Of a stretch of 57,779 nucleotides of DNA, positions 1-57,779 are shown piece by piece (position 1 is the stretch's first letter; the number at the start of each line of letters is the position of its first letter). The notes beneath the pieces were generated by a model, which ran no database searches, was not told where the DNA came from, and saw nothing but the letters and a program-made list of their open reading frames with translations. A program made the position numbers and the translations under genes. The DNA is from Verrucomicrobiota bacterium (GTDB lineage: Bacteria; Verrucomicrobiota; Verrucomicrobiia; Opitutales; UBA953): contig JAPLTV010000050.1 in NCBI GenBank assembly GCA_026397955.1, positions 1 to 57,779 of the forward strand, read 5' to 3'.

Positions 1-3000
1 CGCCCGAGAAGGTCAGAGCGGAAGTGCCGACCGCGCTATTGATAATCGTCTGGTTGGCGGCCGTACCGGCCGTCGCGAGGTTCGTGAAGGTCTTGTTGAA
101 GCCGTTGAGCTCGAGCGTGGCGGAGTTGCCGACGCTGCCGAGGACGACGCTCGTCGAATTCGCCCAGGCCGAGGCCGCGCCGATGGTCAGCGTGCCGGAA
201 GCGATGTTGGTCGCGCCCGAGTAGGCGTTGACGCCGGTGAGGGTCAGGTTGCCACCCGTGGCCATGCGGCTCGTGAAGGCGCCCGAGCCGTTGACGGTGT
301 TGGCGAAGGTGAGGTTGCCGGAGCGGCTGAGGACGAACTCGCCGTTATCCGTGATGACCGCGGAGGAAGGCAGCGCGCCGACCGTACCGCCGTTGCCGAC
401 CTGCAGGACACCCGCGGCGCCGATGGTGGTCGTGCCGAGGTAGGTGTTCGCGTTGGTGAGCACCAAGGTGCCGGCCGTGACGAGGAGGTTGCCCGGACCC
501 GAGATGGGGGCGCCGATGGCGACCGACCCGGTCGCGTTGACCGCGAGGTTGCCGGAGACGCCGATGCTGCCCGCGCCGGAAATGGAACCGCCGGTGCCGA
601 GCGTAAGCGTCTGACCGGAGGCGATGGTCGTGCCGCCGTCGTGGGCGAACGAGCCCGTGAGGGTCAGGTTGCCGCCGCCCGCGACGTCGACGGAACCGAG
701 GCCGCCGGTGATGCCGGCGTACGAGGCGCTGTCGGCGCGGTTGAAGGAAAGAAGGGCGCCGGTCGCGATGGTCGCGTTGCCGAGGGAACCGCCCTGCCCC
801 ACCTGGAGCGTGCCGGCGGTGACGGTTGCGCCACCGGTGAACGTATTGGCGCCCGTGAGGACGAAGGTACCGGCGCCGGTCTTGGCGAGGGCGAGGATGC
901 CGAGGCTGCCGTCGGCGAGGACGCCACCGAAGGCGCTCGTACCGGAAACAAGGTCCACCGTGAGGGTGGCGGTGGTCGAAGAGACGCCGTTGACGACCTT
1001 CGGGGTGCCGACGGTGGCGTGCGTGGTCAGACCCGAGACGGTGACGTTATTGCCCGCGAGCTGGAATTCGCCCGTGGCGCCAGAGCCGAAGGCGACGACG
1101 TTGCCCGAACCGAGCGCGCCGGAGTTGTCGATCGTGAGCGTGCCGGAGCCATTGAGCGCGACGTTGCCCGAGAGGGTGTTGGCCGCGGAGAGGACGAGGT
1201 TGCCGCCGTTGACGACGAGGCCGCCGCCGATGGTCTGCGCCGACTGGAACACCAGCGTGCCGGCGTTGACGACGACGCCGCCAGTGAAATTATTACCGGC
1301 GTTGGCGAAGGTGGCCTGAGCGGCGCCATTCTTGACGATGCCGGTCAAACCGATGATGCCCTTCGAGCCGCTGAACGAGTAGGCGAGCGTGGCGTTGTCG
1401 ATCGTGACGCTCGCGGGAGCGACGTCGGCTTCGCTGATGACGACCGTACCGGTCGCGGCGAGGTCATTGAAGACCACCGCATCGGCGGCCTGGTAGTCGG
1501 TGGCCGTGCCGCCCGGGACGAGGCGCATGTTCTGCAGGCCGCTGCCGGCGGCGTGCCAGGCGGTGTCCGCCGTGCCGGCGATGTCGCCGTGCCAGCGGAC
1601 GGAATCGCCCAAGACCGTGAGGGTGATCTTCGAACCCGTGTCGGCGAGGTTGCCGCTCTGGCGGCCGCTGAGGCCGGCGATGGAACCCGGGGCGAGCGTG
1701 AAGGCGCTGAAGCCCGACAGGCTCGTGTAGGTGATCAGGTCGTAGACTCCGTTAGTGAGAGCGCCGGACTTGCTGGCGTAGATCGTGATCGAGCCGGCGG
1801 CGCCGCTGGCGGTGAGGCTGCCCGCGTTGAGGATCGAGGCGGAACCGAGGAGGTCGATGTCGGCGAGGCGGAGCGAGGCCGTACCATTGAAGATGAGGGT
1901 GCTGACCGAGAGCGAGCCGCCCGCGCCGTTGCCGGCCTGCAGGGTGGCGCCGGAGGCGAGCGTGGTCGTCCCTTGGAGGGTGCCCGTGCCGGCGAGCGTC
2001 GCGCCGGAGGCCACGGTGGTGGCGACGTTCGTGCCGGCATTGCCGCCGAAGACGAACTTGCCCGCATTGACGTTGAGGGCGACGGTGCCGGTGACGGTGC
2101 TGGCCGAGCCGAGGGTGAAGGTACCCGTGCCGGTCTTGGTCACGCTGGCGGTGCCGAGCGCGGTGCCATCGACGTTGCCGTTGAAGGAGGTGTTCGCGCC
2201 GACGGTGAGGGCGCCGGAGGCGCCGAGGCGGACGGAGCCGCCGGTCGCGCCCGCGCCTTCGAGGGCGAGCACGGTCTGGGCGGTGTCGTTGAGGTCGAGG
2301 GTCGCACCGGCCACGTTGGCGAAGGTGATGACGGTATTCGGCGAGATCGCGCCGGCCACGCCGGCCCGGAGGGTGCCCGCATTGATCGCGGTCGCGACCG
2401 AGTAGGTGCTGGCCGCACCGAGGGTCCAGGCCCCTGCCCCGCTCTTCACGAGCGAGGAAGCGCCGGTGAAGGCGTTGGCGAGAGAACCATCGCCGGCGCC
2501 GGTGAGCGTCAGCACGCGGGCGACGGAGTCGAGGCCGGTGGCCGTCACGCTGCCAGTGAGGGCGAGCGCACCGGCGTCGGACTGGAGCGTCAGGGCGCCG
2601 CCGCTACGAGGCGAGATCGCACCGGACCAGGTATTGGCGCCACTGATATTGCGCAGCGACGGGGTAATCAGGGAGATCGAGGCGATCGTGACGCCGCCCT
2701 GGAGCTGGACGGAGGAGCCCGCTTCGGCCGTGACACCCGTGGTGCTACCGAGGGCGGAGGAGTTTCGGAGGTTCAGCGCGCCCGCGGCGACGGTGACCGC
2801 GCCGGAGAGCGTGTTGGCCGCCTGGAGCGAGAGCGTACCCAGGCCGTCCTTGGCGAGGCCGGACGTGCCGAGGGCGAGGGAACCAGAGACGTTGACGTCG
2901 CCGGCGCCACCGAAGGTGAGCGCGAGGTTGGTGGCGGTGATCGGACCCGACAGGGTCAGGGAGCCAGCGTCGCTGTTGATGCGGGCGGAGGAAGTGACCG

Positions 3001-6000
3001 TGATCGCTCCCGAGAGCGTGTTCGCGTCGGAGATGTTACGGAGGGCGCCAGAAGCGGCGCCAGTGCCCGTTCCGCCGAAGGTCAGCGGCTCGGCCGAGGT
3101 GAAGCCGCCTTGGGTCTCGAGCGCGGCGCCCGTAAAGACGACCGTGCCGGCCGCGGACGTACCGAGCGCGGTGGCGCTGCGGGCGTTGATCACGCCGGCG
3201 TAGACGTTGGTGATACCCGTGTAGGTGCTATTGCCCGAGAGCGAGAGCGTACCGGCGCCTTCCTTGAAGAGCGCCAGGGTGCGCCAAGCGCCGTCGTTGA
3301 TCGAACCGGCGAAGAGCGAACTAGCCGCGGTCGCGGAGGAAAGCACCGAGGCGCCGACCTGAAGGCCGTCGTCGGTGATGACGCCGCCGGAACCGGCGAG
3401 GGCGCCGATGGCGAGGTTGCCCACGCCGTTGATGTCCATCTTGCCGCCGTTGACCGTCAGGGCGCCGTTGTAACCGATGTCGCCGCCAAGGGCGTTGGCC
3501 GCGCCGAGCTTGAGCGTGCCCGCGTTGACGGTCGTGCCGCCGAGGTAGGTGTTCGCGCCGCTGAGGGTCTGCGTGCCCGCGCCGTTCTTCACGACCGCGA
3601 GGTTGCCGGTGATGACGCCACCGTAGGTGTAGTCGCCGGTGTTACGGCCGCCGCCCGCGCCGTCCGCCGCGAGGACGTTGAGCGTCAGGATCGAAGGAGC
3701 ACCGTTGGTATTGGTGATCGTGGCCGCGTTGCCGGCATTGAAACGGCTGAGCGAACGCAGGGTCTGGTTGAAGCCCGCGAGGTCGAAGGTGGACGTGCCG
3801 GCCGTGGACATCTCGAGGATGGCGTTGGTCGGGAGGCCGTCATTGGCGCCGAGGAAGACGTCGGCCTGCTGGTTGATGAAGTAGTCCGCCGAGGAACCGC
3901 TGCCGGAGAAGACCATCTTGCCGATACGTGCCGAGACGATCTGGCCGGCGGCAGCCGTGATCCGTCCGGTGACGTTCAGCGTCGCGCCCGCCGTGGCGAA
4001 GAGGCCGCCGGCGACCGTGGACTGATTGACCGTGATGTTACCCGAGAGCGTGGAGGAACCCGAGGTGCCGTAGGCGAAGATCGCGCCTTGGCCGGAGAGG
4101 CCCGAGGCGTTGTTGATGACGATGTTGTTCGCCACCGTGACGCCGCCGGCGACCTGGAACTGGGCGGCGCTGTTGAGATTGACCTGTCCGGTGCTGAGGG
4201 CGCCGGAAGCGGTGACCTGGAGAATGCCTTGGCCGCCGATATTCGTCTGTCCCGTGAAGTTGTTGAGCGGGTTGGAGACGATGAGCGTCCCAGTGCCTGC
4301 CTTCGTGAGGCCGATGCTGCCCGTGATCTTCGCGTCGATCGACAGGTAGGCCGAAGCCGTGGCATTCCAGTGCTGGACGATGAGGTCGGCGCCGTTGCCG
4401 GAGGTGATCGTGCCGCCCGAGATGATGAACGCGTTGGAACCGCTGGTTCCCGTGACGAGGATACCGCCGCTACCGATGGTCAGGCCACTGGTGGCATCGA
4501 GGGTGTAGTTGAGCGACGGAGGCGTGTTGAAGCGGAGCGAATTGATCGTCGTCGCCGAGCCGCCGATGGTGGTGACCGTCGGGCTGTCGACGTTGCTCGA
4601 GGCGCCCAACGAGAAGAGGTTGGTGTTGACCGTGTTCGCGACGACGTTGCCGCCGCTGAGCGTAGCCCAGCTGGCGCCCAAGTTGGTCGTGGCCCAGCCG
4701 CCGAGGAGGTTGCCCGCATCCAGACCCGCCGCGGAGCTGCCGGTCGTGAAGCCCGTGCCGTTGTTGACGATACCGAAGTCGACCGCGCCACCGGTCTGGC
4801 GGGTGATCGCGCCGAGCGCGAGGGTCGTACCGAAGCTGGCCGTGGGCGCGCCCTTGGTCGTGATGGAACTGCCCGGAGCAATCGTCGTGCTGGCGAAGGT
4901 CTGGGTATGCGAAGCCGTCTGGGTGCCCTTCGGGGTCTGCGTGAGCGTGCCGCCGCCGAGCACGAGGATGCTGCCGGCGTTGATGATCGTCGTCGGGGCC
5001 GTCGCCAGCAGGTTGTAATTCAGCGTCAGCGTACCGCCGAGGACTTCCGTGGCGCCGGTGTAATTCGTGGTATTGCCGATCGTCAGGTTGCCCGAGCCGA
5101 TCTTGCGCAGGCCGGCGACGCCAGCCGTGCCGGCGGTGCCCACGCCGCCGTTGAGGGCGCCGGTGAACGTCGTGCTGCCGGTACCAGCGATGGTCAGGCT
5201 GAAGTCATTGAGGTTGACGATGGCCGTGCTCGCACTGGTCGCCGTCGTGTTGGTCGCGTTCAAGCCGGCGATCGTCGTGGACATCGCCAACTGGACGGCG
5301 GTGCCGGCGTTGAGGCTGAGATTCTGGCCGGAAGCGGCGCCGTTCGGCAGGTTGCTGCCCTGACCGAAGCCGGCGTTGAACGGGTTGGCGTTGTTCAGGA
5401 CGAGGGTACCGCCGTTGACGATGGTGTTGCCCAGGTAGGTATTGACGCCGCTAAACTGCAGGAAGCCCGCGCCGTTCTTCTGGAAGGAGGCCGCCTGATT
5501 GAGGCCGTAGCTGTAGAAACCGATACCACGAGTGAAGTTGACCGGAGCGGCCGCGCTGGCGCCGACGCCGTTCGTGTCGAAGTTGTTGCCGCCGGAGCGG
5601 ACGTTGATATAGCTGAGGTTGGGCGCCGCGCTCAAGTCGGCGTTCGCGACCAGGGTCGCGCTGTTGAGCAGCAGGGTCGAGTTACCGTCGAAGAAGAGCG
5701 GGCCGTTGCCGAGGACCGAGAACGGGGTCGTGGTGTTCGGGGTCTGGACGTTGACACCCGAGTAGTAGGGAGCCGAACCGATGGTCACGCCGCCCGTGAA
5801 GGTGTTGGCGCCCGTGAGGAGGATCGTGCCGTAGCCGTTGTTGGCCGAACCGCCGGCCAGGACCACCGCGGCGTTGCCCGTGATGGCGGCCGGGTAGGTC
5901 AGCGTGGCGCCGCCGCCGCCGAGGCGGTAGGTCGGCTGGCCGTTGACGGCATACGGGGTATAGGTACCGGTGTAAGTGAGGTTTTCGTTGGCGCCGAGCG

Positions 6001-9000
6001 TGAGGTTGGCGGCGTTCAGGCCGCGGTAGTCGATATTCTCGGCCGCGCTTGCGACACGAAGAGCGATGGTCCCGGCCGAACCGTAAGTGACCTTGCTGAT
6101 CACGTTCGTCTGGACGGCGTTGAACTGCGCATTCGTGAAGCCGAGCACGATGGAGCCGGACCCGCCGATGCCGATGCTCGTCGGCGAACCGAGGTTCGCC
6201 AAGGTGTCGTAGCGATAGGCGCCGGAGCCGCTGAGGATCGAGCCCGCCCAACCGGTGTTATTGCCCGTCATGTTGACGGTGCCGTCGGCCCAACCGGTGA
6301 TATTAAAGAGCGAGTAGTTGCCCGAGAGGGTCGCGCTGACCGTGGCCAAGGTGCCGAGGGTGCGTACCGCGGCGTCGCCCATCAGGTTAAGGGTGCCCGC
6401 GACCTCGGCGCCGTCCGACAGGCGGATCACGCCGTGGCCGCTGGTATTATTGCCTGAGGCCTCACCCCAGCCCGCGCCGATGATGTACCAGTTGCGGGTG
6501 ATCTTCTGCGCTGTGTTGAAGTAGAACTGACCGGCGTTGTTGCCGTAGATGTAGACGTTACCAGCCGTGCCCGTGCCGAACGGCGTGCCGCTCGAATAGG
6601 TAACAGCGGCGCCGCTGGCGACCGTAGCCGCCTGGCTCAGGGTCAAGGTATTGGTAACGACAGCCGTGACGGTGGTGCCGGCCGGGATGCCCGCACCGGT
6701 GATGGAGGAACCGACCGCCACGCCGGTCGCGCTGGCGACGGCGAGGGTGGTAGAAGCCGTAGAGGCGGCGGAGGCGGTCGAAGCCACCGTGCCGAGGTAG
6801 ACGCGCTCGCCGCTGATGTACGTGTTACCCGTGTAGGTGTTGTTCGCGAGATTGCCGATGATGACGCTGTTCTTGCCGATACCGAGGCCTTCGTTGCCGC
6901 GGTAGGTGACATCGGTGGCGCCGCTGGCGCTGTTACCGAGGACAGAATTGATCGTGAGGGTGTTACCGCTGGAGAAGATGACGAGTTCGCGTCCGTTGCC
7001 CGGGATGATCGTACCGCCGCTGATCGAAGCGCTGGCGGCGCTGGAACCGAACAGGATACCGCCCGAGGCGATGGTCAGCGTATTGGCAGCGGCGATCGTC
7101 AGGTTGGCCGCAGTCGTCGCGTTATTACGATAGGAGCCGATCGTCTGGCTCGTCCAGGCGGTCGAGTTACTGATCTGGAAGTCGACATTGACGGCGGCGC
7201 CCGGGGCGGTCGTCGTGGCGATGGAAGCCGTGTAGGTCGGGGCCGAGATCCAGGTGTTGGTCGAGACCTTGGCACCCCAGTCGGTCGAGGTCGCGGCGCT
7301 CGTACCGAGCACCACGAAGGCCGTGCCGTTCGCGTCGGTGATCAGGTTGCCGGCGGTTCCGGAAGAGGTGAGCACGCCGTTCGTGGCGGAAAGGGCGACG
7401 GTGGGCGGATTGGCGATGCTGAGGGTGCCGCCCTTAACGCGGGTCAGCGCACCGAGGTTGAGCATCAGCGCATTCGTACCGTTACCGGAGAGGACGATTT
7501 CAGAACCGCCCGTGCCGATGAAGGTCCTGGCGACGGCCTGCGAATTGGTCGCAGCGGCGGGGGTGAGGGTCAGGCGTCCGCTACCGGCGCCGATGCTGGC
7601 GAGCTGGTCGGCGGTGTAGCTCGTGAGGGCGTTCGCCTGCGGCACGAGGCCGTAAGTGTAAGTCTGGTTCGAGCCGGCGGTAGTCGCGGCGCTGATGACG
7701 AAGTTCGTGGCGTCCGTGATGCTGACGATCGTGGCATTAACCGGGATACCGGTGCCGGTGATGGTCATGCCCGGCTGAAGTCCAGCCGTGCTGGCGACGG
7801 CGACGCTCGTCGTGGTCGTGGTGACGCCGCCAGTCAGGAGACCGAAGCCGCCGCCGAAGTTGAGCGTGGTACTCGAGGGCAGGATGTTCGTCGAGTTGGC
7901 GACGGTGGTGAAGCTGGTGTTCGGGATGGTCGGGGTCGCCGTGGCGCCGAAGGTGAGCTGCAGGGTGCTGATGCGATCAGCCTGGCCGGTGGTGACGCCC
8001 GCCGAGCCGGTCTGGATGGTGGTGGAACCCGTGTAGGTCTGCTGATACGCGTTGAGATTGAAGACACCGGAGCCGAGCTTCACGAGGCTGCCGGGACCGG
8101 AAAGGGTCGCGGCGTAGGTGCTGGACTGGGCGCCGTTGCCGACGCGCAGGGTGATGGCGTTCGGGGTACCCGCGTTATCCTGGAGGGCGATATTGATGTT
8201 ACCGTTGAGGCCACCGACCGTGAAGACCTTGGAAGCGACGGATGAGTCGAAGACGACCGTGCTGTTCGCATTGAAGAGCGGCGTCAGCTGCAGGGAACTA
8301 TAGGCAAGCGCGTTGGAGTTCTTGAGGACAAGCGTGCCGCCGGTGACGGTGCTATTACCGAGGAAGGTATTGGCGCCGGAAAGCGTCAGGGTGCCGAGGC
8401 CGGCCTTGGTGATACCGCCGCCGATACCGGTGAGCCAGACGCTCGTCAGGGCGTAATTGCCGATGGAACCGGCGAGCTCGACGTTGTTACCGTTGGTGTC
8501 GAAGATGGTCGTGCCGAAGAGCGAGATGCCGCCCGCGATGGCCGCACCACCGCTGGTGATGTCGGTCGTCGCGCCGGAAGCCCAGCGGATGGTGCCGCCG
8601 AGGGCCGTGAGGCCGCCCAGGCTGGCGCCGAAGTTGGACGAGGACTGCGAAATCGCAGGCAGGATCTGCAGGGTGCCGGTCGTCGCGAGCGTGAAGCCGC
8701 CCGTGAAGGTGTTCGCACCCGTCAACGAGGCGGAGTTGCCGATGATGACGAGATTGCTGGGGACGCTGCCGTTGTTCGTGATGTCACGGGCGTAGGTCAG
8801 GTTGCCGCCGCCGCCGCCGAGGCGGAAGAAGCCCGCGTTGCCCGGGGTGTAGGTACCCGTGTAGGTCACGTCGCCCATGCCGGCGCCGAGGCCCATGCCC
8901 GGGAGATTGTAACCCGACTTGCCGAAATCGAGGTTCGTGGCCGCGGTGGTCGGCGAGAGCGCGATGGCGCCCGTGCTGCTGCCGTTGGTGAAACGACCGA

Positions 9001-12000
9001 TGTCGATGATCGAGGCGAGCGTGTCGCCGACGATGGCGCCGCCCTGGGCGACGACGAGGAAGCGACCGGCCTTGTAGCTGGCGATCGTGCTGGCGTTGAT
9101 GGCGCCGCCGTTACCGACGGCGATGGTGCCGTCGTTGATGGTGAGCGGCGTGGTGAAGGTGCTGACCCCGGTGAAGGTAAGCGTGCCCGTGCCCGACTTG
9201 ACGAGGCGACCGGCGGCGTTCGCGGTATTGAGGGCCGCGACGCTGACGCTGGCGCCGGTGCCGCCGCCGCCAAGGAGGGCGACGGTCGGGACGGTGCCAG
9301 GCGTGTAGGTACCCGGGCTCGTGATCACGATGCCGGTGACCTGGCCGCTGCCGTTGATGACGGCGTAGCCGGAGGCAGGCGAACCGCCGGCGATGACGCC
9401 GGTGGTGCTGAAGCGGACGAGCGGAGCGCCGACGTAGCCGGTGCCGCCCGTGACGGAAAGGGCGGTCTGGGTCACGCCCGCGCCTTCCGCGGCACGGATG
9501 CCGGGCACGCTGACGTTGAAGCCGTTGGTGTTGATCGTGACGATACCGGACGCCGAGGCGCCGAGGCTGCCGTTGTTGATCGCGCCGTAGAGGTTGGTAT
9601 TGAAGGTGATGTACCCTGGGTTCGAGGACGACAGGATGCCCGTCGTGGCCGCCGCGTTGGCACGGATGGTGCCGCCGGAAAGGTTGTTGTAACCGAAGTT
9701 GTTCGACCAGACCGAGAGCGTCGGCGAGGCGGCGGCGTTGTTCGCGACGCTCGCGTTGCCGCCGAGGGCGATGAGGCCGGAGGTAAGATTGAAGAAGGCC
9801 TGCGAATTGAACATCGTGCCGAAGTTACCGACGCGCAGGACGTCCGCGCCGCCGTCGTAGGTGCCGCCCGCGATGTTGACCGCGCCGAACGCGTCACCGG
9901 CGTTGTTGCTGTTCAGGAGGATGCCGAGGAAGTAGCCGCCGGTCGTGCCGGTACGGTTGACGTAGCCGCCAGTACCGACGGTGAACTGGGCGTTACCGCT
10001 CCAGGCGTTGATGAACCAGGAGTCGCCCGAGCTGTTGTTCAGGGTCGCGGTGCCGCCGACGAAGCCGACGCCGACGCCGGTATTGGAACCGGAGCCGTTG
10101 ATGTTGATGAAGCGGCCGGCCGCGCCGAGCTGGTAGAGGCCACCGGTCAGATTGAAGTAGCCGTAACCTTCGGTTTGGGCGATGAACTGGTTAGAGGCGT
10201 TCGAGTTATGGCCCAGGATGACGTTGCCCGCGGTCTGATTGTAGACGGCCACCGCGCCGAAGGCGTTGGCACCCTGCGTGGCGAAGAGCGACATGTCGCC
10301 GCTGACGTTGACGACGGCCTTGCCGGAGCTGTTGCCGTAGAGGAGCAACGTGGTGGTCGCGGAACCGACGTAGCTACCCGTGATAGTCAGGGAGCCCGCG
10401 TTGACGGTCGTGTTACCCGTGTAGAGGTTATTGCCCGACAGCGTCTGGGCGCCGAGGCCGTTCTTGGTCAGCGAGAGCGCGAAAGCACTGCCGTCGCGAA
10501 TCACGCCACCGAAGTTCACGTTGGCGTTGTCGCCGCCGATGGTCAGGGTCGCGGCGGCCGGCACGAGGTTCGTGCCGCTGTTCTCGACGAAGCCATAGGC
10601 GCCGGAAAGGGAGCCGACGAGGTTCGAGAAGGAGTTCAGGGCCAGCACGCCGCCGTTGGCGGTCATGCCGAAGGAGGACTTCGAGCTGAAGACGTTGGCC
10701 GCATTGGCCTGCAGAGTGACGCCATCCAGCGTCGTCGAACCCGCATAGGTCGACGTGCCGCTGACGTTGAAGACCGCGCCGGCGCCGCCGGTGAGGGTCA
10801 GGTTGTTGCCGACCAGGCCGGTGATGCCGCCGGTGAGGGTGAGCGTGGAGCCGTTGGCGCCGGTGTTGGCGACGTTCCAGGTCTGGCTGGCGCCGAGGAC
10901 AATCGGGGCGCTGATCGTGATCGCGCCGGCGTTGCCGTCGATCGTGATGCCGTCCGCGGAGGAAGCCGGCGCGATCGTCAGGGCCGCGGCCTCGGGGCCA
11001 CCGGGCGCGACCACGACGCTGGTGATGCCGGTCGGATTGGAGGTGAACTGGAGGCTGCCGACGGTGAAATTGCCGTCGAGCGTGGTGACGTAGGAGGTCG
11101 CCGACGAATTGGTCGTGCTGAAGATGACCTTGTTCGCCAGACCCGGGAAGCCCTTGGCGTTCGTGGTGCCGGCGGCGTCGGTGAAGAAGTTCGTGTCGTA
11201 GTTGGCGTAGTTGAGGCTCGACCAGCTGACGTCGGAGCCGACGCGCCAGTAGAGGTTCGGCGTCAGGGCCGTGGTGACGAGGCTGACCGCGGTATCCGAG
11301 GTATTAAGCGCGAACGAGAAGCCGCCGAACGTGGCGAGATTACCGATCGAGAAGGTGCCGCCGCTGAGGCCGCTCTGCGCGGTGATCAGGTCGTACTGGC
11401 CGGCCTGCAGGCCGGCGAGGCCGGTAAGATTCAGGAGGACCTTGTTCGCGACGACGGCCGGGCCGGCGGTGACGATACGGTCGTAGTTGGAGGTCGAACC
11501 GAGCTCGAGGCCGAGGGCCGCGCCGCCGGAGGTGCCGGCACCGAGGTTCAGGCTGCCGGCCGTGGACGCGAGCGTCAGGGACTGGCCGACGCCGTTGAAG
11601 AAGTTCAGGATGGCTCCCGCGGAGACGGAGACGCCCGAGGTCGCGAGCGGCGTGGCGGCCGAGCCCGCGATGTTGAGGCGACCGGCGGTGACGGAAGTCG
11701 TGCCGGTATAGGAAAGGGCGGAACCCGTGAGGTTGAGGGTACCCACGCCCGATTTGACGATCGAGATATTGTTCTCGTTCGCACCCGAGCCGCCGATGGC
11801 ACCGACATAGGTCGTCACGGTGTCCTGGTCGATCGTGAGCGTCGAGTTGGCGGAAGCGCCGCCGACGATGGCGTTCATCGCGCCCTGGCCGAGCGGACGC
11901 AGCGTGATGGAGGCGCCGGAACCGCCGTACAGCATGCCCACCAGGCCCTGATTCGAGGCGGTCGCCGCCGCCGGAGCGCTCATGATGAACTGGGTCGCGC

Positions 12001-15000
12001 TGATGACACGCTCGACCGTGGTGCCGACGGGGATGTTGGTACCGACGACGGCCATGCCCTTGACCAGGCCGCCATGCAGGAGACTCACGCTGCTGGACGT
12101 AGCCGTGGCCGGGACATTGAGGGTGAAGACCGGAACCGCGCCGCTCGGGATGGTCGCGATGAACGCGCCTTCAGGGATGCCGGGGCCGGAGATCGCCTGG
12201 CCGACGATGAGGTTATTGAGGACGAAGAGATTCGGGACGAAGACGGTCGCGGAACCCGCGACGGTGGTCGCGCCGTTGACGACGATACCGGCGGCGCCGG
12301 CCTCGACGTTGACGGTGGTGGAACCGGCGGTGGTCGTGACCCCACGCATGTAGACGCGCTGCAGGGCGCCGGTCGGGAAGGCCGGGATATTGACCGTGAC
12401 CGTCGGGGTGGAGCCAGGCAGGTAGAGGCCGGCGTCGGTGACCGTGAGTCCGGTGATCACACCGCCGGAGACCGTGGCGCGAGCCTGGGCCGGGGTGGAA
12501 CCCAGCATGCCGCCGTCGGCGTTGAAGTTGAGGATCGGAGCCGTCATGTAGCCCGTGCCACCGACGAGGGTCAGGATGTCGGCGGAGGTCAGGCCGGTGA
12601 GCGAGGTGAGCGCGCGGATGGACTGGTTCATCACGCCCGTGGCGTTACCGAGCTGGAGCACGCCGTTGGTATCGGCCACGCCGAGGTTGAGCGTGGTGGC
12701 CGTGTTCAGGCGATTATCCGCGCCGGCGGTCAGGCCGCCCGCGAGCACGAGCCGTCCGTTGGTGACGGCGGTGGAACCGAGGTAGGTGGAGACGGCGGTG
12801 CCGCCGAGGACGAGATTAGCCGAACCGGCCTTCGTGAAGCCGCCGACGCTGGCGCCGGCCAGTCCGCCGATCGGACCGGCGAAGGTGAGATTGTTCGTGC
12901 CGACGTCGAGCGTGCCGCCCGCGTTCATGAACAGCAGCGTGCGCGTCGAAAGGTCGGTCTCCGCGAAACCATCCGCGAGCTGGAGGATGCCGCCAGCGAA
13001 GACGATGTTGCCGGTCGTACCGCCGATGTTGCCCAGCGTCGAGAGGCGGAGGATGCCTTCGTTGATCGTGGTCTGCTTCGTCGCGCCGCCGCCGGCGACG
13101 TTGGTGGCGGTGAGCACGAGGGTACCGCGACCGGACTTCGTCAGGTTGGCGCTGGTGGACAGCGGCGAATCGATGATCGCGGTGAGCTTCGGCGAGATGG
13201 CCGTCGAAGTCGGGTTCTGGACCGTGATGACGTATTCGGTCGCGCCGAGGGTGCCGGTGCCGTCGAGGGCGATGCCGGTGAAGCCGCTGAGCCTGGTGGA
13301 GCTGGCGGAAGCAGGCGTGGCGAACGGATTGAGGGTGAAGAGGATCGCACCCGCATTGACGCTGAGCGCGCCGCTGCCGCTGACGGTGAAGCCGTCGAAG
13401 GTCGAGGTGTTATTATGGAGGACGAGGGCGTTGATGCTGCCGGACGAAAGGCCGGTCAGGTTGGCGATGAGCGACTCACGGATGTTCCAGGTCGTGGACG
13501 TCGGGGCGGCGGCCTGCTTCTGGGCGAAGGTGCCGTACTCGTAGGTCAGGTCGAGGACGCGCAGGGAGTTGGACAGGAGGTCGTACGTGATGAGCGAGTT
13601 GCCCATGTTCGATTCCGAGAGGTCGGCGGCGTCGGTCCAGGTCTCACCGATCATCCACGGCACGATGCTCGTGGTCGGGGTCGCGGCGTAGATGTTGATC
13701 CAGTTGGCCGTCGAGGTCGCGGTGGCCAGCTGGCTGAGCGTGAAGGTCGTGCCGGTCGGGGTCGCGGTGATCGTCGTCGAAGGCAGGATGTTGACGCCTT
13801 GGACGCCCATGCCGGCCGAAACGCCGCTCATGGTCGCCCAGGTGACGGTGCTGCCGTTCAGCACCGTGCCCATCTGCGCGGAGATGAGCGTCGTGCCACC
13901 GCCGAGAAGGGTGCCGTTGAAGGCGGCCTTATACGCTGCGTCGGAGATGCCGAGCTGGTAGATGCTGTCGGAACCGCCCGTACCCTTGGTGCCGAAATAA
14001 CGGCCACGCAGGTTGGTGGTGGCGAAATTATTACGCAGGAAGGTACCGGTCGAGGTCACGAAACCCTGGGACATGTTGCCGGAGGCGTAACCGCCCACGT
14101 AGCTCGTACCGGAGTCGAAGTAGAAGCCCATGATCGTCTCGACGCCGGTGGCGGCCTGGTTGCCACGATTCCAGACGCCCATCGGGCGGGTTTCAGGATA
14201 CTTATCCCCCGTGACCGCGATGCCCAGCATCGTGCCGGCCGCGGAGTTCAGGTGGAGCGCGACGATGTTGTTGATCTGGTCGACGCCGCCGCCGTTGGTG
14301 TAAGCCTTGTCGAGGTAGAGCGCGCCGTAACGGTTGACGATGATGTCCGGGACGTTGCCGGCCGGGAGCGAGGCGTAGAGACGGCTGCTGGTACCGATAC
14401 CGAGCCAGATGGCGCCGCGGTCGATGATCAGGTTGCCGAAGCTGTTATGGGCATTGTTGAGCGTCAGCGTCGCGTTGCCCGCGAGGCGGATGGCACCGAG
14501 GCCGGCGAATTCACCGACAAAGGTGGACGCCGTGGTCTGGTTGATGTTCAGCGTCGTGCCGACGCCGAGGTTGATGTACGCCCAGTTGGCGTTGGTCTGG
14601 CGATTGCCGCCGGCGATGGAGCCGATGGTCTCGGAATAGGTGGTGCCGAACTGGAAGTTCGTGGCGCTGATCGCATCGGTGTAGGAACCGCGATCCATCG
14701 TGATGCGGTTGGCGCTGTCGATGGAGACGATGACGGCGCCGGGATAGACGCCGGGAGCGGAGATGGTCATGCCCGGAGCGAGGCCGGAGGTGCTCGCCAG
14801 GGTGATGACCTTACTGCCGATGGCCGTGGCCGCGACGACGACGGTCTGATTGGTCGTGGTGGAGGTGGCCGGGACGGCCAGCGTGAACTGGGTGGCGCTG
14901 TCGACGCTGAGGACCGTCGCGCCGGCCGGGATGCCGGTACCGGTGACCACGACACCGGCCACGAGGCCGGCGGTGCTGGCGACGGTGACGATCGGCGAGG

Positions 15001-18000
15001 TGTTCGTCAGGTTGGCACCCGTCAGGCTGATACTCTGCAGGACCGGACCATCGGAAAGGAGCGAGAGGCTCGCGGAGTCCTGATTGGAGAAGTAGACGGG
15101 GGCCGTATCGCCGATGGCGAAGGAACCACGTCCGGTGCGCGAGAGTTCGATGCCGCCGGCCTGGATCTGAACGGCGCCGCTGAAGTCGTTGGCCTGGCGG
15201 ATGGCCTTGAGGACCAAGGTGCCCTCCCCTGTCTTGGTGAGGGCCTGGTTGCCATCGATCAGGGACGTGATCGTCAGGCGCTGCGCCGCGGTGTCCGTGT
15301 TGATGATGAGTTCCTTCGTGAGCGCGCGGAGCGTGCCTCCGGAGATGGAGGTCATCGTGCCGACCTTGAGGTCGGCGATACCCGTGCCGCTGGCGGTCGC
15401 GGCGGAGCTGAGCGTGAACTGGGTGCCGGAGACGATGCTGGCGACCGTGGTGCCCGCGGCGATACCGGTGCCGGTGACCGTGGCGCCGACGACCATGCCG
15501 GCGGTGCTGGTGACATCGACGGTGGTCAATCCCAGCGTGGTGACGCCGGCGGCGAGGGTCGTGATCGTGGTGCCGGCGGAGCCGGTCTGCAGGATGCCGC
15601 CCGAGATGAGCTTGAGCAGGCCGCCGTCAGGAATGGTGACGATGGAGGACCCGGCGGTGTTGAAGCGAAGGGTCAGGGGTGCGACGACGTTACGGGTGAC
15701 GCCAGTGTAGCCGGTCGTGTCGGTGACGTTCTCACCATTGCCCCACAGGGAGATATCATCGCGGCTGGTCGCGGAGACGCCGACGATGTTACCGCCGACC
15801 GACGTGGCGAAATTGGTGCTACCGGCGGAGTCGGTGACGGTCGCGGCGGCGCCCAAGGTGCCGAGCAGGCCGGTGAAGAGATCGTTCGACGTGGTGGTCG
15901 TGATACCGTTGACGGAGGACTGGGTGCCGGAAGGCAGCACGAAACGGACCGTGCCCGCGAGGCGCTGGGTGATCGGACCGAGGTTGACGACGAGGTTCTG
16001 CGGCGCGCCGGCGGTGAGCGTGACGGTACCGGAAGCGTTGGCCTGATTATCCAGGGTGACGATGCCCGTCACCGGATCGATGGCGGTGATCTTCGTGGCG
16101 GCCGGGATTCCGGCGCCCGTGACCGGCATGCCGACCAGGAGCCCGGAGGCGCTGCCGACGGTCACGGTGGCGGAACCGGCGGAGACGACGGTGCCGTCCA
16201 AGGGCAAGGCCTTGGCGGTGACGATACCGACATTCGAATAGGCGCCCGTATTGGCGTTGGCGGCCGCGGGGAAGATCAGGCCGGCGACGTTCTGGACGAT
16301 CGGGGTGAGCGAGCTGCCGAGGAAGGTGACCGTACCGCCGCGGAGTTCCATCACGCCGAGCGGGTTGAGGCGGTTCGTGTTATTGAGCGAAGCCTGAAGC
16401 GCGGTGACCGTCGAGTAGTCGAGGAGCGCCGTGCCGGCGTCGAAACGGTTGGCGACCGTGCCGGTCAGCAGGTTGAGGCCCTTCATGCGCAGGGTGCCGC
16501 CACCGGACTTGTACCAGGCGCCGGAGGTGCCGCCGCCGGTGATGTCGGCGTCGATGACGAGTTCGGCTTCGCCCGCGCCGAGGTTGAGGCTGCGATAGAC
16601 CGTGATCGCACGCTGTGCGTTGCCCATGTTCACCGCGGCGCCGTTGGTGCCGGAGATGAAGGCGGCCTGGCTGTTGTACTGGCCGTTGGTCGTGATGGTA
16701 TTGCCGATGGTCAGCACGCCGCCGGAACCGAGGAGCACGCCGGCCTGGGAATTGACCGTGGAGGCAGAGCCGTAGAAATTGAGTGCGCCCACCGACTGGG
16801 AGTAACCATTGAGGTCGAGCCAACCGCCCGCATTGACGGAACTCTGGATGTTCGCGATCGTCCAAGTGGCGCCCGTCGGGAACTGCTGGACGCTGCTGCC
16901 GATGCGAATCGTGCCGGTGTCGATGAACTGCGTACCGGTCCAGGTGGCCGTGGTCGGCATCGCCAAAGTGATGACCGCCATGCCGCGGGTGGTGAAGTTG
17001 GCCGCGCCGGTACCGGTGAACGTACCGAACCACGTCGTGTTGATGTTGGCGAGACCGACGCCGAAGGTACCCGTACCTGCACCATTCGCGACGATACCGG
17101 AGCCAGAGAGAGCGCCGATAAAATCCGAGCCCGAGGTCTTATCAAGGATGGCACCCGAGGCGATGAAGACCGGGACGGTGTCAGCGATACGATCGTTGGC
17201 GCTCAGCTGGATCGTGCCCGCATTGATAATGAGCGGTCCGGTGAAAGTTTCGCCAGCCGCGAACTTAAGGATGCCTGGGCCGGTCTTGGTCATACCGCCC
17301 GGACCGGAGATCGCGCCGTTGAGGGTGAGCGTGGCCGCGGCGTTGGTGATGTCGAAATTGACGTTACCGCCAAGGAGCGACAGGGTCTTGTAGCCGTTGA
17401 CTGTATTGGCTGAACCCAGGTCGCCGGTGACTCCGGTATACTGGAACGTCGTACCGTCACGCAGGTAGACGACCTTGTTGATGCCGGCGCCGAGCTGCAG
17501 GTAGTTGCTAAAGCTGAGCGTGCCCTGATTGACGGTCGTGTTACCCGAGTAGGTCGTGTCGGTGTACGTGAGCGCGGCCGCCGTGCCGGCCGCCGTCGCC
17601 GCCGCGGAGATGGTGTAAGCCGTCGCGCTGGTGATCGCGATGATCTTAGTGTTCGGCTGGATGCCGGTGCCGATGACAACCATGCCGACCGAGAGGCCGG
17701 CGGTGCTGGTGACGGTGACCGTGGTGCCGGCGTTCGCGAAAGTGCCGGTGCCCGCGACAGGCGCACGGGCGAGGGTCAGCTGGCCCGTGCCGTTCTTGAC
17801 CAAGTTAATCGAGTTGCCCGCGGCGTTGTCGGCGATGGGCGCATTAATCGTGAGCGCCTGGGCGCCATACTGATGGATGATGAGGTCCCCGACGGCACCG
17901 CCGGTCAGGGAGCCCGTCACGCCGCTGGCGTAAAGCGTGTTAGTGGCGCTGGTGGTCGCCGCGATGCTAATAAGGAACTTGGTGTTATCCGTGATGCTCG

Positions 18001-21000
18001 TGATGGTGGCGCCAGCCGGAATGCCCGTACCGGTGATGGGCATGCCCGGGATCAGGCCGGCCGTGGAAGCCACCGTGACCGAGTTGGAAAGGTTGGTGGT
18101 CGTCGCCGACACCGAGACGTTGGTCAGCGCGCTACTATTAATAGAGTAAGCGTCCGCACCGGTGAAAAGGATGGCCCCGCTACCGCTACCCAGCGTTAAG
18201 TTGCTGTTGCCCAACGAGAAAGACTGACCCGAGCCCGAACTGGCCAGGCGGAGGGTGCCCGCGTTGCTCAGACCGCCGGTGGTGAGGACCTGGGCAGTGG
18301 CGGTCGCCGAGGCGTTCGCGCTGAGGGTGATGAGGCCGCTGGCCGACAAAGTCAGGCCCGAAGCCGTGGTCGTGGCCGCCGATGTGATCGTAAAGGAGAC
18401 CGTATTAACGATGGAAGCGATGGTGGCGCCGGCAGGGATGCCCGTGCCCGTGATCGACTGACCGATGGCCAAACCGGTCGTGCTCGGGACGGTGATCGTG
18501 GTCGTGCTGTTGGTCGAGGCGCCCGTGAGCGTGGCCGCCGCGGCCGGGATGGAGGCAATCGTGGCGCCGAGCGCGATGCCCGGACCCGCGATCGGCGCAC
18601 CGATCGCCAGACCCGAGGTGCTCGTCACCTGCACATTGACACTACCAGATGTCGTCGTCGCTCCGTTGATGAAGCTACCGCCTGCGCCGAGCGTCAAAGC
18701 CGAACCCGTCGCCGTCGCGTTCGTGCTGAGCACGAAAGCCGTGCCGCTGGTGACGGACAAGACCGTCGCGCCGGCCGGAATGCCGGCGCCGTAGACCGCC
18801 ATGCCAGGCAACAGGCCGGCCGTGCTGGTGACGGTGACGTTCGGGGTGCTGATCGTCGTCGCGCCGGCGGCCAGCGCGAGCGCGTTGGGCGAAATCTGCG
18901 TCTGGGAACCGGTGACCGAACGATTGTCGGAGGCGAGGCCGCCGCCGAAGACCGTCAACAAGTTGGTGATCGCACGGTCGGCGCGGAGATTCAGCGCGGT
19001 ATTGGTGGCCGTGGCGGCGCTATTCAGGGTGATCAGGCCGCTGGCCGTGAGCACCTGAGCCGTGGCATCGCCGGTGGCGGCGACGCTGAGCACGAAGGTC
19101 GTCGCATTGGTGACGGAAGCAACGGTCGCGCCCGCCGGGATATTCGGACCGGACACCGGCTGGCCGACGACGAGGCCGGTCGTGCTGGCGACGGTGACGG
19201 TGGGCGAGGCATTGGTGGTGGCGACCGCGGTGAGGCGGACCGCGTTGGCCGCGATGGCGGAGACCGTGGCGCCGGCCGGGATACCCGTGCCGGAAACGCC
19301 CATGCCCGTCAGCACGCCGATCGTGCCGCCGGAAGTGAGGGTGACCGCGCCAGCCGCCGTGGCCGGCTGGTTCAGCGTGACGTTGAGGCCGGAGACGGCC
19401 GTGATGACGGAACCGAGAGGGATGCCCGTGCCAGTGATCGGCATGCCGACGACGAGGCCGGTCGCATCGGTGACGACGACGGTGGCGGAACCAGCGACGG
19501 TCGTAGCGCCTGGCAGGAAGACGGAAGGAACGACGACGCTCGCCGAGCCGCTCGTGGTGGCGGCGGACACGACATTGAACGCACCGGAGCCGAAGACGTA
19601 GGGCGTCGCGTTGCTAATCGAACTAAGGAAACTGTAATTGGTTCCGTCGAAGAACACGCCACGGCCGGCACCGTAGATGCCGTTGGTCGGGCCGGTCGTG
19701 GTCGTGACGATTGAGCCGGGCGCGGCGCTGACAAGGATCGTTCCGGAAGTGGCGGTGGCGGTGAAGGTACCGAGGGTGAGCCGATTACCGAAGGACGAGT
19801 CACCGACCGGGACGACGGAGATGATGCCACCACCGGTGCCGATGGTGAGGTTGCCCAAGGCCTGCGAGACGGCGAGGCCGGTCTTGCCGGTAAGCTGGAA
19901 GACGCCTCCCGCGAGGGTCGGAGCGGGGCCGGAGTTCGGCGTGCCGATCAGGTACGGCTGCGAGGCGGTGAGCGTCTGGCCCGCGGCGGTGGCCGTGGCG
20001 TTGCCGCTCATCGTGAAGGTCGTCGCGCCAGTAATCGCGGTGACGTACGTGTTGGCCGGGATATTCGGACCCGTGATCAAACGACCGACGGCGAGGCCGG
20101 TGGTGCTGGCGACGGTCACGTTCGCCGAGGCGTTCGTGGTCGAGGCGCCGGTCAGGCTGGCGGGAGCGGCGACGTTCGCGAAGTCGAGGGCGAAGGTGCC
20201 GCCGTTGATCGTCAGCGCACCGGTGGAAAGACTGTCGTTGGCCGAGTTGAGCGTGAAGACACCGGCACCCAGCTTGGCCAAGGCCAGATTCCCGATGGTG
20301 GTCGCACTGAAGACGCCGGAGAAGCTGGTGCTCGTGTCATCGCGACCGATCGTCAGCGTGGCCGCACCGGCGCTGTTCGTGACGGTGCCCGCGCCGGCGA
20401 TGGATCCGACCGTCTGGCCCAAGGCGGCGATGTCGAGGATGGCACCCGTGCCGATGATGACCGCGCTACGCTGCGGGATGACGTTGGCAAGTCCCGCCTG
20501 AAGTTTGCCTCCGGTGATGGTCGTGCTGCCGGTGTAGATCATCACGCCCGACGTGGAAGTGCCGAGCAGCAGCGTGCCGGTCCCGTTCTTGATGATGCCG
20601 CCACCGGTGTAGATCTGCGAGTTGACGGTGACCTGGCCGGCGCCGTCGAAGGTGATATTGTTTAACGCCGAGCGAATGCCGCCCGAGAGCTTCAGGATGC
20701 CGCCGAGCGAGTTGGCGGTGACGACGAGGTCGTTGTTGAGGTAGATGCCCGCGGTGATTTCGTCGGACTGACCGAGGCCGAATTTATTGATCTTCGCGGA
20801 GCCCGCACCGAGGGCGTCCATGACGATCGATCCGTTGGTACCCGTGACGCCGCCGACGAGACCGCCGACGAGGTTGAACGCGTTGTACGACGCGGCCGTA
20901 TCGCCGATGTTCAACGTACCGAGACGGATCGACTTACCCAAGCTGATGGTCTGGTCGCCCTGAAGATTGATGTTAAGATTCGCCGTATCGCCTTCGGCAT

Positions 21001-21190
21001 CAGGGAACAACGCGTTGCCAGCGATGCCCCAGTTGGTGACCTTCTGCCAGGCCAAGCCGGAGTCGAAACCGTCTTGGTTCCAAGTGAGGTTGGCGGCGCG
21101 TGCGACCTTGGGCGTCCCCATGGCGAGGAGCGCGGCGGCGACCATCAAGGACGCGCGTGGAAAAAGGGGACGGGGCTTCGAACTTTTCAT
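1..21190 (-). CDS. Giant autotransporter-associated beta-strand-repeat (PATR) surface protein, 3' end outside window
   Basis: The frame is open from the ATG at 21190 to the left edge with no stop, so at least 7,063 codons are present and the C-terminus is missing. Residues 1-32 are a signal peptide: basic start KSSKPRPLFPR, hydrophobic LMVAAALLAMG, likely cut after VARA. The rest is a monotonous Gly/Thr/Asn/Leu-rich beta-helix repeat. Typical units are GTQTLSGANTYLGGTTVNAG (around 3490-3580) and GAQTLSGNNLYTGNTTVNAG (around 10400-10480), the signature of autotransporter-associated (PATR) beta-strand repeats. A second repeat, for example GQPVSGPNIPAGATVASVTN (19090-19200), is interspersed at about 18 places. 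Such proteins are exported and form long surface or secreted beta-solenoids; adhesion or cell contact is inference. An autotransporter barrel or sorting tail would lie past position 1. No AGGAG-type ribosome site precedes the ATG. Long antisense frames over this gene are by-products of its codon use. Confidence 0.9.
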   Translation of the reverse strand, partial: MKSSKPRPLFPRASLMVAAALLAMGTPKVARAANLTWNQDGFDSGLAWQKVTNWGIAGNALFPDAEGDTANLNINLQGDQTISLGKSIRLGTLNIGDTAASYNAFNLVGGLVGGVTGTNGSIVMDALGAGSAKINKFGLGQSDEITAGIYLNNDLVVTANSLGGILKLSGGIRSALNNITFDGAGQVTVNSQIYTGGGIIKNGTGTLLLGTSTSGVMIYTGSTTITGGKLQAGLANVIPQRSAVIIGTGAILDIAALGQTVGSIAGAGTVTNSAGAATLTIGRDDTSTSFSGVFSATTIGNLALAKLGAGVFTLNSANDSLSTGALTINGGTFALDFANVAAPASLTGASTTNASANVTVASTTGLAVGRLITGPNIPANTYVTAITGATTFTMSGNATATAAGQTLTASQPYLIGTPNSGPAPTLAGGVFQLTGKTGLAVSQALGNLTIGTGGGIISVVPVGDSSFGNRLTLGTFTATATSGTILVSAAPGSIVTTTTGPTNGIYGAGRGVFFDGTNYSFLSSISNATPYVFGSGAFNVVSAATTSGSASVVVPSVFLPGATTVAGSATVVVTDATGLVVGMPITGTGIPLGSVITAVSGLNVTLNQPATAAGAVTLTSGGTIGVLTGMGVSGTGIPAGATVSAIAANAVRLTAVATTNASPTVTVASTTGLVVGQPVSGPNIPAGATVASVTNATTFVLSVAATGDATAQVLTASGLITLNSAATATNTALNLRADRAITNLLTVFGGGLASDNRSVTGSQTQISPNALALAAGATTISTPNVTVTSTAGLLPGMAVYGAGIPAGATVLSVTSGTAFVLSTNATATGSALTLGAGGSFINGATTTSGSVNVQVTSTSGLAIGAPIAGPGIALGATIASIPAAAATLTGASTNSTTTITVPSTTGLAIGQSITGTGIPAGATIASIVNTVSFTITSAATTTASGLTLSASGLITLSANASATATAQVLTTGGLSNAGTLRLASSGSGQSFSLGNSNLTLGSGSGAILFTGADAYSINSSALTNVSVSATTTNLSNSVTVASTAGLIPGMPITGTGIPAGATITSITDNTKFLISIAATTSATNTLYASGVTGSLTGGAVGDLIIHQYGAQALTINAPIADNAAGNSINLVKNGTGQLTLARAPVAGTGTFANAGTTVTVTSTAGLSVGMVVIGTGIQPNTKIIAITSATAYTISAAATAAGTAAALTYTDTTYSGNTTVNQGTLSFSNYLQLGAGINKVVYLRDGTTFQYTGVTGDLGSANTVNGYKTLSLLGGNVNFDITNAAATLTLNGAISGPGGMTKTGPGILKFAAGETFTGPLIINAGTIQLSANDRIADTVPVFIASGAILDKTSGSDFIGALSGSGIVANGAGTGTFGVGLANINTTWFGTFTGTGAANFTTRGMAVITLAMPTTATWTGTQFIDTGTIRIGSSVQQFPTGATWTIANIQSSVNAGGWLDLNGYSQSVGALNFYGSASTVNSQAGVLLGSGGVLTIGNTITTNGQYNSQAAFISGTNGAAVNMGNAQRAITVYRSLNLGAGEAELVIDADITGGGTSGAWYKSGGGTLRMKGLNLLTGTVANRFDAGTALLDYSTVTALQASLNNTNRLNPLGVMELRGGTVTFLGSSLTPIVQNVAGLIFPAAANANTGAYSNVGIVTAKALPLDGTVVSAGSATVTVGSASGLLVGMPVTGAGIPAATKITAIDPVTGIVTLDNQANASGTVTLTAGAPQNLVVNLGPITQRLAGTVRFVLPSGTQSSVNGITTTTSNDLFTGLLGTLGAAATVTDSAGSTNFATSVGGNIVGVSATSRDDISLWGNGENVTDTTGYTGVTRNVVAPLTLRFNTAGSSIVTIPDGGLLKLISGGILQTGSAGTTITTLAAGVTTLGLTTVDVTSTAGMVVGATVTGTGIAAGTTVASIVSGTQFTLSSAATASGTGIADLKVGTMTSISGGTLRALTKELIINTDTAAQRLTITSLIDGNQALTKTGEGTLVLKAIRQANDFSGAVQIQAGGIELSRTGRGSFAIGDTAPVYFSNQDSASLSLLSDGPVLQSISLTGANLTNTSPIVTVASTAGLVAGVVVTGTGIPAGATVLSVDSATQFTLAVPATSTTTNQTVVVAATAIGSKVITLASTSGLAPGMTISAPGVYPGAVIVSIDSANRITMDRGSYTDAISATNFQFGTTYSETIGSIAGGNRQTNANWAYINLGVGTTLNINQTTASTFVGEFAGLGAIRLAGNATLTLNNAHNSFGNLIIDRGAIWLGIGTSSRLYASLPAGNVPDIIVNRYGALYLDKAYTNGGGVDQINNIVALHLNSAAGTMLGIAVTGDKYPETRPMGVWNRGNQAATGVETIMGFYFDSGTSYVGGYASGNMSQGFVTSTGTFLRNNFATTNLRGRYFGTKGTGGSDSIYQLGISDAAYKAAFNGTLLGGGTTLISAQMGTVLNGSTVTWATMSGVSAGMGVQGVNILPSTTITATPTGTTFTLSQLATATSTANWINIYAATPTTSIVPWMIGETWTDAADLSESNMGNSLITYDLLSNSLRVLDLTYEYGTFAQKQAAAPTSTTWNIRESLIANLTGLSSGSINALVLHNNTSTFDGFTVSGSGALSVNAGAILFTLNPFATPASASSTRLSGFTGIALDGTGTLGATEYVITVQNPTSTAISPKLTAIIDSPLSTSANLTKSGRGTLVLTATNVAGGGATKQTTINEGILRLSTLGNIGGTTGNIVFAGGILQLADGFAETDLSTRTLLFMNAGGTLDVGTNNLTFAGPIGGLAGASVGGFTKAGSANLVLGGTAVSTYLGSTAVTNGRLVLAGGLTAGADNRLNTATTLNLGVADTNGVLQLGNATGVMNQSIRALTSLTGLTSADILTLVGGTGYMTAPILNFNADGGMLGSTPAQARATVSGGVITGLTVTDAGLYLPGSTPTVTVNIPAFPTGALQRVYMRGVTTTAGSTTVNVEAGAAGIVVNGATTVAGSATVFVPNLFVLNNLIVGQAISGPGIPEGAFIATIPSGAVPVFTLNVPATATSSSVSLLHGGLVKGMAVVGTNIPVGTTVERVISATQFIMSAPAAATASNQGLVGMLYGGSGASITLRPLGQGAMNAIVGGASANSTLTIDQDTVTTYVGAIGGSGANENNISIVKSGVGTLNLTGSALSYTGTTSVTAGRLNIAGSAATPLATSGVSVSAGAILNFFNGVGQSLTLASTAGSLNLGAGTSGGAALGLELGSTSNYDRIVTAGPAVVANKVLLNLTGLAGLQAGQYDLITAQSGLSGGTFSIGNLATFGGFSFALNTSDTAVSLVTTALTPNLYWRVGSDVSWSSLNYANYDTNFFTDAAGTTNAKGFPGLANKVIFSTTNSSATSYVTTLDGNFTVGSLQFTSNPTGITSVVVAPGGPEAAALTIAPASSADGITIDGNAGAITISAPIVLGASQTWNVANTGANGSTLTLTGGITGLVGNNLTLTGGAGAVFNVSGTSTYAGSTTLDGVTLQANAANVFSSKSSFGMTANGGVLALNSFSNLVGSLSGAYGFVENSGTNLVPAAATLTIGGDNANVNFGGVIRDGSAFALSLTKNGLGAQTLSGNNLYTGNTTVNAGSLTITGSYVGSATTTLLLYGNSSGKAVVNVSGDMSLFATQGANAFGAVAVYNQTAGNVILGHNSNASNQFIAQTEGYGYFNLTGGLYQLGAAGRFININGSGSNTGVGVGFVGGTATLNNSSGDSWFINAWSGNAQFTVGTGGYVNRTGTTGGYFLGILLNSNNAGDAFGAVNIAGGTYDGGADVLRVGNFGTMFNSQAFFNLTSGLIALGGNASVANNAAASPTLSVWSNNFGYNNLSGGTIRANAAATTGILSSSNPGYITFNTNLYGAINNGSLGASASGIVTINTNGFNVSVPGIRAAEGAGVTQTALSVTGGTGYVGAPLVRFSTTGVIAGGSPASGYAVINGSGQVTGIVITSPGTYTPGTVPTVALLGGGGTGASVSVAALNTANAAGRLVKSGTGTLTFTGVSTFTTPLTINDGTIAVGNGGAINASTIASYKAGRFLVVAQGGAIVGDTLASIIDIGRFTNGSSTGAIALSPTTAATNLDFGKSGYNLPGMGLGAGMGDVTYTGTYTPGNAGFFRLGGGGGNLTYARDITNNGSVPSNLVIIGNSASLTGANTFTGGFTLATTGTLQILPAISQSSSNFGASLGGLTALGGTIRWASGATTDITSGGAAIAGGISLFGTTIFDTNGNNVELAGSIGNYALTSVWLTGIGGGITKAGLGTLTLSGANTFLGNSTVTGGTLVLKNSNALAYSSLQLTPLFNANSTVVFDSSVASKVFTVGGLNGNINIALQDNAGTPNAITLRVGNGAQSSTYAATLSGPGSLVKLGSGVFNLNAYQQTYTGSTTIQTGSAGVTTGQADRISTLQLTFGATATPTIPNTSFTTVANSTNILPSSTTLNFGGGFGLLTGGVTTTTTSVAVASTAGLQPGMTITGTGIPVNATIVSITDATNFVISAATTAGSNQTYTYGLVPQANALTSYTADQLASIGAGSGRLTLTPAAATNSQAVARTFIGTGGSEIVLSGNGTNALMLNLGALTRVKGGTLSIANPPTVALSATNGVLTSSGTAGNLITDANGTAFVVLGTSAATSTDWGAKVSTNTWISAPTYTASIATTTAPGAAVNVDFQISNSTAWTSQTIGSYRNNATTAANLTIAAANTLTIASGGILFGSSAASASISGGTIIPGNGRELVIFSSGNTLTINSVLGNSASGATDVTYRGNEGLGIGKNSVIIGNLANNTYTGNTYISGERVYLGTVASTASAASTASTTLAVASATGVAVGSSITGAGIPAGTTVTAVVTNTLTLSQAATVASGAAVTYSSGTPFGTGTAGNVYIYGNNAGQFYFNTAQKITRNWYIIGAGWGEASGNNTSGHGVIRLSDGAEVAGTLNLMGDAAVRTLGTLATVSATLSGNYSLFNITGWADGTVNMTGNNTGWAGSILSGSGAYRYDTLANLGSPTSIGIGGSGSIVLGFTNAQFNAVQTNVISKVTYGSAGTIALRVASAAENIDYRGLNAANLTLGANENLTYTGTYTPYAVNGQPTYRLGGGGATLTYPAAITGNAAVVLAGGSANNGYGTILLTGANTFTGGVTIGSAPYYSGVNVQTPNTTTPFSVLGNGPLFFDGNSTLLLNSATLVANADLSAAPNLSYINVRSGGNNFDTNGVGASAAAPVNFTRGIGFYSYGLNQAASFQKNGAGFLQFSGVNTYLGNTIVNGGTLVLNNANPFNAGFGQGSNLPNGAASGQNLSLNAGTAVQLAMSTTIAGLNATNTTATSASTAIVNLNDFSLTIAGTGSTTFTGALNGGVGTAGTAGVAGLRKIGSGNLTIGNTTNYTGATEVLGGTLTLNYNLLATAPTTIINAGSILVLGGGTLTQTPKGTQTASHTQTFASTTIAPGSSITTKGAPTASFGTTLALGAITRQTGGAVDFGIVNNGTGFTTGSSAAGLDAGNLLGGWATTNLGASWATLSGGNVVANTVNTNLFSLGASSNVDSPTVTTIGGSATTINSLRFNTPPSLNYTLDATSGLTIGSGGILVTGTSGSNAFIISGGTITSGNGADLIVQHWNATASAYLSIDAKITGSIGLTKAGTGTLIVSNPLNNFTGQTNIGGQGILQVTASGALSTGQVNLNSAAQFQVAGGVTVANNIVINNASGLSGQGAIFAYGTSGSSTLSGNITVNQSTVAGGLFATAGATLNVTGRITAAAGQIVSARIGKMVFSGSGSSADYFINQQADVFLGANDGLPTNAILEMSTAGTSTFDLAGFNQTLRSLSRFNAGNAATITNTNGAPSILTLNVLAADGAGGGRNTGDYTYGGVITGNLAVVKNGAGTQTLSGANTYLGGTTVNAGTLKLGAANALGGDIGYNGALTVNGGKMDINGVGNLAIGALAGSGGVITDDGLQVGASVLSSATAASSLFAGSINDGAWRTLALFKEGAGTLSLSGNSTYTGITNVYAGVINARSATALGTSAAGTVVFTGAALETQGGFTSAEPLTFGGTGTGAASGALRNISDANTLSGAITVTSSARINSDAGSLTLSGPITATNLALTFGGAGDVNVSGSLALGTSGLAKDGLGTLSLQAANTLSGAVTVAAGALNLRNSSALGSTTGVTAEAGSSVQLQGGVTIASISLITPSLRNISGANTWSGAISPRSGGALTLQSDAGALALTGSVTATGLDSVARVLTLTGAGDGSLANAFTGASSLVKSGAGAWTLGAASTYSVATAINAGTLRAGVAGAISPNTVITFANVAGATLDLNDTAQTVLALEGAGATGGSVRLGASGALTVGANTSFNGNVDGTALGTASVTKTGTGTFTLGSASTVTGTVALNVNAGKFVFGGNAGTNVATTVASGATLAGTGTLQGTTTLASGATLQAGNGAGGSLSVSTLIFNGTASLRLADIDLLGSASILNAGSLTASGAAGSITIYASKSGALTNGVYDLITYTSLSGFSAFTLAPGSIAGLSGRQSGNLADTGSKITLTVLGDSVRWHGDIAGTADTAWHAAGSGLQNMRLVPGGTATDYQAADAVVFNDLAATGTVVISEADVAPASVTIDNATLAYSFSGSKGIIGLTGIVKNGAAQATFANAGNNFTGGVVVNAGTLVFQSAQTIGGGLVVNGGNLVLSAANTLSGNVALNGSGTLTIDNSGALGSGNVVAFGSGATGEFQLAGNNVTVSGLTTHATVGTPKVVNGVSSTTATLTVDLVSGTSAFGGVLADGSLGILALAKTGAGTFVLTGANTFTGGATVTAGTLQVGQGGSLGNATIATGALLSFNRADSASYAGITGGLGSVDVAGGGNLTLTGSFAHDGGTTIASGQTLTLGTGGSISGAGSIGVSGNLAVNATGSVAIGAPISGPGNLLVTAGTLVLTNANTYLGTTTIGAAGVLQVGNGGTVGALPSSAVITDNGEFVLSRSGNLTFANTVNGSGAFTSRMATGGNLTLTGVNAYSGATNIASGTLTIGAASAWANSTSVVLGSVGNSATLELNGFNKTFTNLATAGTAANQTIINSAVGTSALTFSG

Positions 21191-21440
21191 TTGAATAAAT
21201 TTGGGGAGGTCACGGGGAAGTGACATCAATGGGGGGTATCGAAAATATTGGGGTAATGACCCCAGCCGCACAACCGTTTTTGGGCGTTTTTAGCCTACCC
21301 TAGGGGTTAAACGGCGTTTGCTGTGGGGGTTTTAATTTATTTGTTAAAATTGCGTAAAATTCTGCATTTAAATGCGTTAAAATCATTAAACGCTCGTTTA
21401 AACTCCATATGGCTTCATTAAAAGTTATTCACATGTCCAT
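21191..21440 (-). promoter_or_regulatory. AT-rich promoter and leader region of the giant PATR gene
   Basis: This stretch is strikingly AT-rich compared with its surroundings, from about 21265 to 21440. It holds perfect palindromes GCATTTAAATGC (21364-21375) and GTTTAAAC (21396-21403), several CGTTTAA/TTAACG half-sites, and a small hairpin TGGGGT/ACCCCA (21249-21264) close to the start. It is the only plausible promoter location for the giant gene. The exact start point cannot be placed, and operator use of the palindromes is inference. Confidence 0.5.
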
Positions 21441-21476
21441 TAATCGACCAGTTAGGAAACTGACCAAAAGCATGAG

Positions 21477-21501
21477 GTAGGGACGTGACGGCGTCGCGTC
21501 C
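21477..21501 (+). repeat. REP-like hairpin, type C
   Basis: GTAG head followed by a C-type stem with one mismatch. It is the left half of a composite whose right half is at 21649; a dodecamer array fills the space between. Confidence 0.75.
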
Positions 21502-21530
21502 GTGGGCGGACGGACGGAGGAAGCACCGAT

Positions 21531-21598
21531 GGCTGAATCGATGACAGAGGGCGGCGTCGATGACTGAATCGAGGGCTGCGTTGAGGGCTGAATGGAGA
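21531..21598 (-). repeat. Dodecamer (DOD) array
   Basis: Imperfect 12-bp units of the GAGGGCTGAATG type, reverse orientation, lying inside the spacer of a REP-like composite. Confidence 0.7.
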
Positions 21599-21648
21599 TG
21601 GGAATGGCCGGAAATTATGCCCGGATCGACGCACGCGCCTGGGCGAAC

Positions 21649-21674
21649 GGCGGCCATGGCAATGGCCGCCCTAC
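21649..21674 (-). repeat. REP-like hairpin, type B
   Basis: Perfect 9-bp B stem followed by CTAC; preceded by GCGAAC as in the 116-bp composites. Confidence 0.8.
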
Positions 21675-21690
21675 CCGAGGCATCACGCCC

Positions 21691-21718
21691 AAAGGGAGAC
21701 CGGATGATTGGCTGGGGG
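21691..21718 (+). repeat. Half LIR element
   Basis: One arm (AAAGGGAGACCGG followed by ATGATTGGCTGGGG) of the approximately 80-bp long inverted repeat. Confidence 0.65.
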
Positions 21719-21723
21719 CTTGG

Positions 21724-21748
21724 GTAGGGGCGCGACGGCGTCGCGTCC
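21724..21748 (+). repeat. REP-like hairpin, type C
   Basis: GTAG plus stem GGGCGCGAC with loop GGC. About 50 bp of flanking sequence downstream is a direct copy of that following the element at 21477. Confidence 0.8.
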
Positions 21749-21775
21749 GTGGGCGGACGGACGGAGGAAGCACCG

Positions 21776-21830
21776 ATGGCTGAATCGATGACAGAGGGCT
21801 GGGTTGAGGGCTGAATGGATGACCAATCCC
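21776..21830 (-). repeat. Dodecamer (DOD) array
   Basis: Reverse-orientation 12-bp units (GAGGGCTGAATG type) following the duplicated flank. Confidence 0.65.
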
Positions 21831-21840
21831 CTACCCTCTG

Positions 21841-21887
21841 GGCCTCTGGGCCTCTGGGCCTCCGGGCCTCCGGGCCTCCGGGCCTCT
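21841..21887 (+). repeat. 8-bp tandem repeat GGCCTCYG
   Basis: Six contiguous copies of GGCCTCTG/GGCCTCCG, ending six bases before the stop of the SGNH gene. Isolated related units lie just upstream of starts near 44905 and 49085. Confidence 0.85.
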
Positions 21888-21893
21888 AAACGG

Positions 21894-22559
21894 TCACTTC
21901 ACCCAGGGTTTAAGCGCCAAATACCACTTATTGGCCATCTTTTCGGCGCCCTGGGCGTTCGGGTGGACCTTGTCCAAGATGGTGTCCTTCTGGGGGTCGA
22001 ACCCGGTGAACTGGTCCACGATCATGACGGGGGCGTCTGGGCGGCTCAGCTCGCGGGCCAGCAAGACCGAAGCCTGGTTGAGCTCTGGGAGGTAGCCGTA
22101 CTTGGGCAGCTTGCCACTGGGAATCACCAGCGCGAGCAGGACGACGACCTTGGGGTTATGCTTCCGAGCTGCCTCGATGATCGTGCGCTCGGCGGCGATG
22201 ATGCCCGGCACGGGCTTCTCTTCCGCGGAGTGATTGTGTCCGCAGTGGAGCAGGATGATGTCGGGCTTCATCTGCTTGAGCTTCTGCGGCATGAGGCCGG
22301 CGAGGAACTCCGCGTTCTTACCGCCATAGCCTTCGTGCCAGAGTGGACCGCTCGGTCCCTCGCTCTGCTGCGAGCCGACAAATTCAAATTTCATTCCCGC
22401 GGCGCGCAGTTTCTGGTCGAGCGGCAGGCGATACGTCACGAACGTCTTCCCGCCCTGCGTGATCGAATCACCGATCGCCAGGATGCGGACAGGCTCGGCG
22501 GAGGCAGCGACGAGGAAAGATGCGAGATAAAGGAGAGTGGATAAAAGGGCTGATTTCAT
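21894..22559 (-). CDS. Secreted SGNH/GDSL-family esterase
   Basis: A 221-residue protein with a signal peptide (residues 1-21, cut after AASA). SGNH hydrolase blocks are clear: GDSITQ with nucleophile Ser32, Gly in WHEGYGG near 77-80, GHN with Asn109, and D196-K-V-H199 carrying the catalytic Asp and His. It should be a periplasmic or secreted esterase. By analogy with relatives in polysaccharide degraders it may deacetylate glycans, but the substrate is inference. It stands alone on the minus strand, about 700 bp past the gntP-type gene, with dodecamer repeats directly upstream of its ATG. Confidence 0.85.
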   Translation of the reverse strand: MKSALLSTLLYLASFLVAASAEPVRILAIGDSITQGGKTFVTYRLPLDQKLRAAGMKFEFVGSQQSEGPSGPLWHEGYGGKNAEFLAGLMPQKLKQMKPDIILLHCGHNHSAEEKPVPGIIAAERTIIEAARKHNPKVVVLLALVIPSGKLPKYGYLPELNQASVLLARELSRPDAPVMIVDQFTGFDPQKDTILDKVHPNAQGAEKMANKWYLALKPWVK

Positions 22560-22582
22560 TGGGTGGGATGAGACAAGGAAGA

Positions 22583-22660
22583 ATAGAGGACTGAGTCGAT
22601 GGCTGCATAGAGGACTGAATCGAGGGCTGAATCGATGGGAAAAGTAGAGGGCTGAATCGA
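22583..22660 (-). repeat. Dodecamer (DOD) array upstream of the SGNH gene
   Basis: About five degenerate 12-bp units (GAGGACTGAATC type), starting 24 bp upstream of the ATG at 22559, so they lie in the probable leader or promoter. Confidence 0.7.
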
Positions 22661-22683
22661 AAAAGACCTGACGCTTGCATCGG

Positions 22684-22799
22684 GTAGGGACGTGATTGCC
22701 ATCACGTCCGTGGGCGGACGGATATCATACGGTCGGTGATCATGCCCGGCACATCGCACATGCTCTGGCGAACGGCGGCCATGGCAATGGCCGCCCTAC
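22684..22799 (+). repeat. REP-like composite A...B, 116 bp
   Basis: GTAG plus perfect A hairpin (22688-22709), spacer with GTGGGCGGACGG and GCCCGGC, then GCGAAC and perfect B hairpin (22774-22795) ending CTAC. Head-to-head arrangement. Confidence 0.85.
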
Positions 22800-22819
22800 C
22801 CAAGGCAGAAGACCGACGC

Positions 22820-22856
22820 TCAAAGGGAGACCGGAGACCGGATGATTGGCTGGGGT
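22820..22856 (+). repeat. Half LIR element
   Basis: Single arm of the long inverted repeat (CAAAGGGAGACCGG ... GATGATTGGCTGGGG). Confidence 0.65.
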
Positions 22857-22861
22857 CCGTG

Positions 22862-22886
22862 GTAGGGGCGCGACGGCGTCGCGTCC
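22862..22886 (+). repeat. REP-like hairpin, type C
   Basis: GTAG plus stem GGGCGCGAC, loop GGC. Followed by a third copy of the flank seen after 21477 and 21724. Confidence 0.8.
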
Positions 22887-22908
22887 GTGGGCGGACGGTG
22901 GAAGCACC

Positions 22909-22942
22909 GATGGCTGAATCGATGACAGAGGGCTGAATCGAT
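22909..22942 (-). repeat. Short dodecamer (DOD) array
   Basis: Two to three reverse-orientation 12-bp units that continue the triplicated flank. Confidence 0.55.
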
Positions 22943-22962
22943 GGGAAAGTATCGCAGAGTTT

Positions 22963-23112
22963 CAGGTGGCGGGTCGCGGGACTTATCCACTCAGCCCTCA
23001 ACTCAGTCCTCCCTTCAGTCCTCCGTTCAGTCCTCCGTCATCTGTCATCTGCCATCTGTCATCGACCTATTTCAGGTGACAGGTGGCAGCCCCAGGTGGC
23101 GGGTGGCGGGCG
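22963..23112 (+). repeat. GTR-DOD-GTR repeat block
   Basis: A GGTGGC-rich tract (22963-22980), then a dodecamer array (22986-23066) of AYTCAGTCCTCC-type units, then a second GGTGGCAGCCCC tract (23072-23112). The GTR-then-DOD order recurs near 33113, 48955 and, reversed, 45690. Confidence 0.7.
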
Positions 23113-23120
23113 TGTAGTGG

Positions 23121-23236
23121 GTAGGGACGTGATTGCCATCACGTCCGTGGGCGGACGGAGATGGGAAGGCTCGATCACTCCGCCCGGCTCATCCACGCAC
23201 CAAGGCGAACGGCGGCCATGGCAATGGCCGCCCTAC
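23121..23236 (+). repeat. REP-like composite A...B, 116 bp
   Basis: Perfect A hairpin at 23125-23146 and perfect B hairpin at 23211-23232, bounded by GTAG and CTAC, with central CGCCCGGC. Confidence 0.85.
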
Positions 23237-23250
23237 CCAAGGCAGGCTAT

Positions 23251-23274
23251 GTCGTGACGCGGTCCCGACCCTAC
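23251..23274 (-). repeat. REP-like hairpin, type H, overlapping a stop codon
   Basis: Imperfect stem GTCG...CGAC followed by CTAC at 23271-23274. The TAG stop of the GntP gene (23271-23273, minus) lies inside the element's GTAG head. Identical copies are at 38190 and 46050. Confidence 0.75.
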
Positions 23275-24608
23275 CGGACAAACTTCAACACCTGCTCAGC
23301 CAACAACGCCATACCAAGGCCAGAAATGCCGATCAAGGTCTCGGTGATCGTCCACGTGCGCAGGGTCTGACCGACGGTGAGCCCAAGGCATTCTTTGACC
23401 ATCCAGAAGCCGCTGTCGTTGAGGTGCGAAAGGAAGAGCGAGCCGCAGCCGATGGAGATTACCATCAACTCCGGACTGGTGCCGGGATGGGCCGCTAGGA
23501 CGGGCGCGATGAAGCCCGAGGCGACGGTGATGGCGACGGTCGCGGAGCCGGTGGCGACGCGGATGAAGGCCGAGACGAGCCAACCGTAGACCAACAACGG
23601 CAAGCCTGCGGTCGCCGCCAATTCGGCGAGCTGCTTGTCCACTCCGGCCGTCCGCATGACGAGCGCAAAGCCACCGCCAGCACCGACAAGGATGAGCGTC
23701 ATGCCGATGCCGGAGACGCTCTGTTCGGAGAATTTCAGGAGTTCGCCGGCGGAACGTCCGCAGCGTTTCCCAAAAGCCCACATCGCAAAAAGCACCGATA
23801 AAAGCAGGGCGATGACGGGGTTGCCAATGAAGAGAGCAATCTTTCCCCAGAGGGCTTCTTTCGCCTGCAGTAACTCGACCAAGGTTCCTGTGAGAAGCAG
23901 GATGACCGGCAGGAGCACGGTGAAAATCGTCAGCCCGAACGTCGGCAAGGTCTGACCCGCAGACACCGACGGCGTGAACTCGGGCGTGGCGACATCCACG
24001 CGCTTGACGGCAAGTTTGGCGAAGAACGGACCGGCGATGGCGGCAACCGGAATGCCGAGCACGAGCGCCCACAGGATGACCTTGCCCATGTCCGCGTGCA
24101 GCGCGTCGATCGCGATGACGGGACCCGGGTGCGGCGGCATCAGACCGTGCATGACGGAGAGGAACGACAACAACGGCAGCACGAGGCGCAGGAACGGCTG
24201 GCCGGTCTCCTTAGCGAGGGTGATGACGATCGGCAGGATGAGCAGCAGGCCGACCGCGAACCACGTCGTCATGCCCACGCAGAGCGCGAGCAGGATGATG
24301 CACAGGCCGATGCGATCCGGCCCGAGCGTGCGGATGAACTGCTTGGCAAGCACCCCTGCCCCGCCGGATTCGGCGAGCAACTTACCGAAGACGACGCCGA
24401 GCACGATGATCGAACCCGTGCTGGCCAAGGTGTTCCCGAAGCCCGTCTGGAAGGCCTTGAGGACCTCCGTCATGGTGAGCGCCCCGTGCGTGGCCACGAC
24501 CATCGCGCCGAGCGACAGCGAACTGATCAGCAGGGCGATGAACGGGTTAAGCTTCAGCCAGGTCACCAACAGGACCAGGACGGCGATGGCGAGCAGGGCG
24601 TAAAGCAT
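23271..24608 (-). CDS. Gluconate:H+ symporter family (GntP) permease
   Basis: The 445-residue product is almost entirely hydrophobic, with about 11-12 predicted membrane helices, and matches the length of GntP-family transporters. Family-like stretches include GFGNTLASTGSIIVLGVVFG near 55-75 and MPPHPGPV near 157-164. The family imports gluconate and related aldonates with protons across the inner membrane. It is the last gene of a three-gene minus-strand operon, 12 bp after the SDR gene, next to idonate/gluconate dehydrogenases, which supports an aldonate substrate. Exact specificity (gluconate, idonate, ketogluconate) cannot be told. Confidence 0.9.
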   Translation of the reverse strand: MLYALLAIAVLVLLVTWLKLNPFIALLISSLSLGAMVVATHGALTMTEVLKAFQTGFGNTLASTGSIIVLGVVFGKLLAESGGAGVLAKQFIRTLGPDRIGLCIILLALCVGMTTWFAVGLLLILPIVITLAKETGQPFLRLVLPLLSFLSVMHGLMPPHPGPVIAIDALHADMGKVILWALVLGIPVAAIAGPFFAKLAVKRVDVATPEFTPSVSAGQTLPTFGLTIFTVLLPVILLLTGTLVELLQAKEALWGKIALFIGNPVIALLLSVLFAMWAFGKRCGRSAGELLKFSEQSVSGIGMTLILVGAGGGFALVMRTAGVDKQLAELAATAGLPLLVYGWLVSAFIRVATGSATVAITVASGFIAPVLAAHPGTSPELMVISIGCGSLFLSHLNDSGFWMVKECLGLTVGQTLRTWTITETLIGISGLGMALLAEQVLKFVR

Positions 24609-24620
24609 GGCGCGAGGTGA

Positions 24621-25412
24621 TTAGGATTTCGGTGGGGCGACCGTGGCACGAGTAGCACCTGTGCTGATGCCCCCGTCAACCAACAAGGTCTGGCCGGTCA
24701 CGTAGCGGCTCTCTTCCGAAGAGAGGAAGACCACCGGGCCCGCGAGGTCGTCCGGCGCGCCGGGGCGCTTGAGCGGGATGCGATCACAGAGGTAGTCGAC
24801 CCACTCGCGGTTCTCGTAGAGGACGGCGTTCTGGGCGGTCTTAAACCAGCCCGGCGCGAGGCAATTGACGGTGACGCCATGGCGCCCCCAGTCGTCGGCG
24901 AGGCTCATGGTGAGCTGCTTCACGCCCCCGCGGCTGGCGCCATAGGGCGCGAGGCCGGCGTAACCGGCGACGCAGGTGACGGAGCCAATATTGACGATGC
25001 GTCCATAGCCGCGCGCAATCATACCCGGCGCGACGGCCTGCGACGTGAAGAACGTGCCACGAAGATTCGTATCGAGGACCATGTTCCAATCCTCCCAGGT
25101 GACCTCGAGGGCGGGCTTGCGCGCGTTGCAGCCGGCGTTGTTCACGAGGATGTCGATGCGGCCCATCTGCTTCTCCACTGAAGCGACGGCGGCCTTGATG
25201 CTATCATGATCGCGGACATCGAGGTCGACGCCGCAGGTGCGGCGACCGAGGGCCTCGATCTCCTTGCGGAACGGGGCGAGTTTGGAGGCGTCGCGGCTCG
25301 ACATCGCGATGTCGGCGCCGGCCTGCGCGAGGGCGCGGGCGAAGTATTGGCCGAGGCCGCGGCTGGTGCCGGTGATGAAGGCGACCTTGCCGGTGAGATC
25401 GAAGAAAGCCAT
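24621..25412 (-). CDS. SDR oxidoreductase, gluconate 5-dehydrogenase-like
   Basis: A 263-residue classical short-chain dehydrogenase. The nucleotide motif TGTSRGLG is at 14-21, NNAG at 91-94, Asn116, Ser144 and Tyr157 are in place, and GQTLLVDGG is near the end. Family members at such loci interconvert gluconate and 5-ketogluconate (IdnO/Gno) with NAD(P)(H) in the cytoplasm. The operon context (zinc dehydrogenase upstream, GntP downstream, 12-bp gaps on both sides) agrees. Odd point: the YxxxK active-site lysine is Arg161 (YGASR), read directly from the DNA, so activity may be altered or the residue tolerated. Another sugar or polyol substrate is possible. Confidence 0.85.
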   Translation of the reverse strand: MAFFDLTGKVAFITGTSRGLGQYFARALAQAGADIAMSSRDASKLAPFRKEIEALGRRTCGVDLDVRDHDSIKAAVASVEKQMGRIDILVNNAGCNARKPALEVTWEDWNMVLDTNLRGTFFTSQAVAPGMIARGYGRIVNIGSVTCVAGYAGLAPYGASRGGVKQLTMSLADDWGRHGVTVNCLAPGWFKTAQNAVLYENREWVDYLCDRIPLKRPGAPDDLAGPVVFLSSEESRYVTGQTLLVDGGISTGATRATVAPPKS

Positions 25413-25424
25413 TGATTCTATTGG

Positions 25425-26465
25425 TCAGACTTGAGGGGCGAGGATGACCTTCATCACGCCGGGAGCGCCGGCATAGAGCTTCGCGAACCACTCGGCGCCC
25501 TGCGCAAGCGGCGCGACGGCGGAGATGATCTTGTCGACCTTGATCTGCTTGGTAGCGAGGAGCTCGATGCAGCGCGGGATCTCGCCGGCGGAGGCGCAGG
25601 AACCCTGCAGGCGAAGCTGACGGGTGACGACGACCTGGAGCGGGAGTTCGGTCTTCGGCGTGAGGTTGCCAACGAGCGTCACCGTGCCGCCCTTGCGCAC
25701 GGCGTGGATTGCGGAAAGCACGGTGGCGTTGAGGCCGACGCACTCGAACGCAGCGTCGGCGCCCTGCCCCTTGGTGAGTGATTTGACGAACTCGGTGAGG
25801 TCGCCGCCAGTCTTGGGATTGAAGCTGTGGGTGGCTCCAAGTTCCTTAGCGACGGCGAGGCGCGAGTCCTCGGTGTCGACGGCGATGACCTGGGCGAAAC
25901 CCGCGATCTTGGCGGCCTGCAGCGTCAGGAGGCCGATCATGCCGGTGCCCACGACGATGGCAGTGTCGCCCGGGGCGACGGGCGTGAGACGGACAGCGTG
26001 CACGCCGACGGAGACGGCCTCGATCATCGCGGCTTCGGCGAAACCGAGTTCGGCGGGAAGCTTATGAAGAATACGGGCAGGGACAGTGACGAACTCGGCG
26101 AACGCGCCATGGCGACGGTAGTCGCCGCAGGAGACGCCGAGGACCTGGCGGTTGTCGCAGAGATTGACGTCGCCGCGCTTACAGTGGACGCAGTCACCGC
26201 AGAAGACCGTGGAGTCGAAGGTCACGCGGTCGCCCGGGGCGAAGCCCTTCACAGCGGCGCCCACGCCGGTGATGACGCCCGCAGCCTCGTGGCCCATGAC
26301 CAGGGGCGGGATACGTCGGCCCGTGGAGCCGTCGTAGCCATGGATGTCGGAACCGCAGATCCCGCAGGCGCGGACCTGGATGAGGACGTCGTCCGGACCG
26401 CAGACCGGATCGGCCACGTCGACGTAGGACATCTTCTTATATTCGGTGAGGAGCAGGGCTTTCAC
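25425..26465 (-). CDS. Zinc-dependent medium-chain dehydrogenase, L-idonate 5-dehydrogenase-like
   Basis: A 346-residue MDR-family enzyme starting at GTG; no other start fits. Catalytic zinc ligands are Cys37 (CGICGSD) with His59-Glu60 (GHE). Structural zinc cysteines are 89, 92, 95 and 103 in VFCGDCVHCKRGDVNLC. The Rossmann motif VGTGMIG is near 172-178. The family oxidises sugar alcohols and acids with NAD(P)+. Next to an SDR of gluconate 5-dehydrogenase type and a GntP permease, L-idonate to 5-ketogluconate is the best guess; sorbitol or threonine dehydrogenase-like activity is the alternative. It is first in the operon and divergent from a secreted gluconolactonase. Confidence 0.85.
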   Translation of the reverse strand: MKALLLTEYKKMSYVDVADPVCGPDDVLIQVRACGICGSDIHGYDGSTGRRIPPLVMGHEAAGVITGVGAAVKGFAPGDRVTFDSTVFCGDCVHCKRGDVNLCDNRQVLGVSCGDYRRHGAFAEFVTVPARILHKLPAELGFAEAAMIEAVSVGVHAVRLTPVAPGDTAIVVGTGMIGLLTLQAAKIAGFAQVIAVDTEDSRLAVAKELGATHSFNPKTGGDLTEFVKSLTKGQGADAAFECVGLNATVLSAIHAVRKGGTVTLVGNLTPKTELPLQVVVTRQLRLQGSCASAGEIPRCIELLATKQIKVDKIISAVAPLAQGAEWFAKLYAGAPGVMKVILAPQV

Positions 26466-26516
26466 AGAGGATGAGGAAGGAGGGTTTTGGGGAGGGGGGC
26501 AAGATGGTTAAGAGAC

Positions 26517-26560
26517 AGGAGAGGACTGAATAGAGGACTGCGTTGAGGACTGAATGGAAA
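26517..26560 (-). repeat. Dodecamer (DOD) array
   Basis: Three neat 12-bp units: GAGGACTGAATA, GAGGACTGCGTT, GAGGACTGAATG, about 50 bp upstream of the zinc dehydrogenase start. Confidence 0.8.
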
Positions 26561-26687
26561 AGTTCCGTCACCCGAACCCGAACCTGAACCTGAGCACCCG
26601 CACCTGGCTCCTGATGGCCGAGACCTGAGACCCGAAGATGTGCCCCATCCCCATCATCCGGTCTCGCCTTCTCCTCTGCGTTCCCAA

Positions 26688-26714
26688 CCGCTATCCGCTA
26701 ACCGCCAACCGCTT
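26688..26714 (-). repeat. Heptamer (HEP) array
   Basis: About four 7-bp units (ACCGCTA, TCCGCTA, ACCGCCA, ACCGCTT), 55 bp before the gluconolactonase ATG. They would be translated if an upstream in-frame ATG at 26638 were used, one reason to prefer 26770. Confidence 0.75.
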
Positions 26715-26769
26715 CCACCTATTTAACAAACATTTGCCTCCGCTCGGTCCCCGCCCTACCCATCTCACC

Positions 26770-27729
26770 ATGAAGTTCCTCCCCGCCTTCTTCCTCTCCG
26801 TCCTCACGACCTTCGCTGCCGAAGGCCCCAAGCAATCCATCGAGAAGCTCGATCCCGCCCTGGACGCGCTCCTGGACAGCAGCGCCAAGATCGAGACGCT
26901 AGCGACCGGCTTCACCTGGGCCGAAGGCCCGGTCTGGTATAAAGGACGCATCGTCTTCTCCGACGTGCCGAACAACACCGCCTATCAGTGGATTGAAGGC
27001 GATGCGATGGCCTCCATCTTCCTCAAGCCCAGCGGAACGGACGAGGCTTCGGCCAACCAAGGCTCCAACGGACTGACCGTCGACAACCTCGGCAATATGC
27101 TACTCTGCCAGCACGGCACCCGTCGCATCGCGCGCCTCGGCGGTGACGGTAAGTTCCAGGTGCTCGCGGCCAAGAACCAGGATGGCGCCCGCTTCAACAG
27201 CCCGAACGATCTCTGCGTCGCTAAAGACGGCAGCGTCTTCTTCACCGACCCGCCCTACGGCGTGCCGAAGGGTGAGAAGACCGAGACCCCTTATCATGGC
27301 GTCTACAAGCTCTCGACCGACGGCAAAGTCACCCTCGTGACCAAGGAAGTCCAGTGGCCGAACGGTATCGCACTGAGCCTCGACCAGAAGTCCCTCTACC
27401 TCGCGATCTCGGACAATAAGAACACCCGCGTCGCGCTCTGCGGCCTCGACGGCTCCGGCCTGCGCGATGTGTTCGTCGCCGCCAAGCTGAAGAGCAAGGA
27501 ACGCCAAGGCGGTTGCGACGGCATGAAGCTCGACGTGAACGGCAACATCTGGACCAGCGGCCCCGGCGGCATCCTGATCATCACCCCCGAAGGCAAGCAC
27601 CTCGGCTCCATCCTTTGCGGCCAGCCCACGGCGAATCTCGCCTGGGGCGACGACGGCCACACCCTCTACATCACGTCCAAGGACCGCCTCCTGCGCGTGA
27701 AGACGAAGGTCAAAGGCGCGGGATTCTGA
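26770..27729 (+). CDS. Secreted SMP-30/gluconolactonase-family lactonase
   Basis: From the ATG at 26770 the product has 319 residues, starting with a signal peptide (MKFLPAFFLSVLTTFAA) and followed by a six-bladed propeller. SMP-30 family metal and active-site motifs are visible: Glu52 in WAEGPVW, Asn in FNSPNDLCV, WPNGIALS, and Asp in GGCDGMKLD. The family hydrolyses sugar lactones such as gluconolactone to aldonates. Export to the periplasm fits supply of gluconate to the GntP permease encoded divergently next door. An in-frame ATG at 26638 was rejected because it lengthens the N-terminus through repeat DNA and hides the signal peptide. Confidence 0.88.
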   Translation: MKFLPAFFLSVLTTFAAEGPKQSIEKLDPALDALLDSSAKIETLATGFTWAEGPVWYKGRIVFSDVPNNTAYQWIEGDAMASIFLKPSGTDEASANQGSNGLTVDNLGNMLLCQHGTRRIARLGGDGKFQVLAAKNQDGARFNSPNDLCVAKDGSVFFTDPPYGVPKGEKTETPYHGVYKLSTDGKVTLVTKEVQWPNGIALSLDQKSLYLAISDNKNTRVALCGLDGSGLRDVFVAAKLKSKERQGGCDGMKLDVNGNIWTSGPGGILIITPEGKHLGSILCGQPTANLAWGDDGHTLYITSKDRLLRVKTKVKGAGF

Positions 27730-27744
27730 CCGCGCGCTGATTAG

Positions 27745-27861
27745 GTAGGGCGGCCATTGCCATGGCCGCCGTTCGCAGCGGCACGTCGGATTAGCCGGGC
27801 AAGTTATCTGAACGCTCCAACATCCGTCCGCCCACGGACGTGATGGCAATCACGTCCCTAC
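27745..27861 (-). repeat. REP-like composite B...A (A...B inverted), 117 bp
   Basis: Perfect B hairpin at 27749-27770 after GTAG, GTTCGC, central GCCGGGC, then CCGTCCGCCCAC and a perfect A hairpin (27836-27857) ending CTAC. Same element as 22684, opposite strand, 16 bp after the gluconolactonase stop. Confidence 0.85.
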
Positions 27862-27865
27862 CTGA

Positions 27866-27905
27866 TGCCCCAGCCAATCATCTGGCCTCCGGTTTCCCTT
27901 TCTGA
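27866..27905 (-). repeat. Half LIR element
   Basis: Reverse arm: CCCCAGCCAATCAT ... CCGGTTTCCCTTT. Confidence 0.6.
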
Positions 27906-27923
27906 GTTAGCCCGTTGCCTTGG

Positions 27924-28040
27924 GTAGGGCGGCCATTGCCATGGCCGCCGTTCGCCGTGGCACGTAAAGAGAGCCGGGCAATATTTTCGGTCCATTCCAA
28001 CATCAGTCCGCCCACGGACGCGACGCCGTCGCATCCCTAC
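27924..28040 (-). repeat. REP-like composite B...C (hairpin-swapped), 117 bp
   Basis: Same frame as the B...A unit at 27745, including GCCGGGC and the GTCCGCCCAC tract, but the distal hairpin (28016-28036) is type C instead of A. Confidence 0.8.
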
Positions 28041-28053
28041 CTCGAGGCAACTA

Positions 28054-28078
28054 GGTCAGCACGCAGTGCTGACCCTAC
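28054..28078 (-). repeat. REP-like hairpin, type F (GGTCAGCAC)
   Basis: Perfect 9-bp stem with loop of 3, then CTACCTCAAGGCA, the extended constant head in reverse. Confidence 0.8.
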
Positions 28079-28090
28079 CTCAAGGCAGGC

Positions 28091-28115
28091 GGATGCGATG
28101 TCATCGCATCCCTAC
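28091..28115 (-). repeat. REP-like hairpin, type G
   Basis: Perfect stem GGATGCGAT/ATCGCATCC, then CTAC. The only copy of this stem in the window. Confidence 0.8.
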
Positions 28116-28165
28116 CCGATGCATCGATCAAAGCCCGCCACCTTAAGTGACGACCGCTTTCTGCT

Positions 28166-28257
28166 CCATTCAGCCCTCCATTCAGTCCTCAACGCAGTCC
28201 TCGATTCAGTCCTCCGTCATCGACGCAGTCATCCGTCTTCCGTCCTCTGTCCTCCCC
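28166..28257 (+). repeat. Dodecamer (DOD) array
   Basis: About seven degenerate 12-bp units (ATTCAGYCCTCM) ending directly at the stop codon of the minus-strand dehydrogenase gene. Confidence 0.75.
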
Positions 28258-31200
28258 TCACTTCTTCTCTAGTTTAACATAATCCAACCCAAACATATTC
28301 CTCGGCGTCGCCGCGGGATTGGGGGCGAGGATCTTGATCTCGAGTCGGTGTTGGCCGACGTCGAGTTCATGGCGGCCGCCATTGAGTTCTCCGGTGGTGA
28401 CGACTTCGGCCGGATTGTAGAAATCATAGGCCTCGTCACCGAGCAGCTTACCGTCGAGACGGAGTTCGAACTGGCCGTAGTCATGGGCCTTGGTGCCGAC
28501 AAACTTCACTTCATAGGTGCCCTTCGCGGCGACGGGAAGCGCGAGCGTCAGCGTGTCGCCGACCTTCCCGCCGGTCCACCAGAGGTGGTCGTTGCCGCTC
28601 CAGCGGCTGGCCTTGAATCCGCCCATCTTCTGGCTGGCGGCTTTGCCGCCGGTGACGGCCAGCACCTTCAACGTTTCGCCTTCGATGGCGCCTTCGAGAC
28701 GCCAGACCCCCGGCGCGGTGAGGGGAAAACCGTCAGGGAACTGCAGGTACGCCACGAGGTTGATCACCTGCTCCTTGGTCAGCGCGTCGAGCAGGCCCTC
28801 AGGCATGAGCGACACCGCAAGGGTCTCGCGCTTCTCGACCTCGCCCTTGGCGATCGTGAACTTCACGCCGCCCGGTAGCGCGAGGCGGAAAGACTGCGCG
28901 TCCTCGAACTGGACGATGCCGCTCATCGTCGCACCACTCTTGAGTTTGAAGACGTTGAGCTGGTAGTCCTTGCCGATGACGCCGTTGGGGTTGAGCATGT
29001 TCTCGAGGAAGTAATCGAGCTTGCCGATATTGGAACCGGCGAGTCCAGGGCCGACCTGGTTACCGACGTAGCCGAACGTATGGCAGATACCGCAGGTCGA
29101 GGTGAACAGCTGGCGGCCGGCCGCGATGTCGCCCTTGCGCACGGCCACCGGATTAAGCAGGGCCTCATACTTGGCCTTGTTCTTGGCGAAGTCGGCCTTG
29201 GTCGCGTTGACCACGCCGACGATGGCGGCGAGCTGCGCGTCGAGTTCCTGGTCGCCGAGCGACTTCAGTTGACGCACCACGAGCGGCGAAAGCAGGGACT
29301 TGTCGGCCTTGCCCGCGGACACCGCGGCGAGGAGCGCCTTGCCGCCGGCGGAGTTGCCCGCGAGCGCAGCGACAGCGTCGCCCAGCTGCTCAGGGGTGAA
29401 GACGGCGAAGCGTCCGATCAGCACGACCGGCGAGGCGTCGTCACCGACGGTGGCGAGGGCCTGGATGAGCGCGCGGCGGAACGACGGCGTGGATTTCTCG
29501 GCGAAGACCTTGTGGATCACCGGCGCGGCGCCGCGATCGCGCGAAGCGACCAGCACGGCGAGGGCGCGCTGACGGGCGGGGAGCGGGGCTTTTTCGTCGG
29601 CGAGTTGGCCGCGATAATAGGCTCGGCTGGCTTCGTCGCCCGTGAGGGCGTCGAGTTCGTTGAGATTCGCCAGTAGATCAGGCGAAGCACCTTGGCGGAG
29701 ACCACCGACCAACGCGGCCCAGCCTTCGGGCGCGGCGAACGAGCCCGCCTGCCGGACGCCGTCGACCACACGGCTCACGAGCATCGCGCGGCGCGCGGTA
29801 TCCTGCTCGCTCAGAGCGAGCGTCAGCACCTGGGCACGGGCGCCGACATCGCTGGCCAGACGACGATAGATGAAGTCGGTCGTCTGCGGATGGCGGCAGA
29901 CGGCGGCGAGGGCGAGGCCACGGGCGGCGTCGGCGCCGACCAACGGCTCGATACCATACCAGAGGAGCAACGGGATGTTATGGTCCTTGGCGTCTTCCTC
30001 GCGGGCGAGCAGCGGTTCGGCGATCGCGGCGCGCTGGGCGAGCGGAAGGCAGCCCAAGGCAGAGGCGAGTTCGCGGCGGACCTGCGGAGAGGCTTCCGTC
30101 TTCGCGAGCCCGGCGAGGGCCGGCACGCCGGCAGTCCATTGCTGGGAGATCAGACGGACGGACCAGCCGCGGACGGAAGGGTCGGAGTCCTTGAGTGCGC
30201 CAGCGAGGAGCGTGTCATCGAGGAGGTTCGTCGACTGCAGCGTCCAGAGCGCACGCAGGCGGCGGACCGGATTCGTATCCGTGGCGAGAGCGCCGCGCAA
30301 TTTCTCGCGGGCCGATGCGGCCATCGGCGACTTGCCGGACAGGTTGCGCTCGGCGAGCACCTTACGCGCCTGACGGACATAATATTCGTTCGCATCGGAT
30401 AGCGCGATCTCGACGAGCTCGTCGTCGCGGATGCGAGCGAGGTCGGCCGAACGGTTAGCGGGGTTGCCGTAGCTGACGCGATAGAGGCGGCCGTTGGTGC
30501 GGTCCCAGATCTCCTGGGTGTTGTTATGGCAGACCTGCACGTCGGACCAGTCGCTGACGTAGAGGGCACCATCGGGGCCGACGCGTTGCGACACCGGGAT
30601 GAACGTGGCGTCGTTGCTGCGCAGGAAGTCGTTGCCGTGCCGGCCGGCGAAACCGCTGCCCTCGGGCACGACCTGATCCGAGACGAGACGATGGCCGTGG
30701 AGATTGCCGAAGATGAGCATCCCACGGTAGGCTTCAGGGAAGTTGTCGCCGTTATAGATCGCCAGGCCGGAGTGGGCGTGGCCGCCGCCGACGGCGTCAG
30801 TGCTTTCCGGGACCTTGAGCGGATCCGGGCGATGGATGCGGCCGCCCGCATAGTGCGCGTGGTCGGCGATCGTCTTGATGTCGTCGTAGGTGAAAGGATT
30901 AAAGTGCTGGCCGGCCTGACGCTGGTAACGCGCGGCGGGAAGGATGTGATAGAGATGCGGGATCACGCAGGCCGTATTGAAGAACTCGCCGCGCGCGTCG
31001 TAATCGAGGCCCCAGGGATTGCTCGTGCCCTCGGCGAAGACCTCGAAGACGTGGCGCGTCGGATGGAAGCGCCAGACACCGGCGTTGATCTTCACGCGCT
31101 TGTCGTCGGGTGTGCCCGGCTTGCCGACGACCGAGTGCGTGAACACGCCGTGGTTACCGTAGAGCCAGCCATCCGGACCCCAGACAAAGCTGTTGAGCGT

Positions 31201-31701
31201 CTCGTGCGTGTCGTGGAAGCCCCAGCCGTCGAGCAGCACGACTGGCTGGCCCGCCTTGTCGTCCGCGTCCTTCGGGATGAAGAGAAATTCCGGAGCTGCG
31301 CCCACCCAGACGCCGCCGTGGCCGACTTCGATGCCGGAGACGAGATTGAGTCCGTCCTTGAAGACCGTGACCTTGGAGTAACTGCCGTCCTTCTTCACGT
31401 CTTCCAAAATCAGGATGCGGTCGGTGCCCTGCCCGTCGGGACGCTTCTTCGGGTAGGACATGCCTTCCACGACCCAGAGCCGGCCACGTTCGTCGAAGCA
31501 CATCGCGATCGGCTGGACGATCTTGGGCTCGGCGGCGACAAGCGAGACCTGGAAGCCCGCGGGGAGCGACATGGTCTTCATCGCGTCGGCTGGCGTCTGG
31601 CCGGTCTTATAAGCACCGGGCTGGACGTGTTCGACCGGGCCGGGAGGCAGGGCCGGAGCGGCGGCACAGGTGGAAACGAGGAAGAGCGCGAGGAATCGCA
31701 T
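28258..31701 (-). CDS. PVC-type membrane-bound dehydrogenase with HEAT-like repeats and cytochrome c motif
   Basis: From the ATG at 31701 (chosen because MRFLALFLVSTCAAA is a signal peptide; longer starts run into the divergent gene) the product has 1,147 residues. The order is: an N-terminal beta-propeller of the Pirellula/Verrucomicrobium dehydrogenase type (SLPAGFQVSLVAAEPKIVQP ... GPDGWLYGNHG ... VGPDGALYVSDWSD), helical HEAT-like repeats from about 480 to 830, a haem c motif C870GICH874, and a C-terminal beta-sandwich (about 1000-1147) resembling a carbohydrate-binding module. Such proteins are exported and abundant in PVC bacteria; a PQQ- or glucose-dehydrogenase-like oxidation of sugars with electron transfer to the haem is the usual inference, but the substrate is unknown. 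Confidence 0.85.
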   Translation of the reverse strand: MRFLALFLVSTCAAAPALPPGPVEHVQPGAYKTGQTPADAMKTMSLPAGFQVSLVAAEPKIVQPIAMCFDERGRLWVVEGMSYPKKRPDGQGTDRILILEDVKKDGSYSKVTVFKDGLNLVSGIEVGHGGVWVGAAPEFLFIPKDADDKAGQPVVLLDGWGFHDTHETLNSFVWGPDGWLYGNHGVFTHSVVGKPGTPDDKRVKINAGVWRFHPTRHVFEVFAEGTSNPWGLDYDARGEFFNTACVIPHLYHILPAARYQRQAGQHFNPFTYDDIKTIADHAHYAGGRIHRPDPLKVPESTDAVGGGHAHSGLAIYNGDNFPEAYRGMLIFGNLHGHRLVSDQVVPEGSGFAGRHGNDFLRSNDATFIPVSQRVGPDGALYVSDWSDVQVCHNNTQEIWDRTNGRLYRVSYGNPANRSADLARIRDDELVEIALSDANEYYVRQARKVLAERNLSGKSPMAASAREKLRGALATDTNPVRRLRALWTLQSTNLLDDTLLAGALKDSDPSVRGWSVRLISQQWTAGVPALAGLAKTEASPQVRRELASALGCLPLAQRAAIAEPLLAREEDAKDHNIPLLLWYGIEPLVGADAARGLALAAVCRHPQTTDFIYRRLASDVGARAQVLTLALSEQDTARRAMLVSRVVDGVRQAGSFAAPEGWAALVGGLRQGASPDLLANLNELDALTGDEASRAYYRGQLADEKAPLPARQRALAVLVASRDRGAAPVIHKVFAEKSTPSFRRALIQALATVGDDASPVVLIGRFAVFTPEQLGDAVAALAGNSAGGKALLAAVSAGKADKSLLSPLVVRQLKSLGDQELDAQLAAIVGVVNATKADFAKNKAKYEALLNPVAVRKGDIAAGRQLFTSTCGICHTFGYVGNQVGPGLAGSNIGKLDYFLENMLNPNGVIGKDYQLNVFKLKSGATMSGIVQFEDAQSFRLALPGGVKFTIAKGEVEKRETLAVSLMPEGLLDALTKEQVINLVAYLQFPDGFPLTAPGVWRLEGAIEGETLKVLAVTGGKAASQKMGGFKASRWSGNDHLWWTGGKVGDTLTLALPVAAKGTYEVKFVGTKAHDYGQFELRLDGKLLGDEAYDFYNPAEVVTTGELNGGRHELDVGQHRLEIKILAPNPAATPRNMFGLDYVKLEKK

Positions 31702-31837
31702 GGCGGGGTGCGGTACGATTAGGGCGGAGGCGGACTTAAGGAAGCCGAAATCCTGATACGCAAACGCCGTTCCTTGGTTAAGTTGGCCCCTTTCAGATTG
31801 GCAACCTTTGGGGCTGGGGTATGTCCTACAGTTACCC
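31702..31837. promoter_or_regulatory. Divergent promoter region, dehydrogenase / DUF6807 gene
   Basis: A repeat-free 136-bp spacer. For the plus-strand gene a TTGGCA (31798-31803), 16-bp gap and TATGTC (31820-31825) can be read as weak -35/-10 boxes, only 12 bp before the ATG. A similar GGGTATG box lies just before the YHYH gene at 35981. Assignment is tentative. Confidence 0.35.
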
Positions 31838-32887
31838 ATGAAGCACCCCCTCGCTCTCCTCGCCCTCCTCGCCGCGTTCGGCCAAGCCGCCCTCGCCGAA
31901 GAAGTGAAGCTCGTCGAACAGAAGGACAAGCAGCAGGTCGACGTCCTCGTCGACGGCCAGCCGTTCACCTCTTACGTCTACTGGTCCAACCAGAAGAAGC
32001 CCCTGCTCTCCCCTCTGCGCACCTCGCAGGGCAACATCTTCACCCGCGGCTTCCCGCTCGAGAAGGTCGCCGGCGAACGCACCGACCACCCGCACCACAT
32101 CTCCTCGTGGTTCAACTACGGTAACGTCAACGGCTGCGACTTCTGGAACTCGCCGCCCGAAGGTTTCGATCGCGACAGCAAGATCCCCTACGGCGCCGTC
32201 CGTCATAAGAGCATCAAGTCCGTCGCCTCGGGCACCGGCTCCGCTTCCCTCCAAGTTTCTTCGGATTGGATCATGAACGACGGCTCCAAGGTACTGCAGC
32301 AGGACGAGACCCTCGTCTTCCGCGCCTCCAAGGATCTGCGTATCATCGACCGCATCATCACCCTCACCGCCCAGGATAAGGACGCTGTCTTCAAGGACTC
32401 CAAGGAAGGCGCTATCGCCATCCGCCTGACCCGCTCGCTCGAAGAGCCGTCCACCAAGGCCGAGATCTTCACCGACGCTTCCGGCAAGCCCACCAAGGTC
32501 GCCAAGCTCGACAACACGGGCGTCAACGGCGTCTACCTCAGCAGCGAAGGCGCCGTCGGCGAGAAGGACGGCTGGAGCACGCGCGCCAAGTGGATGACCC
32601 TCTCTGGCAACGTGAAGAGCGAAGACGTGTGCATCGGTATCTTCGACCACCCGAAGAACGTCACCTACCCGACCTACTGGCATAACCGCGGCTATGGCCT
32701 CTTCGCCGCCAATCCGTTCGGTGCCAAGGAATTCCCGAAGGGTAATCCTTCCAAGACCGCGCTCAACTACACGCTCAAGGCCGGCCAGTCCGAGACCTTC
32801 CGCTTCCGCATCCTGATTCACTCCGGCAAGCTCACCGCGGAGCAGACCGAAGCCCAGTATCAGCAGTTCCTTAAGGACGTGAAGTGA
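31838..32887 (+). CDS. Exported DUF6807 (PmoA-like) family protein
   Basis: A 349-residue protein with signal peptide (MKHPLALLALLAAFGQAALA). Family-typical stretches are PHHISSWFNYGNVNG (93-107 region), the long beta-rich middle, and PTYWHNRGYGLFAANPFG near 290-310. The family is annotated as PmoA-like/DUF6807 and is common beside sugar dehydrogenases and sulfatases in Verrucomicrobiota and Planctomycetota. Its biochemical role is not established and the methane monooxygenase label should not be taken literally. The ATG at 31838 is chosen over an in-frame TTG at 31808 because it starts the signal peptide. A strong terminator follows. Confidence 0.85.
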   Translation: MKHPLALLALLAAFGQAALAEEVKLVEQKDKQQVDVLVDGQPFTSYVYWSNQKKPLLSPLRTSQGNIFTRGFPLEKVAGERTDHPHHISSWFNYGNVNGCDFWNSPPEGFDRDSKIPYGAVRHKSIKSVASGTGSASLQVSSDWIMNDGSKVLQQDETLVFRASKDLRIIDRIITLTAQDKDAVFKDSKEGAIAIRLTRSLEEPSTKAEIFTDASGKPTKVAKLDNTGVNGVYLSSEGAVGEKDGWSTRAKWMTLSGNVKSEDVCIGIFDHPKNVTYPTYWHNRGYGLFAANPFGAKEFPKGNPSKTALNYTLKAGQSETFRFRILIHSGKLTAEQTEAQYQQFLKDVK

Positions 32888-32910
32888 GCGCGTAAAGCGC
32901 GCGAACGACC

Positions 32911-32936
32911 AAAGGGGCCGCCAGGCCCCTTTTTTT
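32911..32936 (+). terminator. Rho-independent terminator after the DUF6807 gene
   Basis: Stem AGGGGCC (32913-32919) / GGCCCCT (32924-32930), four-base loop, then six T. Confidence 0.9.
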
Positions 32937-32943
32937 GTTTTAG

Positions 32944-32997
32944 GTAGGGCCAACCATCCTTGGTTGGCCGCGGCCGAGCAGGGATGCTCGGCCCTAC
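32944..32997 (+). repeat. REP-like composite D-E, 54 bp
   Basis: GTAG plus D-type stem in its GGCCAACCA variant (32948-32969), two bases, then E stem (32972-32993) and CTAC. Compared with the copies at 34775 and 38057, both arms of the D stem changed together. Confidence 0.85.
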
Positions 32998-33020
32998 CCG
33001 ATGCATGCTGAGGGTAACAG

Positions 33021-33095
33021 CAAAGGGAGACCGGAAACCGGATAGTTTGCTGCGGACATAAGAGACCCCAGCCAATCATCCGGTCTCCCCTTGAG
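33021..33095 (+). repeat. LIR long inverted repeat
   Basis: Arms AAAGGGAGACCGG ... CCGGTCTCCCCTT around a core containing GTTTGCTGCGGACATAAG and CCCCAGCCAATCAT. Confidence 0.8.
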
Positions 33096-33112
33096 CCTTA
33101 TGATTTCGCTTC

Positions 33113-33241
33113 GGGTGGCAGGTGGCAGCCCCAGGTTGCGGGTGGCGGGGGTGCAAAATCAATTCAGCCCTCCACTCAGCCATCAACGCAGTCCTCCATT
33201 CAGCCATCTGCCCTCGACCCAGCCCTCCATTCTCCCTTCAA
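33113..33241 (+). repeat. GTR plus dodecamer (DOD) array upstream of the sulfatase gene
   Basis: A GGTGGCAGGTGGCAGCCCC tract (33113-33150) followed by an unusually regular 12-bp array (33160-33241: ATTCAGCCCTCC, ACTCAGCCATCA, ACGCAGTCCTCC, ...), ending 12 bp before the sulfatase ATG. Confidence 0.8.
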
Positions 33242-33253
33242 TACCCTGTAGCC

Positions 33254-34615
33254 ATGAAGCTTCACTCGCTTGCCCTTCTGATTTTCGCGGCCTTCGCCAG
33301 CGGCGCGGAAACGCGCAGACCCAACATCATCTTCATTCTCAGCGACGACCTCGCCCAGGGCGACATCGGCTGCTACGGACAGAAGCTCATCCAAACGCCG
33401 AACCTGGATCGCATGGCCAAGGAAGGGACGCGCTTCACCCAAGGCTACTGCGGCACCACCGTCTGCGCCCCAAGCCGCACCTCGCTCATGCTCGGCCAGC
33501 ACACCGGCCACAGCCCCGTGCGGGCCAACCGGGAGATCAAGCCCGAAGGTCAACTCCCGCTACCCGCCGGCACCATCACGGTGGCGAAGATCCTCAAGGA
33601 GAGCGGCTACGCCACCGCCTGCATGGGCAAGTGGGGCATGGGCATGTTCGACACCACGGGCAGCCCGCTGAAGAACGGCTTCGACCACTTCTTCGGCTAC
33701 AACTGCCAGCGCCACGCGCACAGTTACTTCCCGACCTATCTCTACCGCGACGACCAGCGTTTCGAACTCCCGGGCAACACCGGCAAGGGCATCGGCAAGA
33801 CCTATGCCCAGGAGCTCATCCAGCAGGACGTCGAGCGCTGGATGCGCTCACAGAAGGACAAGCCGTTCTTCCTCTATTACGCGATCACGCTGCCGCACGG
33901 CACGCACGAGATCGACGACCTCGGTGCGTATAAGGACAAGCCCTGGACGCCTACCCAGAAAGCCTACGCCGCCCAGGTCACGCGCCTCGACGCGGACGTC
34001 GGCCGACTCTTCGCGCTGCTGAAGGAACTCGGCCTCGACGAAAATACGCTGGTTATGGCCGCTGGGGATAATGGATCCTCGTTCTCGCCCGATTCCGAAG
34101 TGGGCAAGCTGTTCGACCAAGCTTCGAACGGTATGCGTGGCTTCAAGCGCGGGCTCTACGAAGGGGCGCTCCGTCAGGCGGCGCTCGCCCGCTGGCCGGG
34201 CAAAGTCCCCGCCGGTCGCGTGAGCGATGAGCCGTGGGCCTTCTGGGATTTCCTGCCGACGGCGATGGAACTCGCCGGCGCCAAGGCGCCCGCGGAGCTG
34301 AAGACCGACGGCCTCTCGCTCGTCTCCTTCCTGCAGGGAGGTCCGGCGCCGAAGCGCGATTATTTCTATTGGGAGCTCCACGAAGGACAGTCGCTGCAGG
34401 CCGCCCGGTGGGGAGACTGGAAGGCCGTCCGCAACGGCCCGCAAGCCAAGGTCGAGGTCTACGACCTGAAGAACGACGTCGCGGAAAAGCACGACCTCGC
34501 CGCCACGCGGCTCGAGCTCGTCGAGAAGGCCCTCGCAATCTTCAAGGACGCGCATGTGGACGACCCCAACTGGCCGATGCGCGGCCAGAGCGCGGGTAAG
34601 AAAGCGTTAAGATAG
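33254..34615 (+). CDS. Secreted sulfatase (arylsulfatase family, formylglycine type)
   Basis: A 453-residue protein with a signal peptide ([19 protein letters not shown]). The S1 sulfatase signature is intact: Asp31-Asp32 for calcium, C71-A-P-S-R as the CxPxR site whose Cys is converted to formylglycine, GKWGMG near 127-132, and GDNGSS late in the catalytic domain. It needs a formylglycine-generating or anaerobic maturase encoded elsewhere. Secreted sulfatases of this type desulfate algal or host glycans; the substrate cannot be read here. The ATG at 33254 was chosen because the longer frame runs through dodecamer repeat DNA. Confidence 0.92.
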
Positions 34616-34618
34616 GTA

Positions 34619-34756
34619 TCAGCGGTTAGCGGTTTGCGGTTTGCGGAAGACGGTTGGGGAGATTCACGCCACTCAAAGGGAGACCGGAGACCGGAATGTT
34701 TGCTGCGGAGATAAGAGACCCCAGCCAATCATCCGGTCTCCGGTTTCCCTTTGAGT
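34619..34756 (+). repeat. Heptamer array plus LIR long inverted repeat
   Basis: HEP units GCGGTTA/GCGGTTT (34619-34651), then an LIR (34671-34756) with near-perfect arms CTCAAAGGGAGACCGG and CCGGTTTCCCTTTGAG. No right-hand HEP array here. Confidence 0.8.
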
Positions 34757-34774
34757 GAACACCATTGTCTCGAG

Positions 34775-34828
34775 GTAGGGCTGGCCATCCTTGGCCGGCC
34801 GCGGCCGAGCAGGGATGCTCGGCCCTAC
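34775..34828 (+). repeat. REP-like composite D-E, 54 bp
   Basis: D stem GGCTGGCCA/TGGCCGGCC (34779-34800) and perfect E stem (34803-34824), bounded by GTAG and CTAC. Confidence 0.85.
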
Positions 34829-34852
34829 CCGATGCAGGGATCAGGGCTTTTC

Positions 34853-34967
34853 AATTCAGCCCTCCATTCAGTCCTCCATTCAGTCCTCCCTTATCATTTC
34901 TGTCATCGACCCAGCCATCGACTCAGCCATCTGCCCTCGACCCAGCCCTCAATTCTCCCTTCAATCC
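34853..34967 (+). repeat. Dodecamer (DOD) array upstream of the aldo/keto reductase gene
   Basis: About nine degenerate 12-bp units (ATTCAGCCCTCC, ATTCAGTCCTCC, ACCCAGCCATCG ...), ending 12 bp before the ATG at 34979, like the array before the sulfatase gene. Confidence 0.8.
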
Positions 34968-34978
34968 CCTTCCTCGCC

Positions 34979-35935
34979 ATGAAGACCCGTAAGCTCGGTA
35001 ATTCCCCGCTCCATCTCACGCCTGTCGGCCTGGGCACTTGGGCCATCGGCGGCGGCGATTGGAAGTTCGGCTGGGGCGCCCAGGACGACGCTCTTTCCAT
35101 CCGCACCATCCACGAGGCGATGGCCGTCGGTATCAACTGGATCGACACCGCGGCGGTCTACGGACTTGGCCGCTCCGAAGAAGTGGTCGGGCGCGCGCTG
35201 AAGGAGATGAAAGAGAGGCCTATCATCTCGACGAAGTGCGAGCGTTGCTGGGAAGCCGATGGCACAATCGTGCCGCGCCTTAAGCGCGCGAGCGTAAAGC
35301 AGGAATGCGAGGATAGCCTCCGCCGCCTGCAGATCGACGTCATCGACATGTACCAGATCCACTGGCCGCAGCCGGACGAGGACATCGAAGAAGGCTGGTC
35401 GGCCGTTGCCGAGCTCGTGAAGGAAGGCAAGGTCCGCTACGCCGGCGTCAGCAACTTCAGCGTCGCGCAACTGGAGCGCATCCAGCCCATCCACCGCGTC
35501 ACCTTCCTCCAGCCGCCCTACAGCATGCTGAACCGTAGCATCGAGGCCGTGCTCCTGCCCTTCTGCGAAGCCAACGACATCGGCATCGTCTCCTACAGCC
35601 CGATGCAAAAGGGCCTGCTCAGCGGCAAGGTCACGAAGGAATGGGCCGACGCCCTCCCGGCCGACGACCACCGTCGCGCGGACCCGCAGTTCAACGAACC
35701 CCTGCTCTCCAAGAACATCGCCCTCGCCAAGGCCCTCGCCGAAATCGCCCACCGCTACGGCCGCAACTCCGCCGAGCTCGCCATCGCCTGGGTGCTCCGA
35801 CAGCCGCGCGTGACCGCCGCGATCGTCGGCGCCCGCAAACCCGGCCAGATCAAGGAGACCGTCTTTGGCGGCAATTTCGCGATCAAGCCGGACGACCTCG
35901 CGAAGATTGAGGATGCCTTGGCCATCCGGGGCTGA
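34979..35935 (+). CDS. Aldo/keto reductase
   Basis: A 318-residue cytoplasmic protein, no signal peptide. The AKR catalytic tetrad is complete: Asp56, Tyr61, Lys86 and His128. QIHWPQPD and YAGVSNFS and the C-terminal NADPH-binding IVGARKPGQI are typical of the (beta/alpha)8 AKR family. It should reduce or oxidise an aldehyde or ketone, perhaps a sugar, with NADP(H); the substrate is unknown. It follows the sulfatase gene on the same strand but about 360 bp of repeats separate them, so a common transcript is not certain. The ATG at 34979 is the first after the repeat array. Confidence 0.9.
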   Translation: MKTRKLGNSPLHLTPVGLGTWAIGGGDWKFGWGAQDDALSIRTIHEAMAVGINWIDTAAVYGLGRSEEVVGRALKEMKERPIISTKCERCWEADGTIVPRLKRASVKQECEDSLRRLQIDVIDMYQIHWPQPDEDIEEGWSAVAELVKEGKVRYAGVSNFSVAQLERIQPIHRVTFLQPPYSMLNRSIEAVLLPFCEANDIGIVSYSPMQKGLLSGKVTKEWADALPADDHRRADPQFNEPLLSKNIALAKALAEIAHRYGRNSAELAIAWVLRQPRVTAAIVGARKPGQIKETVFGGNFAIKPDDLAKIEDALAIRG

Positions 35936-36008
35936 TTAAGCGGGGAAGGCTGGGACTTAACCTGCCCTTAAGGTCGCTTCGGGTATGATAGTAGCCTAAC
36001 CCAAAGTC

Positions 36009-37874
36009 ATGCGCCCCCAGTCCACCATCCTTCTGCTCGCCACGCTCGGCTTCGCCGCCGCGGCGCACGCGCACATCCCGCCGATCGACAATCAGTATCG
36101 CACGCCGTCCGAGGCGCCCGCGATCGTCCAGCCAACGGCGAAGTACGTGCTGACCAGCACCTACCTCGCCGCCGCCACCGGCAGCGCCCCGCTGATCGCC
36201 ACGCCGTTCCAGACGTTCACCAAGAACGTGAACGTTCGCTGGGACGACACTTACCTCTACGTCGAAGCCAAGGGCCTACCTGACCACCCGATGATGATCG
36301 GCATCAAGTCGTGGCAGCAGCAGGTGCCGATCCCGCAGACCTATGCCGGCGCCACCGCCTGGCGCATCCCGCTCAAGCCCGTACCCGCCAAGGAACCGAT
36401 GTCCGCCAAGACGCACTTCATGCGCGGCGCCATCGCGCTCGCCGCTAATGGCGTGCCGATCTTCAACGCGCTCAACAACCGCGGCGACGACGCCAAGGCC
36501 TTCGGCGAACTCGACGACTTCGGTGGCCACTGCGGTAAGGCCGATGACTATCACTACCACGACGCGCCGGTCTTCCTCGAGAAGGAGCTCGGCAAGGGCA
36601 AGCCCATCGCCGTCGCCCTCGATGGCTACGCGATCTACGGCTACAACGAGCCCGACGGCTCCGTGGTCGGTAAGCTCGACGCTTTCGGCGGCCACGAGAC
36701 CAAGCCGCTCGGCTACCATTACCACGCCCAGAAGAAGTATCCGTACATCAACGGCGGCTTCCACGGCGAAGTAAAGGAAGTCGATGGACAGGTCGACCCG
36801 CAGCCCTCCGCCAGCCACGTCCGCCGGACCGGCTCCAGCTACACGCAGAGCCCGCTCCGCGGCGCGCTGATCAAAGGCTTCACGGTCGATGGCACCCAAT
36901 ACGCCCTTAACTACACGCTTAACGGTAAGGCCCTCAGCGTGAAGTACACCCTCAATACGGATAAGACCTGGACCTTCCTCTACTCCAACCCCGATGGCTC
37001 CACGGCCACCGAGACCTATACGCCAGGCGAACGCGGTGCCGGCGGCGGCAAAGGCAAAGCCGGCGAAAAGGGCAAGGGCGGCGAGAAAGGTAAAGGCAAG
37101 GGCGGCGAAAAGGGAAAGCGCCCGCCGGAAGAAGGCGGCGACCCCAAGCCGAAGGGCGAAGAGGTCGAAGCCGTAATCGAAGAGACCGCTGGCGACCAAG
37201 CCGCGCCTCCGTCCGGCGAGAAGGGCAAGAAAGGTAAAGGCGGCAAGAAGGGCGACAAGCCCGGCATGGTAAAGCCCTCGATGGATGACACCATCAAGCT
37301 CAACGTCTACGCCGACAACTGGTTTATCCTTTATATCAACGGCAAGCTCCGCGTCGTCGACCCGATCGACTACATGCCGCACAACGTCGTCTCCGTCGAC
37401 ATCCTCCCGGAATACCCGATGACGATCGCCATCATGGGACGCGACAATGCCGACCCGAAGACCGGCTTGGAATACGGCGACCATATCGGCGACGCCGGCC
37501 TGATCCTGAAATTCTCCGACGGCACCGTCACCAATGCGAAGTGGAAGGCGAAGAGCTACTTCAAGGGCCCGCTCAACGGCGACGTGAAGAATCCGAAGGT
37601 CGAGCATACGCCCGTACCGGCGAACTGGTTCGCCGTCGACTTCGACGACAGCAAGTGGGCGAACGCGACCGAGTTTACCGAGGAACGCGTGAACCCGAAG
37701 GAGTCCTTCACCAAGGCCAAGGAAAGCTTCGCCGGCGCGAAGTTCATCTGGTCCGAGGACCTCGACCTCGATAACACCGTGCTCTTCCGCACCAAGGTCG
37801 AAGCACCGGCCGGTTATAAGCAGCGCTGGACCACGAAGGCCGAGTTCGATCTATCGAAGCCGTTGGGGCAGTGA
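36009..37874 (+). CDS. Exported YHYH-domain protein with Lys/Gly-rich linker
   Basis: The 621-residue product has a signal peptide (residues 1-21, ending AHA). A YHYH domain follows, with the two name-giving motifs at 181-184 (DDYHYHD) and 236-239 (GYHYHA), plus GHC at 173-175; the clustered His suggests metal binding. Residues about 342-420 are a low-complexity, highly basic linker (GEKGKGGEKGKGKGG type). The C-terminal part (about 425-621) is a beta-rich module with NWFILYINGKLRVVD. YHYH proteins are secreted and of unproven function. Seventy-three bases separate it from the AKR gene; a TATGAT box at 35984-35989 may belong to its promoter. Confidence 0.8.
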   Translation: MRPQSTILLLATLGFAAAAHAHIPPIDNQYRTPSEAPAIVQPTAKYVLTSTYLAAATGSAPLIATPFQTFTKNVNVRWDDTYLYVEAKGLPDHPMMIGIKSWQQQVPIPQTYAGATAWRIPLKPVPAKEPMSAKTHFMRGAIALAANGVPIFNALNNRGDDAKAFGELDDFGGHCGKADDYHYHDAPVFLEKELGKGKPIAVALDGYAIYGYNEPDGSVVGKLDAFGGHETKPLGYHYHAQKKYPYINGGFHGEVKEVDGQVDPQPSASHVRRTGSSYTQSPLRGALIKGFTVDGTQYALNYTLNGKALSVKYTLNTDKTWTFLYSNPDGSTATETYTPGERGAGGGKGKAGEKGKGGEKGKGKGGEKGKRPPEEGGDPKPKGEEVEAVIEETAGDQAAPPSGEKGKKGKGGKKGDKPGMVKPSMDDTIKLNVYADNWFILYINGKLRVVDPIDYMPHNVVSVDILPEYPMTIAIMGRDNADPKTGLEYGDHIGDAGLILKFSDGTVTNAKWKAKSYFKGPLNGDVKNPKVEHTPVPANWFAVDFDDSKWANATEFTEERVNPKESFTKAKESFAGAKFIWSEDLDLDNTVLFRTKVEAPAGYKQRWTTKAEFDLSKPLGQ

Positions 37875-37877
37875 TGA

Positions 37878-38056
37878 GATAGGTGTTAGCGGTTGGCGGA
37901 TAGCGGTTGGCGGTTGGACCGATAGCAGAACTCAGGGGGAGACCGGAAACCGGAAAGTTTGCTGCGGACATAAGAGACCCCAGCCAATCATCCGGTCTCC
38001 GGTTTCCCTTTGAATTTTTCTAACCGCTAACCGCCAACCGCTCATACCTGTCTTAG
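37878..38056 (+). repeat. HEP-LIR-HEP nested inverted repeat
   Basis: Outer heptamer arrays (37884-37917 GCGGTTG/GCGGATA; 38021-38044 the complement) flank an LIR (37930-38014), so the whole unit can fold on itself. It begins four bases after the YHYH stop. The sister copy is at 40151. Confidence 0.8.
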
Positions 38057-38110
38057 GTAGGGCTGGCCATCCTTGGCCGGCCGCGGCCGAGCAGGGATGC
38101 TCGGCCCTAC
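38057..38110 (+). repeat. REP-like composite D-E, 54 bp
   Basis: Same as the 34775 unit: D stem 38061-38082, E stem 38085-38106, bounded by GTAG and CTAC. Confidence 0.85.
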
Positions 38111-38134
38111 CCGATGCAGGCGTCAGGCCTTTTT

Positions 38135-38182
38135 CCATTCAGTCCTCCATTCAGTCCTCAACGCAGTCCTCCATTCAGCAGC
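38135..38182 (+). repeat. Dodecamer (DOD) array
   Basis: Four units: CATTCAGTCCTC twice, AACGCAGTCCTC, CATTCAGCAGC. Confidence 0.75.
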
Positions 38183-38189
38183 AGACTAT

Positions 38190-38213
38190 GTCGTGACGCG
38201 GTCCCGACCCTAC
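38190..38213 (-). repeat. REP-like hairpin, type H
   Basis: Same sequence as the element overlapping the gntP stop (23251) and the one at 46050; imperfect stem, CTAC end. Confidence 0.7.
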
Positions 38214-38225
38214 CAAGGCAAACTA

Positions 38226-38250
38226 GGGCAGCACGCGGTGCTGCCCCTAC
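38226..38250 (-). repeat. REP-like hairpin, type F (GGGCAGCAC)
   Basis: Perfect 9-bp stem, then CTACCCCAAGGCA. Confidence 0.8.
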
Positions 38251-38270
38251 CCCAAGGCATGCACTCCCCC

Positions 38271-38300
38271 GATACTCGATACTCCATACTCGATACTCTC
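38271..38300 (+). repeat. Tandem repeat of GATACTC units
   Basis: CGATACTCGATACTCCATAC-type tandem, about 3 x 10 bp, 54 bp before the next ATG. The second copy is at 40655. Confidence 0.8.
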
Positions 38301-38354
38301 GGAGTCCTTGCCATCGACTCAGTCATCCACTTGGGTTCTGTTATTCCCACCCCC

Positions 38355-39065
38355 ATGAAGACCCTGTCTCTGCTCCTGACCCTTGCCTCCCTTTCCCTTT
38401 TCGCCGCTGACGCCCCGGCGCCCGCCTCGGCCGAAAAAGTCGCCGTGAAGGCGAAGGCCAAGGCGAAGGCGCCTAACCCGTCGATGGCCCCGATCGTGGA
38501 CGTCGCCGGCTTGCCGCGCGTGCTGCTCATCGGCGATTCGATCTCGATCGGCTACACCCTACCCGTCCGCCAGGAGCTCGCGGGCAAAGCCAACGTGCAC
38601 CGCATCCCGACCAACGGTGGCCCGACCAAGAACGGCACGGCGAACCTCGCCAAGTGGCTCGGCGAAGGTAAGTGGGACGTGATTCATTTCAACTTCGGCC
38701 TGCATGACCTACGCCACATGGAAGACGGCAAGCGCCAGGTGGAGCCGGCCGATTACGAGAAGAACCTGCGTTCGCTCGTGGCCGACCTAAAGAAGACCGG
38801 CGCGAAACTCATCTTCGGCACCACGACGCCGGTACCGGAAGGCAAGCTCACGCCTCAGCGCACCTTCGGCGACGTCGCCACCTACAATGACATTGCCCTC
38901 AAGGTCATGAAGGAAAACGGCGTCGCGATCGACGACCTCAACGCCGCCGTCGCGCCCGACATCGCCAAGCTGCAGAACAAGGCTGACGTGCACTTCAACC
39001 CCGAAGGCTACGCCGTCCTCGGCAAAGCCGTCGTGAAGTCGCTCAACGCCGCGATTGGAAAGTAA
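38355..39065 (+). CDS. Secreted SGNH-hydrolase-like esterase
   Basis: A 236-residue protein with a signal peptide (about 1-18) and a short Ala/Lys-rich spacer (KAKAKAKAP). The SGNH blocks are GDSIS with Ser62, NGGPT, NFGLHD with Asn, and ADVHFNPEGY near the end for the Asp/His pair. A periplasmic carbohydrate esterase is the likely role; the substrate is unknown. It is the intact member of a tandem pair with the gene at 39435. The ATG at 38355 is chosen over an in-frame start at 38073, which would translate repeat DNA. Confidence 0.85.
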   Translation: MKTLSLLLTLASLSLFAADAPAPASAEKVAVKAKAKAKAPNPSMAPIVDVAGLPRVLLIGDSISIGYTLPVRQELAGKANVHRIPTNGGPTKNGTANLAKWLGEGKWDVIHFNFGLHDLRHMEDGKRQVEPADYEKNLRSLVADLKKTGAKLIFGTTTPVPEGKLTPQRTFGDVATYNDIALKVMKENGVAIDDLNAAVAPDIAKLQNKADVHFNPEGYAVLGKAVVKSLNAAIGK

Positions 39066-39074
39066 GGGTAACGG

Positions 39075-39190
39075 GTAGGGCGGCCATTGCCATGGCCGCC
39101 GTTCGAGACCGCACGTGCGCATCACCGTGCAGCCTACTCAACCCTCCAACCACCGTCCGCCCACGGACGTGATGGCAATCACGTCCCTAC
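39075..39190 (-). repeat. REP-like composite B...A, 116 bp
   Basis: Perfect B (39079-39100) and A (39165-39186) hairpins, bounded by GTAG and CTAC. Its spacer is related to those at 39204 and 40326. Confidence 0.85.
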
Positions 39191-39203
39191 CCCGATGCAT
39201 CGG

Positions 39204-39318
39204 GTAGGGCGGCCATTACCATGGCCGCCGTTCGAGATCGCACGTGCGCATCACCGGGCAGCCTGCTCGACCCTCCAAGCTCCGTCCGCCCACGGACGCC
39301 ACGCAGTGGCTCCCCTAC
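39204..39318 (-). repeat. REP-like composite, B stem with an exchanged second hairpin, 115 bp
   Basis: B hairpin (39208-39229, loop TACC), spacer nearly identical to 40326, but the second hairpin (39294-39314) has arms GCCAC/GTGGC instead of the A stem. Confidence 0.8.
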
Positions 39319-39434
39319 CTCGAAGAGCGTTAGAGGCCTTTAAGCGCCCTTGAAGCGATGGCTGCATGGAGCGGATACCTCACTGCGATGGGGGTCGCTA
39401 ACCCCTTGTAGCAAGTCACCGTAGTCTTACCCCG

Positions 39435-40133
39435 ATGAAGTCGCTGCCCGTATTGCTGTCCTTGCTTTGCCTTTCCCTTTCGGCCGCGCCCAAGTACGGG
39501 ACACAAGATTTCGACCGGGATCAGGGCGAAGATTGGAACCGAGGACCGGCCAAAGACATCGCCGGCCTGCCGCGCGTGCTGCTGCTCTGCGATTTCGTCA
39601 CGATAGACTCCTGCTACCTCGTCCGCCAGAAACTGGCGGGCAAGGCCAATGTGCACGTAGGGATGTCAACCGGTCGCCAGACCCAGACCGAGTGGGCACC
39701 ACAGGAGAATTGGTTTCACTCCGGCAAGTTCGACGTGATCCATTTCACCTGCGGCCTGCACATCATGGACCTTCCAGATAAAGTTAATCCAAAGCAGCAG
39801 CCCCATATCGAGCCACGCGAATACGAGAAGGGCGTCCGGGCGTGCGTGGCCTTCCTTAAGAAGACCCACGCGAAGCTCATCTTCTCGACCATGACCACTG
39901 CCCCCGACGAAGCTCAAGTCGACCCCTACAACAAGATCGCCCTCAAGGTCATGAAGGAAAACGGCATCACCGTCGACGACCTCAATGCCGACATCGGTCC
40001 CGCCCTCGCCAAACTACAGCGTCCGCTTTCGCCAGAATGGAAGCGCATCGGATCCGAATTCTACACCGACGAGGGCTTTGACGTCCTCGGCCAAGCTATC
40101 GCGAAGTCGGTCAGCGCCACGATTAAGAAGTAA
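39435..40133 (+). CDS. Secreted SGNH-like paralogue lacking the catalytic residues
   Basis: A 232-residue exported protein (signal peptide about 1-18), clearly a diverged duplicate of the gene at 38355: shared AGLPRVLL, LAGKANVH, FDVIHF/WDVIHF, AKLIF, IALKVMKENG and VDDLNA. All SGNH positions are replaced: GDSISIG is CDFVTID, NGGPT is STGRQ, NFGLHD is TCGLHI, and DVHFNPEGY is SEFYTDEGF. The frame is intact and the fold-determining residues are conserved, so it looks like a maintained pseudoenzyme (binding or regulatory role inferred) rather than a decaying gene. Confidence 0.8.
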   Translation: MKSLPVLLSLLCLSLSAAPKYGTQDFDRDQGEDWNRGPAKDIAGLPRVLLLCDFVTIDSCYLVRQKLAGKANVHVGMSTGRQTQTEWAPQENWFHSGKFDVIHFTCGLHIMDLPDKVNPKQQPHIEPREYEKGVRACVAFLKKTHAKLIFSTMTTAPDEAQVDPYNKIALKVMKENGITVDDLNADIGPALAKLQRPLSPEWKRIGSEFYTDEGFDVLGQAIAKSVSATIKK

Positions 40134-40150
40134 GTAAGGGACGAAGGCAA

Positions 40151-40320
40151 AGGTGTCCGCGGTTAGCGGATAGCGGTTGGCGGATAGGAAATGCCAACGA
40201 GCAAAGGGCGACCGGAAACCGGAAAGTTTGCTGCGGGCAGCAAGACACCCCAGCTCATCATCCGGTCTCCGGTTTCCTTTGAATTTTTCAAACCGCTAAC
40301 CGCCAGCCGCTGATACCTGT
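40151..40320 (+). repeat. HEP-LIR-HEP nested inverted repeat
   Basis: Heptamers at 40159-40186 and 40291-40313 flank an LIR at 40202-40282. Same architecture as 37878, with small differences in both arms. Confidence 0.8.
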
Positions 40321-40325
40321 CTTGG

Positions 40326-40440
40326 GTAGGGGCGCGACGGCGTCGCGTCCGTTCGCCAATTGGCGTGCGCATCACCGGGCAGCCTGCTCGACCCTCTAAG
40401 CTCCGTCCGCCCACGGACGTGATGGCAATCACGTCCCTAC
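40326..40440 (-). repeat. REP-like composite C...A (hairpin-swapped), 115 bp
   Basis: The first hairpin (40330-40350) is type C where the sister units have B. The spacer matches 39204 almost base for base; the second hairpin is a perfect A (40415-40436). Confidence 0.85.
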
Positions 40441-40452
40441 CGATTGCAGCGG

Positions 40453-40478
40453 GTAGGGCTGGCCATCGTTGGTCAGCC
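40453..40478 (+). repeat. REP-like hairpin, type D
   Basis: GTAG plus D stem with one mismatch; its usual E partner is missing. Confidence 0.7.
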
Positions 40479-40488
40479 GTGACTTAAG

Positions 40489-40513
40489 GTAGGGACAGCA
40501 CCACGTGCTGTCC
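40489..40513 (+). repeat. REP-like hairpin, type F (GGACAGCAC)
   Basis: GTAG plus perfect 9-bp stem with loop CAC. Differs from the other F copies at the third base and its pairing partner together. Confidence 0.8.
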
Positions 40514-40536
40514 TAATTGGCTTTAGTCCAATGGGA

Positions 40537-40562
40537 GGACGCGATGGTGATCACGTCCCTAC
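40537..40562 (-). repeat. REP-like hairpin, type A variant
   Basis: Stem GGACGCGAT/ATCACGTCC with one mismatch, then CTAC. Confidence 0.7.
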
Positions 40563-40572
40563 CTCGATGCAC

Positions 40573-40598
40573 GGCCGAGCAGGGATTCTCGGCCCTAC
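40573..40598 (-). repeat. REP-like hairpin, type E
   Basis: E stem with one mismatch, then CTAC; no D partner. Confidence 0.7.
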
Positions 40599-40609
40599 CC
40601 GAGGACCTA

Positions 40610-40634
40610 GGGCAGCACGCGGTGCTGCCCCTAC
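40610..40634 (-). repeat. REP-like hairpin, type F (GGGCAGCAC)
   Basis: Perfect stem, CTAC end; identical hairpin to 38226. Confidence 0.8.
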
Positions 40635-40654
40635 CTTAAGGCCATCACTCCCCC

Positions 40655-40684
40655 GATACTCGATACTCCATACTCGATACTCTC
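40655..40684 (+). repeat. Tandem repeat of GATACTC units
   Basis: Second copy of the 38271 array, again following an F-type REP-like hairpin. Confidence 0.8.
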
Positions 40685-40854
40685 AGCATCCCTACCCCTC
40701 TGGGCCTGCAATTGAGCGGCTTTGACGCTCATTTGCGGGCCCAGTCAGGAACATTCCCCTTGGCAGGCTGTTGAAAGAGCGACAGGTTTTCCCTTCCCCA
40801 CCTCGACCATGCCTTCTCGCATGGCCCCCCTCTTTTTACCAAAACCACAACCCT

Positions 40855-43800
40855 ATGCGTAAGCTGTCCACCCTCCTCCTGACCCTGCTCGGATTCGCCT
40901 CCGTCTCGGCCCAGAACCTCACCCTCGAAAAGGGTGACAACATCGCCTTCGTCGGCAGCGGCCTGGCCGACCGACAGCAGCACCAAGGCAATTTCGAGAC
41001 CCTGATTCATCAGGCGTTCCCGGAACACAACCTCGTGGTCCGCAACCTCGGCTTCTCCGGCGACGAAGTCGGCCTGACCCCGCATCGTTCCGACGAAGTG
41101 GCCGGCCTCGATTACTTCCTCAACATGAAGCCCGGCGCCCTGACCACCAAGGTCGGCAAGACCGAGGTCACCTACCACGCCGGCGCGCACTTCCACGCCA
41201 ACGTGGTCTTCGCCTACTGGGGCTTCAACGAGTCCTTCGCCGGCGCCGCCGGTCTCGACACCTTCAAGGCCAACCTCGACGGCTGGCTCAAGAAGACCCT
41301 CGCCGCCGATTACGGCAAGGGCAAGGTCCGCGTCGTCCTCTTCTCCCCGATCGCACACGAAGACCTGAAGTCCGCCTTCTTTGACGCCAAGATCGCCACC
41401 GAGAATAACAAGAACCTCGCGCTCTACACCTCCGCCATGGCCTCCGTCGCCAAGGCCAACGGCGTCCAGTTTGTCGACCTCTTCGCCTCCTCCCAGAAAC
41501 TCTACGCCGCCGCCAAGACCCCCCTTACCATCAACGGTATCCACCTCAACGCCTCCGGTGACGCCGCCCTCGCTCCCGTCCAGTTCCAGGCCGTCTTCGG
41601 CAAAGCCGCCGGCGCCGTGAACGAAGCTGTCCGCGCTCAGGTCAACGAGAAGAGCACGCAGTGGCACCACCGCTACCGCACGGTCGACCAGTTCAACATC
41701 TTCGGCCAGCGCTCCCGCATCAAGTATGAGGGTATCGATAACGCCACGGTGCTCGGTGCCGAGCTCGCTAACCGCGACCTCAAGACCGCCAATCATGACA
41801 AGGGCATCTGGGCCGCCGCCCAAGGCAAGGCCGTGGAAGTGAAGCACGACAACCTCAAGGCCGAGATTCCCGTCCCCCCGAACCGCAAGGAACCCGTCCC
41901 TTACCTCAGCGGCGAAGAGCAGCTGAAGCACCTCTCCCTCCCCGAGGGCTGCAAGGTCGAGTTCATCGCCGACGAAACCACCATCCCCGAGCTCATCAAC
42001 CCGGTGCAGATGAACTTCGACACCAAGGGCCGCCTCTGGATCGCCGCCTGGCCGAACTACCCTGAGACTAACCCGACGACCAAGGTCTTCGACAAGCTCC
42101 TCGTCCTCGACCTCGATCCGAAGACCGGCAAAGTCGCCAAGTCGCACGTCTTCCTCGACGGCCTCAACTGCCCGACCGGCTTCCAGTTCTATAAGGATGG
42201 CGTCATCCTGATTCAGTCCCCTGACATCTGGTTCGCCCGCGATACCGATGGAGACGGCAAGGCCGACTGGAAGGAACGCCTGCTCACCGGTATGGACGCC
42301 GCCGACTCGCACCACGAAACGAATTCCATCTGCTATGAACCAGGAGGCGCCCTCTACCTCTCCGACGGCGTGTTCCATCGCTCGCAGGTCGAGACCTTCA
42401 ACGGCGTGATGCGTAACACCAACGGTGGCATCTACCGCTTCGAACCGCAGACCAGCAAGCTGTACCGCCACGTGCCCTACGGCTTCGCCAACCCGCACGG
42501 TCGCGTCTTCGACTACTGGGGCAACGACATCATCACCGATGCCACTGGTAACGCCAACTACTTCGGACCTGGCTTCTCCGGCCACCTCGATTCTGGCGCC
42601 CACCCGCGCTACACCGAGATGTGGAAGCGTCCTTCCCGTCCCTGCCCCGGCACCGCCATCCTCAGCAGCCGCCACTTCCCCGACGACTGGCAGGGCATGT
42701 TCCTCAACACGAACGTGATCACCGTCCAGGGTATCTTCCGCGCGAAGTTCACTGAAGACGGCGCCAGCCTCAAGGGTGAGACCGTGCTCCCGAACCTGAT
42801 CGAGACCGACAAGGAAAAGGCCGGTAACTTCCGTCCTTCCGGCGTGGCCGTCGCCCCCGACGGTTCGCTCTACGTGATGGACTGGTCGCAGATGCTCATC
42901 GGCCACCTCCAGCACCACCTGCGCGACCCGAACCGCGACCACCAGCACGGCCGCCTCTATCGCATCACCTACCCTTCCCGCCCGCTCCTGACTCCGAAGA
43001 AGGTCGACGGCGAATCCGTCGAGAACCTCCTCGCGCTCCTCACCGAGCACGAAGACAACGTCCGCCAGCGCGCCAAGATCGAGCTGCACAAGCACGACTC
43101 CGCTCAGGTCATCGCCGCGACCCAGAAGTGGGCCAAGCAGTTCGACCCGACCAAGGTCGAAGACGCCCACCACCTCCTCGAAGCGCTCTGGGTCCACCAG
43201 TGGCACGACGCCGTGAACCTCGAGCTCCTCGGCCAGTTGCTGAAGTCGCCCGAGCCCCGCGCCCGCGCCCAGGCCGTCCGCGTCGCCATCTACCAGCGCG
43301 ACCGCATCCCGGATGCGATTAGCATCATGGAGAACGCCGTCAAAGACGCCAACCTCCGCGTCCAGCTTGAAGGCGTCCGCGGCCTAAGCTTCTTCAACGG
43401 CAAGGACACCGAACGCGCCATCGCCGCCGCCTCCAGCCTTAAGGGCTCGAAGGATACGACGCTCTCCTACTGTCTCCGCGAGACGATGAAGCAGCTCGCC
43501 TCCCTCCCGGAAGGTAACGGCAAGGTGAACCTCAAGGAGTTCGCCGACCCCAAGGATACCTCCTACGGTCCGACCGACCGGAACCTGTCCAAGGACGACA
43601 AGAAGCTCTACGACAAGGGCAAGGAAGTCTACTTCCGCGAAGCCCATTGCGTGACCTGTCACCAGGCCGACGGCCGTGGCGCCGAGATGCCCAAGGAAGC
43701 CGGTAAGCCGGTCCGTGGCGCCTACCCGCCCCTCGGCCGCACCCCGGGCTACCCTGCCAACGGCTGGCTCGACGGCGACGCTGACCGCAGCATCAAGATC

Positions 43801-44112
43801 GTCCTCAACGGCCTCTACGGCACGCAGACGATCGACGGAAAGACCTACGGCGACATCGCCACCGGCCAGCCCGCGATGACCGGTCTGGGCCAGCTGATGA
43901 ACGACGACGAAGTCGCCGCCGTGCTCACCTACGTCCGCCAGTCCTTCGGCAACAACCTACCGGTCGTCAAGGCCGCCCAGGTGAAGAAGGTCCGCGCCGA
44001 GATCAAGGACAAGAACAACTCGCCCTACACCGTCGAGGAAGTGCTCAAGCAGCACCCGCTCGGCGAGCCCGTCAAGGACGTGCCGGCAGCGGCCAAGAAG
44101 AAAAAGAAGTAA
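40855..44112 (+). CDS. PVC-type dehydrogenase: SGNH-like domain, propeller, HEAT-like repeats, cytochrome c
   Basis: A 1,085-residue exported protein (signal peptide MRKLSTLLLTLLGFASVSA). Order: SGNH-like domain with GSGLADR (Ser35), YWGFNES (Asn125) and NGIHLN (His230); beta-propeller of the Pirellula/Verrucomicrobium dehydrogenase type from about 360 to 700 (LSLPEGCKVEFIADE, VAPDGSLYVMDWSQ); HEAT-like helices about 720-890; haem c motif C932VTCH936; Lys-rich tail. Domain order is known in PVC bacteria; electron transfer during sugar oxidation is inferred. Codons are almost all C- or G-ending, with GCC, CTC and AAG dominant, which suggests high expression and explains a long spurious antisense frame. 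A strong terminator follows. Confidence 0.88.
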   Translation: MRKLSTLLLTLLGFASVSAQNLTLEKGDNIAFVGSGLADRQQHQGNFETLIHQAFPEHNLVVRNLGFSGDEVGLTPHRSDEVAGLDYFLNMKPGALTTKVGKTEVTYHAGAHFHANVVFAYWGFNESFAGAAGLDTFKANLDGWLKKTLAADYGKGKVRVVLFSPIAHEDLKSAFFDAKIATENNKNLALYTSAMASVAKANGVQFVDLFASSQKLYAAAKTPLTINGIHLNASGDAALAPVQFQAVFGKAAGAVNEAVRAQVNEKSTQWHHRYRTVDQFNIFGQRSRIKYEGIDNATVLGAELANRDLKTANHDKGIWAAAQGKAVEVKHDNLKAEIPVPPNRKEPVPYLSGEEQLKHLSLPEGCKVEFIADETTIPELINPVQMNFDTKGRLWIAAWPNYPETNPTTKVFDKLLVLDLDPKTGKVAKSHVFLDGLNCPTGFQFYKDGVILIQSPDIWFARDTDGDGKADWKERLLTGMDAADSHHETNSICYEPGGALYLSDGVFHRSQVETFNGVMRNTNGGIYRFEPQTSKLYRHVPYGFANPHGRVFDYWGNDIITDATGNANYFGPGFSGHLDSGAHPRYTEMWKRPSRPCPGTAILSSRHFPDDWQGMFLNTNVITVQGIFRAKFTEDGASLKGETVLPNLIETDKEKAGNFRPSGVAVAPDGSLYVMDWSQMLIGHLQHHLRDPNRDHQHGRLYRITYPSRPLLTPKKVDGESVENLLALLTEHEDNVRQRAKIELHKHDSAQVIAATQKWAKQFDPTKVEDAHHLLEALWVHQWHDAVNLELLGQLLKSPEPRARAQAVRVAIYQRDRIPDAISIMENAVKDANLRVQLEGVRGLSFFNGKDTERAIAAASSLKGSKDTTLSYCLRETMKQLASLPEGNGKVNLKEFADPKDTSYGPTDRNLSKDDKKLYDKGKEVYFREAHCVTCHQADGRGAEMPKEAGKPVRGAYPPLGRTPGYPANGWLDGDADRSIKIVLNGLYGTQTIDGKTYGDIATGQPAMTGLGQLMNDDEVAAVLTYVRQSFGNNLPVVKAAQVKKVRAEIKDKNNSPYTVEEVLKQHPLGEPVKDVPAAAKKKKK

Positions 44113-44131
44113 TCCTCGGATTGCTTCCCGC

Positions 44132-44161
44132 AAAGGGCGTGCCGACCGGCACGCCCTTTTT
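44132..44161 (+). terminator. Rho-independent terminator after the dehydrogenase gene
   Basis: Twelve-bp perfect stem AAAGGGCGTGCC (44132-44143) / GGCACGCCCTTT (44148-44159), loop GACC, T run. Confidence 0.95.
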
Positions 44162-44237
44162 CGTGCCTGTCAATAACTCGTCCGGCTATGACGAGCGACC
44201 CGCTTGCCTCCGGCCCAAGTTCCGTAAGAGTCAGGGC

Positions 44238-44687
44238 ATGAGACCCGCCCTCTGGAAGGCCGTCGCCGACCACCTCAAGCCGCACGGAGCCCCCTATCGC
44301 CTGACCGCAAAGGACGACTTCAACGCGCGCGTGGTCCTCAAGGGATCAAAGGCACTCGTCCGCGCCTTCTACCAACCGCGCGAAGGCGACGTCCCCGGCG
44401 AAGCGACGATCAGCCTCACGCTCGACGGCCAGTCCGAGATTGGCGCGATCGCGGCGTTCCTCTCGAACCAGAAGCGTTACGCGAAGAAGCTGCCCTCCAC
44501 GCTGCACTTCTCTCAGGAACTCTCGCAGCGACGCCCCGGTGGCCTCGGCGAGGCCCGCCTGACCTTCAAGGCTAACGTCGTCTCTTGGCACGACACGAAA
44601 CTCATCGAACGCCTCTCGCTCTTCTACGCCGACAGCGCCCACGCCCTCTTCCAACTCCATATCGAGCTGATGACCGCTGGGGAGTGA
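44238..44687 (+). CDS. Hypothetical cytoplasmic protein, 149 residues
   Basis: Not recognised. The ATG at 44238 is preferred; a TTG 117 bp upstream would place the start in the terminator of the preceding gene. There is no signal peptide or membrane segment. The sequence is mixed alpha/beta with a basic N-terminal half (MRPALWKAVADHLKPHGAPY) and ends HALFQLHIELMTAGE. Codon use is like its neighbours, so it is probably a real gene. REP-like element 44690 begins directly after its stop. Confidence 0.65.
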   Translation: MRPALWKAVADHLKPHGAPYRLTAKDDFNARVVLKGSKALVRAFYQPREGDVPGEATISLTLDGQSEIGAIAAFLSNQKRYAKKLPSTLHFSQELSQRRPGGLGEARLTFKANVVSWHDTKLIERLSLFYADSAHALFQLHIELMTAGE

Positions 44688-44689
44688 AG

Positions 44690-44714
44690 GTAGGGACGCG
44701 ACGGCGTCGCGTCC
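44690..44714 (+). repeat. REP-like hairpin, type C, perfect
   Basis: GTAG plus GGACGCGAC/GTCGCGTCC, loop GGC, two bases after a stop codon. Confidence 0.85.
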
Positions 44715-44723
44715 GTGGGCGGC

Positions 44724-44930
44724 CGGAGAGGACTGAGTCGATGGCGGAGGACTGAATTGAGGGCTGCGTTGAGGACTGAATGGAGGACTGCATGGAAATT
44801 GAGCCGAAGGCCTTCATTTTTCGGACCTATGTCTACTCAGACCTCAACGCAGTCCTCAACTCAGCCCTCCATTCAGTCCTCAACGCCGTCCTCCTCTTGC
44901 CTCCCGCCCTCGGGCCCTCCATTCCTCGTT
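44724..44930. repeat. Inverted pair of dodecamer (DOD) arrays
   Basis: Reverse-orientation units (44724-44800, GAGGACTGAATG type) face forward units (44838-44930, AACGCAGTCCTC and ATTCAGTCCTC type), so the two halves can pair over a long distance. The array ends at the ATG of the hydrolase gene at 44932. Confidence 0.75.
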
Positions 44931-44931
44931 C

Positions 44932-45657
44932 ATGCGCCTCGCCCTCCTCGCCTGCCTCCTCTCGCTCGGCCTATCGGCCGCCGAATTCACCCTCTCTCCG
45001 GAGGTGAAGTTTAAGCCGGACTCGAAGCACTTCGAGAAAGCCGGCCTGCCGCATGCGCTCGACTACCTGGCCTACCTGCCTTCCTCCTATGAGAAGGACA
45101 CCGCCAAGAAGTGGCCACTGGTGATCTTCCTCCACGGCTCCGGCGAACGCGGCAGCCTGCTCAATCTCGTCCGCAAGAACGGCCTGCCCTTCGAACTCGA
45201 TCGCCGCGGCGACACGCCCTACGTGATGATTGCGCCGCAGTGCCCGGCCAACGAACGCTGGAACGTACAGGTGCTCGACGCCCTACTGGCCGACCTACTC
45301 AAGACGTATCGTATCGACGAGAAACGCGTGATCATCACCGGCCTCAGCCTCGGCGGCTACGGCAGCTGGGCCTGGTCGTGCGAACATCCCGAACGCTTCG
45401 CCGGCGTGATCCCGGTGTGCGGCGGCATCGAGCCCGCGAAGACGGTCTCACTGAAAGGCATGCCAATCTGGGGCTTCCACGGCGACAAGGACAAGAACGT
45501 CCCGCTCGAACGCGGCCAGCTCGCCGCTGAAGCCGCCAAGAAGAACGGCGCCGACGTGAAGTTCACCGTCTATCCCGGCGTCGCCCATAACTCTTGGGAA
45601 AAAGCCTACGCCGAACCCGAGCTCGAAGCCTGGATCCTGGCGCGCGTCCGGAAGTAA
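44932..45657 (+). CDS. Secreted alpha/beta hydrolase (esterase/dienelactone hydrolase-like)
   Basis: A 241-residue protein with a signal peptide (MRLALLACLLSLGLSA). Alpha/beta-hydrolase features: oxyanion HGSGERG at 68-74, nucleophile elbow GLS139LGG, acid Asp185 or Asp187 in HGDKDKNVP, and His219 in GVAHNSW. Relatives are secreted esterases of the PHB-depolymerase/feruloyl-esterase type; which ester it cleaves is unknown. It is a single gene between repeat arrays. Confidence 0.85.
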   Translation: MRLALLACLLSLGLSAAEFTLSPEVKFKPDSKHFEKAGLPHALDYLAYLPSSYEKDTAKKWPLVIFLHGSGERGSLLNLVRKNGLPFELDRRGDTPYVMIAPQCPANERWNVQVLDALLADLLKTYRIDEKRVIITGLSLGGYGSWAWSCEHPERFAGVIPVCGGIEPAKTVSLKGMPIWGFHGDKDKNVPLERGQLAAEAAKKNGADVKFTVYPGVAHNSWEKAYAEPELEAWILARVRK

Positions 45658-45662
45658 CCGAG

Positions 45663-45752
45663 GTAGGGACGCGACGGCGAAGAGGCCGGAGAGGACTGAG
45701 TCGATGGCGGAGTCGATGGCAGATGGCAGAGGACTACATGGAGGGCTGAGTG
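45663..45752 (+). repeat. Truncated type C REP-like element joined to a dodecamer array
   Basis: GTAGGGACGCGACGGCG is followed directly by AAGAGGCCGGAGAGGACTGA. Comparison with 44690 shows loss of the second stem arm and the GTGGGCGG tract. The DOD array runs 45687-45752 in reverse orientation. Confidence 0.65.
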
Positions 45753-45761
45753 GAAATAAAG

Positions 45762-45800
45762 CCGCCACCTGCCACCCGGGGCTGCCACCCGCCACCTGAA
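45762..45800 (-). repeat. GGTGGCA-rich tract (GTR), reversed
   Basis: Reverse complement of the tract at 33113 and 48955; with the DOD array to its left it is the same GTR-DOD block inverted. Confidence 0.7.
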
Positions 45801-45815
45801 GCAAAATCGTAAGAC

Positions 45816-45897
45816 CTAAAGGGAAACTGGAGGCCAGATGATTGGCATGGGCCTTCTATGGCCGCAGCATCCTTCCCGGTTTCCGGTCACCCTTAGA
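45816..45897 (+). repeat. LIR-like long inverted repeat, diverged
   Basis: Arms TAAAGGGAAACTGG and CCGGTTTCCGGTCACCCTTA around GATGATTGGCATGGGCC; more diverged than the other LIR copies. Confidence 0.6.
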
Positions 45898-45917
45898 ATG
45901 CTTTCTCTCTGCCTCGG

Positions 45918-46034
45918 GTAGGGACGTGATTGCCATCACGTCCGTGGGCGGACAGAGTTTGGAACGGTCGAAGATCTCACCCGGCTCATGGCACGTGCGT
46001 ATGCGAACGGCGGCCATGGCAATGGCCGCCCTAC
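45918..46034 (+). repeat. REP-like composite A...B, 117 bp
   Basis: Perfect A (45922-45943) and B (46009-46030) hairpins with outer flanks TGCCTCGG and CCAAGGCA. Confidence 0.85.
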
Positions 46035-46049
46035 CCAAGGCATCCCTAT

Positions 46050-46073
46050 GTCGTGACGCGGTCCCGACCCTAC
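46050..46073 (-). repeat. REP-like hairpin, type H
   Basis: Third copy of the imperfect H hairpin, following an A...B composite exactly as at 23121-23274. Confidence 0.7.
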
Positions 46074-46085
46074 CAACTGGCATCA

Positions 46086-46116
46086 GCCTAACCGCCAACC
46101 GCCTACCGCCCACCGC
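46086..46116 (-). repeat. Heptamer (HEP) array
   Basis: Four units ACCGCCA/ACCGCCT/ACCGCCC, 70 bp upstream of alaS. Confidence 0.7.
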
Positions 46117-46185
46117 TTCCACCCTTCATTTCCCTTCCCTTTTCCCCCGACAGGGGCTTAAAAAGACCCCTTCCATTTTCCGTCC

Positions 46186-48721
46186 ATGACCTCCGCCCAA
46201 GTCCGCCAATCCTTCCTCGATTTCTTCAAATCGAAGCAGCACTCGATCGTCCAGTCGTCGAGCCTGATGCCGGACTCCCCCAACCTGCTCTTCACCAACG
46301 CCGGGATGAACCAGTTCGTCCCGATCTTTCTCGGCCAGACGAAGTGCCCTTACACCCCCGGCCGCGCGGCCGACACCCAGAAGTGCATCCGCGCGGGCGG
46401 TAAGCATAACGACCTCGAGGACGTCGGCCTGGACACCTACCACCACACGTTCTTCGAGATGCTGGGCAACTGGTCCTTCGGCGACTACTTCAAACGCGAG
46501 GCCATCGACTACGCCTGGGAACTCATCACCGAGGTCTGGAAGTTCCCGAAGCACCGCCTCTACGCCACGGTCTACAAGCCCGACAAATCCAAGGGCGACC
46601 CGTCCGAGTTCGACCAGGAAGCCTGGGACGTCTGGGCCGAGAAGTTCCGCGCCGCCGGCCTCGACCCCGAGGTCCATATCGTGAACGGGAATAAGAAGGA
46701 TAATTTCTGGATGATGGGCGAGACCGGCCCCTGCGGTCCTTGCACCGAACTGCACGTCGACCTCACGCCCGAAGGCGACACGAAGGGCACGCTCGTCAAC
46801 GGTAGCGACGCCCGCTGCATGGAGATCTGGAACCTGGTCTTCATCCAGTTCAACGCTAACCCGGACGGCACCTTCAGCCCGCTCCCGGCCCGCCACGTCG
46901 ACACGGGCATGGGCTTCGAACGCGTCGCCGGCATCATGCAGTGCACGAAGAACTTCAAGGACTTCTCCGGCGTGATCTCCAACTACGAGAGCGACGTCTT
47001 CACACGGCATCCAGCCGGGCAACTCGGACCGCAACTACGTTCTCCGCCGCATCCTGCGCCGCGCGGTCCGCTACGGCCGCACGCTCGGCCTGAAGAACGG
47101 CTTCTTCCACCAGCTGGTCGGCGTGCTCGCCGAAACGATGGGCGACGTCTTCCCGGAAATCCGCACCCGCCGCACGGTGGTCGCCGACGTCATCCGCATC
47201 GAAGAAGAATCCTTCAACCGTACCCTCGACAAGGGCATCGCCCTCTTCGAAGACGAGGCCACCAAGCTCAAGGCCGGCGGCGCCATCTCGGGCGCCATCG
47301 CCTTCCGCCTCTACGACGAGCAGGGCTTCCCGCTCGACCTTACCCAGCTCATGGCCCGCGAACGCGGCCTGACCGTCGACGGCGCCGGTTTCGAGAAGCT
47401 GATGGAAGAGCAGCGTAACCGCGCCCGCGCGGCGCAGAAGAAGGAAATCATCACGCTCTCCGACATCGGCTCCGACCACCCGACTACTTTCGTCGGCTAC
47501 GACGCCCTCAGCACGCAGGCTAAGGTCGCCCAGATCGCCAAGATCAAGGACCGCTCCGCCGTCATCCTCGACAAGTCCCCCTGCTACGCCGAGATGGGCG
47601 GCCAGGTCGGCGACGCCGCGATCATCACCCTCGGCGGCCGCCAGTGGCACGTCACCGACACCCAGAAGTCCGGCCAGACTTGGCTCCACTTCCTCGATGG
47701 TGATGACGCTCCGGAGACCGGCGCAACGATTGAGATCGCCGTCGACCAAGCCCGCCGCGACGCCATCCAACGCCACCATACGGTCACACACATCCTGCAC
47801 TGGGCGCTCCATGAGGTCGTCTCCAAGGAAGCCTCCCAGAAGGGTTCCGCCGTCGACCCGACGAAGCTGACCTTCGACTTCAACGGCGCGGCGCTCACGC
47901 TCGGCCAGCTGGCTGACATCGAGAAGCTCGTCAACGAGCGCATCCTCGCTAACGACGCCGTGACGTGGAGCGAAGTCGCCTACGCCTCCGTCAAGGGCCG
48001 CCCGGATATCATGCAGTTCTTCGGCGACAAATACGGCGACTCCGTGCGCGTCGTGCAGGTCGGCGGCAAGGCCGCTTCCCTCAACGGCTGGTCGATGGAA
48101 CTCTGCGCGGGCACGCACGTCCGCCACACGGGCGAGATTGGCCTCTTCCGCATCGTCGGCGAAAACGCCATCGCTGCGGGCGTCCGCCGCATCGAAGCCG
48201 TCGCCGGCCTCGCCTCCTACGAACGTGCGAAGTCCGAAGCCGAGCTGCTGAAGGCGCTCGCCTCTTCGACCAACACGCCCATCGCCGACCTCGCCAAGCG
48301 CCTCGAGCAGATCATGGAGCAGAGCTCCGCACTCGAGAAGAAGCTCAAAGTCTACCGCGATAAGGAATCCTCGCAGCTCGCCGATACCCTCGCCGCTAAG
48401 GCAAGCGACCGCGCGGGCCTGAAATACGTCATCGCCCAGGTCAGCGCCGAGACGCCGAACGATCTCCGTGACCTCGGCGCCAAGGTAGCCGGCAAGGTCG
48501 GCCCTTCCGCCGTCGTCGTCCTTGCCGCCGTCTTCGGCGACAAGGTATCTCTCGTGGCCAACTGCGGTCCGGACGCCGTCAAGGCAGGCAAGGCCGCCGG
48601 CAAGATCGTCACCGACGCCTGCGGTAAGCTCGGCGGCAAGGGTGGCGGCAAGCCCGACGCCGCGATGGGCGGTGGTACCGACGTCTCCAAGGTCGCCGAA
48701 GCCTTGGGTAGTGTTGTGTAA
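46186..48721 (+). pseudogene. alaS: alaS, alanyl-tRNA synthetase, interrupted by a gap with frameshift
   Basis: The start at 46186 gives a normal AlaRS N-terminus ([20 protein letters not shown]; class II core [27 protein letters not shown]) up to SNYESDVFT near 47004. The homologous frame then resumes at 47006 in another phase with [20 protein letters not shown] and continues to 48721: editing-domain HTVTHIL and CAGTH metal ligands, and a Gly-rich DHHA1 end. The roughly 35-45 residues that normally link these parts (the RVIADHIR-type helix) are absent, so more than one base is missing. AlaRS is essential; an assembly or sequencing defect is the likeliest cause, with a true pseudogene beside another copy as alternative. 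The broken frames are 46186-47418 and one entering by 47123. Confidence 0.85.
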
Positions 48722-48743
48722 GAAACGTAAACGTCCCGAAAGA

Positions 48744-48776
48744 AGGGCTGAATCGACTTATCGATTCAGCCCTCTT
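48744..48776 (+). terminator. Hairpin of two facing dodecamer units after alaS
   Basis: Thirteen-bp perfect stem AGGGCTGAATCGA (48744-48756) / TCGATTCAGCCCT (48761-48773), loop CTTA, then CTCTTC with few T. It may act as a terminator; it is also exactly one DOD unit in each orientation. Confidence 0.5.
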
Positions 48777-48793
48777 CATTTCCCCTGCCTCGG

Positions 48794-48909
48794 GTAGGGA
48801 CGTGATTGCCATCACGTCCGTGGGCGGACGGACATTAGAGGGTCGGCGATTCTGCCCGGCTCATGGCACGCGCCAAGGCGAACGGCGGCCATGGCAATGG
48901 CCGCCCTAC
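48794..48909 (+). repeat. REP-like composite A...B, 116 bp
   Basis: Perfect A (48798-48819) and B (48884-48905) hairpins, outer flanks TGCCTCGG and CGAGGCA. Confidence 0.85.
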
Positions 48910-48923
48910 CCGAGGCAGGGCGC

Positions 48924-49055
48924 TCAAAGGGAGACCGGAAACCGGATGATCTCGCTTCGGGTGGCAGGTGGCAGCCCCGGGTGGCAGGTGGCGGGACTTT
49001 TCAATTCAGCCCTCAACACAGTCCTCAACACAGTCCTCTACTCAGTCCTCCGTCA
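48924..49055 (+). repeat. Half LIR, GTR tract and dodecamer array
   Basis: Half LIR (48924-48951), GGTGGCAGGTGGCAGCCCC tract (48955-48993), then DOD units with CAACACAGTCCT (49003-49055). This module train lies upstream of the gene at 49110. Confidence 0.7.
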
Positions 49056-49109
49056 TCTGGCTCACTCCTCTCATTGCCTCCGGCCCTCTGGGCCTCTATT
49101 CCTCGACTC

Positions 49110-49802
49110 ATGCGCTTCCTCGCCATCCTGCTCCTGCTCCCGCTGATGCTCAACGCGGCAACCACCGGCACCAAGACCCACGTCAAGATGCAGGTCGACG
49201 CCGATCACCTCTCCCTCCCGGTCTCGATCTCAATCAAGGGTAAGGATCGCACCGCGGTCGACGCCCGCCTCGATGCCATCCGCAAGGAACTTGAGAAACG
49301 TTTCGCCGACCAACCGGGCTGGGAACTTCGCGAAATCTCCTCCGAGTTCGCCCACGCCGAAGCGAAGTCGTACGTCTCGCGAGCCAACAATGGCAGCAAA
49401 CTCTTCGGCGACGATGAGGCCGACAAAGGTGACGTCACCTATGTCGCCAGCGCGCGCTGGGAACTGCACACCGAAGCCGACAAGGGACTGAAGGGCTTGG
49501 AAATCCTACGCACCAAAGCCTCCGACCTCGTGAAGGCGAAAAATGACGACGAGAAGCAGGTCGTCGGTAATCCGGAGTACGTGCTGACCAATCCCCAGGA
49601 CTATCGCAACGAACTGCTCGACCAGATCAAAAACGATTTCGAAGAAGCGAAGAAGCACCTGCCTGAAGGCCAGTGGACGCTCGAAATCGCCAGCCTCGCC
49701 CAGACCGTCGACGTCGTCGCCCTTGGCGGCAAGCGCTTCGAGGTCAGCCTCGCCTACCGGATGGCTTTCGTCACGCCGAAGCCTGAAAAGGCCACGAAAT
49801 AA
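49110..49802 (+). CDS. Exported hypothetical protein, 230 residues
   Basis: Family not recognised with confidence. It has a signal peptide (MRFLAILLLLPLMLNAA), then a soluble alpha/beta domain with a heptad-like stretch AVDARLDAIRKELEKRF (about 48-65), an acidic middle and a conserved-looking end FEVSLAYRMAFVT. The layout distantly recalls SIMPL/DUF541 periplasmic proteins, but no defining motif is seen. The ATG at 49110 was chosen because upstream in-frame starts translate repeat DNA. It lies 65 bp upstream of nadK on the same strand. Confidence 0.7.
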   Translation: MRFLAILLLLPLMLNAATTGTKTHVKMQVDADHLSLPVSISIKGKDRTAVDARLDAIRKELEKRFADQPGWELREISSEFAHAEAKSYVSRANNGSKLFGDDEADKGDVTYVASARWELHTEADKGLKGLEILRTKASDLVKAKNDDEKQVVGNPEYVLTNPQDYRNELLDQIKNDFEEAKKHLPEGQWTLEIASLAQTVDVVALGGKRFEVSLAYRMAFVTPKPEKATK

Positions 49803-49867
49803 GGCCTTTAAGGCCGGAAGCCCCGGCTTGTCCTTGCCCTTCCCTGAAGGGCGCCTAGTCGTCATTC

Positions 49868-50680
49868 ATGGCCATCCGCCGCCTCACGCTCGTCGTCAAT
49901 CGCACCAAGCCCGGTGTGGATGATATCGTGCGTTCGGTCCAGGAGGCCGCCCAGAAAGCCGGCGTGACCCTCACGGTCGCCGACGGCTGGCCCGTGAGCC
50001 GCGCCACCCTCCAGGGTGCCGACGCTTGCGGCGTGGTCGGCGGCGACGGCACCTTCCTCGGCGTGGCCGAGGCCGCTGCGCTCGAAGGCGTGCCGCTCTT
50101 CGGGATTAACCGCGGCAAGCTCGGCTTCCTCGCCGCCTACCCGAGCGAAGACGTCGGCGCTTCGCTCCAGTCCATTCTCTCCGGCGACTTCCGCGTCGAG
50201 AAACGCGCGCTCCTCGAGATTCGCTTCGCCGACGGCAGCTTCACCCTGGCGCTGAACGACCTCGTCATCAAGACGCGCGACGTCTTCCGCATGGGCCGCT
50301 TCTCGGTGCTCGCCGATGGCGCCCGCGTGAACGAATACCGCGCCGACGGCCTCATCCTCGCCTCCCCCACGGGCACCTCGGCCTATAACCTCGCCGCCGG
50401 CGGCCCGCTCGTCGACCCCGCCGCCTCGGTCCTCGTCCTGACCCCGATCTGCGCGCACACGCTCTCGAATCGCTCGGTCATCTTCGACGGCGAGACCGAA
50501 CTCGAGATCCGCAGCGAAGACAGCGCCCAGCTCGGACTCTCGGTCGACGGCCGCGAGACCCTCGAAGCCCAGAGTCGGCTCCCCCTCATCATCCGCACCG
50601 CCAAGGTCCAGCTCGCCCTCCTGCGTCCGAAATCGCTCACCCATTTCGACGTCCTGCGTAGTAAGCTGAAGTGGTCGTAA
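49868..50680 (+). CDS. nadK: NAD kinase
   Basis: A 270-residue cytoplasmic enzyme making NADP+ from NAD+ and ATP or polyphosphate. Hallmarks: GGDGTFL at 58-64 with catalytic Asp60, INRGKLGFLA near 104-113, LNDLVI, the ribose and adenine-binding SPTGTSAYNLAAGGPLV, and TPICAHTLSNRSVI. The length and order match the family. It may be co-transcribed with the exported protein gene just upstream. Confidence 0.95.
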   Translation: MAIRRLTLVVNRTKPGVDDIVRSVQEAAQKAGVTLTVADGWPVSRATLQGADACGVVGGDGTFLGVAEAAALEGVPLFGINRGKLGFLAAYPSEDVGASLQSILSGDFRVEKRALLEIRFADGSFTLALNDLVIKTRDVFRMGRFSVLADGARVNEYRADGLILASPTGTSAYNLAAGGPLVDPAASVLVLTPICAHTLSNRSVIFDGETELEIRSEDSAQLGLSVDGRETLEAQSRLPLIIRTAKVQLALLRPKSLTHFDVLRSKLKWS

Positions 50681-50744
50681 ACGAGGGGGCAAGCTGGCAC
50701 GGGGGCACGGTGACACGGGGAAAGCAACCCACCTGCAGCCTAAG

Positions 50745-50770
50745 GTAGGGTTGAGCACCCTCGCTCAACC
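50745..50770 (+). repeat. REP-like hairpin, type J
   Basis: GTAG plus GGTTGAGC/GCTCAACC with six-base loop; only copy of this stem, abutting the composite at 50772. Confidence 0.75.
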
Positions 50771-50771
50771 G

Positions 50772-50887
50772 GTAGGGACGTGATTGCCATCACGTCCGTG
50801 GGCGGACGGAGCTTAGACGGTCGGTAATCATGCCCGGCTCATGGCACGTACAGCTGCGGACGGCGGCCATGGCAATGGCCGCCCTAC
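50772..50887 (+). repeat. REP-like composite A...B, 116 bp
   Basis: Perfect A (50776-50797) and B (50862-50883) hairpins, central TGCCCGGCTCATGGCACGT as at 48794. Confidence 0.85.
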
Positions 50888-50913
50888 CCAAGACACGGCC
50901 GCCCTGCGGCGGC

Positions 50914-50944
50914 CTAGCCCCAGCCCTAGCCCTATCCCTAGCCC
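50914..50944 (+). repeat. Hexamer tandem repeat CCCTAG
   Basis: About five units of CCCTAG/CCCCAG/CCCTAT, 56 bp before the ABC-F start. Confidence 0.75.
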
Positions 50945-50999
50945 AATCTGCCCCCTTTCTCTTGCCCTTCCGCCTTCCCGCCTCTTTAACGCCCTTTCG

Positions 51000-52859
51000 A
51001 TGCTGACGATTGCCAACCTTTCCAAGTCCTACGGGCCCCGCACCTTATTCGCGGAGGTCTCGCTGAATATTGCCCGGACGGACCGCCTCGGACTCGTCGG
51101 CGCCAATGGGGCCGGCAAGTCGACGCTCTTCAACATCATCCTCGGCAAGGACCAGCCTGACGAAGGCCTCATCGAGTGGGAACGCGGCGCAAACTTCGGC
51201 TTCCTTCCCCAGGAAAGCGCCCCGGCCGGCGACGAGACAATTCTCCAAATCGCCACCAGCGGCGGTAAGCTCGAGCCCGAGAACGACGACGACTGGGATA
51301 TCGACTATACCCTTGAACCGCGTGCGAAGAAAATCCTCGCTGGCCTCGGCTTCCGCGAGAGCGACCATGAGAAGGTAGCCAAAACCTTCTCCGGCGGCTG
51401 GGTAATGCGCGCGCACCTCGCCCGCCTCCTGGTCAGCGAGCCCACGCTCCTGTTGCTCGACGAACCGACCAATCACCTCGACCTTGAAGCCCTACTCTGG
51501 TTCCAGGATTACCTGACGCGCTACCCGGGCGGCCTCGTCGTCATCTCGCACGACCGTGCCTTCCTCAACGCGCTTTGCACCGGCACGATCGAACTCCGTG
51601 CCCAGCGCCTCCATTGCTATAACGGCAACTACGACGACTTCATCCTCGAGCGCGTGGCCCGCAAGGATCGCCAGCAGGCGATGTTCAAGAACCAGCAGCG
51701 CGAGATCGCGCACCTCCAGACGTTCGTCGACCGTTTCGGCGCCAAGGCCTCCATGGCCTCTCGCGCGAAATCCAAGGAAAAGCAGATCGCCCGCCTCGAG
51801 GAAGTCGCGATCGACGAGCCCGAGGACGACCTGAAGAAGATCCAATTCCGCTTCCCGCAGCCCCCGCGCTCCGGCCTGAAGGTCATGAAGCTCGAGCACG
51901 TCCAGCAGGCCTACGGCGAGCACGTCGTCTATAAGGACCTTAATTTCGAATGTGAACGCGGCCAGCGGACGGTGCTCGTCGGCCCCAACGGCGCCGGCAA
52001 GTCCACCCTCCTCAAGATCCTCGCCGGCGTCATCCCGATCAATGGCGGCGTGCGCGAGGAAGGCGGTAACGTCATTACCGGCTACTTCGCCCAGAACCGC
52101 GTCGACAACCTCAACCCGAAGCTGACCGTCCTCGAGAACGTGATGGAACTCCGCACCACGGAGAACGGCCTCACCGAACAGCAGGCCCGCGGCATGCTCG
52201 GCACGTTCCTTTTCCGCAAGGACGACGTGAATAAGCGCGTCTCGGTTCTTTCGGGTGGTGAGAAATCCCGCCTCGCCCTGGTGAAACTGATGATCAATCC
52301 GCCGAACTTCCTCCTCATGGACGAACCGACGACGCACCTCGACATCATGTCGATCGACGCGCTCATCGCCGCCCTGAAGAACTACGAAGGCACGCTCTAC
52401 TTCGTGAGCCACGACGTGCACTTCATCCGCGAGATCGCCAAGACCGTCCTGCATGTGCACTCTGGCCGCCTCACGAGTTACGCCGGCGACTACGCCTACT
52501 ACCTCGAGAAGTCCAAGTCCGGCAACGAGCGCGCCGCGCTCACCGCCGGCTTCACCGACGCCCGCCCGAAGCAGGAAGAAGCCGCGAAGGTCGAAAAGCC
52601 GAAGGCGCCCGCGAAACCCTCCGCTTCGGACATCCGTAAGCTGAAGGCCGATGTCACGAAGTGTGAACAGCAGGTCTCGGAACTGGAAGCCAAGCAGGCC
52701 CAGATCACCGCTGAACTCGCCGACCCGGCCACTTACACCGGTGGCGTGAACCTCCCCCAATTGAACGCCCGCCTCCGCGATACTATCAACGCCCTGCAGA
52801 CCGCCACCGCCGCCTGGGAACAGGCCGCGCAGAAGCTCAGCGAGGCAGAGGGCGCCTGA
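51000..52859 (+). CDS. ABC-F family ATPase (ribosome-associated type)
   Basis: A 619-residue protein with two ABC domains and no membrane segments. Domain 1: Walker A GANGAGKST (34-42), signature FSGGWVMRAHLA, Walker B LLLLDEPTNHLD. Domain 2: Walker A GPNGAGKST, signature LSGGEKSRLAL, Walker B FLLMDEPTTHLD. A basic interdomain linker rich in Arg/Lys/Glu lies between, and a C-terminal coiled coil (DIRKLKADVTKCEQQVSELE onward) follows. ABC-F proteins act on the ribosome in translation or resistance; subfamily (Uup-, YdiF- or Ettd-like) cannot be fixed. The ATG at 51000 is preferred to one at 50841, which would translate REP-like DNA. Confidence 0.9.
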   Translation: MLTIANLSKSYGPRTLFAEVSLNIARTDRLGLVGANGAGKSTLFNIILGKDQPDEGLIEWERGANFGFLPQESAPAGDETILQIATSGGKLEPENDDDWDIDYTLEPRAKKILAGLGFRESDHEKVAKTFSGGWVMRAHLARLLVSEPTLLLLDEPTNHLDLEALLWFQDYLTRYPGGLVVISHDRAFLNALCTGTIELRAQRLHCYNGNYDDFILERVARKDRQQAMFKNQQREIAHLQTFVDRFGAKASMASRAKSKEKQIARLEEVAIDEPEDDLKKIQFRFPQPPRSGLKVMKLEHVQQAYGEHVVYKDLNFECERGQRTVLVGPNGAGKSTLLKILAGVIPINGGVREEGGNVITGYFAQNRVDNLNPKLTVLENVMELRTTENGLTEQQARGMLGTFLFRKDDVNKRVSVLSGGEKSRLALVKLMINPPNFLLMDEPTTHLDIMSIDALIAALKNYEGTLYFVSHDVHFIREIAKTVLHVHSGRLTSYAGDYAYYLEKSKSGNERAALTAGFTDARPKQEEAAKVEKPKAPAKPSASDIRKLKADVTKCEQQVSELEAKQAQITAELADPATYTGGVNLPQLNARLRDTINALQTATAAWEQAAQKLSEAEGA

Positions 52860-52874
52860 ACCCGTCTCCTCAGC

Positions 52875-53900
52875 GTGCTTGCCCTCCTGGCCGCCGCCGT
52901 CCCCGCCGCCTTCGGCCATACCGCCGGCGAAGAAATGGCCAAGTCCGCCAATGCCTTCCTCGGCTCGCTCAACGAGACCCAGCGCGCCAAGGCGACCTTC
53001 AAGTTCGACGACGCTGAACGCACCCACTGGATCTTCGTCCCGGCCGTCCGCCTCGGTCTGCCGATCAAGGAAATGAATCCCGGCCAGCGCCATTTCGCCC
53101 AGGCCCTCCTCTCCGTCTCCCTCAGCCAGCGCGGCCACATGAAGGTCGAGTCCGTCATGGCCCTCGAGTACCTCCTCTTCCTCATCGAAGAAGGCAAGGG
53201 CGCCAACAAGCGCGACGCCGAGAACTACTTCGTGTCGATCTTCGGCAAGCCTGACGCGCATGGCACCTGGGGCTTCCGCTGGGAAGGCCACCACTGCTCG
53301 CAGAACTTCACGATCGTCGACGGCGTGCTCGTCAGCTCGACGCCTTCCTTCCTCGGCACCAACCCGGGCCAGGTGAAGTCTGACACCACCCACGTCGGCG
53401 ACACGATGCCTGGCCTCGTCGGCTTCGAGCTCCTCGACGCCGAAGACGCCGCCGGCCGCAATCTCGCCAAGTCCCTCACCGCCGAGCAGAAGAAGACCGG
53501 CTTCATCCCCGGCGAAACTCCGAAGGATGTCATCACCGGCAATAAGCAGAAGGCCGACGGCATCATCAAGCATAAGGGTATCGCCTTCTCGGCCCTCACC
53601 GCCGAACAGAAGAAACTGGCCGGTACGATTATCGCCGAATACGTCGGTCGCGCCCGCGCCGACTTCGCCGTACAGGAAATGGTGGCCATCTCCAAGACCC
53701 CGGAAGACCAGCTCTTCTTCGGCTACAACGGCGGCACGGAAGCCGGCCAGGCCCACTACTACAGCATCCAGGGCCCGACCTTCCTCCTCGAGTTCGCCAA
53801 CTTCCAGAACGGCGCCAACCACGTCCACGCCTCCTGGCGCGACCTGAAGAAGGACTTCGGTTACGATCCGCTCGCCGAGCACGCCAAGACCCACAAGTAA
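52875..53900 (+). CDS. Exported DUF3500 protein
   Basis: A 341-residue protein starting at GTG 52875, 15 bp after the ABC-F stop in the same frame; no other start exists. The hydrophobic LALLAAAVPAAFG is a signal-like core but lacks the usual basic start; the preceding codons (TRLLS) would supply it, so an unconventional start is possible. DUF3500 features include FRWEGHHCSQNFTIVDG (about 133-149), STPSFLGTNPGQV and a C-terminal GAQHYYSIQGPTFLLE-like segment (here GQAHYY). Family function is unknown. It is probably in one transcript with the ABC-F gene and ends in a strong terminator. Confidence 0.85.
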   Translation: MLALLAAAVPAAFGHTAGEEMAKSANAFLGSLNETQRAKATFKFDDAERTHWIFVPAVRLGLPIKEMNPGQRHFAQALLSVSLSQRGHMKVESVMALEYLLFLIEEGKGANKRDAENYFVSIFGKPDAHGTWGFRWEGHHCSQNFTIVDGVLVSSTPSFLGTNPGQVKSDTTHVGDTMPGLVGFELLDAEDAAGRNLAKSLTAEQKKTGFIPGETPKDVITGNKQKADGIIKHKGIAFSALTAEQKKLAGTIIAEYVGRARADFAVQEMVAISKTPEDQLFFGYNGGTEAGQAHYYSIQGPTFLLEFANFQNGANHVHASWRDLKKDFGYDPLAEHAKTHK

Positions 53901-53921
53901 GCCTGACTCAGGGCTTCAAAC

Positions 53922-53947
53922 AAAACCCCGGGCGACCGGGGTTTTTT
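53922..53947 (+). terminator. Rho-independent terminator after the DUF3500 gene
   Basis: Ten-bp stem AAAACCCCGG/CCGGGGTTTT, loop GCGA, T run. Confidence 0.93.
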
Positions 53948-54009
53948 ATTGGGCGACCTGACGGTCGCCTGGGGATCTGCTGGCATGGTGAACTGCTGCG
54001 ATGCCTTGG

Positions 54010-54125
54010 GTAGGGACGTGATTGCCATCACGTCCGTGGGCGGACGGAAGTCGTAGGGTCGATAAACTTGCCCGGCTCAACGCACGTGCCGCTGCGAACG
54101 GCGGCCATGGCAATGGCCGCCCTAC
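54010..54125 (+). repeat. REP-like composite A...B, 116 bp (tandem copy 1)
   Basis: Perfect A (54014-54035) and B (54100-54121) hairpins. Its spacer is nearly identical to that of the next copy. Confidence 0.88.
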
Positions 54126-54138
54126 CCGAGACATCACG

Positions 54139-54176
54139 CTCAAAGGGAAACCGGAGACCGGATAATTAGCTGGGGC
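54139..54176 (+). repeat. Half LIR element
   Basis: CAAAGGGAAACCGG ... GATAATTAGCTGGGG, between the two composite copies. Confidence 0.6.
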
Positions 54177-54181
54177 CTAAG

Positions 54182-54297
54182 GTAGGGACGTGATTGCCAT
54201 CACGTCCGTGGGCGGACGGAAGTCGTAGGGTCGATAAACTTGCCCGGCTCAACGCGCATGTCGCTGCGAACGGCGGCCATGGCAATGGCCGCCCTAC
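54182..54297 (+). repeat. REP-like composite A...B, 116 bp (tandem copy 2)
   Basis: Starts 172 bp after copy 1 and shares its spacer (AGTCGTAGGGTCGATAAACT). It ends two bases before the stop codon of the minus-strand gene at 54300. Confidence 0.88.
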
Positions 54298-54299
54298 CC

Positions 54300-54638
54300 T
54301 TACCTAACCGTCACACCTTTAGCCGCCAATTCCCTTAAAAACTCCTGCGGTGAAGGCGGGCTGATGAGAAAATTTCTGAAACAGCCGGTGCGACGACGGA
54401 GCAGGATCATTCGCTTCGGGTTCCCGGTGTTGGTCCAATGCTCGTTCCAGAAACACCAATCGTGCGCCGCCCATTCGATGTCGCTCAGCGCGACCTTGCG
54501 CACAGTCCAGCCGTAGACGCGCACGCGCACAAAGGCTTCATCGACGGTGTAGGTCATGCCCCAGAAAATCGCGTGGAACAGCAACCCCGCGAACACGAAG
54601 GACCCGAGCAGGGGCAGCAGATGCAGGAAGACCTCCAT
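54300..54638 (-). CDS. Small membrane-anchored protein, PH-like domain
   Basis: A 112-residue protein with an N-terminal hydrophobic segment (residues 3-30, LHLLPLLGSFVFAGLLFHAI), then a beta-rich soluble part ending ISPPSPQEFLRELAAKG. The pattern of short strands followed by a final helix after a P-x-P-x-x-F motif resembles bacterial PH-like (bPH) membrane proteins; this is inference from pattern only. Function unknown. It is divergent from menD across 92 bp. Confidence 0.65.
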   Translation of the reverse strand: MEVFLHLLPLLGSFVFAGLLFHAIFWGMTYTVDEAFVRVRVYGWTVRKVALSDIEWAAHDWCFWNEHWTNTGNPKRMILLRRRTGCFRNFLISPPSPQEFLRELAAKGVTVR

Positions 54639-54730
54639 TTGAGGATAAAATATAGGACTAATCGGCAGGGCTTAAACCTAAAACCAAGCCCACGCTGGAC
54701 AGCCCCGCCCTCGGCGGATTGCCTGTGACT
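54639..54730. promoter_or_regulatory. Divergent spacer between the PH-like gene and menD
   Basis: A 92-bp spacer with an AT-rich patch (GATAAAATATAGGAC) next to the minus-strand start and no REP-like element. It must contain both promoters; boxes cannot be assigned with confidence. Confidence 0.3.
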
Positions 54731-56437
54731 ATGGCTCGCGCGACGAAGCACCTGAACACGAACGCCCTCTGGGCCGACGTCGGCGTGCGCACCCTCCGCC
54801 GGCTCGGCCTCACGCACGTGGTGATCTCGCCCGGCTCCCGGTCGACGCCGTTGGCCCACGCCTTCGCCGAAAGCGCCGGCCTGCACGTGACGGTCGCGCT
54901 CGACGAACGTTCGGCCGGCTTCATCGCCCTCGGCCTCGCCAAGGCCACCGGTCGCCCGGCCGCCCTGCTCTGCACCTCTGGCACCGCCGCCGCCAACTAC
55001 CTGCCCGCCGTCATCGAAGCCCGCCTCGCAGCCACGCCCCTGCTCGTCCTCACCGCCGATCGCCCGCCCGAGCTGCGCGAATGCCACTCCGGCCAGACGA
55101 TCGCCCAGAACGGAATCTACGGCGGCTACCCGGTTTGGTCTGCCGAAGCGGCCGTGCCTTCAACCGACCTCTCCCTTCTCCGCCACTGGCGTCAGCTCTT
55201 GGTTGACGCCTGGCAGCGCTCCCAAGGCCCTCTGGCGGGCCCGGTGCACCTCAATCTCCCCTTCCGCGACCCTCTCGCCCCCTCGGATGCGGAAAAGGGC
55301 TTCAAGGCGCCCACTGGCCTCAATCTCGAGACCTTCACGGCCGTCCCGCCCTGCGGCATCGTCCGCCCGAACCTCACACCCGCCACCGTCGCCAGCCTGC
55401 TCCCGAAGACGGACCGCGGCGTCATCGTGGTCGGTCCGCATGCCTTCGAAGACCGCGACGAAAGCGCCGCGGCCCTCCGTGAACTTTCCCAACTGACCGG
55501 CTGGCCAATCCTCGCCGATGGAGCGGGCACACTGCGCGGCGACCTCGCCGGCGATACTTCGCTGATCTCGGGCTACGACCTCATCCTACGCGACGCCAAA
55601 GCAGCCAAGTCGCTCCGTCCGCAAGCCGCGGTCTTCGTCGGCCCGCTCCCGACCAGCAAAGTGCTGCGCGCTTGGCTCAAGGATGGTGATATTACCGTCA
55701 TCCAGCTCGGTCGCGCCGGCGAGAACACAGACCCTACCCATTCACGCTGGAGCCGCCTCGACGGCCAGCTCGTGCCCTCGGGCGACAAGGTTTCGTCAAA
55801 AGCCTCCGCTTACGGCAAGGCCTGGCAGTCGGCGCAGAAAGCCGCCGCCAAGAAACTCACGCACATCGTGAACGTCGACTGGCCCTTCGAAGGCCGCGTT
55901 GTTTCGCTGCTCGACGAAGCCCTTGGCCCGGACGACCGCCTGTTCGTCGGCAGCAGCATGCCGATCCGCGACGTGGAGTGGTTCTACCATCCGCCCGGCC
56001 CGGGCCCTGAGGTTCTCACCAACCGCGGCGCCAACGGCATCGACGGCACCGTCTCGACCGCGCTCGGCGCGTCGCTCGACGGCAAGCGCACGGTGCTCCT
56101 CTGCGGAGACCTGACCTTCCTGCACGACAGCAACGCCCTGCTCTCGGCTTACGGCCATCGCGGCGACCTCACCGTCGTTGTGATCAACAACCAGGGTGGC
56201 GGCATCTTCAATCACCTCGCCGTGGCGAAGAGCGCCCACTTCGAACAGCTCTGGGGCACGCCGCAGGCCACTGACCTCGGTAAGCTCTGCGCCGCCCACA
56301 AAGTGCGTCATGATCTGGCCGATGACTGGAACGACCTCCGCCGCCTGCTCGAAATCCGTGGTAAAGGCGTGCGGGTCATCGAATTCCGGACCGACCGGGA
56401 AGCCGACGCCGCCTGGCGCCAGAAGTCCTTCCGCTGA
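54731..56437 (+). CDS. menD: SEPHCHC synthase, menaquinone biosynthesis
   Basis: A 568-residue ThDP enzyme condensing isochorismate and 2-oxoglutarate in menaquinone biosynthesis. Seen: N-terminal pyrimidine-binding domain with VISPGSRSTPLAHAF (about 31-45) and catalytic Glu in ALDERSAGFIALG; TSGTAAANYLPAVIEA; LTADRPPELRECHSGQTI; and the C-terminal ThDP pyrophosphate site GDLTFLHDSNALL with NNQGGGIF. Length and order match MenD. ATG 54731 is used; an in-frame TTG lies 12 bp upstream. No other men gene is next to it. Its presence indicates menaquinone-based respiration. Confidence 0.95.
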   Translation: MARATKHLNTNALWADVGVRTLRRLGLTHVVISPGSRSTPLAHAFAESAGLHVTVALDERSAGFIALGLAKATGRPAALLCTSGTAAANYLPAVIEARLAATPLLVLTADRPPELRECHSGQTIAQNGIYGGYPVWSAEAAVPSTDLSLLRHWRQLLVDAWQRSQGPLAGPVHLNLPFRDPLAPSDAEKGFKAPTGLNLETFTAVPPCGIVRPNLTPATVASLLPKTDRGVIVVGPHAFEDRDESAAALRELSQLTGWPILADGAGTLRGDLAGDTSLISGYDLILRDAKAAKSLRPQAAVFVGPLPTSKVLRAWLKDGDITVIQLGRAGENTDPTHSRWSRLDGQLVPSGDKVSSKASAYGKAWQSAQKAAAKKLTHIVNVDWPFEGRVVSLLDEALGPDDRLFVGSSMPIRDVEWFYHPPGPGPEVLTNRGANGIDGTVSTALGASLDGKRTVLLCGDLTFLHDSNALLSAYGHRGDLTVVVINNQGGGIFNHLAVAKSAHFEQLWGTPQATDLGKLCAAHKVRHDLADDWNDLRRLLEIRGKGVRVIEFRTDREADAAWRQKSFR

Positions 56438-56469
56438 AAGAGTTTAGGAGGAAAGCAATCTGGCCCTAA

Positions 56470-56505
56470 TGTTATTGTTTACCAATAAATTGTTATTGTT
56501 AATTT
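56470..56505 (+). promoter_or_regulatory. Candidate promoter/operator of the DUF2975-XRE unit
   Basis: In a locally AT-rich 74-bp spacer there is an inverted repeat TTATTG-TTTAC-CAATAA (56472-56488) and a direct repeat TGTTATTGTT at 56470 and 56491, 21 bp apart (two helix turns). The location before the DUF2975 ATG suggests a binding site, possibly for the XRE protein encoded in the same unit. Confidence 0.45.
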
Positions 56506-56511
56506 AAACGC

Positions 56512-57099
56512 ATGGAAACCAAATCCACGCCCAATAAACCCATCGACCAGCGGATACGTACCATCGGCTCCATCGGCCAAGGCATCTGCACCGCCGGAAT
56601 GATCTGGTGGTTCTACGACATGTTCATCCAGTCGCTTTTTTATAACCCCTTCCAAGGAACGTATTCCTTTTCCAAGACGATGGAGTCGTACGGCATCAGC
56701 GGGGATATTCCTGGGATATTCAACATGGTCTTCACGGTCGCGGTCTTCATGACCATGCCGGTCATGCTCTTATTCTGGCTGGTCCGGAAAGCCTTCGGGG
56801 AGTTCGCCAAGGGAAGCATCTTAAGTCCGGTGATCGCGAGGACCATCCTCGGCGTCGCGCTCATCAGTTTCTCCGTGGCGGCCTTCAAACTGCTCTATTG
56901 GGCAAGCGAAAGTCCTTTTCGCCCGCTGTCGCCGCTTCTGCCGACAATGAAATCTTTGAATTCTTTTCTCCATATCCAAACCAGTGGAAGCCTCTTGAGC
57001 GTCTTTGAGTGGCTACTGATCGGCGTGGTCTGCCTGAGCCTTTACTGGGGAATCCGGCAGGCGATCGCGCTAAAAGAAGAAAACGACCTTACCGTCTGA
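56512..57099 (+). CDS. DUF2975 membrane protein
   Basis: A 195-residue inner-membrane protein with about four hydrophobic segments (around 20-40, 68-90, 108-130, 160-182). Length, topology and an immediately following small XRE regulator (3 bp gap) match the DUF2975 family, whose members are usually encoded with a YozG-like Cro/C1 protein. Function is not established; a membrane partner or modulator of the regulator is the usual guess. Its codon use is less GC-biased than that of the surrounding genes. Confidence 0.8.
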   Translation: METKSTPNKPIDQRIRTIGSIGQGICTAGMIWWFYDMFIQSLFYNPFQGTYSFSKTMESYGISGDIPGIFNMVFTVAVFMTMPVMLLFWLVRKAFGEFAKGSILSPVIARTILGVALISFSVAAFKLLYWASESPFRPLSPLLPTMKSLNSFLHIQTSGSLLSVFEWLLIGVVCLSLYWGIRQAIALKEENDLTV

Positions 57100-57102
57100 A
57101 CC

Positions 57103-57327
57103 ATGGCCATCATCATCCGCTTAGACGTCGCGCTCGCACAGCGCAAAATGTCGCTCACTGAACTGGCCGAAGCCGTCGACATCACGCTCGCCAACCTCTC
57201 AATCCTCAAAACGGGCAAGGCCAAGGCGATCCGCTTCAGTACGCTAGAAGCCATCTGCAAGCATCTCGGTTGCCAGCCCGGGGATATCCTCGAATACTAC
57301 CCAGAAGAACCCTCTAAGTCCCGATGA
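57103..57327 (+). CDS. Small XRE/Cro-C1 family regulator (YozG-like)
   Basis: A 74-residue protein that is almost only a helix-turn-helix domain: LDVALAQRKMSLTELAEAVD, then ITLANLSILKTGKAKAIRFS with the recognition helix, and LEAICKHLGCQPGDILEY. This matches the small XRE proteins that accompany DUF2975. It probably binds DNA upstream of its own unit. Its stop overlaps the ATG of the next gene by four bases (ATGA), so all three may be one transcript. Confidence 0.88.
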   Translation: MAIIIRLDVALAQRKMSLTELAEAVDITLANLSILKTGKAKAIRFSTLEAICKHLGCQPGDILEYYPEEPSKSR

Positions 57328-57779
57328 GTCTCATCCGCCTTCTCGTCGTCCTTGCGTGCGCCGCCTCGCTGGTCGCAGCCCCGGCCGAAAAGGCCGTCCC
57401 GCGTACCGAGCTTAAAGCGCAGGTAGCGCCTGGCGCTTCGATGAAATTCGGCTTTCCGGGACTCTCCGTCGATCGCTATGGAGCCATGGCGGAGTGCAAC
57501 CTCACTCTCCCCGCGAACTACGACGCCTCGAAGAAGTATCCGCTGGTCGCATGGCTCGGCGGCGGGGCTGGCACCAACTCGCCCAAGAATTCCTTCCTGC
57601 CGGAAGGCGATTTCATCGTCGTCGGCCTGCCCTTCCCCAAGGGCGCGAGTAATCCTGCCCAGGCTTATATGGTCGGCGATTACGCCAAGGTCTGGACGTA
57701 TCAGCGCTTCATGCTGGACGAGATCGCGAAGGTCATCCCGAACATCGACAGGTCACGCTCGGTCATCACTGGCTTCAGC
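57324..57779 (+). CDS. Exported alpha/beta hydrolase, 3' end outside window
   Basis: Open to the right edge, 152 codons seen. Signal peptide MSLIRLLVVLACAASLVAA. It then shows features of the alpha/beta-hydrolase family: LPANYDASKKYPLVAWLGGG and, at the very end, SVITGFS, where the Ser would be the start of the nucleophile elbow. It may be an esterase similar to the 44932 product but is clearly diverged. The ATGA overlap with the XRE gene suggests translational coupling. Confidence 0.75.
   Translation, partial: MSLIRLLVVLACAASLVAAPAEKAVPRTELKAQVAPGASMKFGFPGLSVDRYGAMAECNLTLPANYDASKKYPLVAWLGGGAGTNSPKNSFLPEGDFIVVGLPFPKGASNPAQAYMVGDYAKVWTYQRFMLDEIAKVIPNIDRSRSVITGFS

Follow-up and report, generated by a model that had tools for sequence, protein, structure and literature searches.

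GTAG-headed hairpins of an Opitutae genome as probable REP elements of many co-resident RAYT families

The short hairpins headed by GTAG that are scattered through the stretch of DNA analysed here (57,779 nt, hereafter the window) are very probably REP elements of co-resident RAYT families. More than a dozen REP families occur in one genus, each associated with a separate lineage of transposases, and strict one-to-one specificity between RAYT and hairpin is likely. In the mechanism we propose, the REP elements, mostly head-to-head doublets, would be miniature elements that Y1-HUH RAYTs mobilise as single-stranded DNA, with about 15 RAYT-REP pairs in the genus and each RAYT lineage acting on a hairpin family of its own. 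The constant GTAG would be the common guide motif beside the hairpin, the loop and closing pairs would carry family identity, and the stem would above all have to pair, so that stems would diversify in paired form as RAYT lineages diverge. The anatomy of the elements, their association with RAYTs, the mostly paired changes and a nested insertion were observed directly; that a named RAYT binds its hairpins, that GTAG, loop and stem have the roles given here, and that the elements still move is inferred.

The main scan required a stem starting right after a 4-base head, with 9-bp arms, at most one mismatch and a loop of 3–6 bases. Of 210 such structures in the window, 43 had GTAG as their head, more than any other tetranucleotide; CCAC and GAAC, which rank next, are consistent with these hairpins read in reverse (3' flanks GTGG and GTTC). 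Chance, or the base composition of a GC-rich genome, has a negligible probability as the source of these hairpins: 10 Markov-1 randomisations of the sequence contained 0–2 GTAG hairpins each (mean 0.4), which confirms the enrichment, and nothing was found in favour of this explanation. A looser scan returned 45 GTAG hairpins, 43 with a stem beginning GG; hairpins at 440 and 44372, whose scores equal the threshold, are chance-like and stand outside the 43 of the main scan. One further family, F15 (GTAGGGTCGGGACcgcGTCACGACa), contributes three imperfect copies, which brings the total to 46 elements, near the earlier count of about 48 without equalling it. Before position 21477, the weak hairpin at 440 is the only GTAG hairpin in the window, and the first and last coordinates given earlier (21477 and 54297) were correct. 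Outside genes called with a home-made codon-usage caller trained on the window lie 42 of the 43 hairpins, though 77% of positions 21000–57779 is called coding, in agreement with the intergenic placement claimed before; the remaining hairpin has a 12-base overlap with a gene start that is itself unsure. There are 17 different arm pairs among the 43 hairpins, where at least ten stem sequences had been noted.

As in REP elements, the tetranucleotide GTAG stands directly 5' of a palindrome, and extragenic copies are many and dispersed, with 167 in the window and 20 stretches of its own genome, 14 of which were picked because hits or RAYTs lay on their contigs. Among the 167 copies, the base immediately before GTAG (-1) is G in 99%, the base before that is A or G in 91%, and T occupies position -4 in 51% against a background of 18%. 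Because inserted units bring up to about 13 bases beyond GTAG at one or both ends, conservation outside GTAG may partly belong to the element. A CT-type cleavage site outside GTAG, as in studied RAYTs, may be present.

The genome measures 2.45 Mb in 126 contigs, and the window corresponds to contig C47. REP density in this genome is very uneven, with 43 hairpins in the window and 0–3 in stretches of C1, C3, C4, C5 and C6 that were taken without regard to hits. Wrong binning is not favoured as the cause of this unevenness, as stretches that have hairpins and stretches that lack them are similar in tetranucleotide composition (likeness to the window 0.93–0.97, and 0.88 for C72). Positions 1–21476 of the window contain giant open reading frames (641–6457 and 10175–17413) with no Pfam match, as well as stretches without called genes. 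No plasmid relatives of one 301-base stretch were found.

A feature overlooked in the earlier note is that 30 of the 43 hairpins are dimer ends, so that one element often holds two different stems. These 30 form 15 head-to-head dimers with GTAG facing outwards, mostly of 116 or 54 bp, and the other 13 hairpins stand alone. The elements of the window are as follows.

22684..22799, plus strand: F1 head-to-head dimer, GTAG-GGACGTGAT(tgcc) ... (rc) GTAG-GGCGGCCAT(tgcc), 116 bp, with 52 blast matches in its own genome, partial ones counted (hairpin scan, blast)
23121..23236, plus strand: F1 dimer (hairpin scan, blast)
27745..27861, minus strand: F1 dimer, reversed (hairpin scan, blast)
39075..39190, minus strand: F1 dimer, reversed (hairpin scan, blast)
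45918..46034, plus strand: F1 dimer (hairpin scan, blast)
48794..48909, plus strand: F1 dimer; in several related genomes the intergenic slot is occupied by different REP families
50772..50887, plus strand: F1 dimer, folded as single-stranded DNA
54010..54125, plus strand: F1 dimer (hairpin scan, blast)
54182..54297, plus strand: F1 dimer (hairpin scan, blast)
21606..21674, plus strand: partial F1 element, GGCGGCCAT end alone
39204..39298, minus strand: partial F1 element, GGCGGCCAT end
27924..28040, minus strand: F1-like element with one end GGATGCGAC(ggc)
40326..40440, minus strand: hybrid dimer of an F1 GGACGTGAT end and a GGGCGCGAC(ggc) end
32944..32997, plus strand: F5 dimer GGCCAACCA(tcct)/GGCCGAGCA(tccc), 54 bp; either strand is predicted to form two local hairpins, and the same stems flank the RAYT of locus L066
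34775..34828, plus strand: F5 dimer GGCTGGCCA/GGCCGAGCA
38057..38110, plus strand: F5 dimer
21477..21501, plus strand: single hairpin GGACGTGAC(ggc)GTCGCGTCC, with no close RAYT-flanking match
21724..21748, plus strand: single hairpin GGGCGCGAC(ggc), F10-like
22862..22886, plus strand: single hairpin GGGCGCGAC(ggc), F10-like
28054..28078, minus strand: F8 hairpin GGTCAGCAC(tgc), identical to RAYT-flanking hairpins
28091..28115, minus strand: F2 hairpin GGATGCGAT(gac), identical to RAYT-flanking hairpins
38226..38250, minus strand: F7b hairpin GGGCAGCAC(cgc)
40453..40634, no strand assigned: mosaic cluster of five hairpins (F5-like, F7, F1-like stem with loop cacc, F5-like, F7b)
44690..44714, plus strand: single hairpin GGACGCGAC(ggc), F12- or F10-like
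50745..50770, plus strand: F4-like single hairpin, missing from the otherwise alike site of locus L147
23251..23274, minus strand: F15 imperfect hairpin
38190..38213, minus strand: F15 imperfect hairpin
46050..46073, minus strand: F15 imperfect hairpin

An identical counterpart beside a RAYT gene was found for 30 of the 43 window hairpins, a counterpart with at most two changes for nine, and one further off for four; in the larger own-genome set, hairpins beside the genome's own RAYTs match themselves, and the window has no RAYT match. Seven families are thus represented in the window by exact matches (F1, F2, F5, F7, F7b, F8 and F15) and up to three by near matches (F4, F10 and F12). Another dispersed repeat occurs in intergenic DNA, at about 34.7 and 38.0 kb of the window and at 4628–4744 of locus L044, where an F1-type dimer sits within the copy. 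Tandem units of about 40 nt, each made of a GTAG hairpin and a 14-nt tail ending in CTGCCTCGG, lie at 5629–5709 of L043 and at 1184–1447 of L066.

The association with transposases was followed through NF047646, which gave 79 matches across 36 of the 55 genomes of the genus, most of them scoring under the curated cut-off; five are in the window's own genome (contigs C72, C1, C58, C107 and C11). The locus set comprises 71 of the 79 matches, read as 69 rows that represent 68 genes (L119 and L125 are the same gene), and eight matches, that on C11 included, lie outside it. L076, which has F2 hairpins on both sides, and L117 were left out because the HUH pattern was not matched. One clade holds 51 of the 69 rows, and GTAG hairpins lie beside the gene in all 51: in 49 by the main scan, at most 420 nt from the HUH motif, and in L105 and L106 as an imperfect F15 hairpin on both sides. 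Hairpins on either side within 420 nt belong to the same family in 41 of 42 rows, and L105 and L106 follow the same rule. The exception is a gene on C107 of the own genome, found as two broken pieces. At this locus (L110), the second piece of the F10 RAYT has internal stops, and an F1 dimer replaces F10 on one side. These flanks support the tie between REP elements and Y1-HUH RAYTs that the earlier note had proposed.

The hairpin family also follows the RAYT tree. With each row labelled by its downstream hairpin where present (a rule of our own), 15 labels require 14 changes, the minimum possible, against a mean of 46.4 after shuffling, and none of 200 shuffles came as low as 14; the rows are not independent, since RAYTs of the same family often share a locus. 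The two F13 rows do not form a clade on this tree. L103 (F8) and L086 (F7) have no flank in common with their kin, yet keep the hairpin of their clade. Across 14 families, hairpin distance correlated with RAYT distance (Mantel r 0.38, p 0.001), as did the loop region alone (0.39, p 0.004) and the mid-stem alone (0.24, p 0.03), with the F10 and F7b sets also containing hairpins of neighbouring F1 and F7 elements. Many co-resident families, one of the options left by the earlier note, therefore holds, and a single drifting family is ruled out, because hairpin family tracks RAYT clade. The idea that RAYT genes move on their own is unsupported wherever flanks could be compared: pairs within F3–F8, F7b and F11 with long enough flanks mostly share at least one side. 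Among F1, F9, F13 and part of the F10 RAYTs, little or no flank is shared, partly since the flanks are short.

The other clade comprises 18 rows, most with reading frames of 285–333 codons and three shorter, and has no GTAG hairpin within 420 nt. Repeated palindromes flank these RAYT-like genes at L083, L084, L087, L089, L090, L108, L111, L112 and L126–L129. The palindromes reach about 105 bp, with ends fixed as GGGGTCAG and a middle that varies; in 12 of the 18 rows, whole or partial palindromes containing GGGGTCAG or the complementary sequence flank the gene. In this respect they resemble the TIRYT/TIRtrons of Di Nocera et al. 2013 (PMC3733652), for which the available part of the paper gives the motif GGGGWSAS. 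This is a separate system beside the GTAG families, and it, too, shows a constant head and a variable body.

Pairing within stems was assessed on F1 copies located by their spacer alone and hence unselected for pairing; only end-to-end spacer matches were used, giving 26 copies from 40 loci; in 24 of these copies neither head was damaged or out of register. Own-genome copies showed six paired double changes and one one-sided change in 324 pair cells, and copies from five other genomes showed six paired double, four one-sided and one unpaired double change in 432 cells. Divergence between F1 copies was 17–22% in spacers and 0–11% in stems. Stem changes are rare and mostly paired, in keeping with the earlier claim that stems vary yet stay paired. 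The F15 stem is imperfect, so perfect pairing is not universal.

The window and the 20 own-genome stretches together hold 61 dimers; 35 measure 115–118 bp (F1 and its kin) and seven measure 54 bp. Across all loci used, which partly overlap, 164 of 372 elements are head-to-head dimers, that is, inverted doublets. Heterodimers make up 65 of the 66 distinct dimer types with 9-bp arms, the sole homodimer being of F2, and a few types join different families, hybrid F1/F10 dimers among them. For ten family representatives, the closing pairs and loop differ between the two ends by 0.6, against 2.97 when ends are re-paired (0 of 20,000), and the mid-stems show 2.3 differences over 5 bases where random pairing gives 2.94 (p 0.04). 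Partner mid-stems are thus slightly more alike than random, as they are when dimer types are compared across loci. In F9, the loop region is not common to both ends. In general, loop and stem base are shared by the ends and the mid-stem has no excess of difference; the striking point is that identical ends hardly occur.

The two ends of a dimer very rarely repeat one another in inverted form, which allows each end to fold locally. When 139 distinct native dimers were folded as single-stranded DNA, both local hairpins were kept with a mean probability of 0.57, against 0.00 when the right end was swapped for a copy of the left, a contrast that is a consequence of an equilibrium prediction in which identical 25-base ends necessarily anneal, and no sign of selection. 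For the minus strand of F1, the predicted optimum lacks one of the two hairpins. Short dimers, taken apart from the F7, F7b and F15 units that have a RAYT between identical hairpins, do not have the long-hairpin REPIN form in which the halves pair together. The RAYTs of these three families stand between identical, oppositely oriented hairpins, which, like the F2 homodimer, goes against a general two-end rule, and in the own genome the three families are mostly single hairpins. A tentative proposal is that short dimers are asymmetric two-ended elements, in which the RAYT would read the common loop and closing pairs and the mid-stems would be kept different for separate folding of the two ends as single-stranded DNA. 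The odds of this two-end reading are lowered by the slight likeness of partner mid-stems and by the identical ends of F7, F7b and F15, and we consider it possible, if on the doubtful side.

Insertion into a new site could be read from nested elements. F3 dimers lie within the short middle of F4 dimers at L148, L154 and L160, F4 being intact elsewhere, which is insertion of known direction; the cases at L154 and L160 probably go back to one common event. For two single hairpins, the one at 50745 compared with its L147 site and the one in L160 compared with its L154 site, the difference may be a gain or a loss, since a deletion between GGTAGGG direct repeats would leave the same picture. Where neighbouring genes are 91–97% alike, the intergenic slots beside them are occupied by one family in one genome and by another elsewhere. 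No clean empty site could be identified for the F1 copy after 48721, the intergenic DNA there being too different.

The distribution of F1 complicates this picture. Of 25 genomes of the genus, 20 contain F1 elements, against none of 13 genomes from other families of the order, and a wider search found F1-type elements in 36 of 55 genus genomes. The F1 RAYT (at least 75% identity) was found in 2 of the 55. Sixteen genomes have at least ten F1 matches and no detectable F1 RAYT, which counts against family pairing, with match counts that may include incomplete matches and elements of the related F10 family (in G048, which is among the 16, every match is weak) and with draft assemblies that can drop genes between repeats. 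In five genomes lacking the F1 RAYT, the copies read have true F1 stems. G019, which is 99% complete, gave no RAYT match, and heads are changed in two of its eight spacer-found F1 copies. F1 without its RAYT may reflect recent RAYT loss, movement by another RAYT, or upkeep by the host.

The abundance of F1 in those 16 genomes also speaks for a variant of this scheme in which a few RAYTs mobilise several families in trans: GTAG, pairing and size would suffice for recognition, and the families beside RAYT genes would be inherited neighbours. Hybrid F1/F10 dimers fit this variant, as does the fact that many RAYT loci are common to several genomes, so that hairpins were possibly inherited along with them. 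We regard it as unlikely, though worth keeping in mind, because the loop region tracks RAYT distance and is common to both dimer ends, and L103 and L086 retain the hairpin of their clade with no flank shared with kin. Matched RAYT-REP pairs remain the preferred reading, also when set against the possibility that the hairpins are held mainly by selection at the RNA level, as 3' hairpins of mRNAs or terminators, with transposition long past. The near-complete restriction of window copies to intergenic DNA would suit such selection, and so would the paired changes and the stems that stay alike in genomes with no detectable F1 RAYT while spacers are about 19% different. A T run follows two F7 copies outside the window (L039 9991 and L044 10691), where single copies could be terminators. 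The hairpin family nevertheless tracks the RAYT clade, intact dimers lie within other dimers, no Rfam match was found in the window, and TTTT within 8 bases 3' follows none of the 43 window hairpins. Terminators are therefore rejected for the window, and selection at the RNA level as the main cause is very improbable.

The earlier note had considered a fixed head with diversifying, still-paired stems to be undescribed, which is contradicted by two papers as far as their available text goes. Nunvar et al. 2013 (PMC3686654) report 22 and 13 REP classes tied to RAYTs, with a GTAG/GTGG head and different palindromes. The REPs of fluorescent pseudomonads and stenotrophomonads described there resemble the present ones in having many classes per group, each beside RAYTs, behind a GTAG/GTGG head; those of stenotrophomonads also have 8–9 perfect pairs directly after the head and occur mostly as inverted doublets. 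They differ in belonging to other bacteria and in sequence, and in that account high abundance goes with a cognate RAYT, whereas here F1 is abundant in many genomes lacking one. Di Nocera et al. 2013 (PMC3733652) describe, in the part available, 24 GTAG families, with certain genomes holding several, stems that change in complementary fashion, and heterodimers; the verrucomicrobium O. terrae is mentioned there as a host with abundant GTAG repeats. The GTAG tag, stems of mostly 6–9 pairs, complementary changes between subfamilies, head-to-head heterodimers, coexistence of several families and a verrucomicrobial host are all shared with our elements, and this likeness to the O. terrae families is by description, not by consensus sequence. 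According to the accessible portions of these two papers, the Opitutae GTAG hairpins are a further case of described RAYT-REP systems with many families. A shared-loop or two-end rule was not found in the available accounts of Nunvar et al. or Di Nocera et al. Among the titles listed on RAYT in Verrucomicrobia and on heterodimers and palindromes of REP and RAYT systems, only Di Nocera et al. looked relevant, and none was found on repetitive extragenic palindromic sequences together with Opitutus.

The REPINs of P. fluorescens SBW25 (Bertels and Rainey 2011, PMC3116915) share, in the available text, the inverted doublet as unit, singlets as remnants and the link to RAYTs. Their halves are predicted there to pair into one long hairpin, whereas most dimer ends here are different stems that tend to fold locally. 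The recognition model used here comes from the group 3 TnpA-REP REPtrons of S. maltophilia and Marinomonas (Corneloup et al. 2021, PMC8266576), which likewise have a perfect palindrome, a short loop and GTAG; the biochemistry is that of other enzymes. For these two group 3 systems, the part of the paper at hand reports that loop and GTAG outweigh stem sequence in cleavage and that stem mismatches harm it.

The abundance of F1 without a detectable cognate RAYT asks whether the host benefits, whether the RAYT was recently lost, or whether movement occurs in trans. Heterodimer preference is left without an obvious explanation in the available account of Di Nocera et al. (PMC3733652), where protection from degradation is suggested; the two-end rule offers an explanation that can be tested. 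If true, the two-end reading would explain the heterodimer preference together with part of the stem diversity, and would mean that the loops of about 15 RAYT lineages form a code that can be read. The roughly 15 matched, strongly diverged enzyme-substrate pairs in one genus are a base for finding the RAYT residues that read loops.
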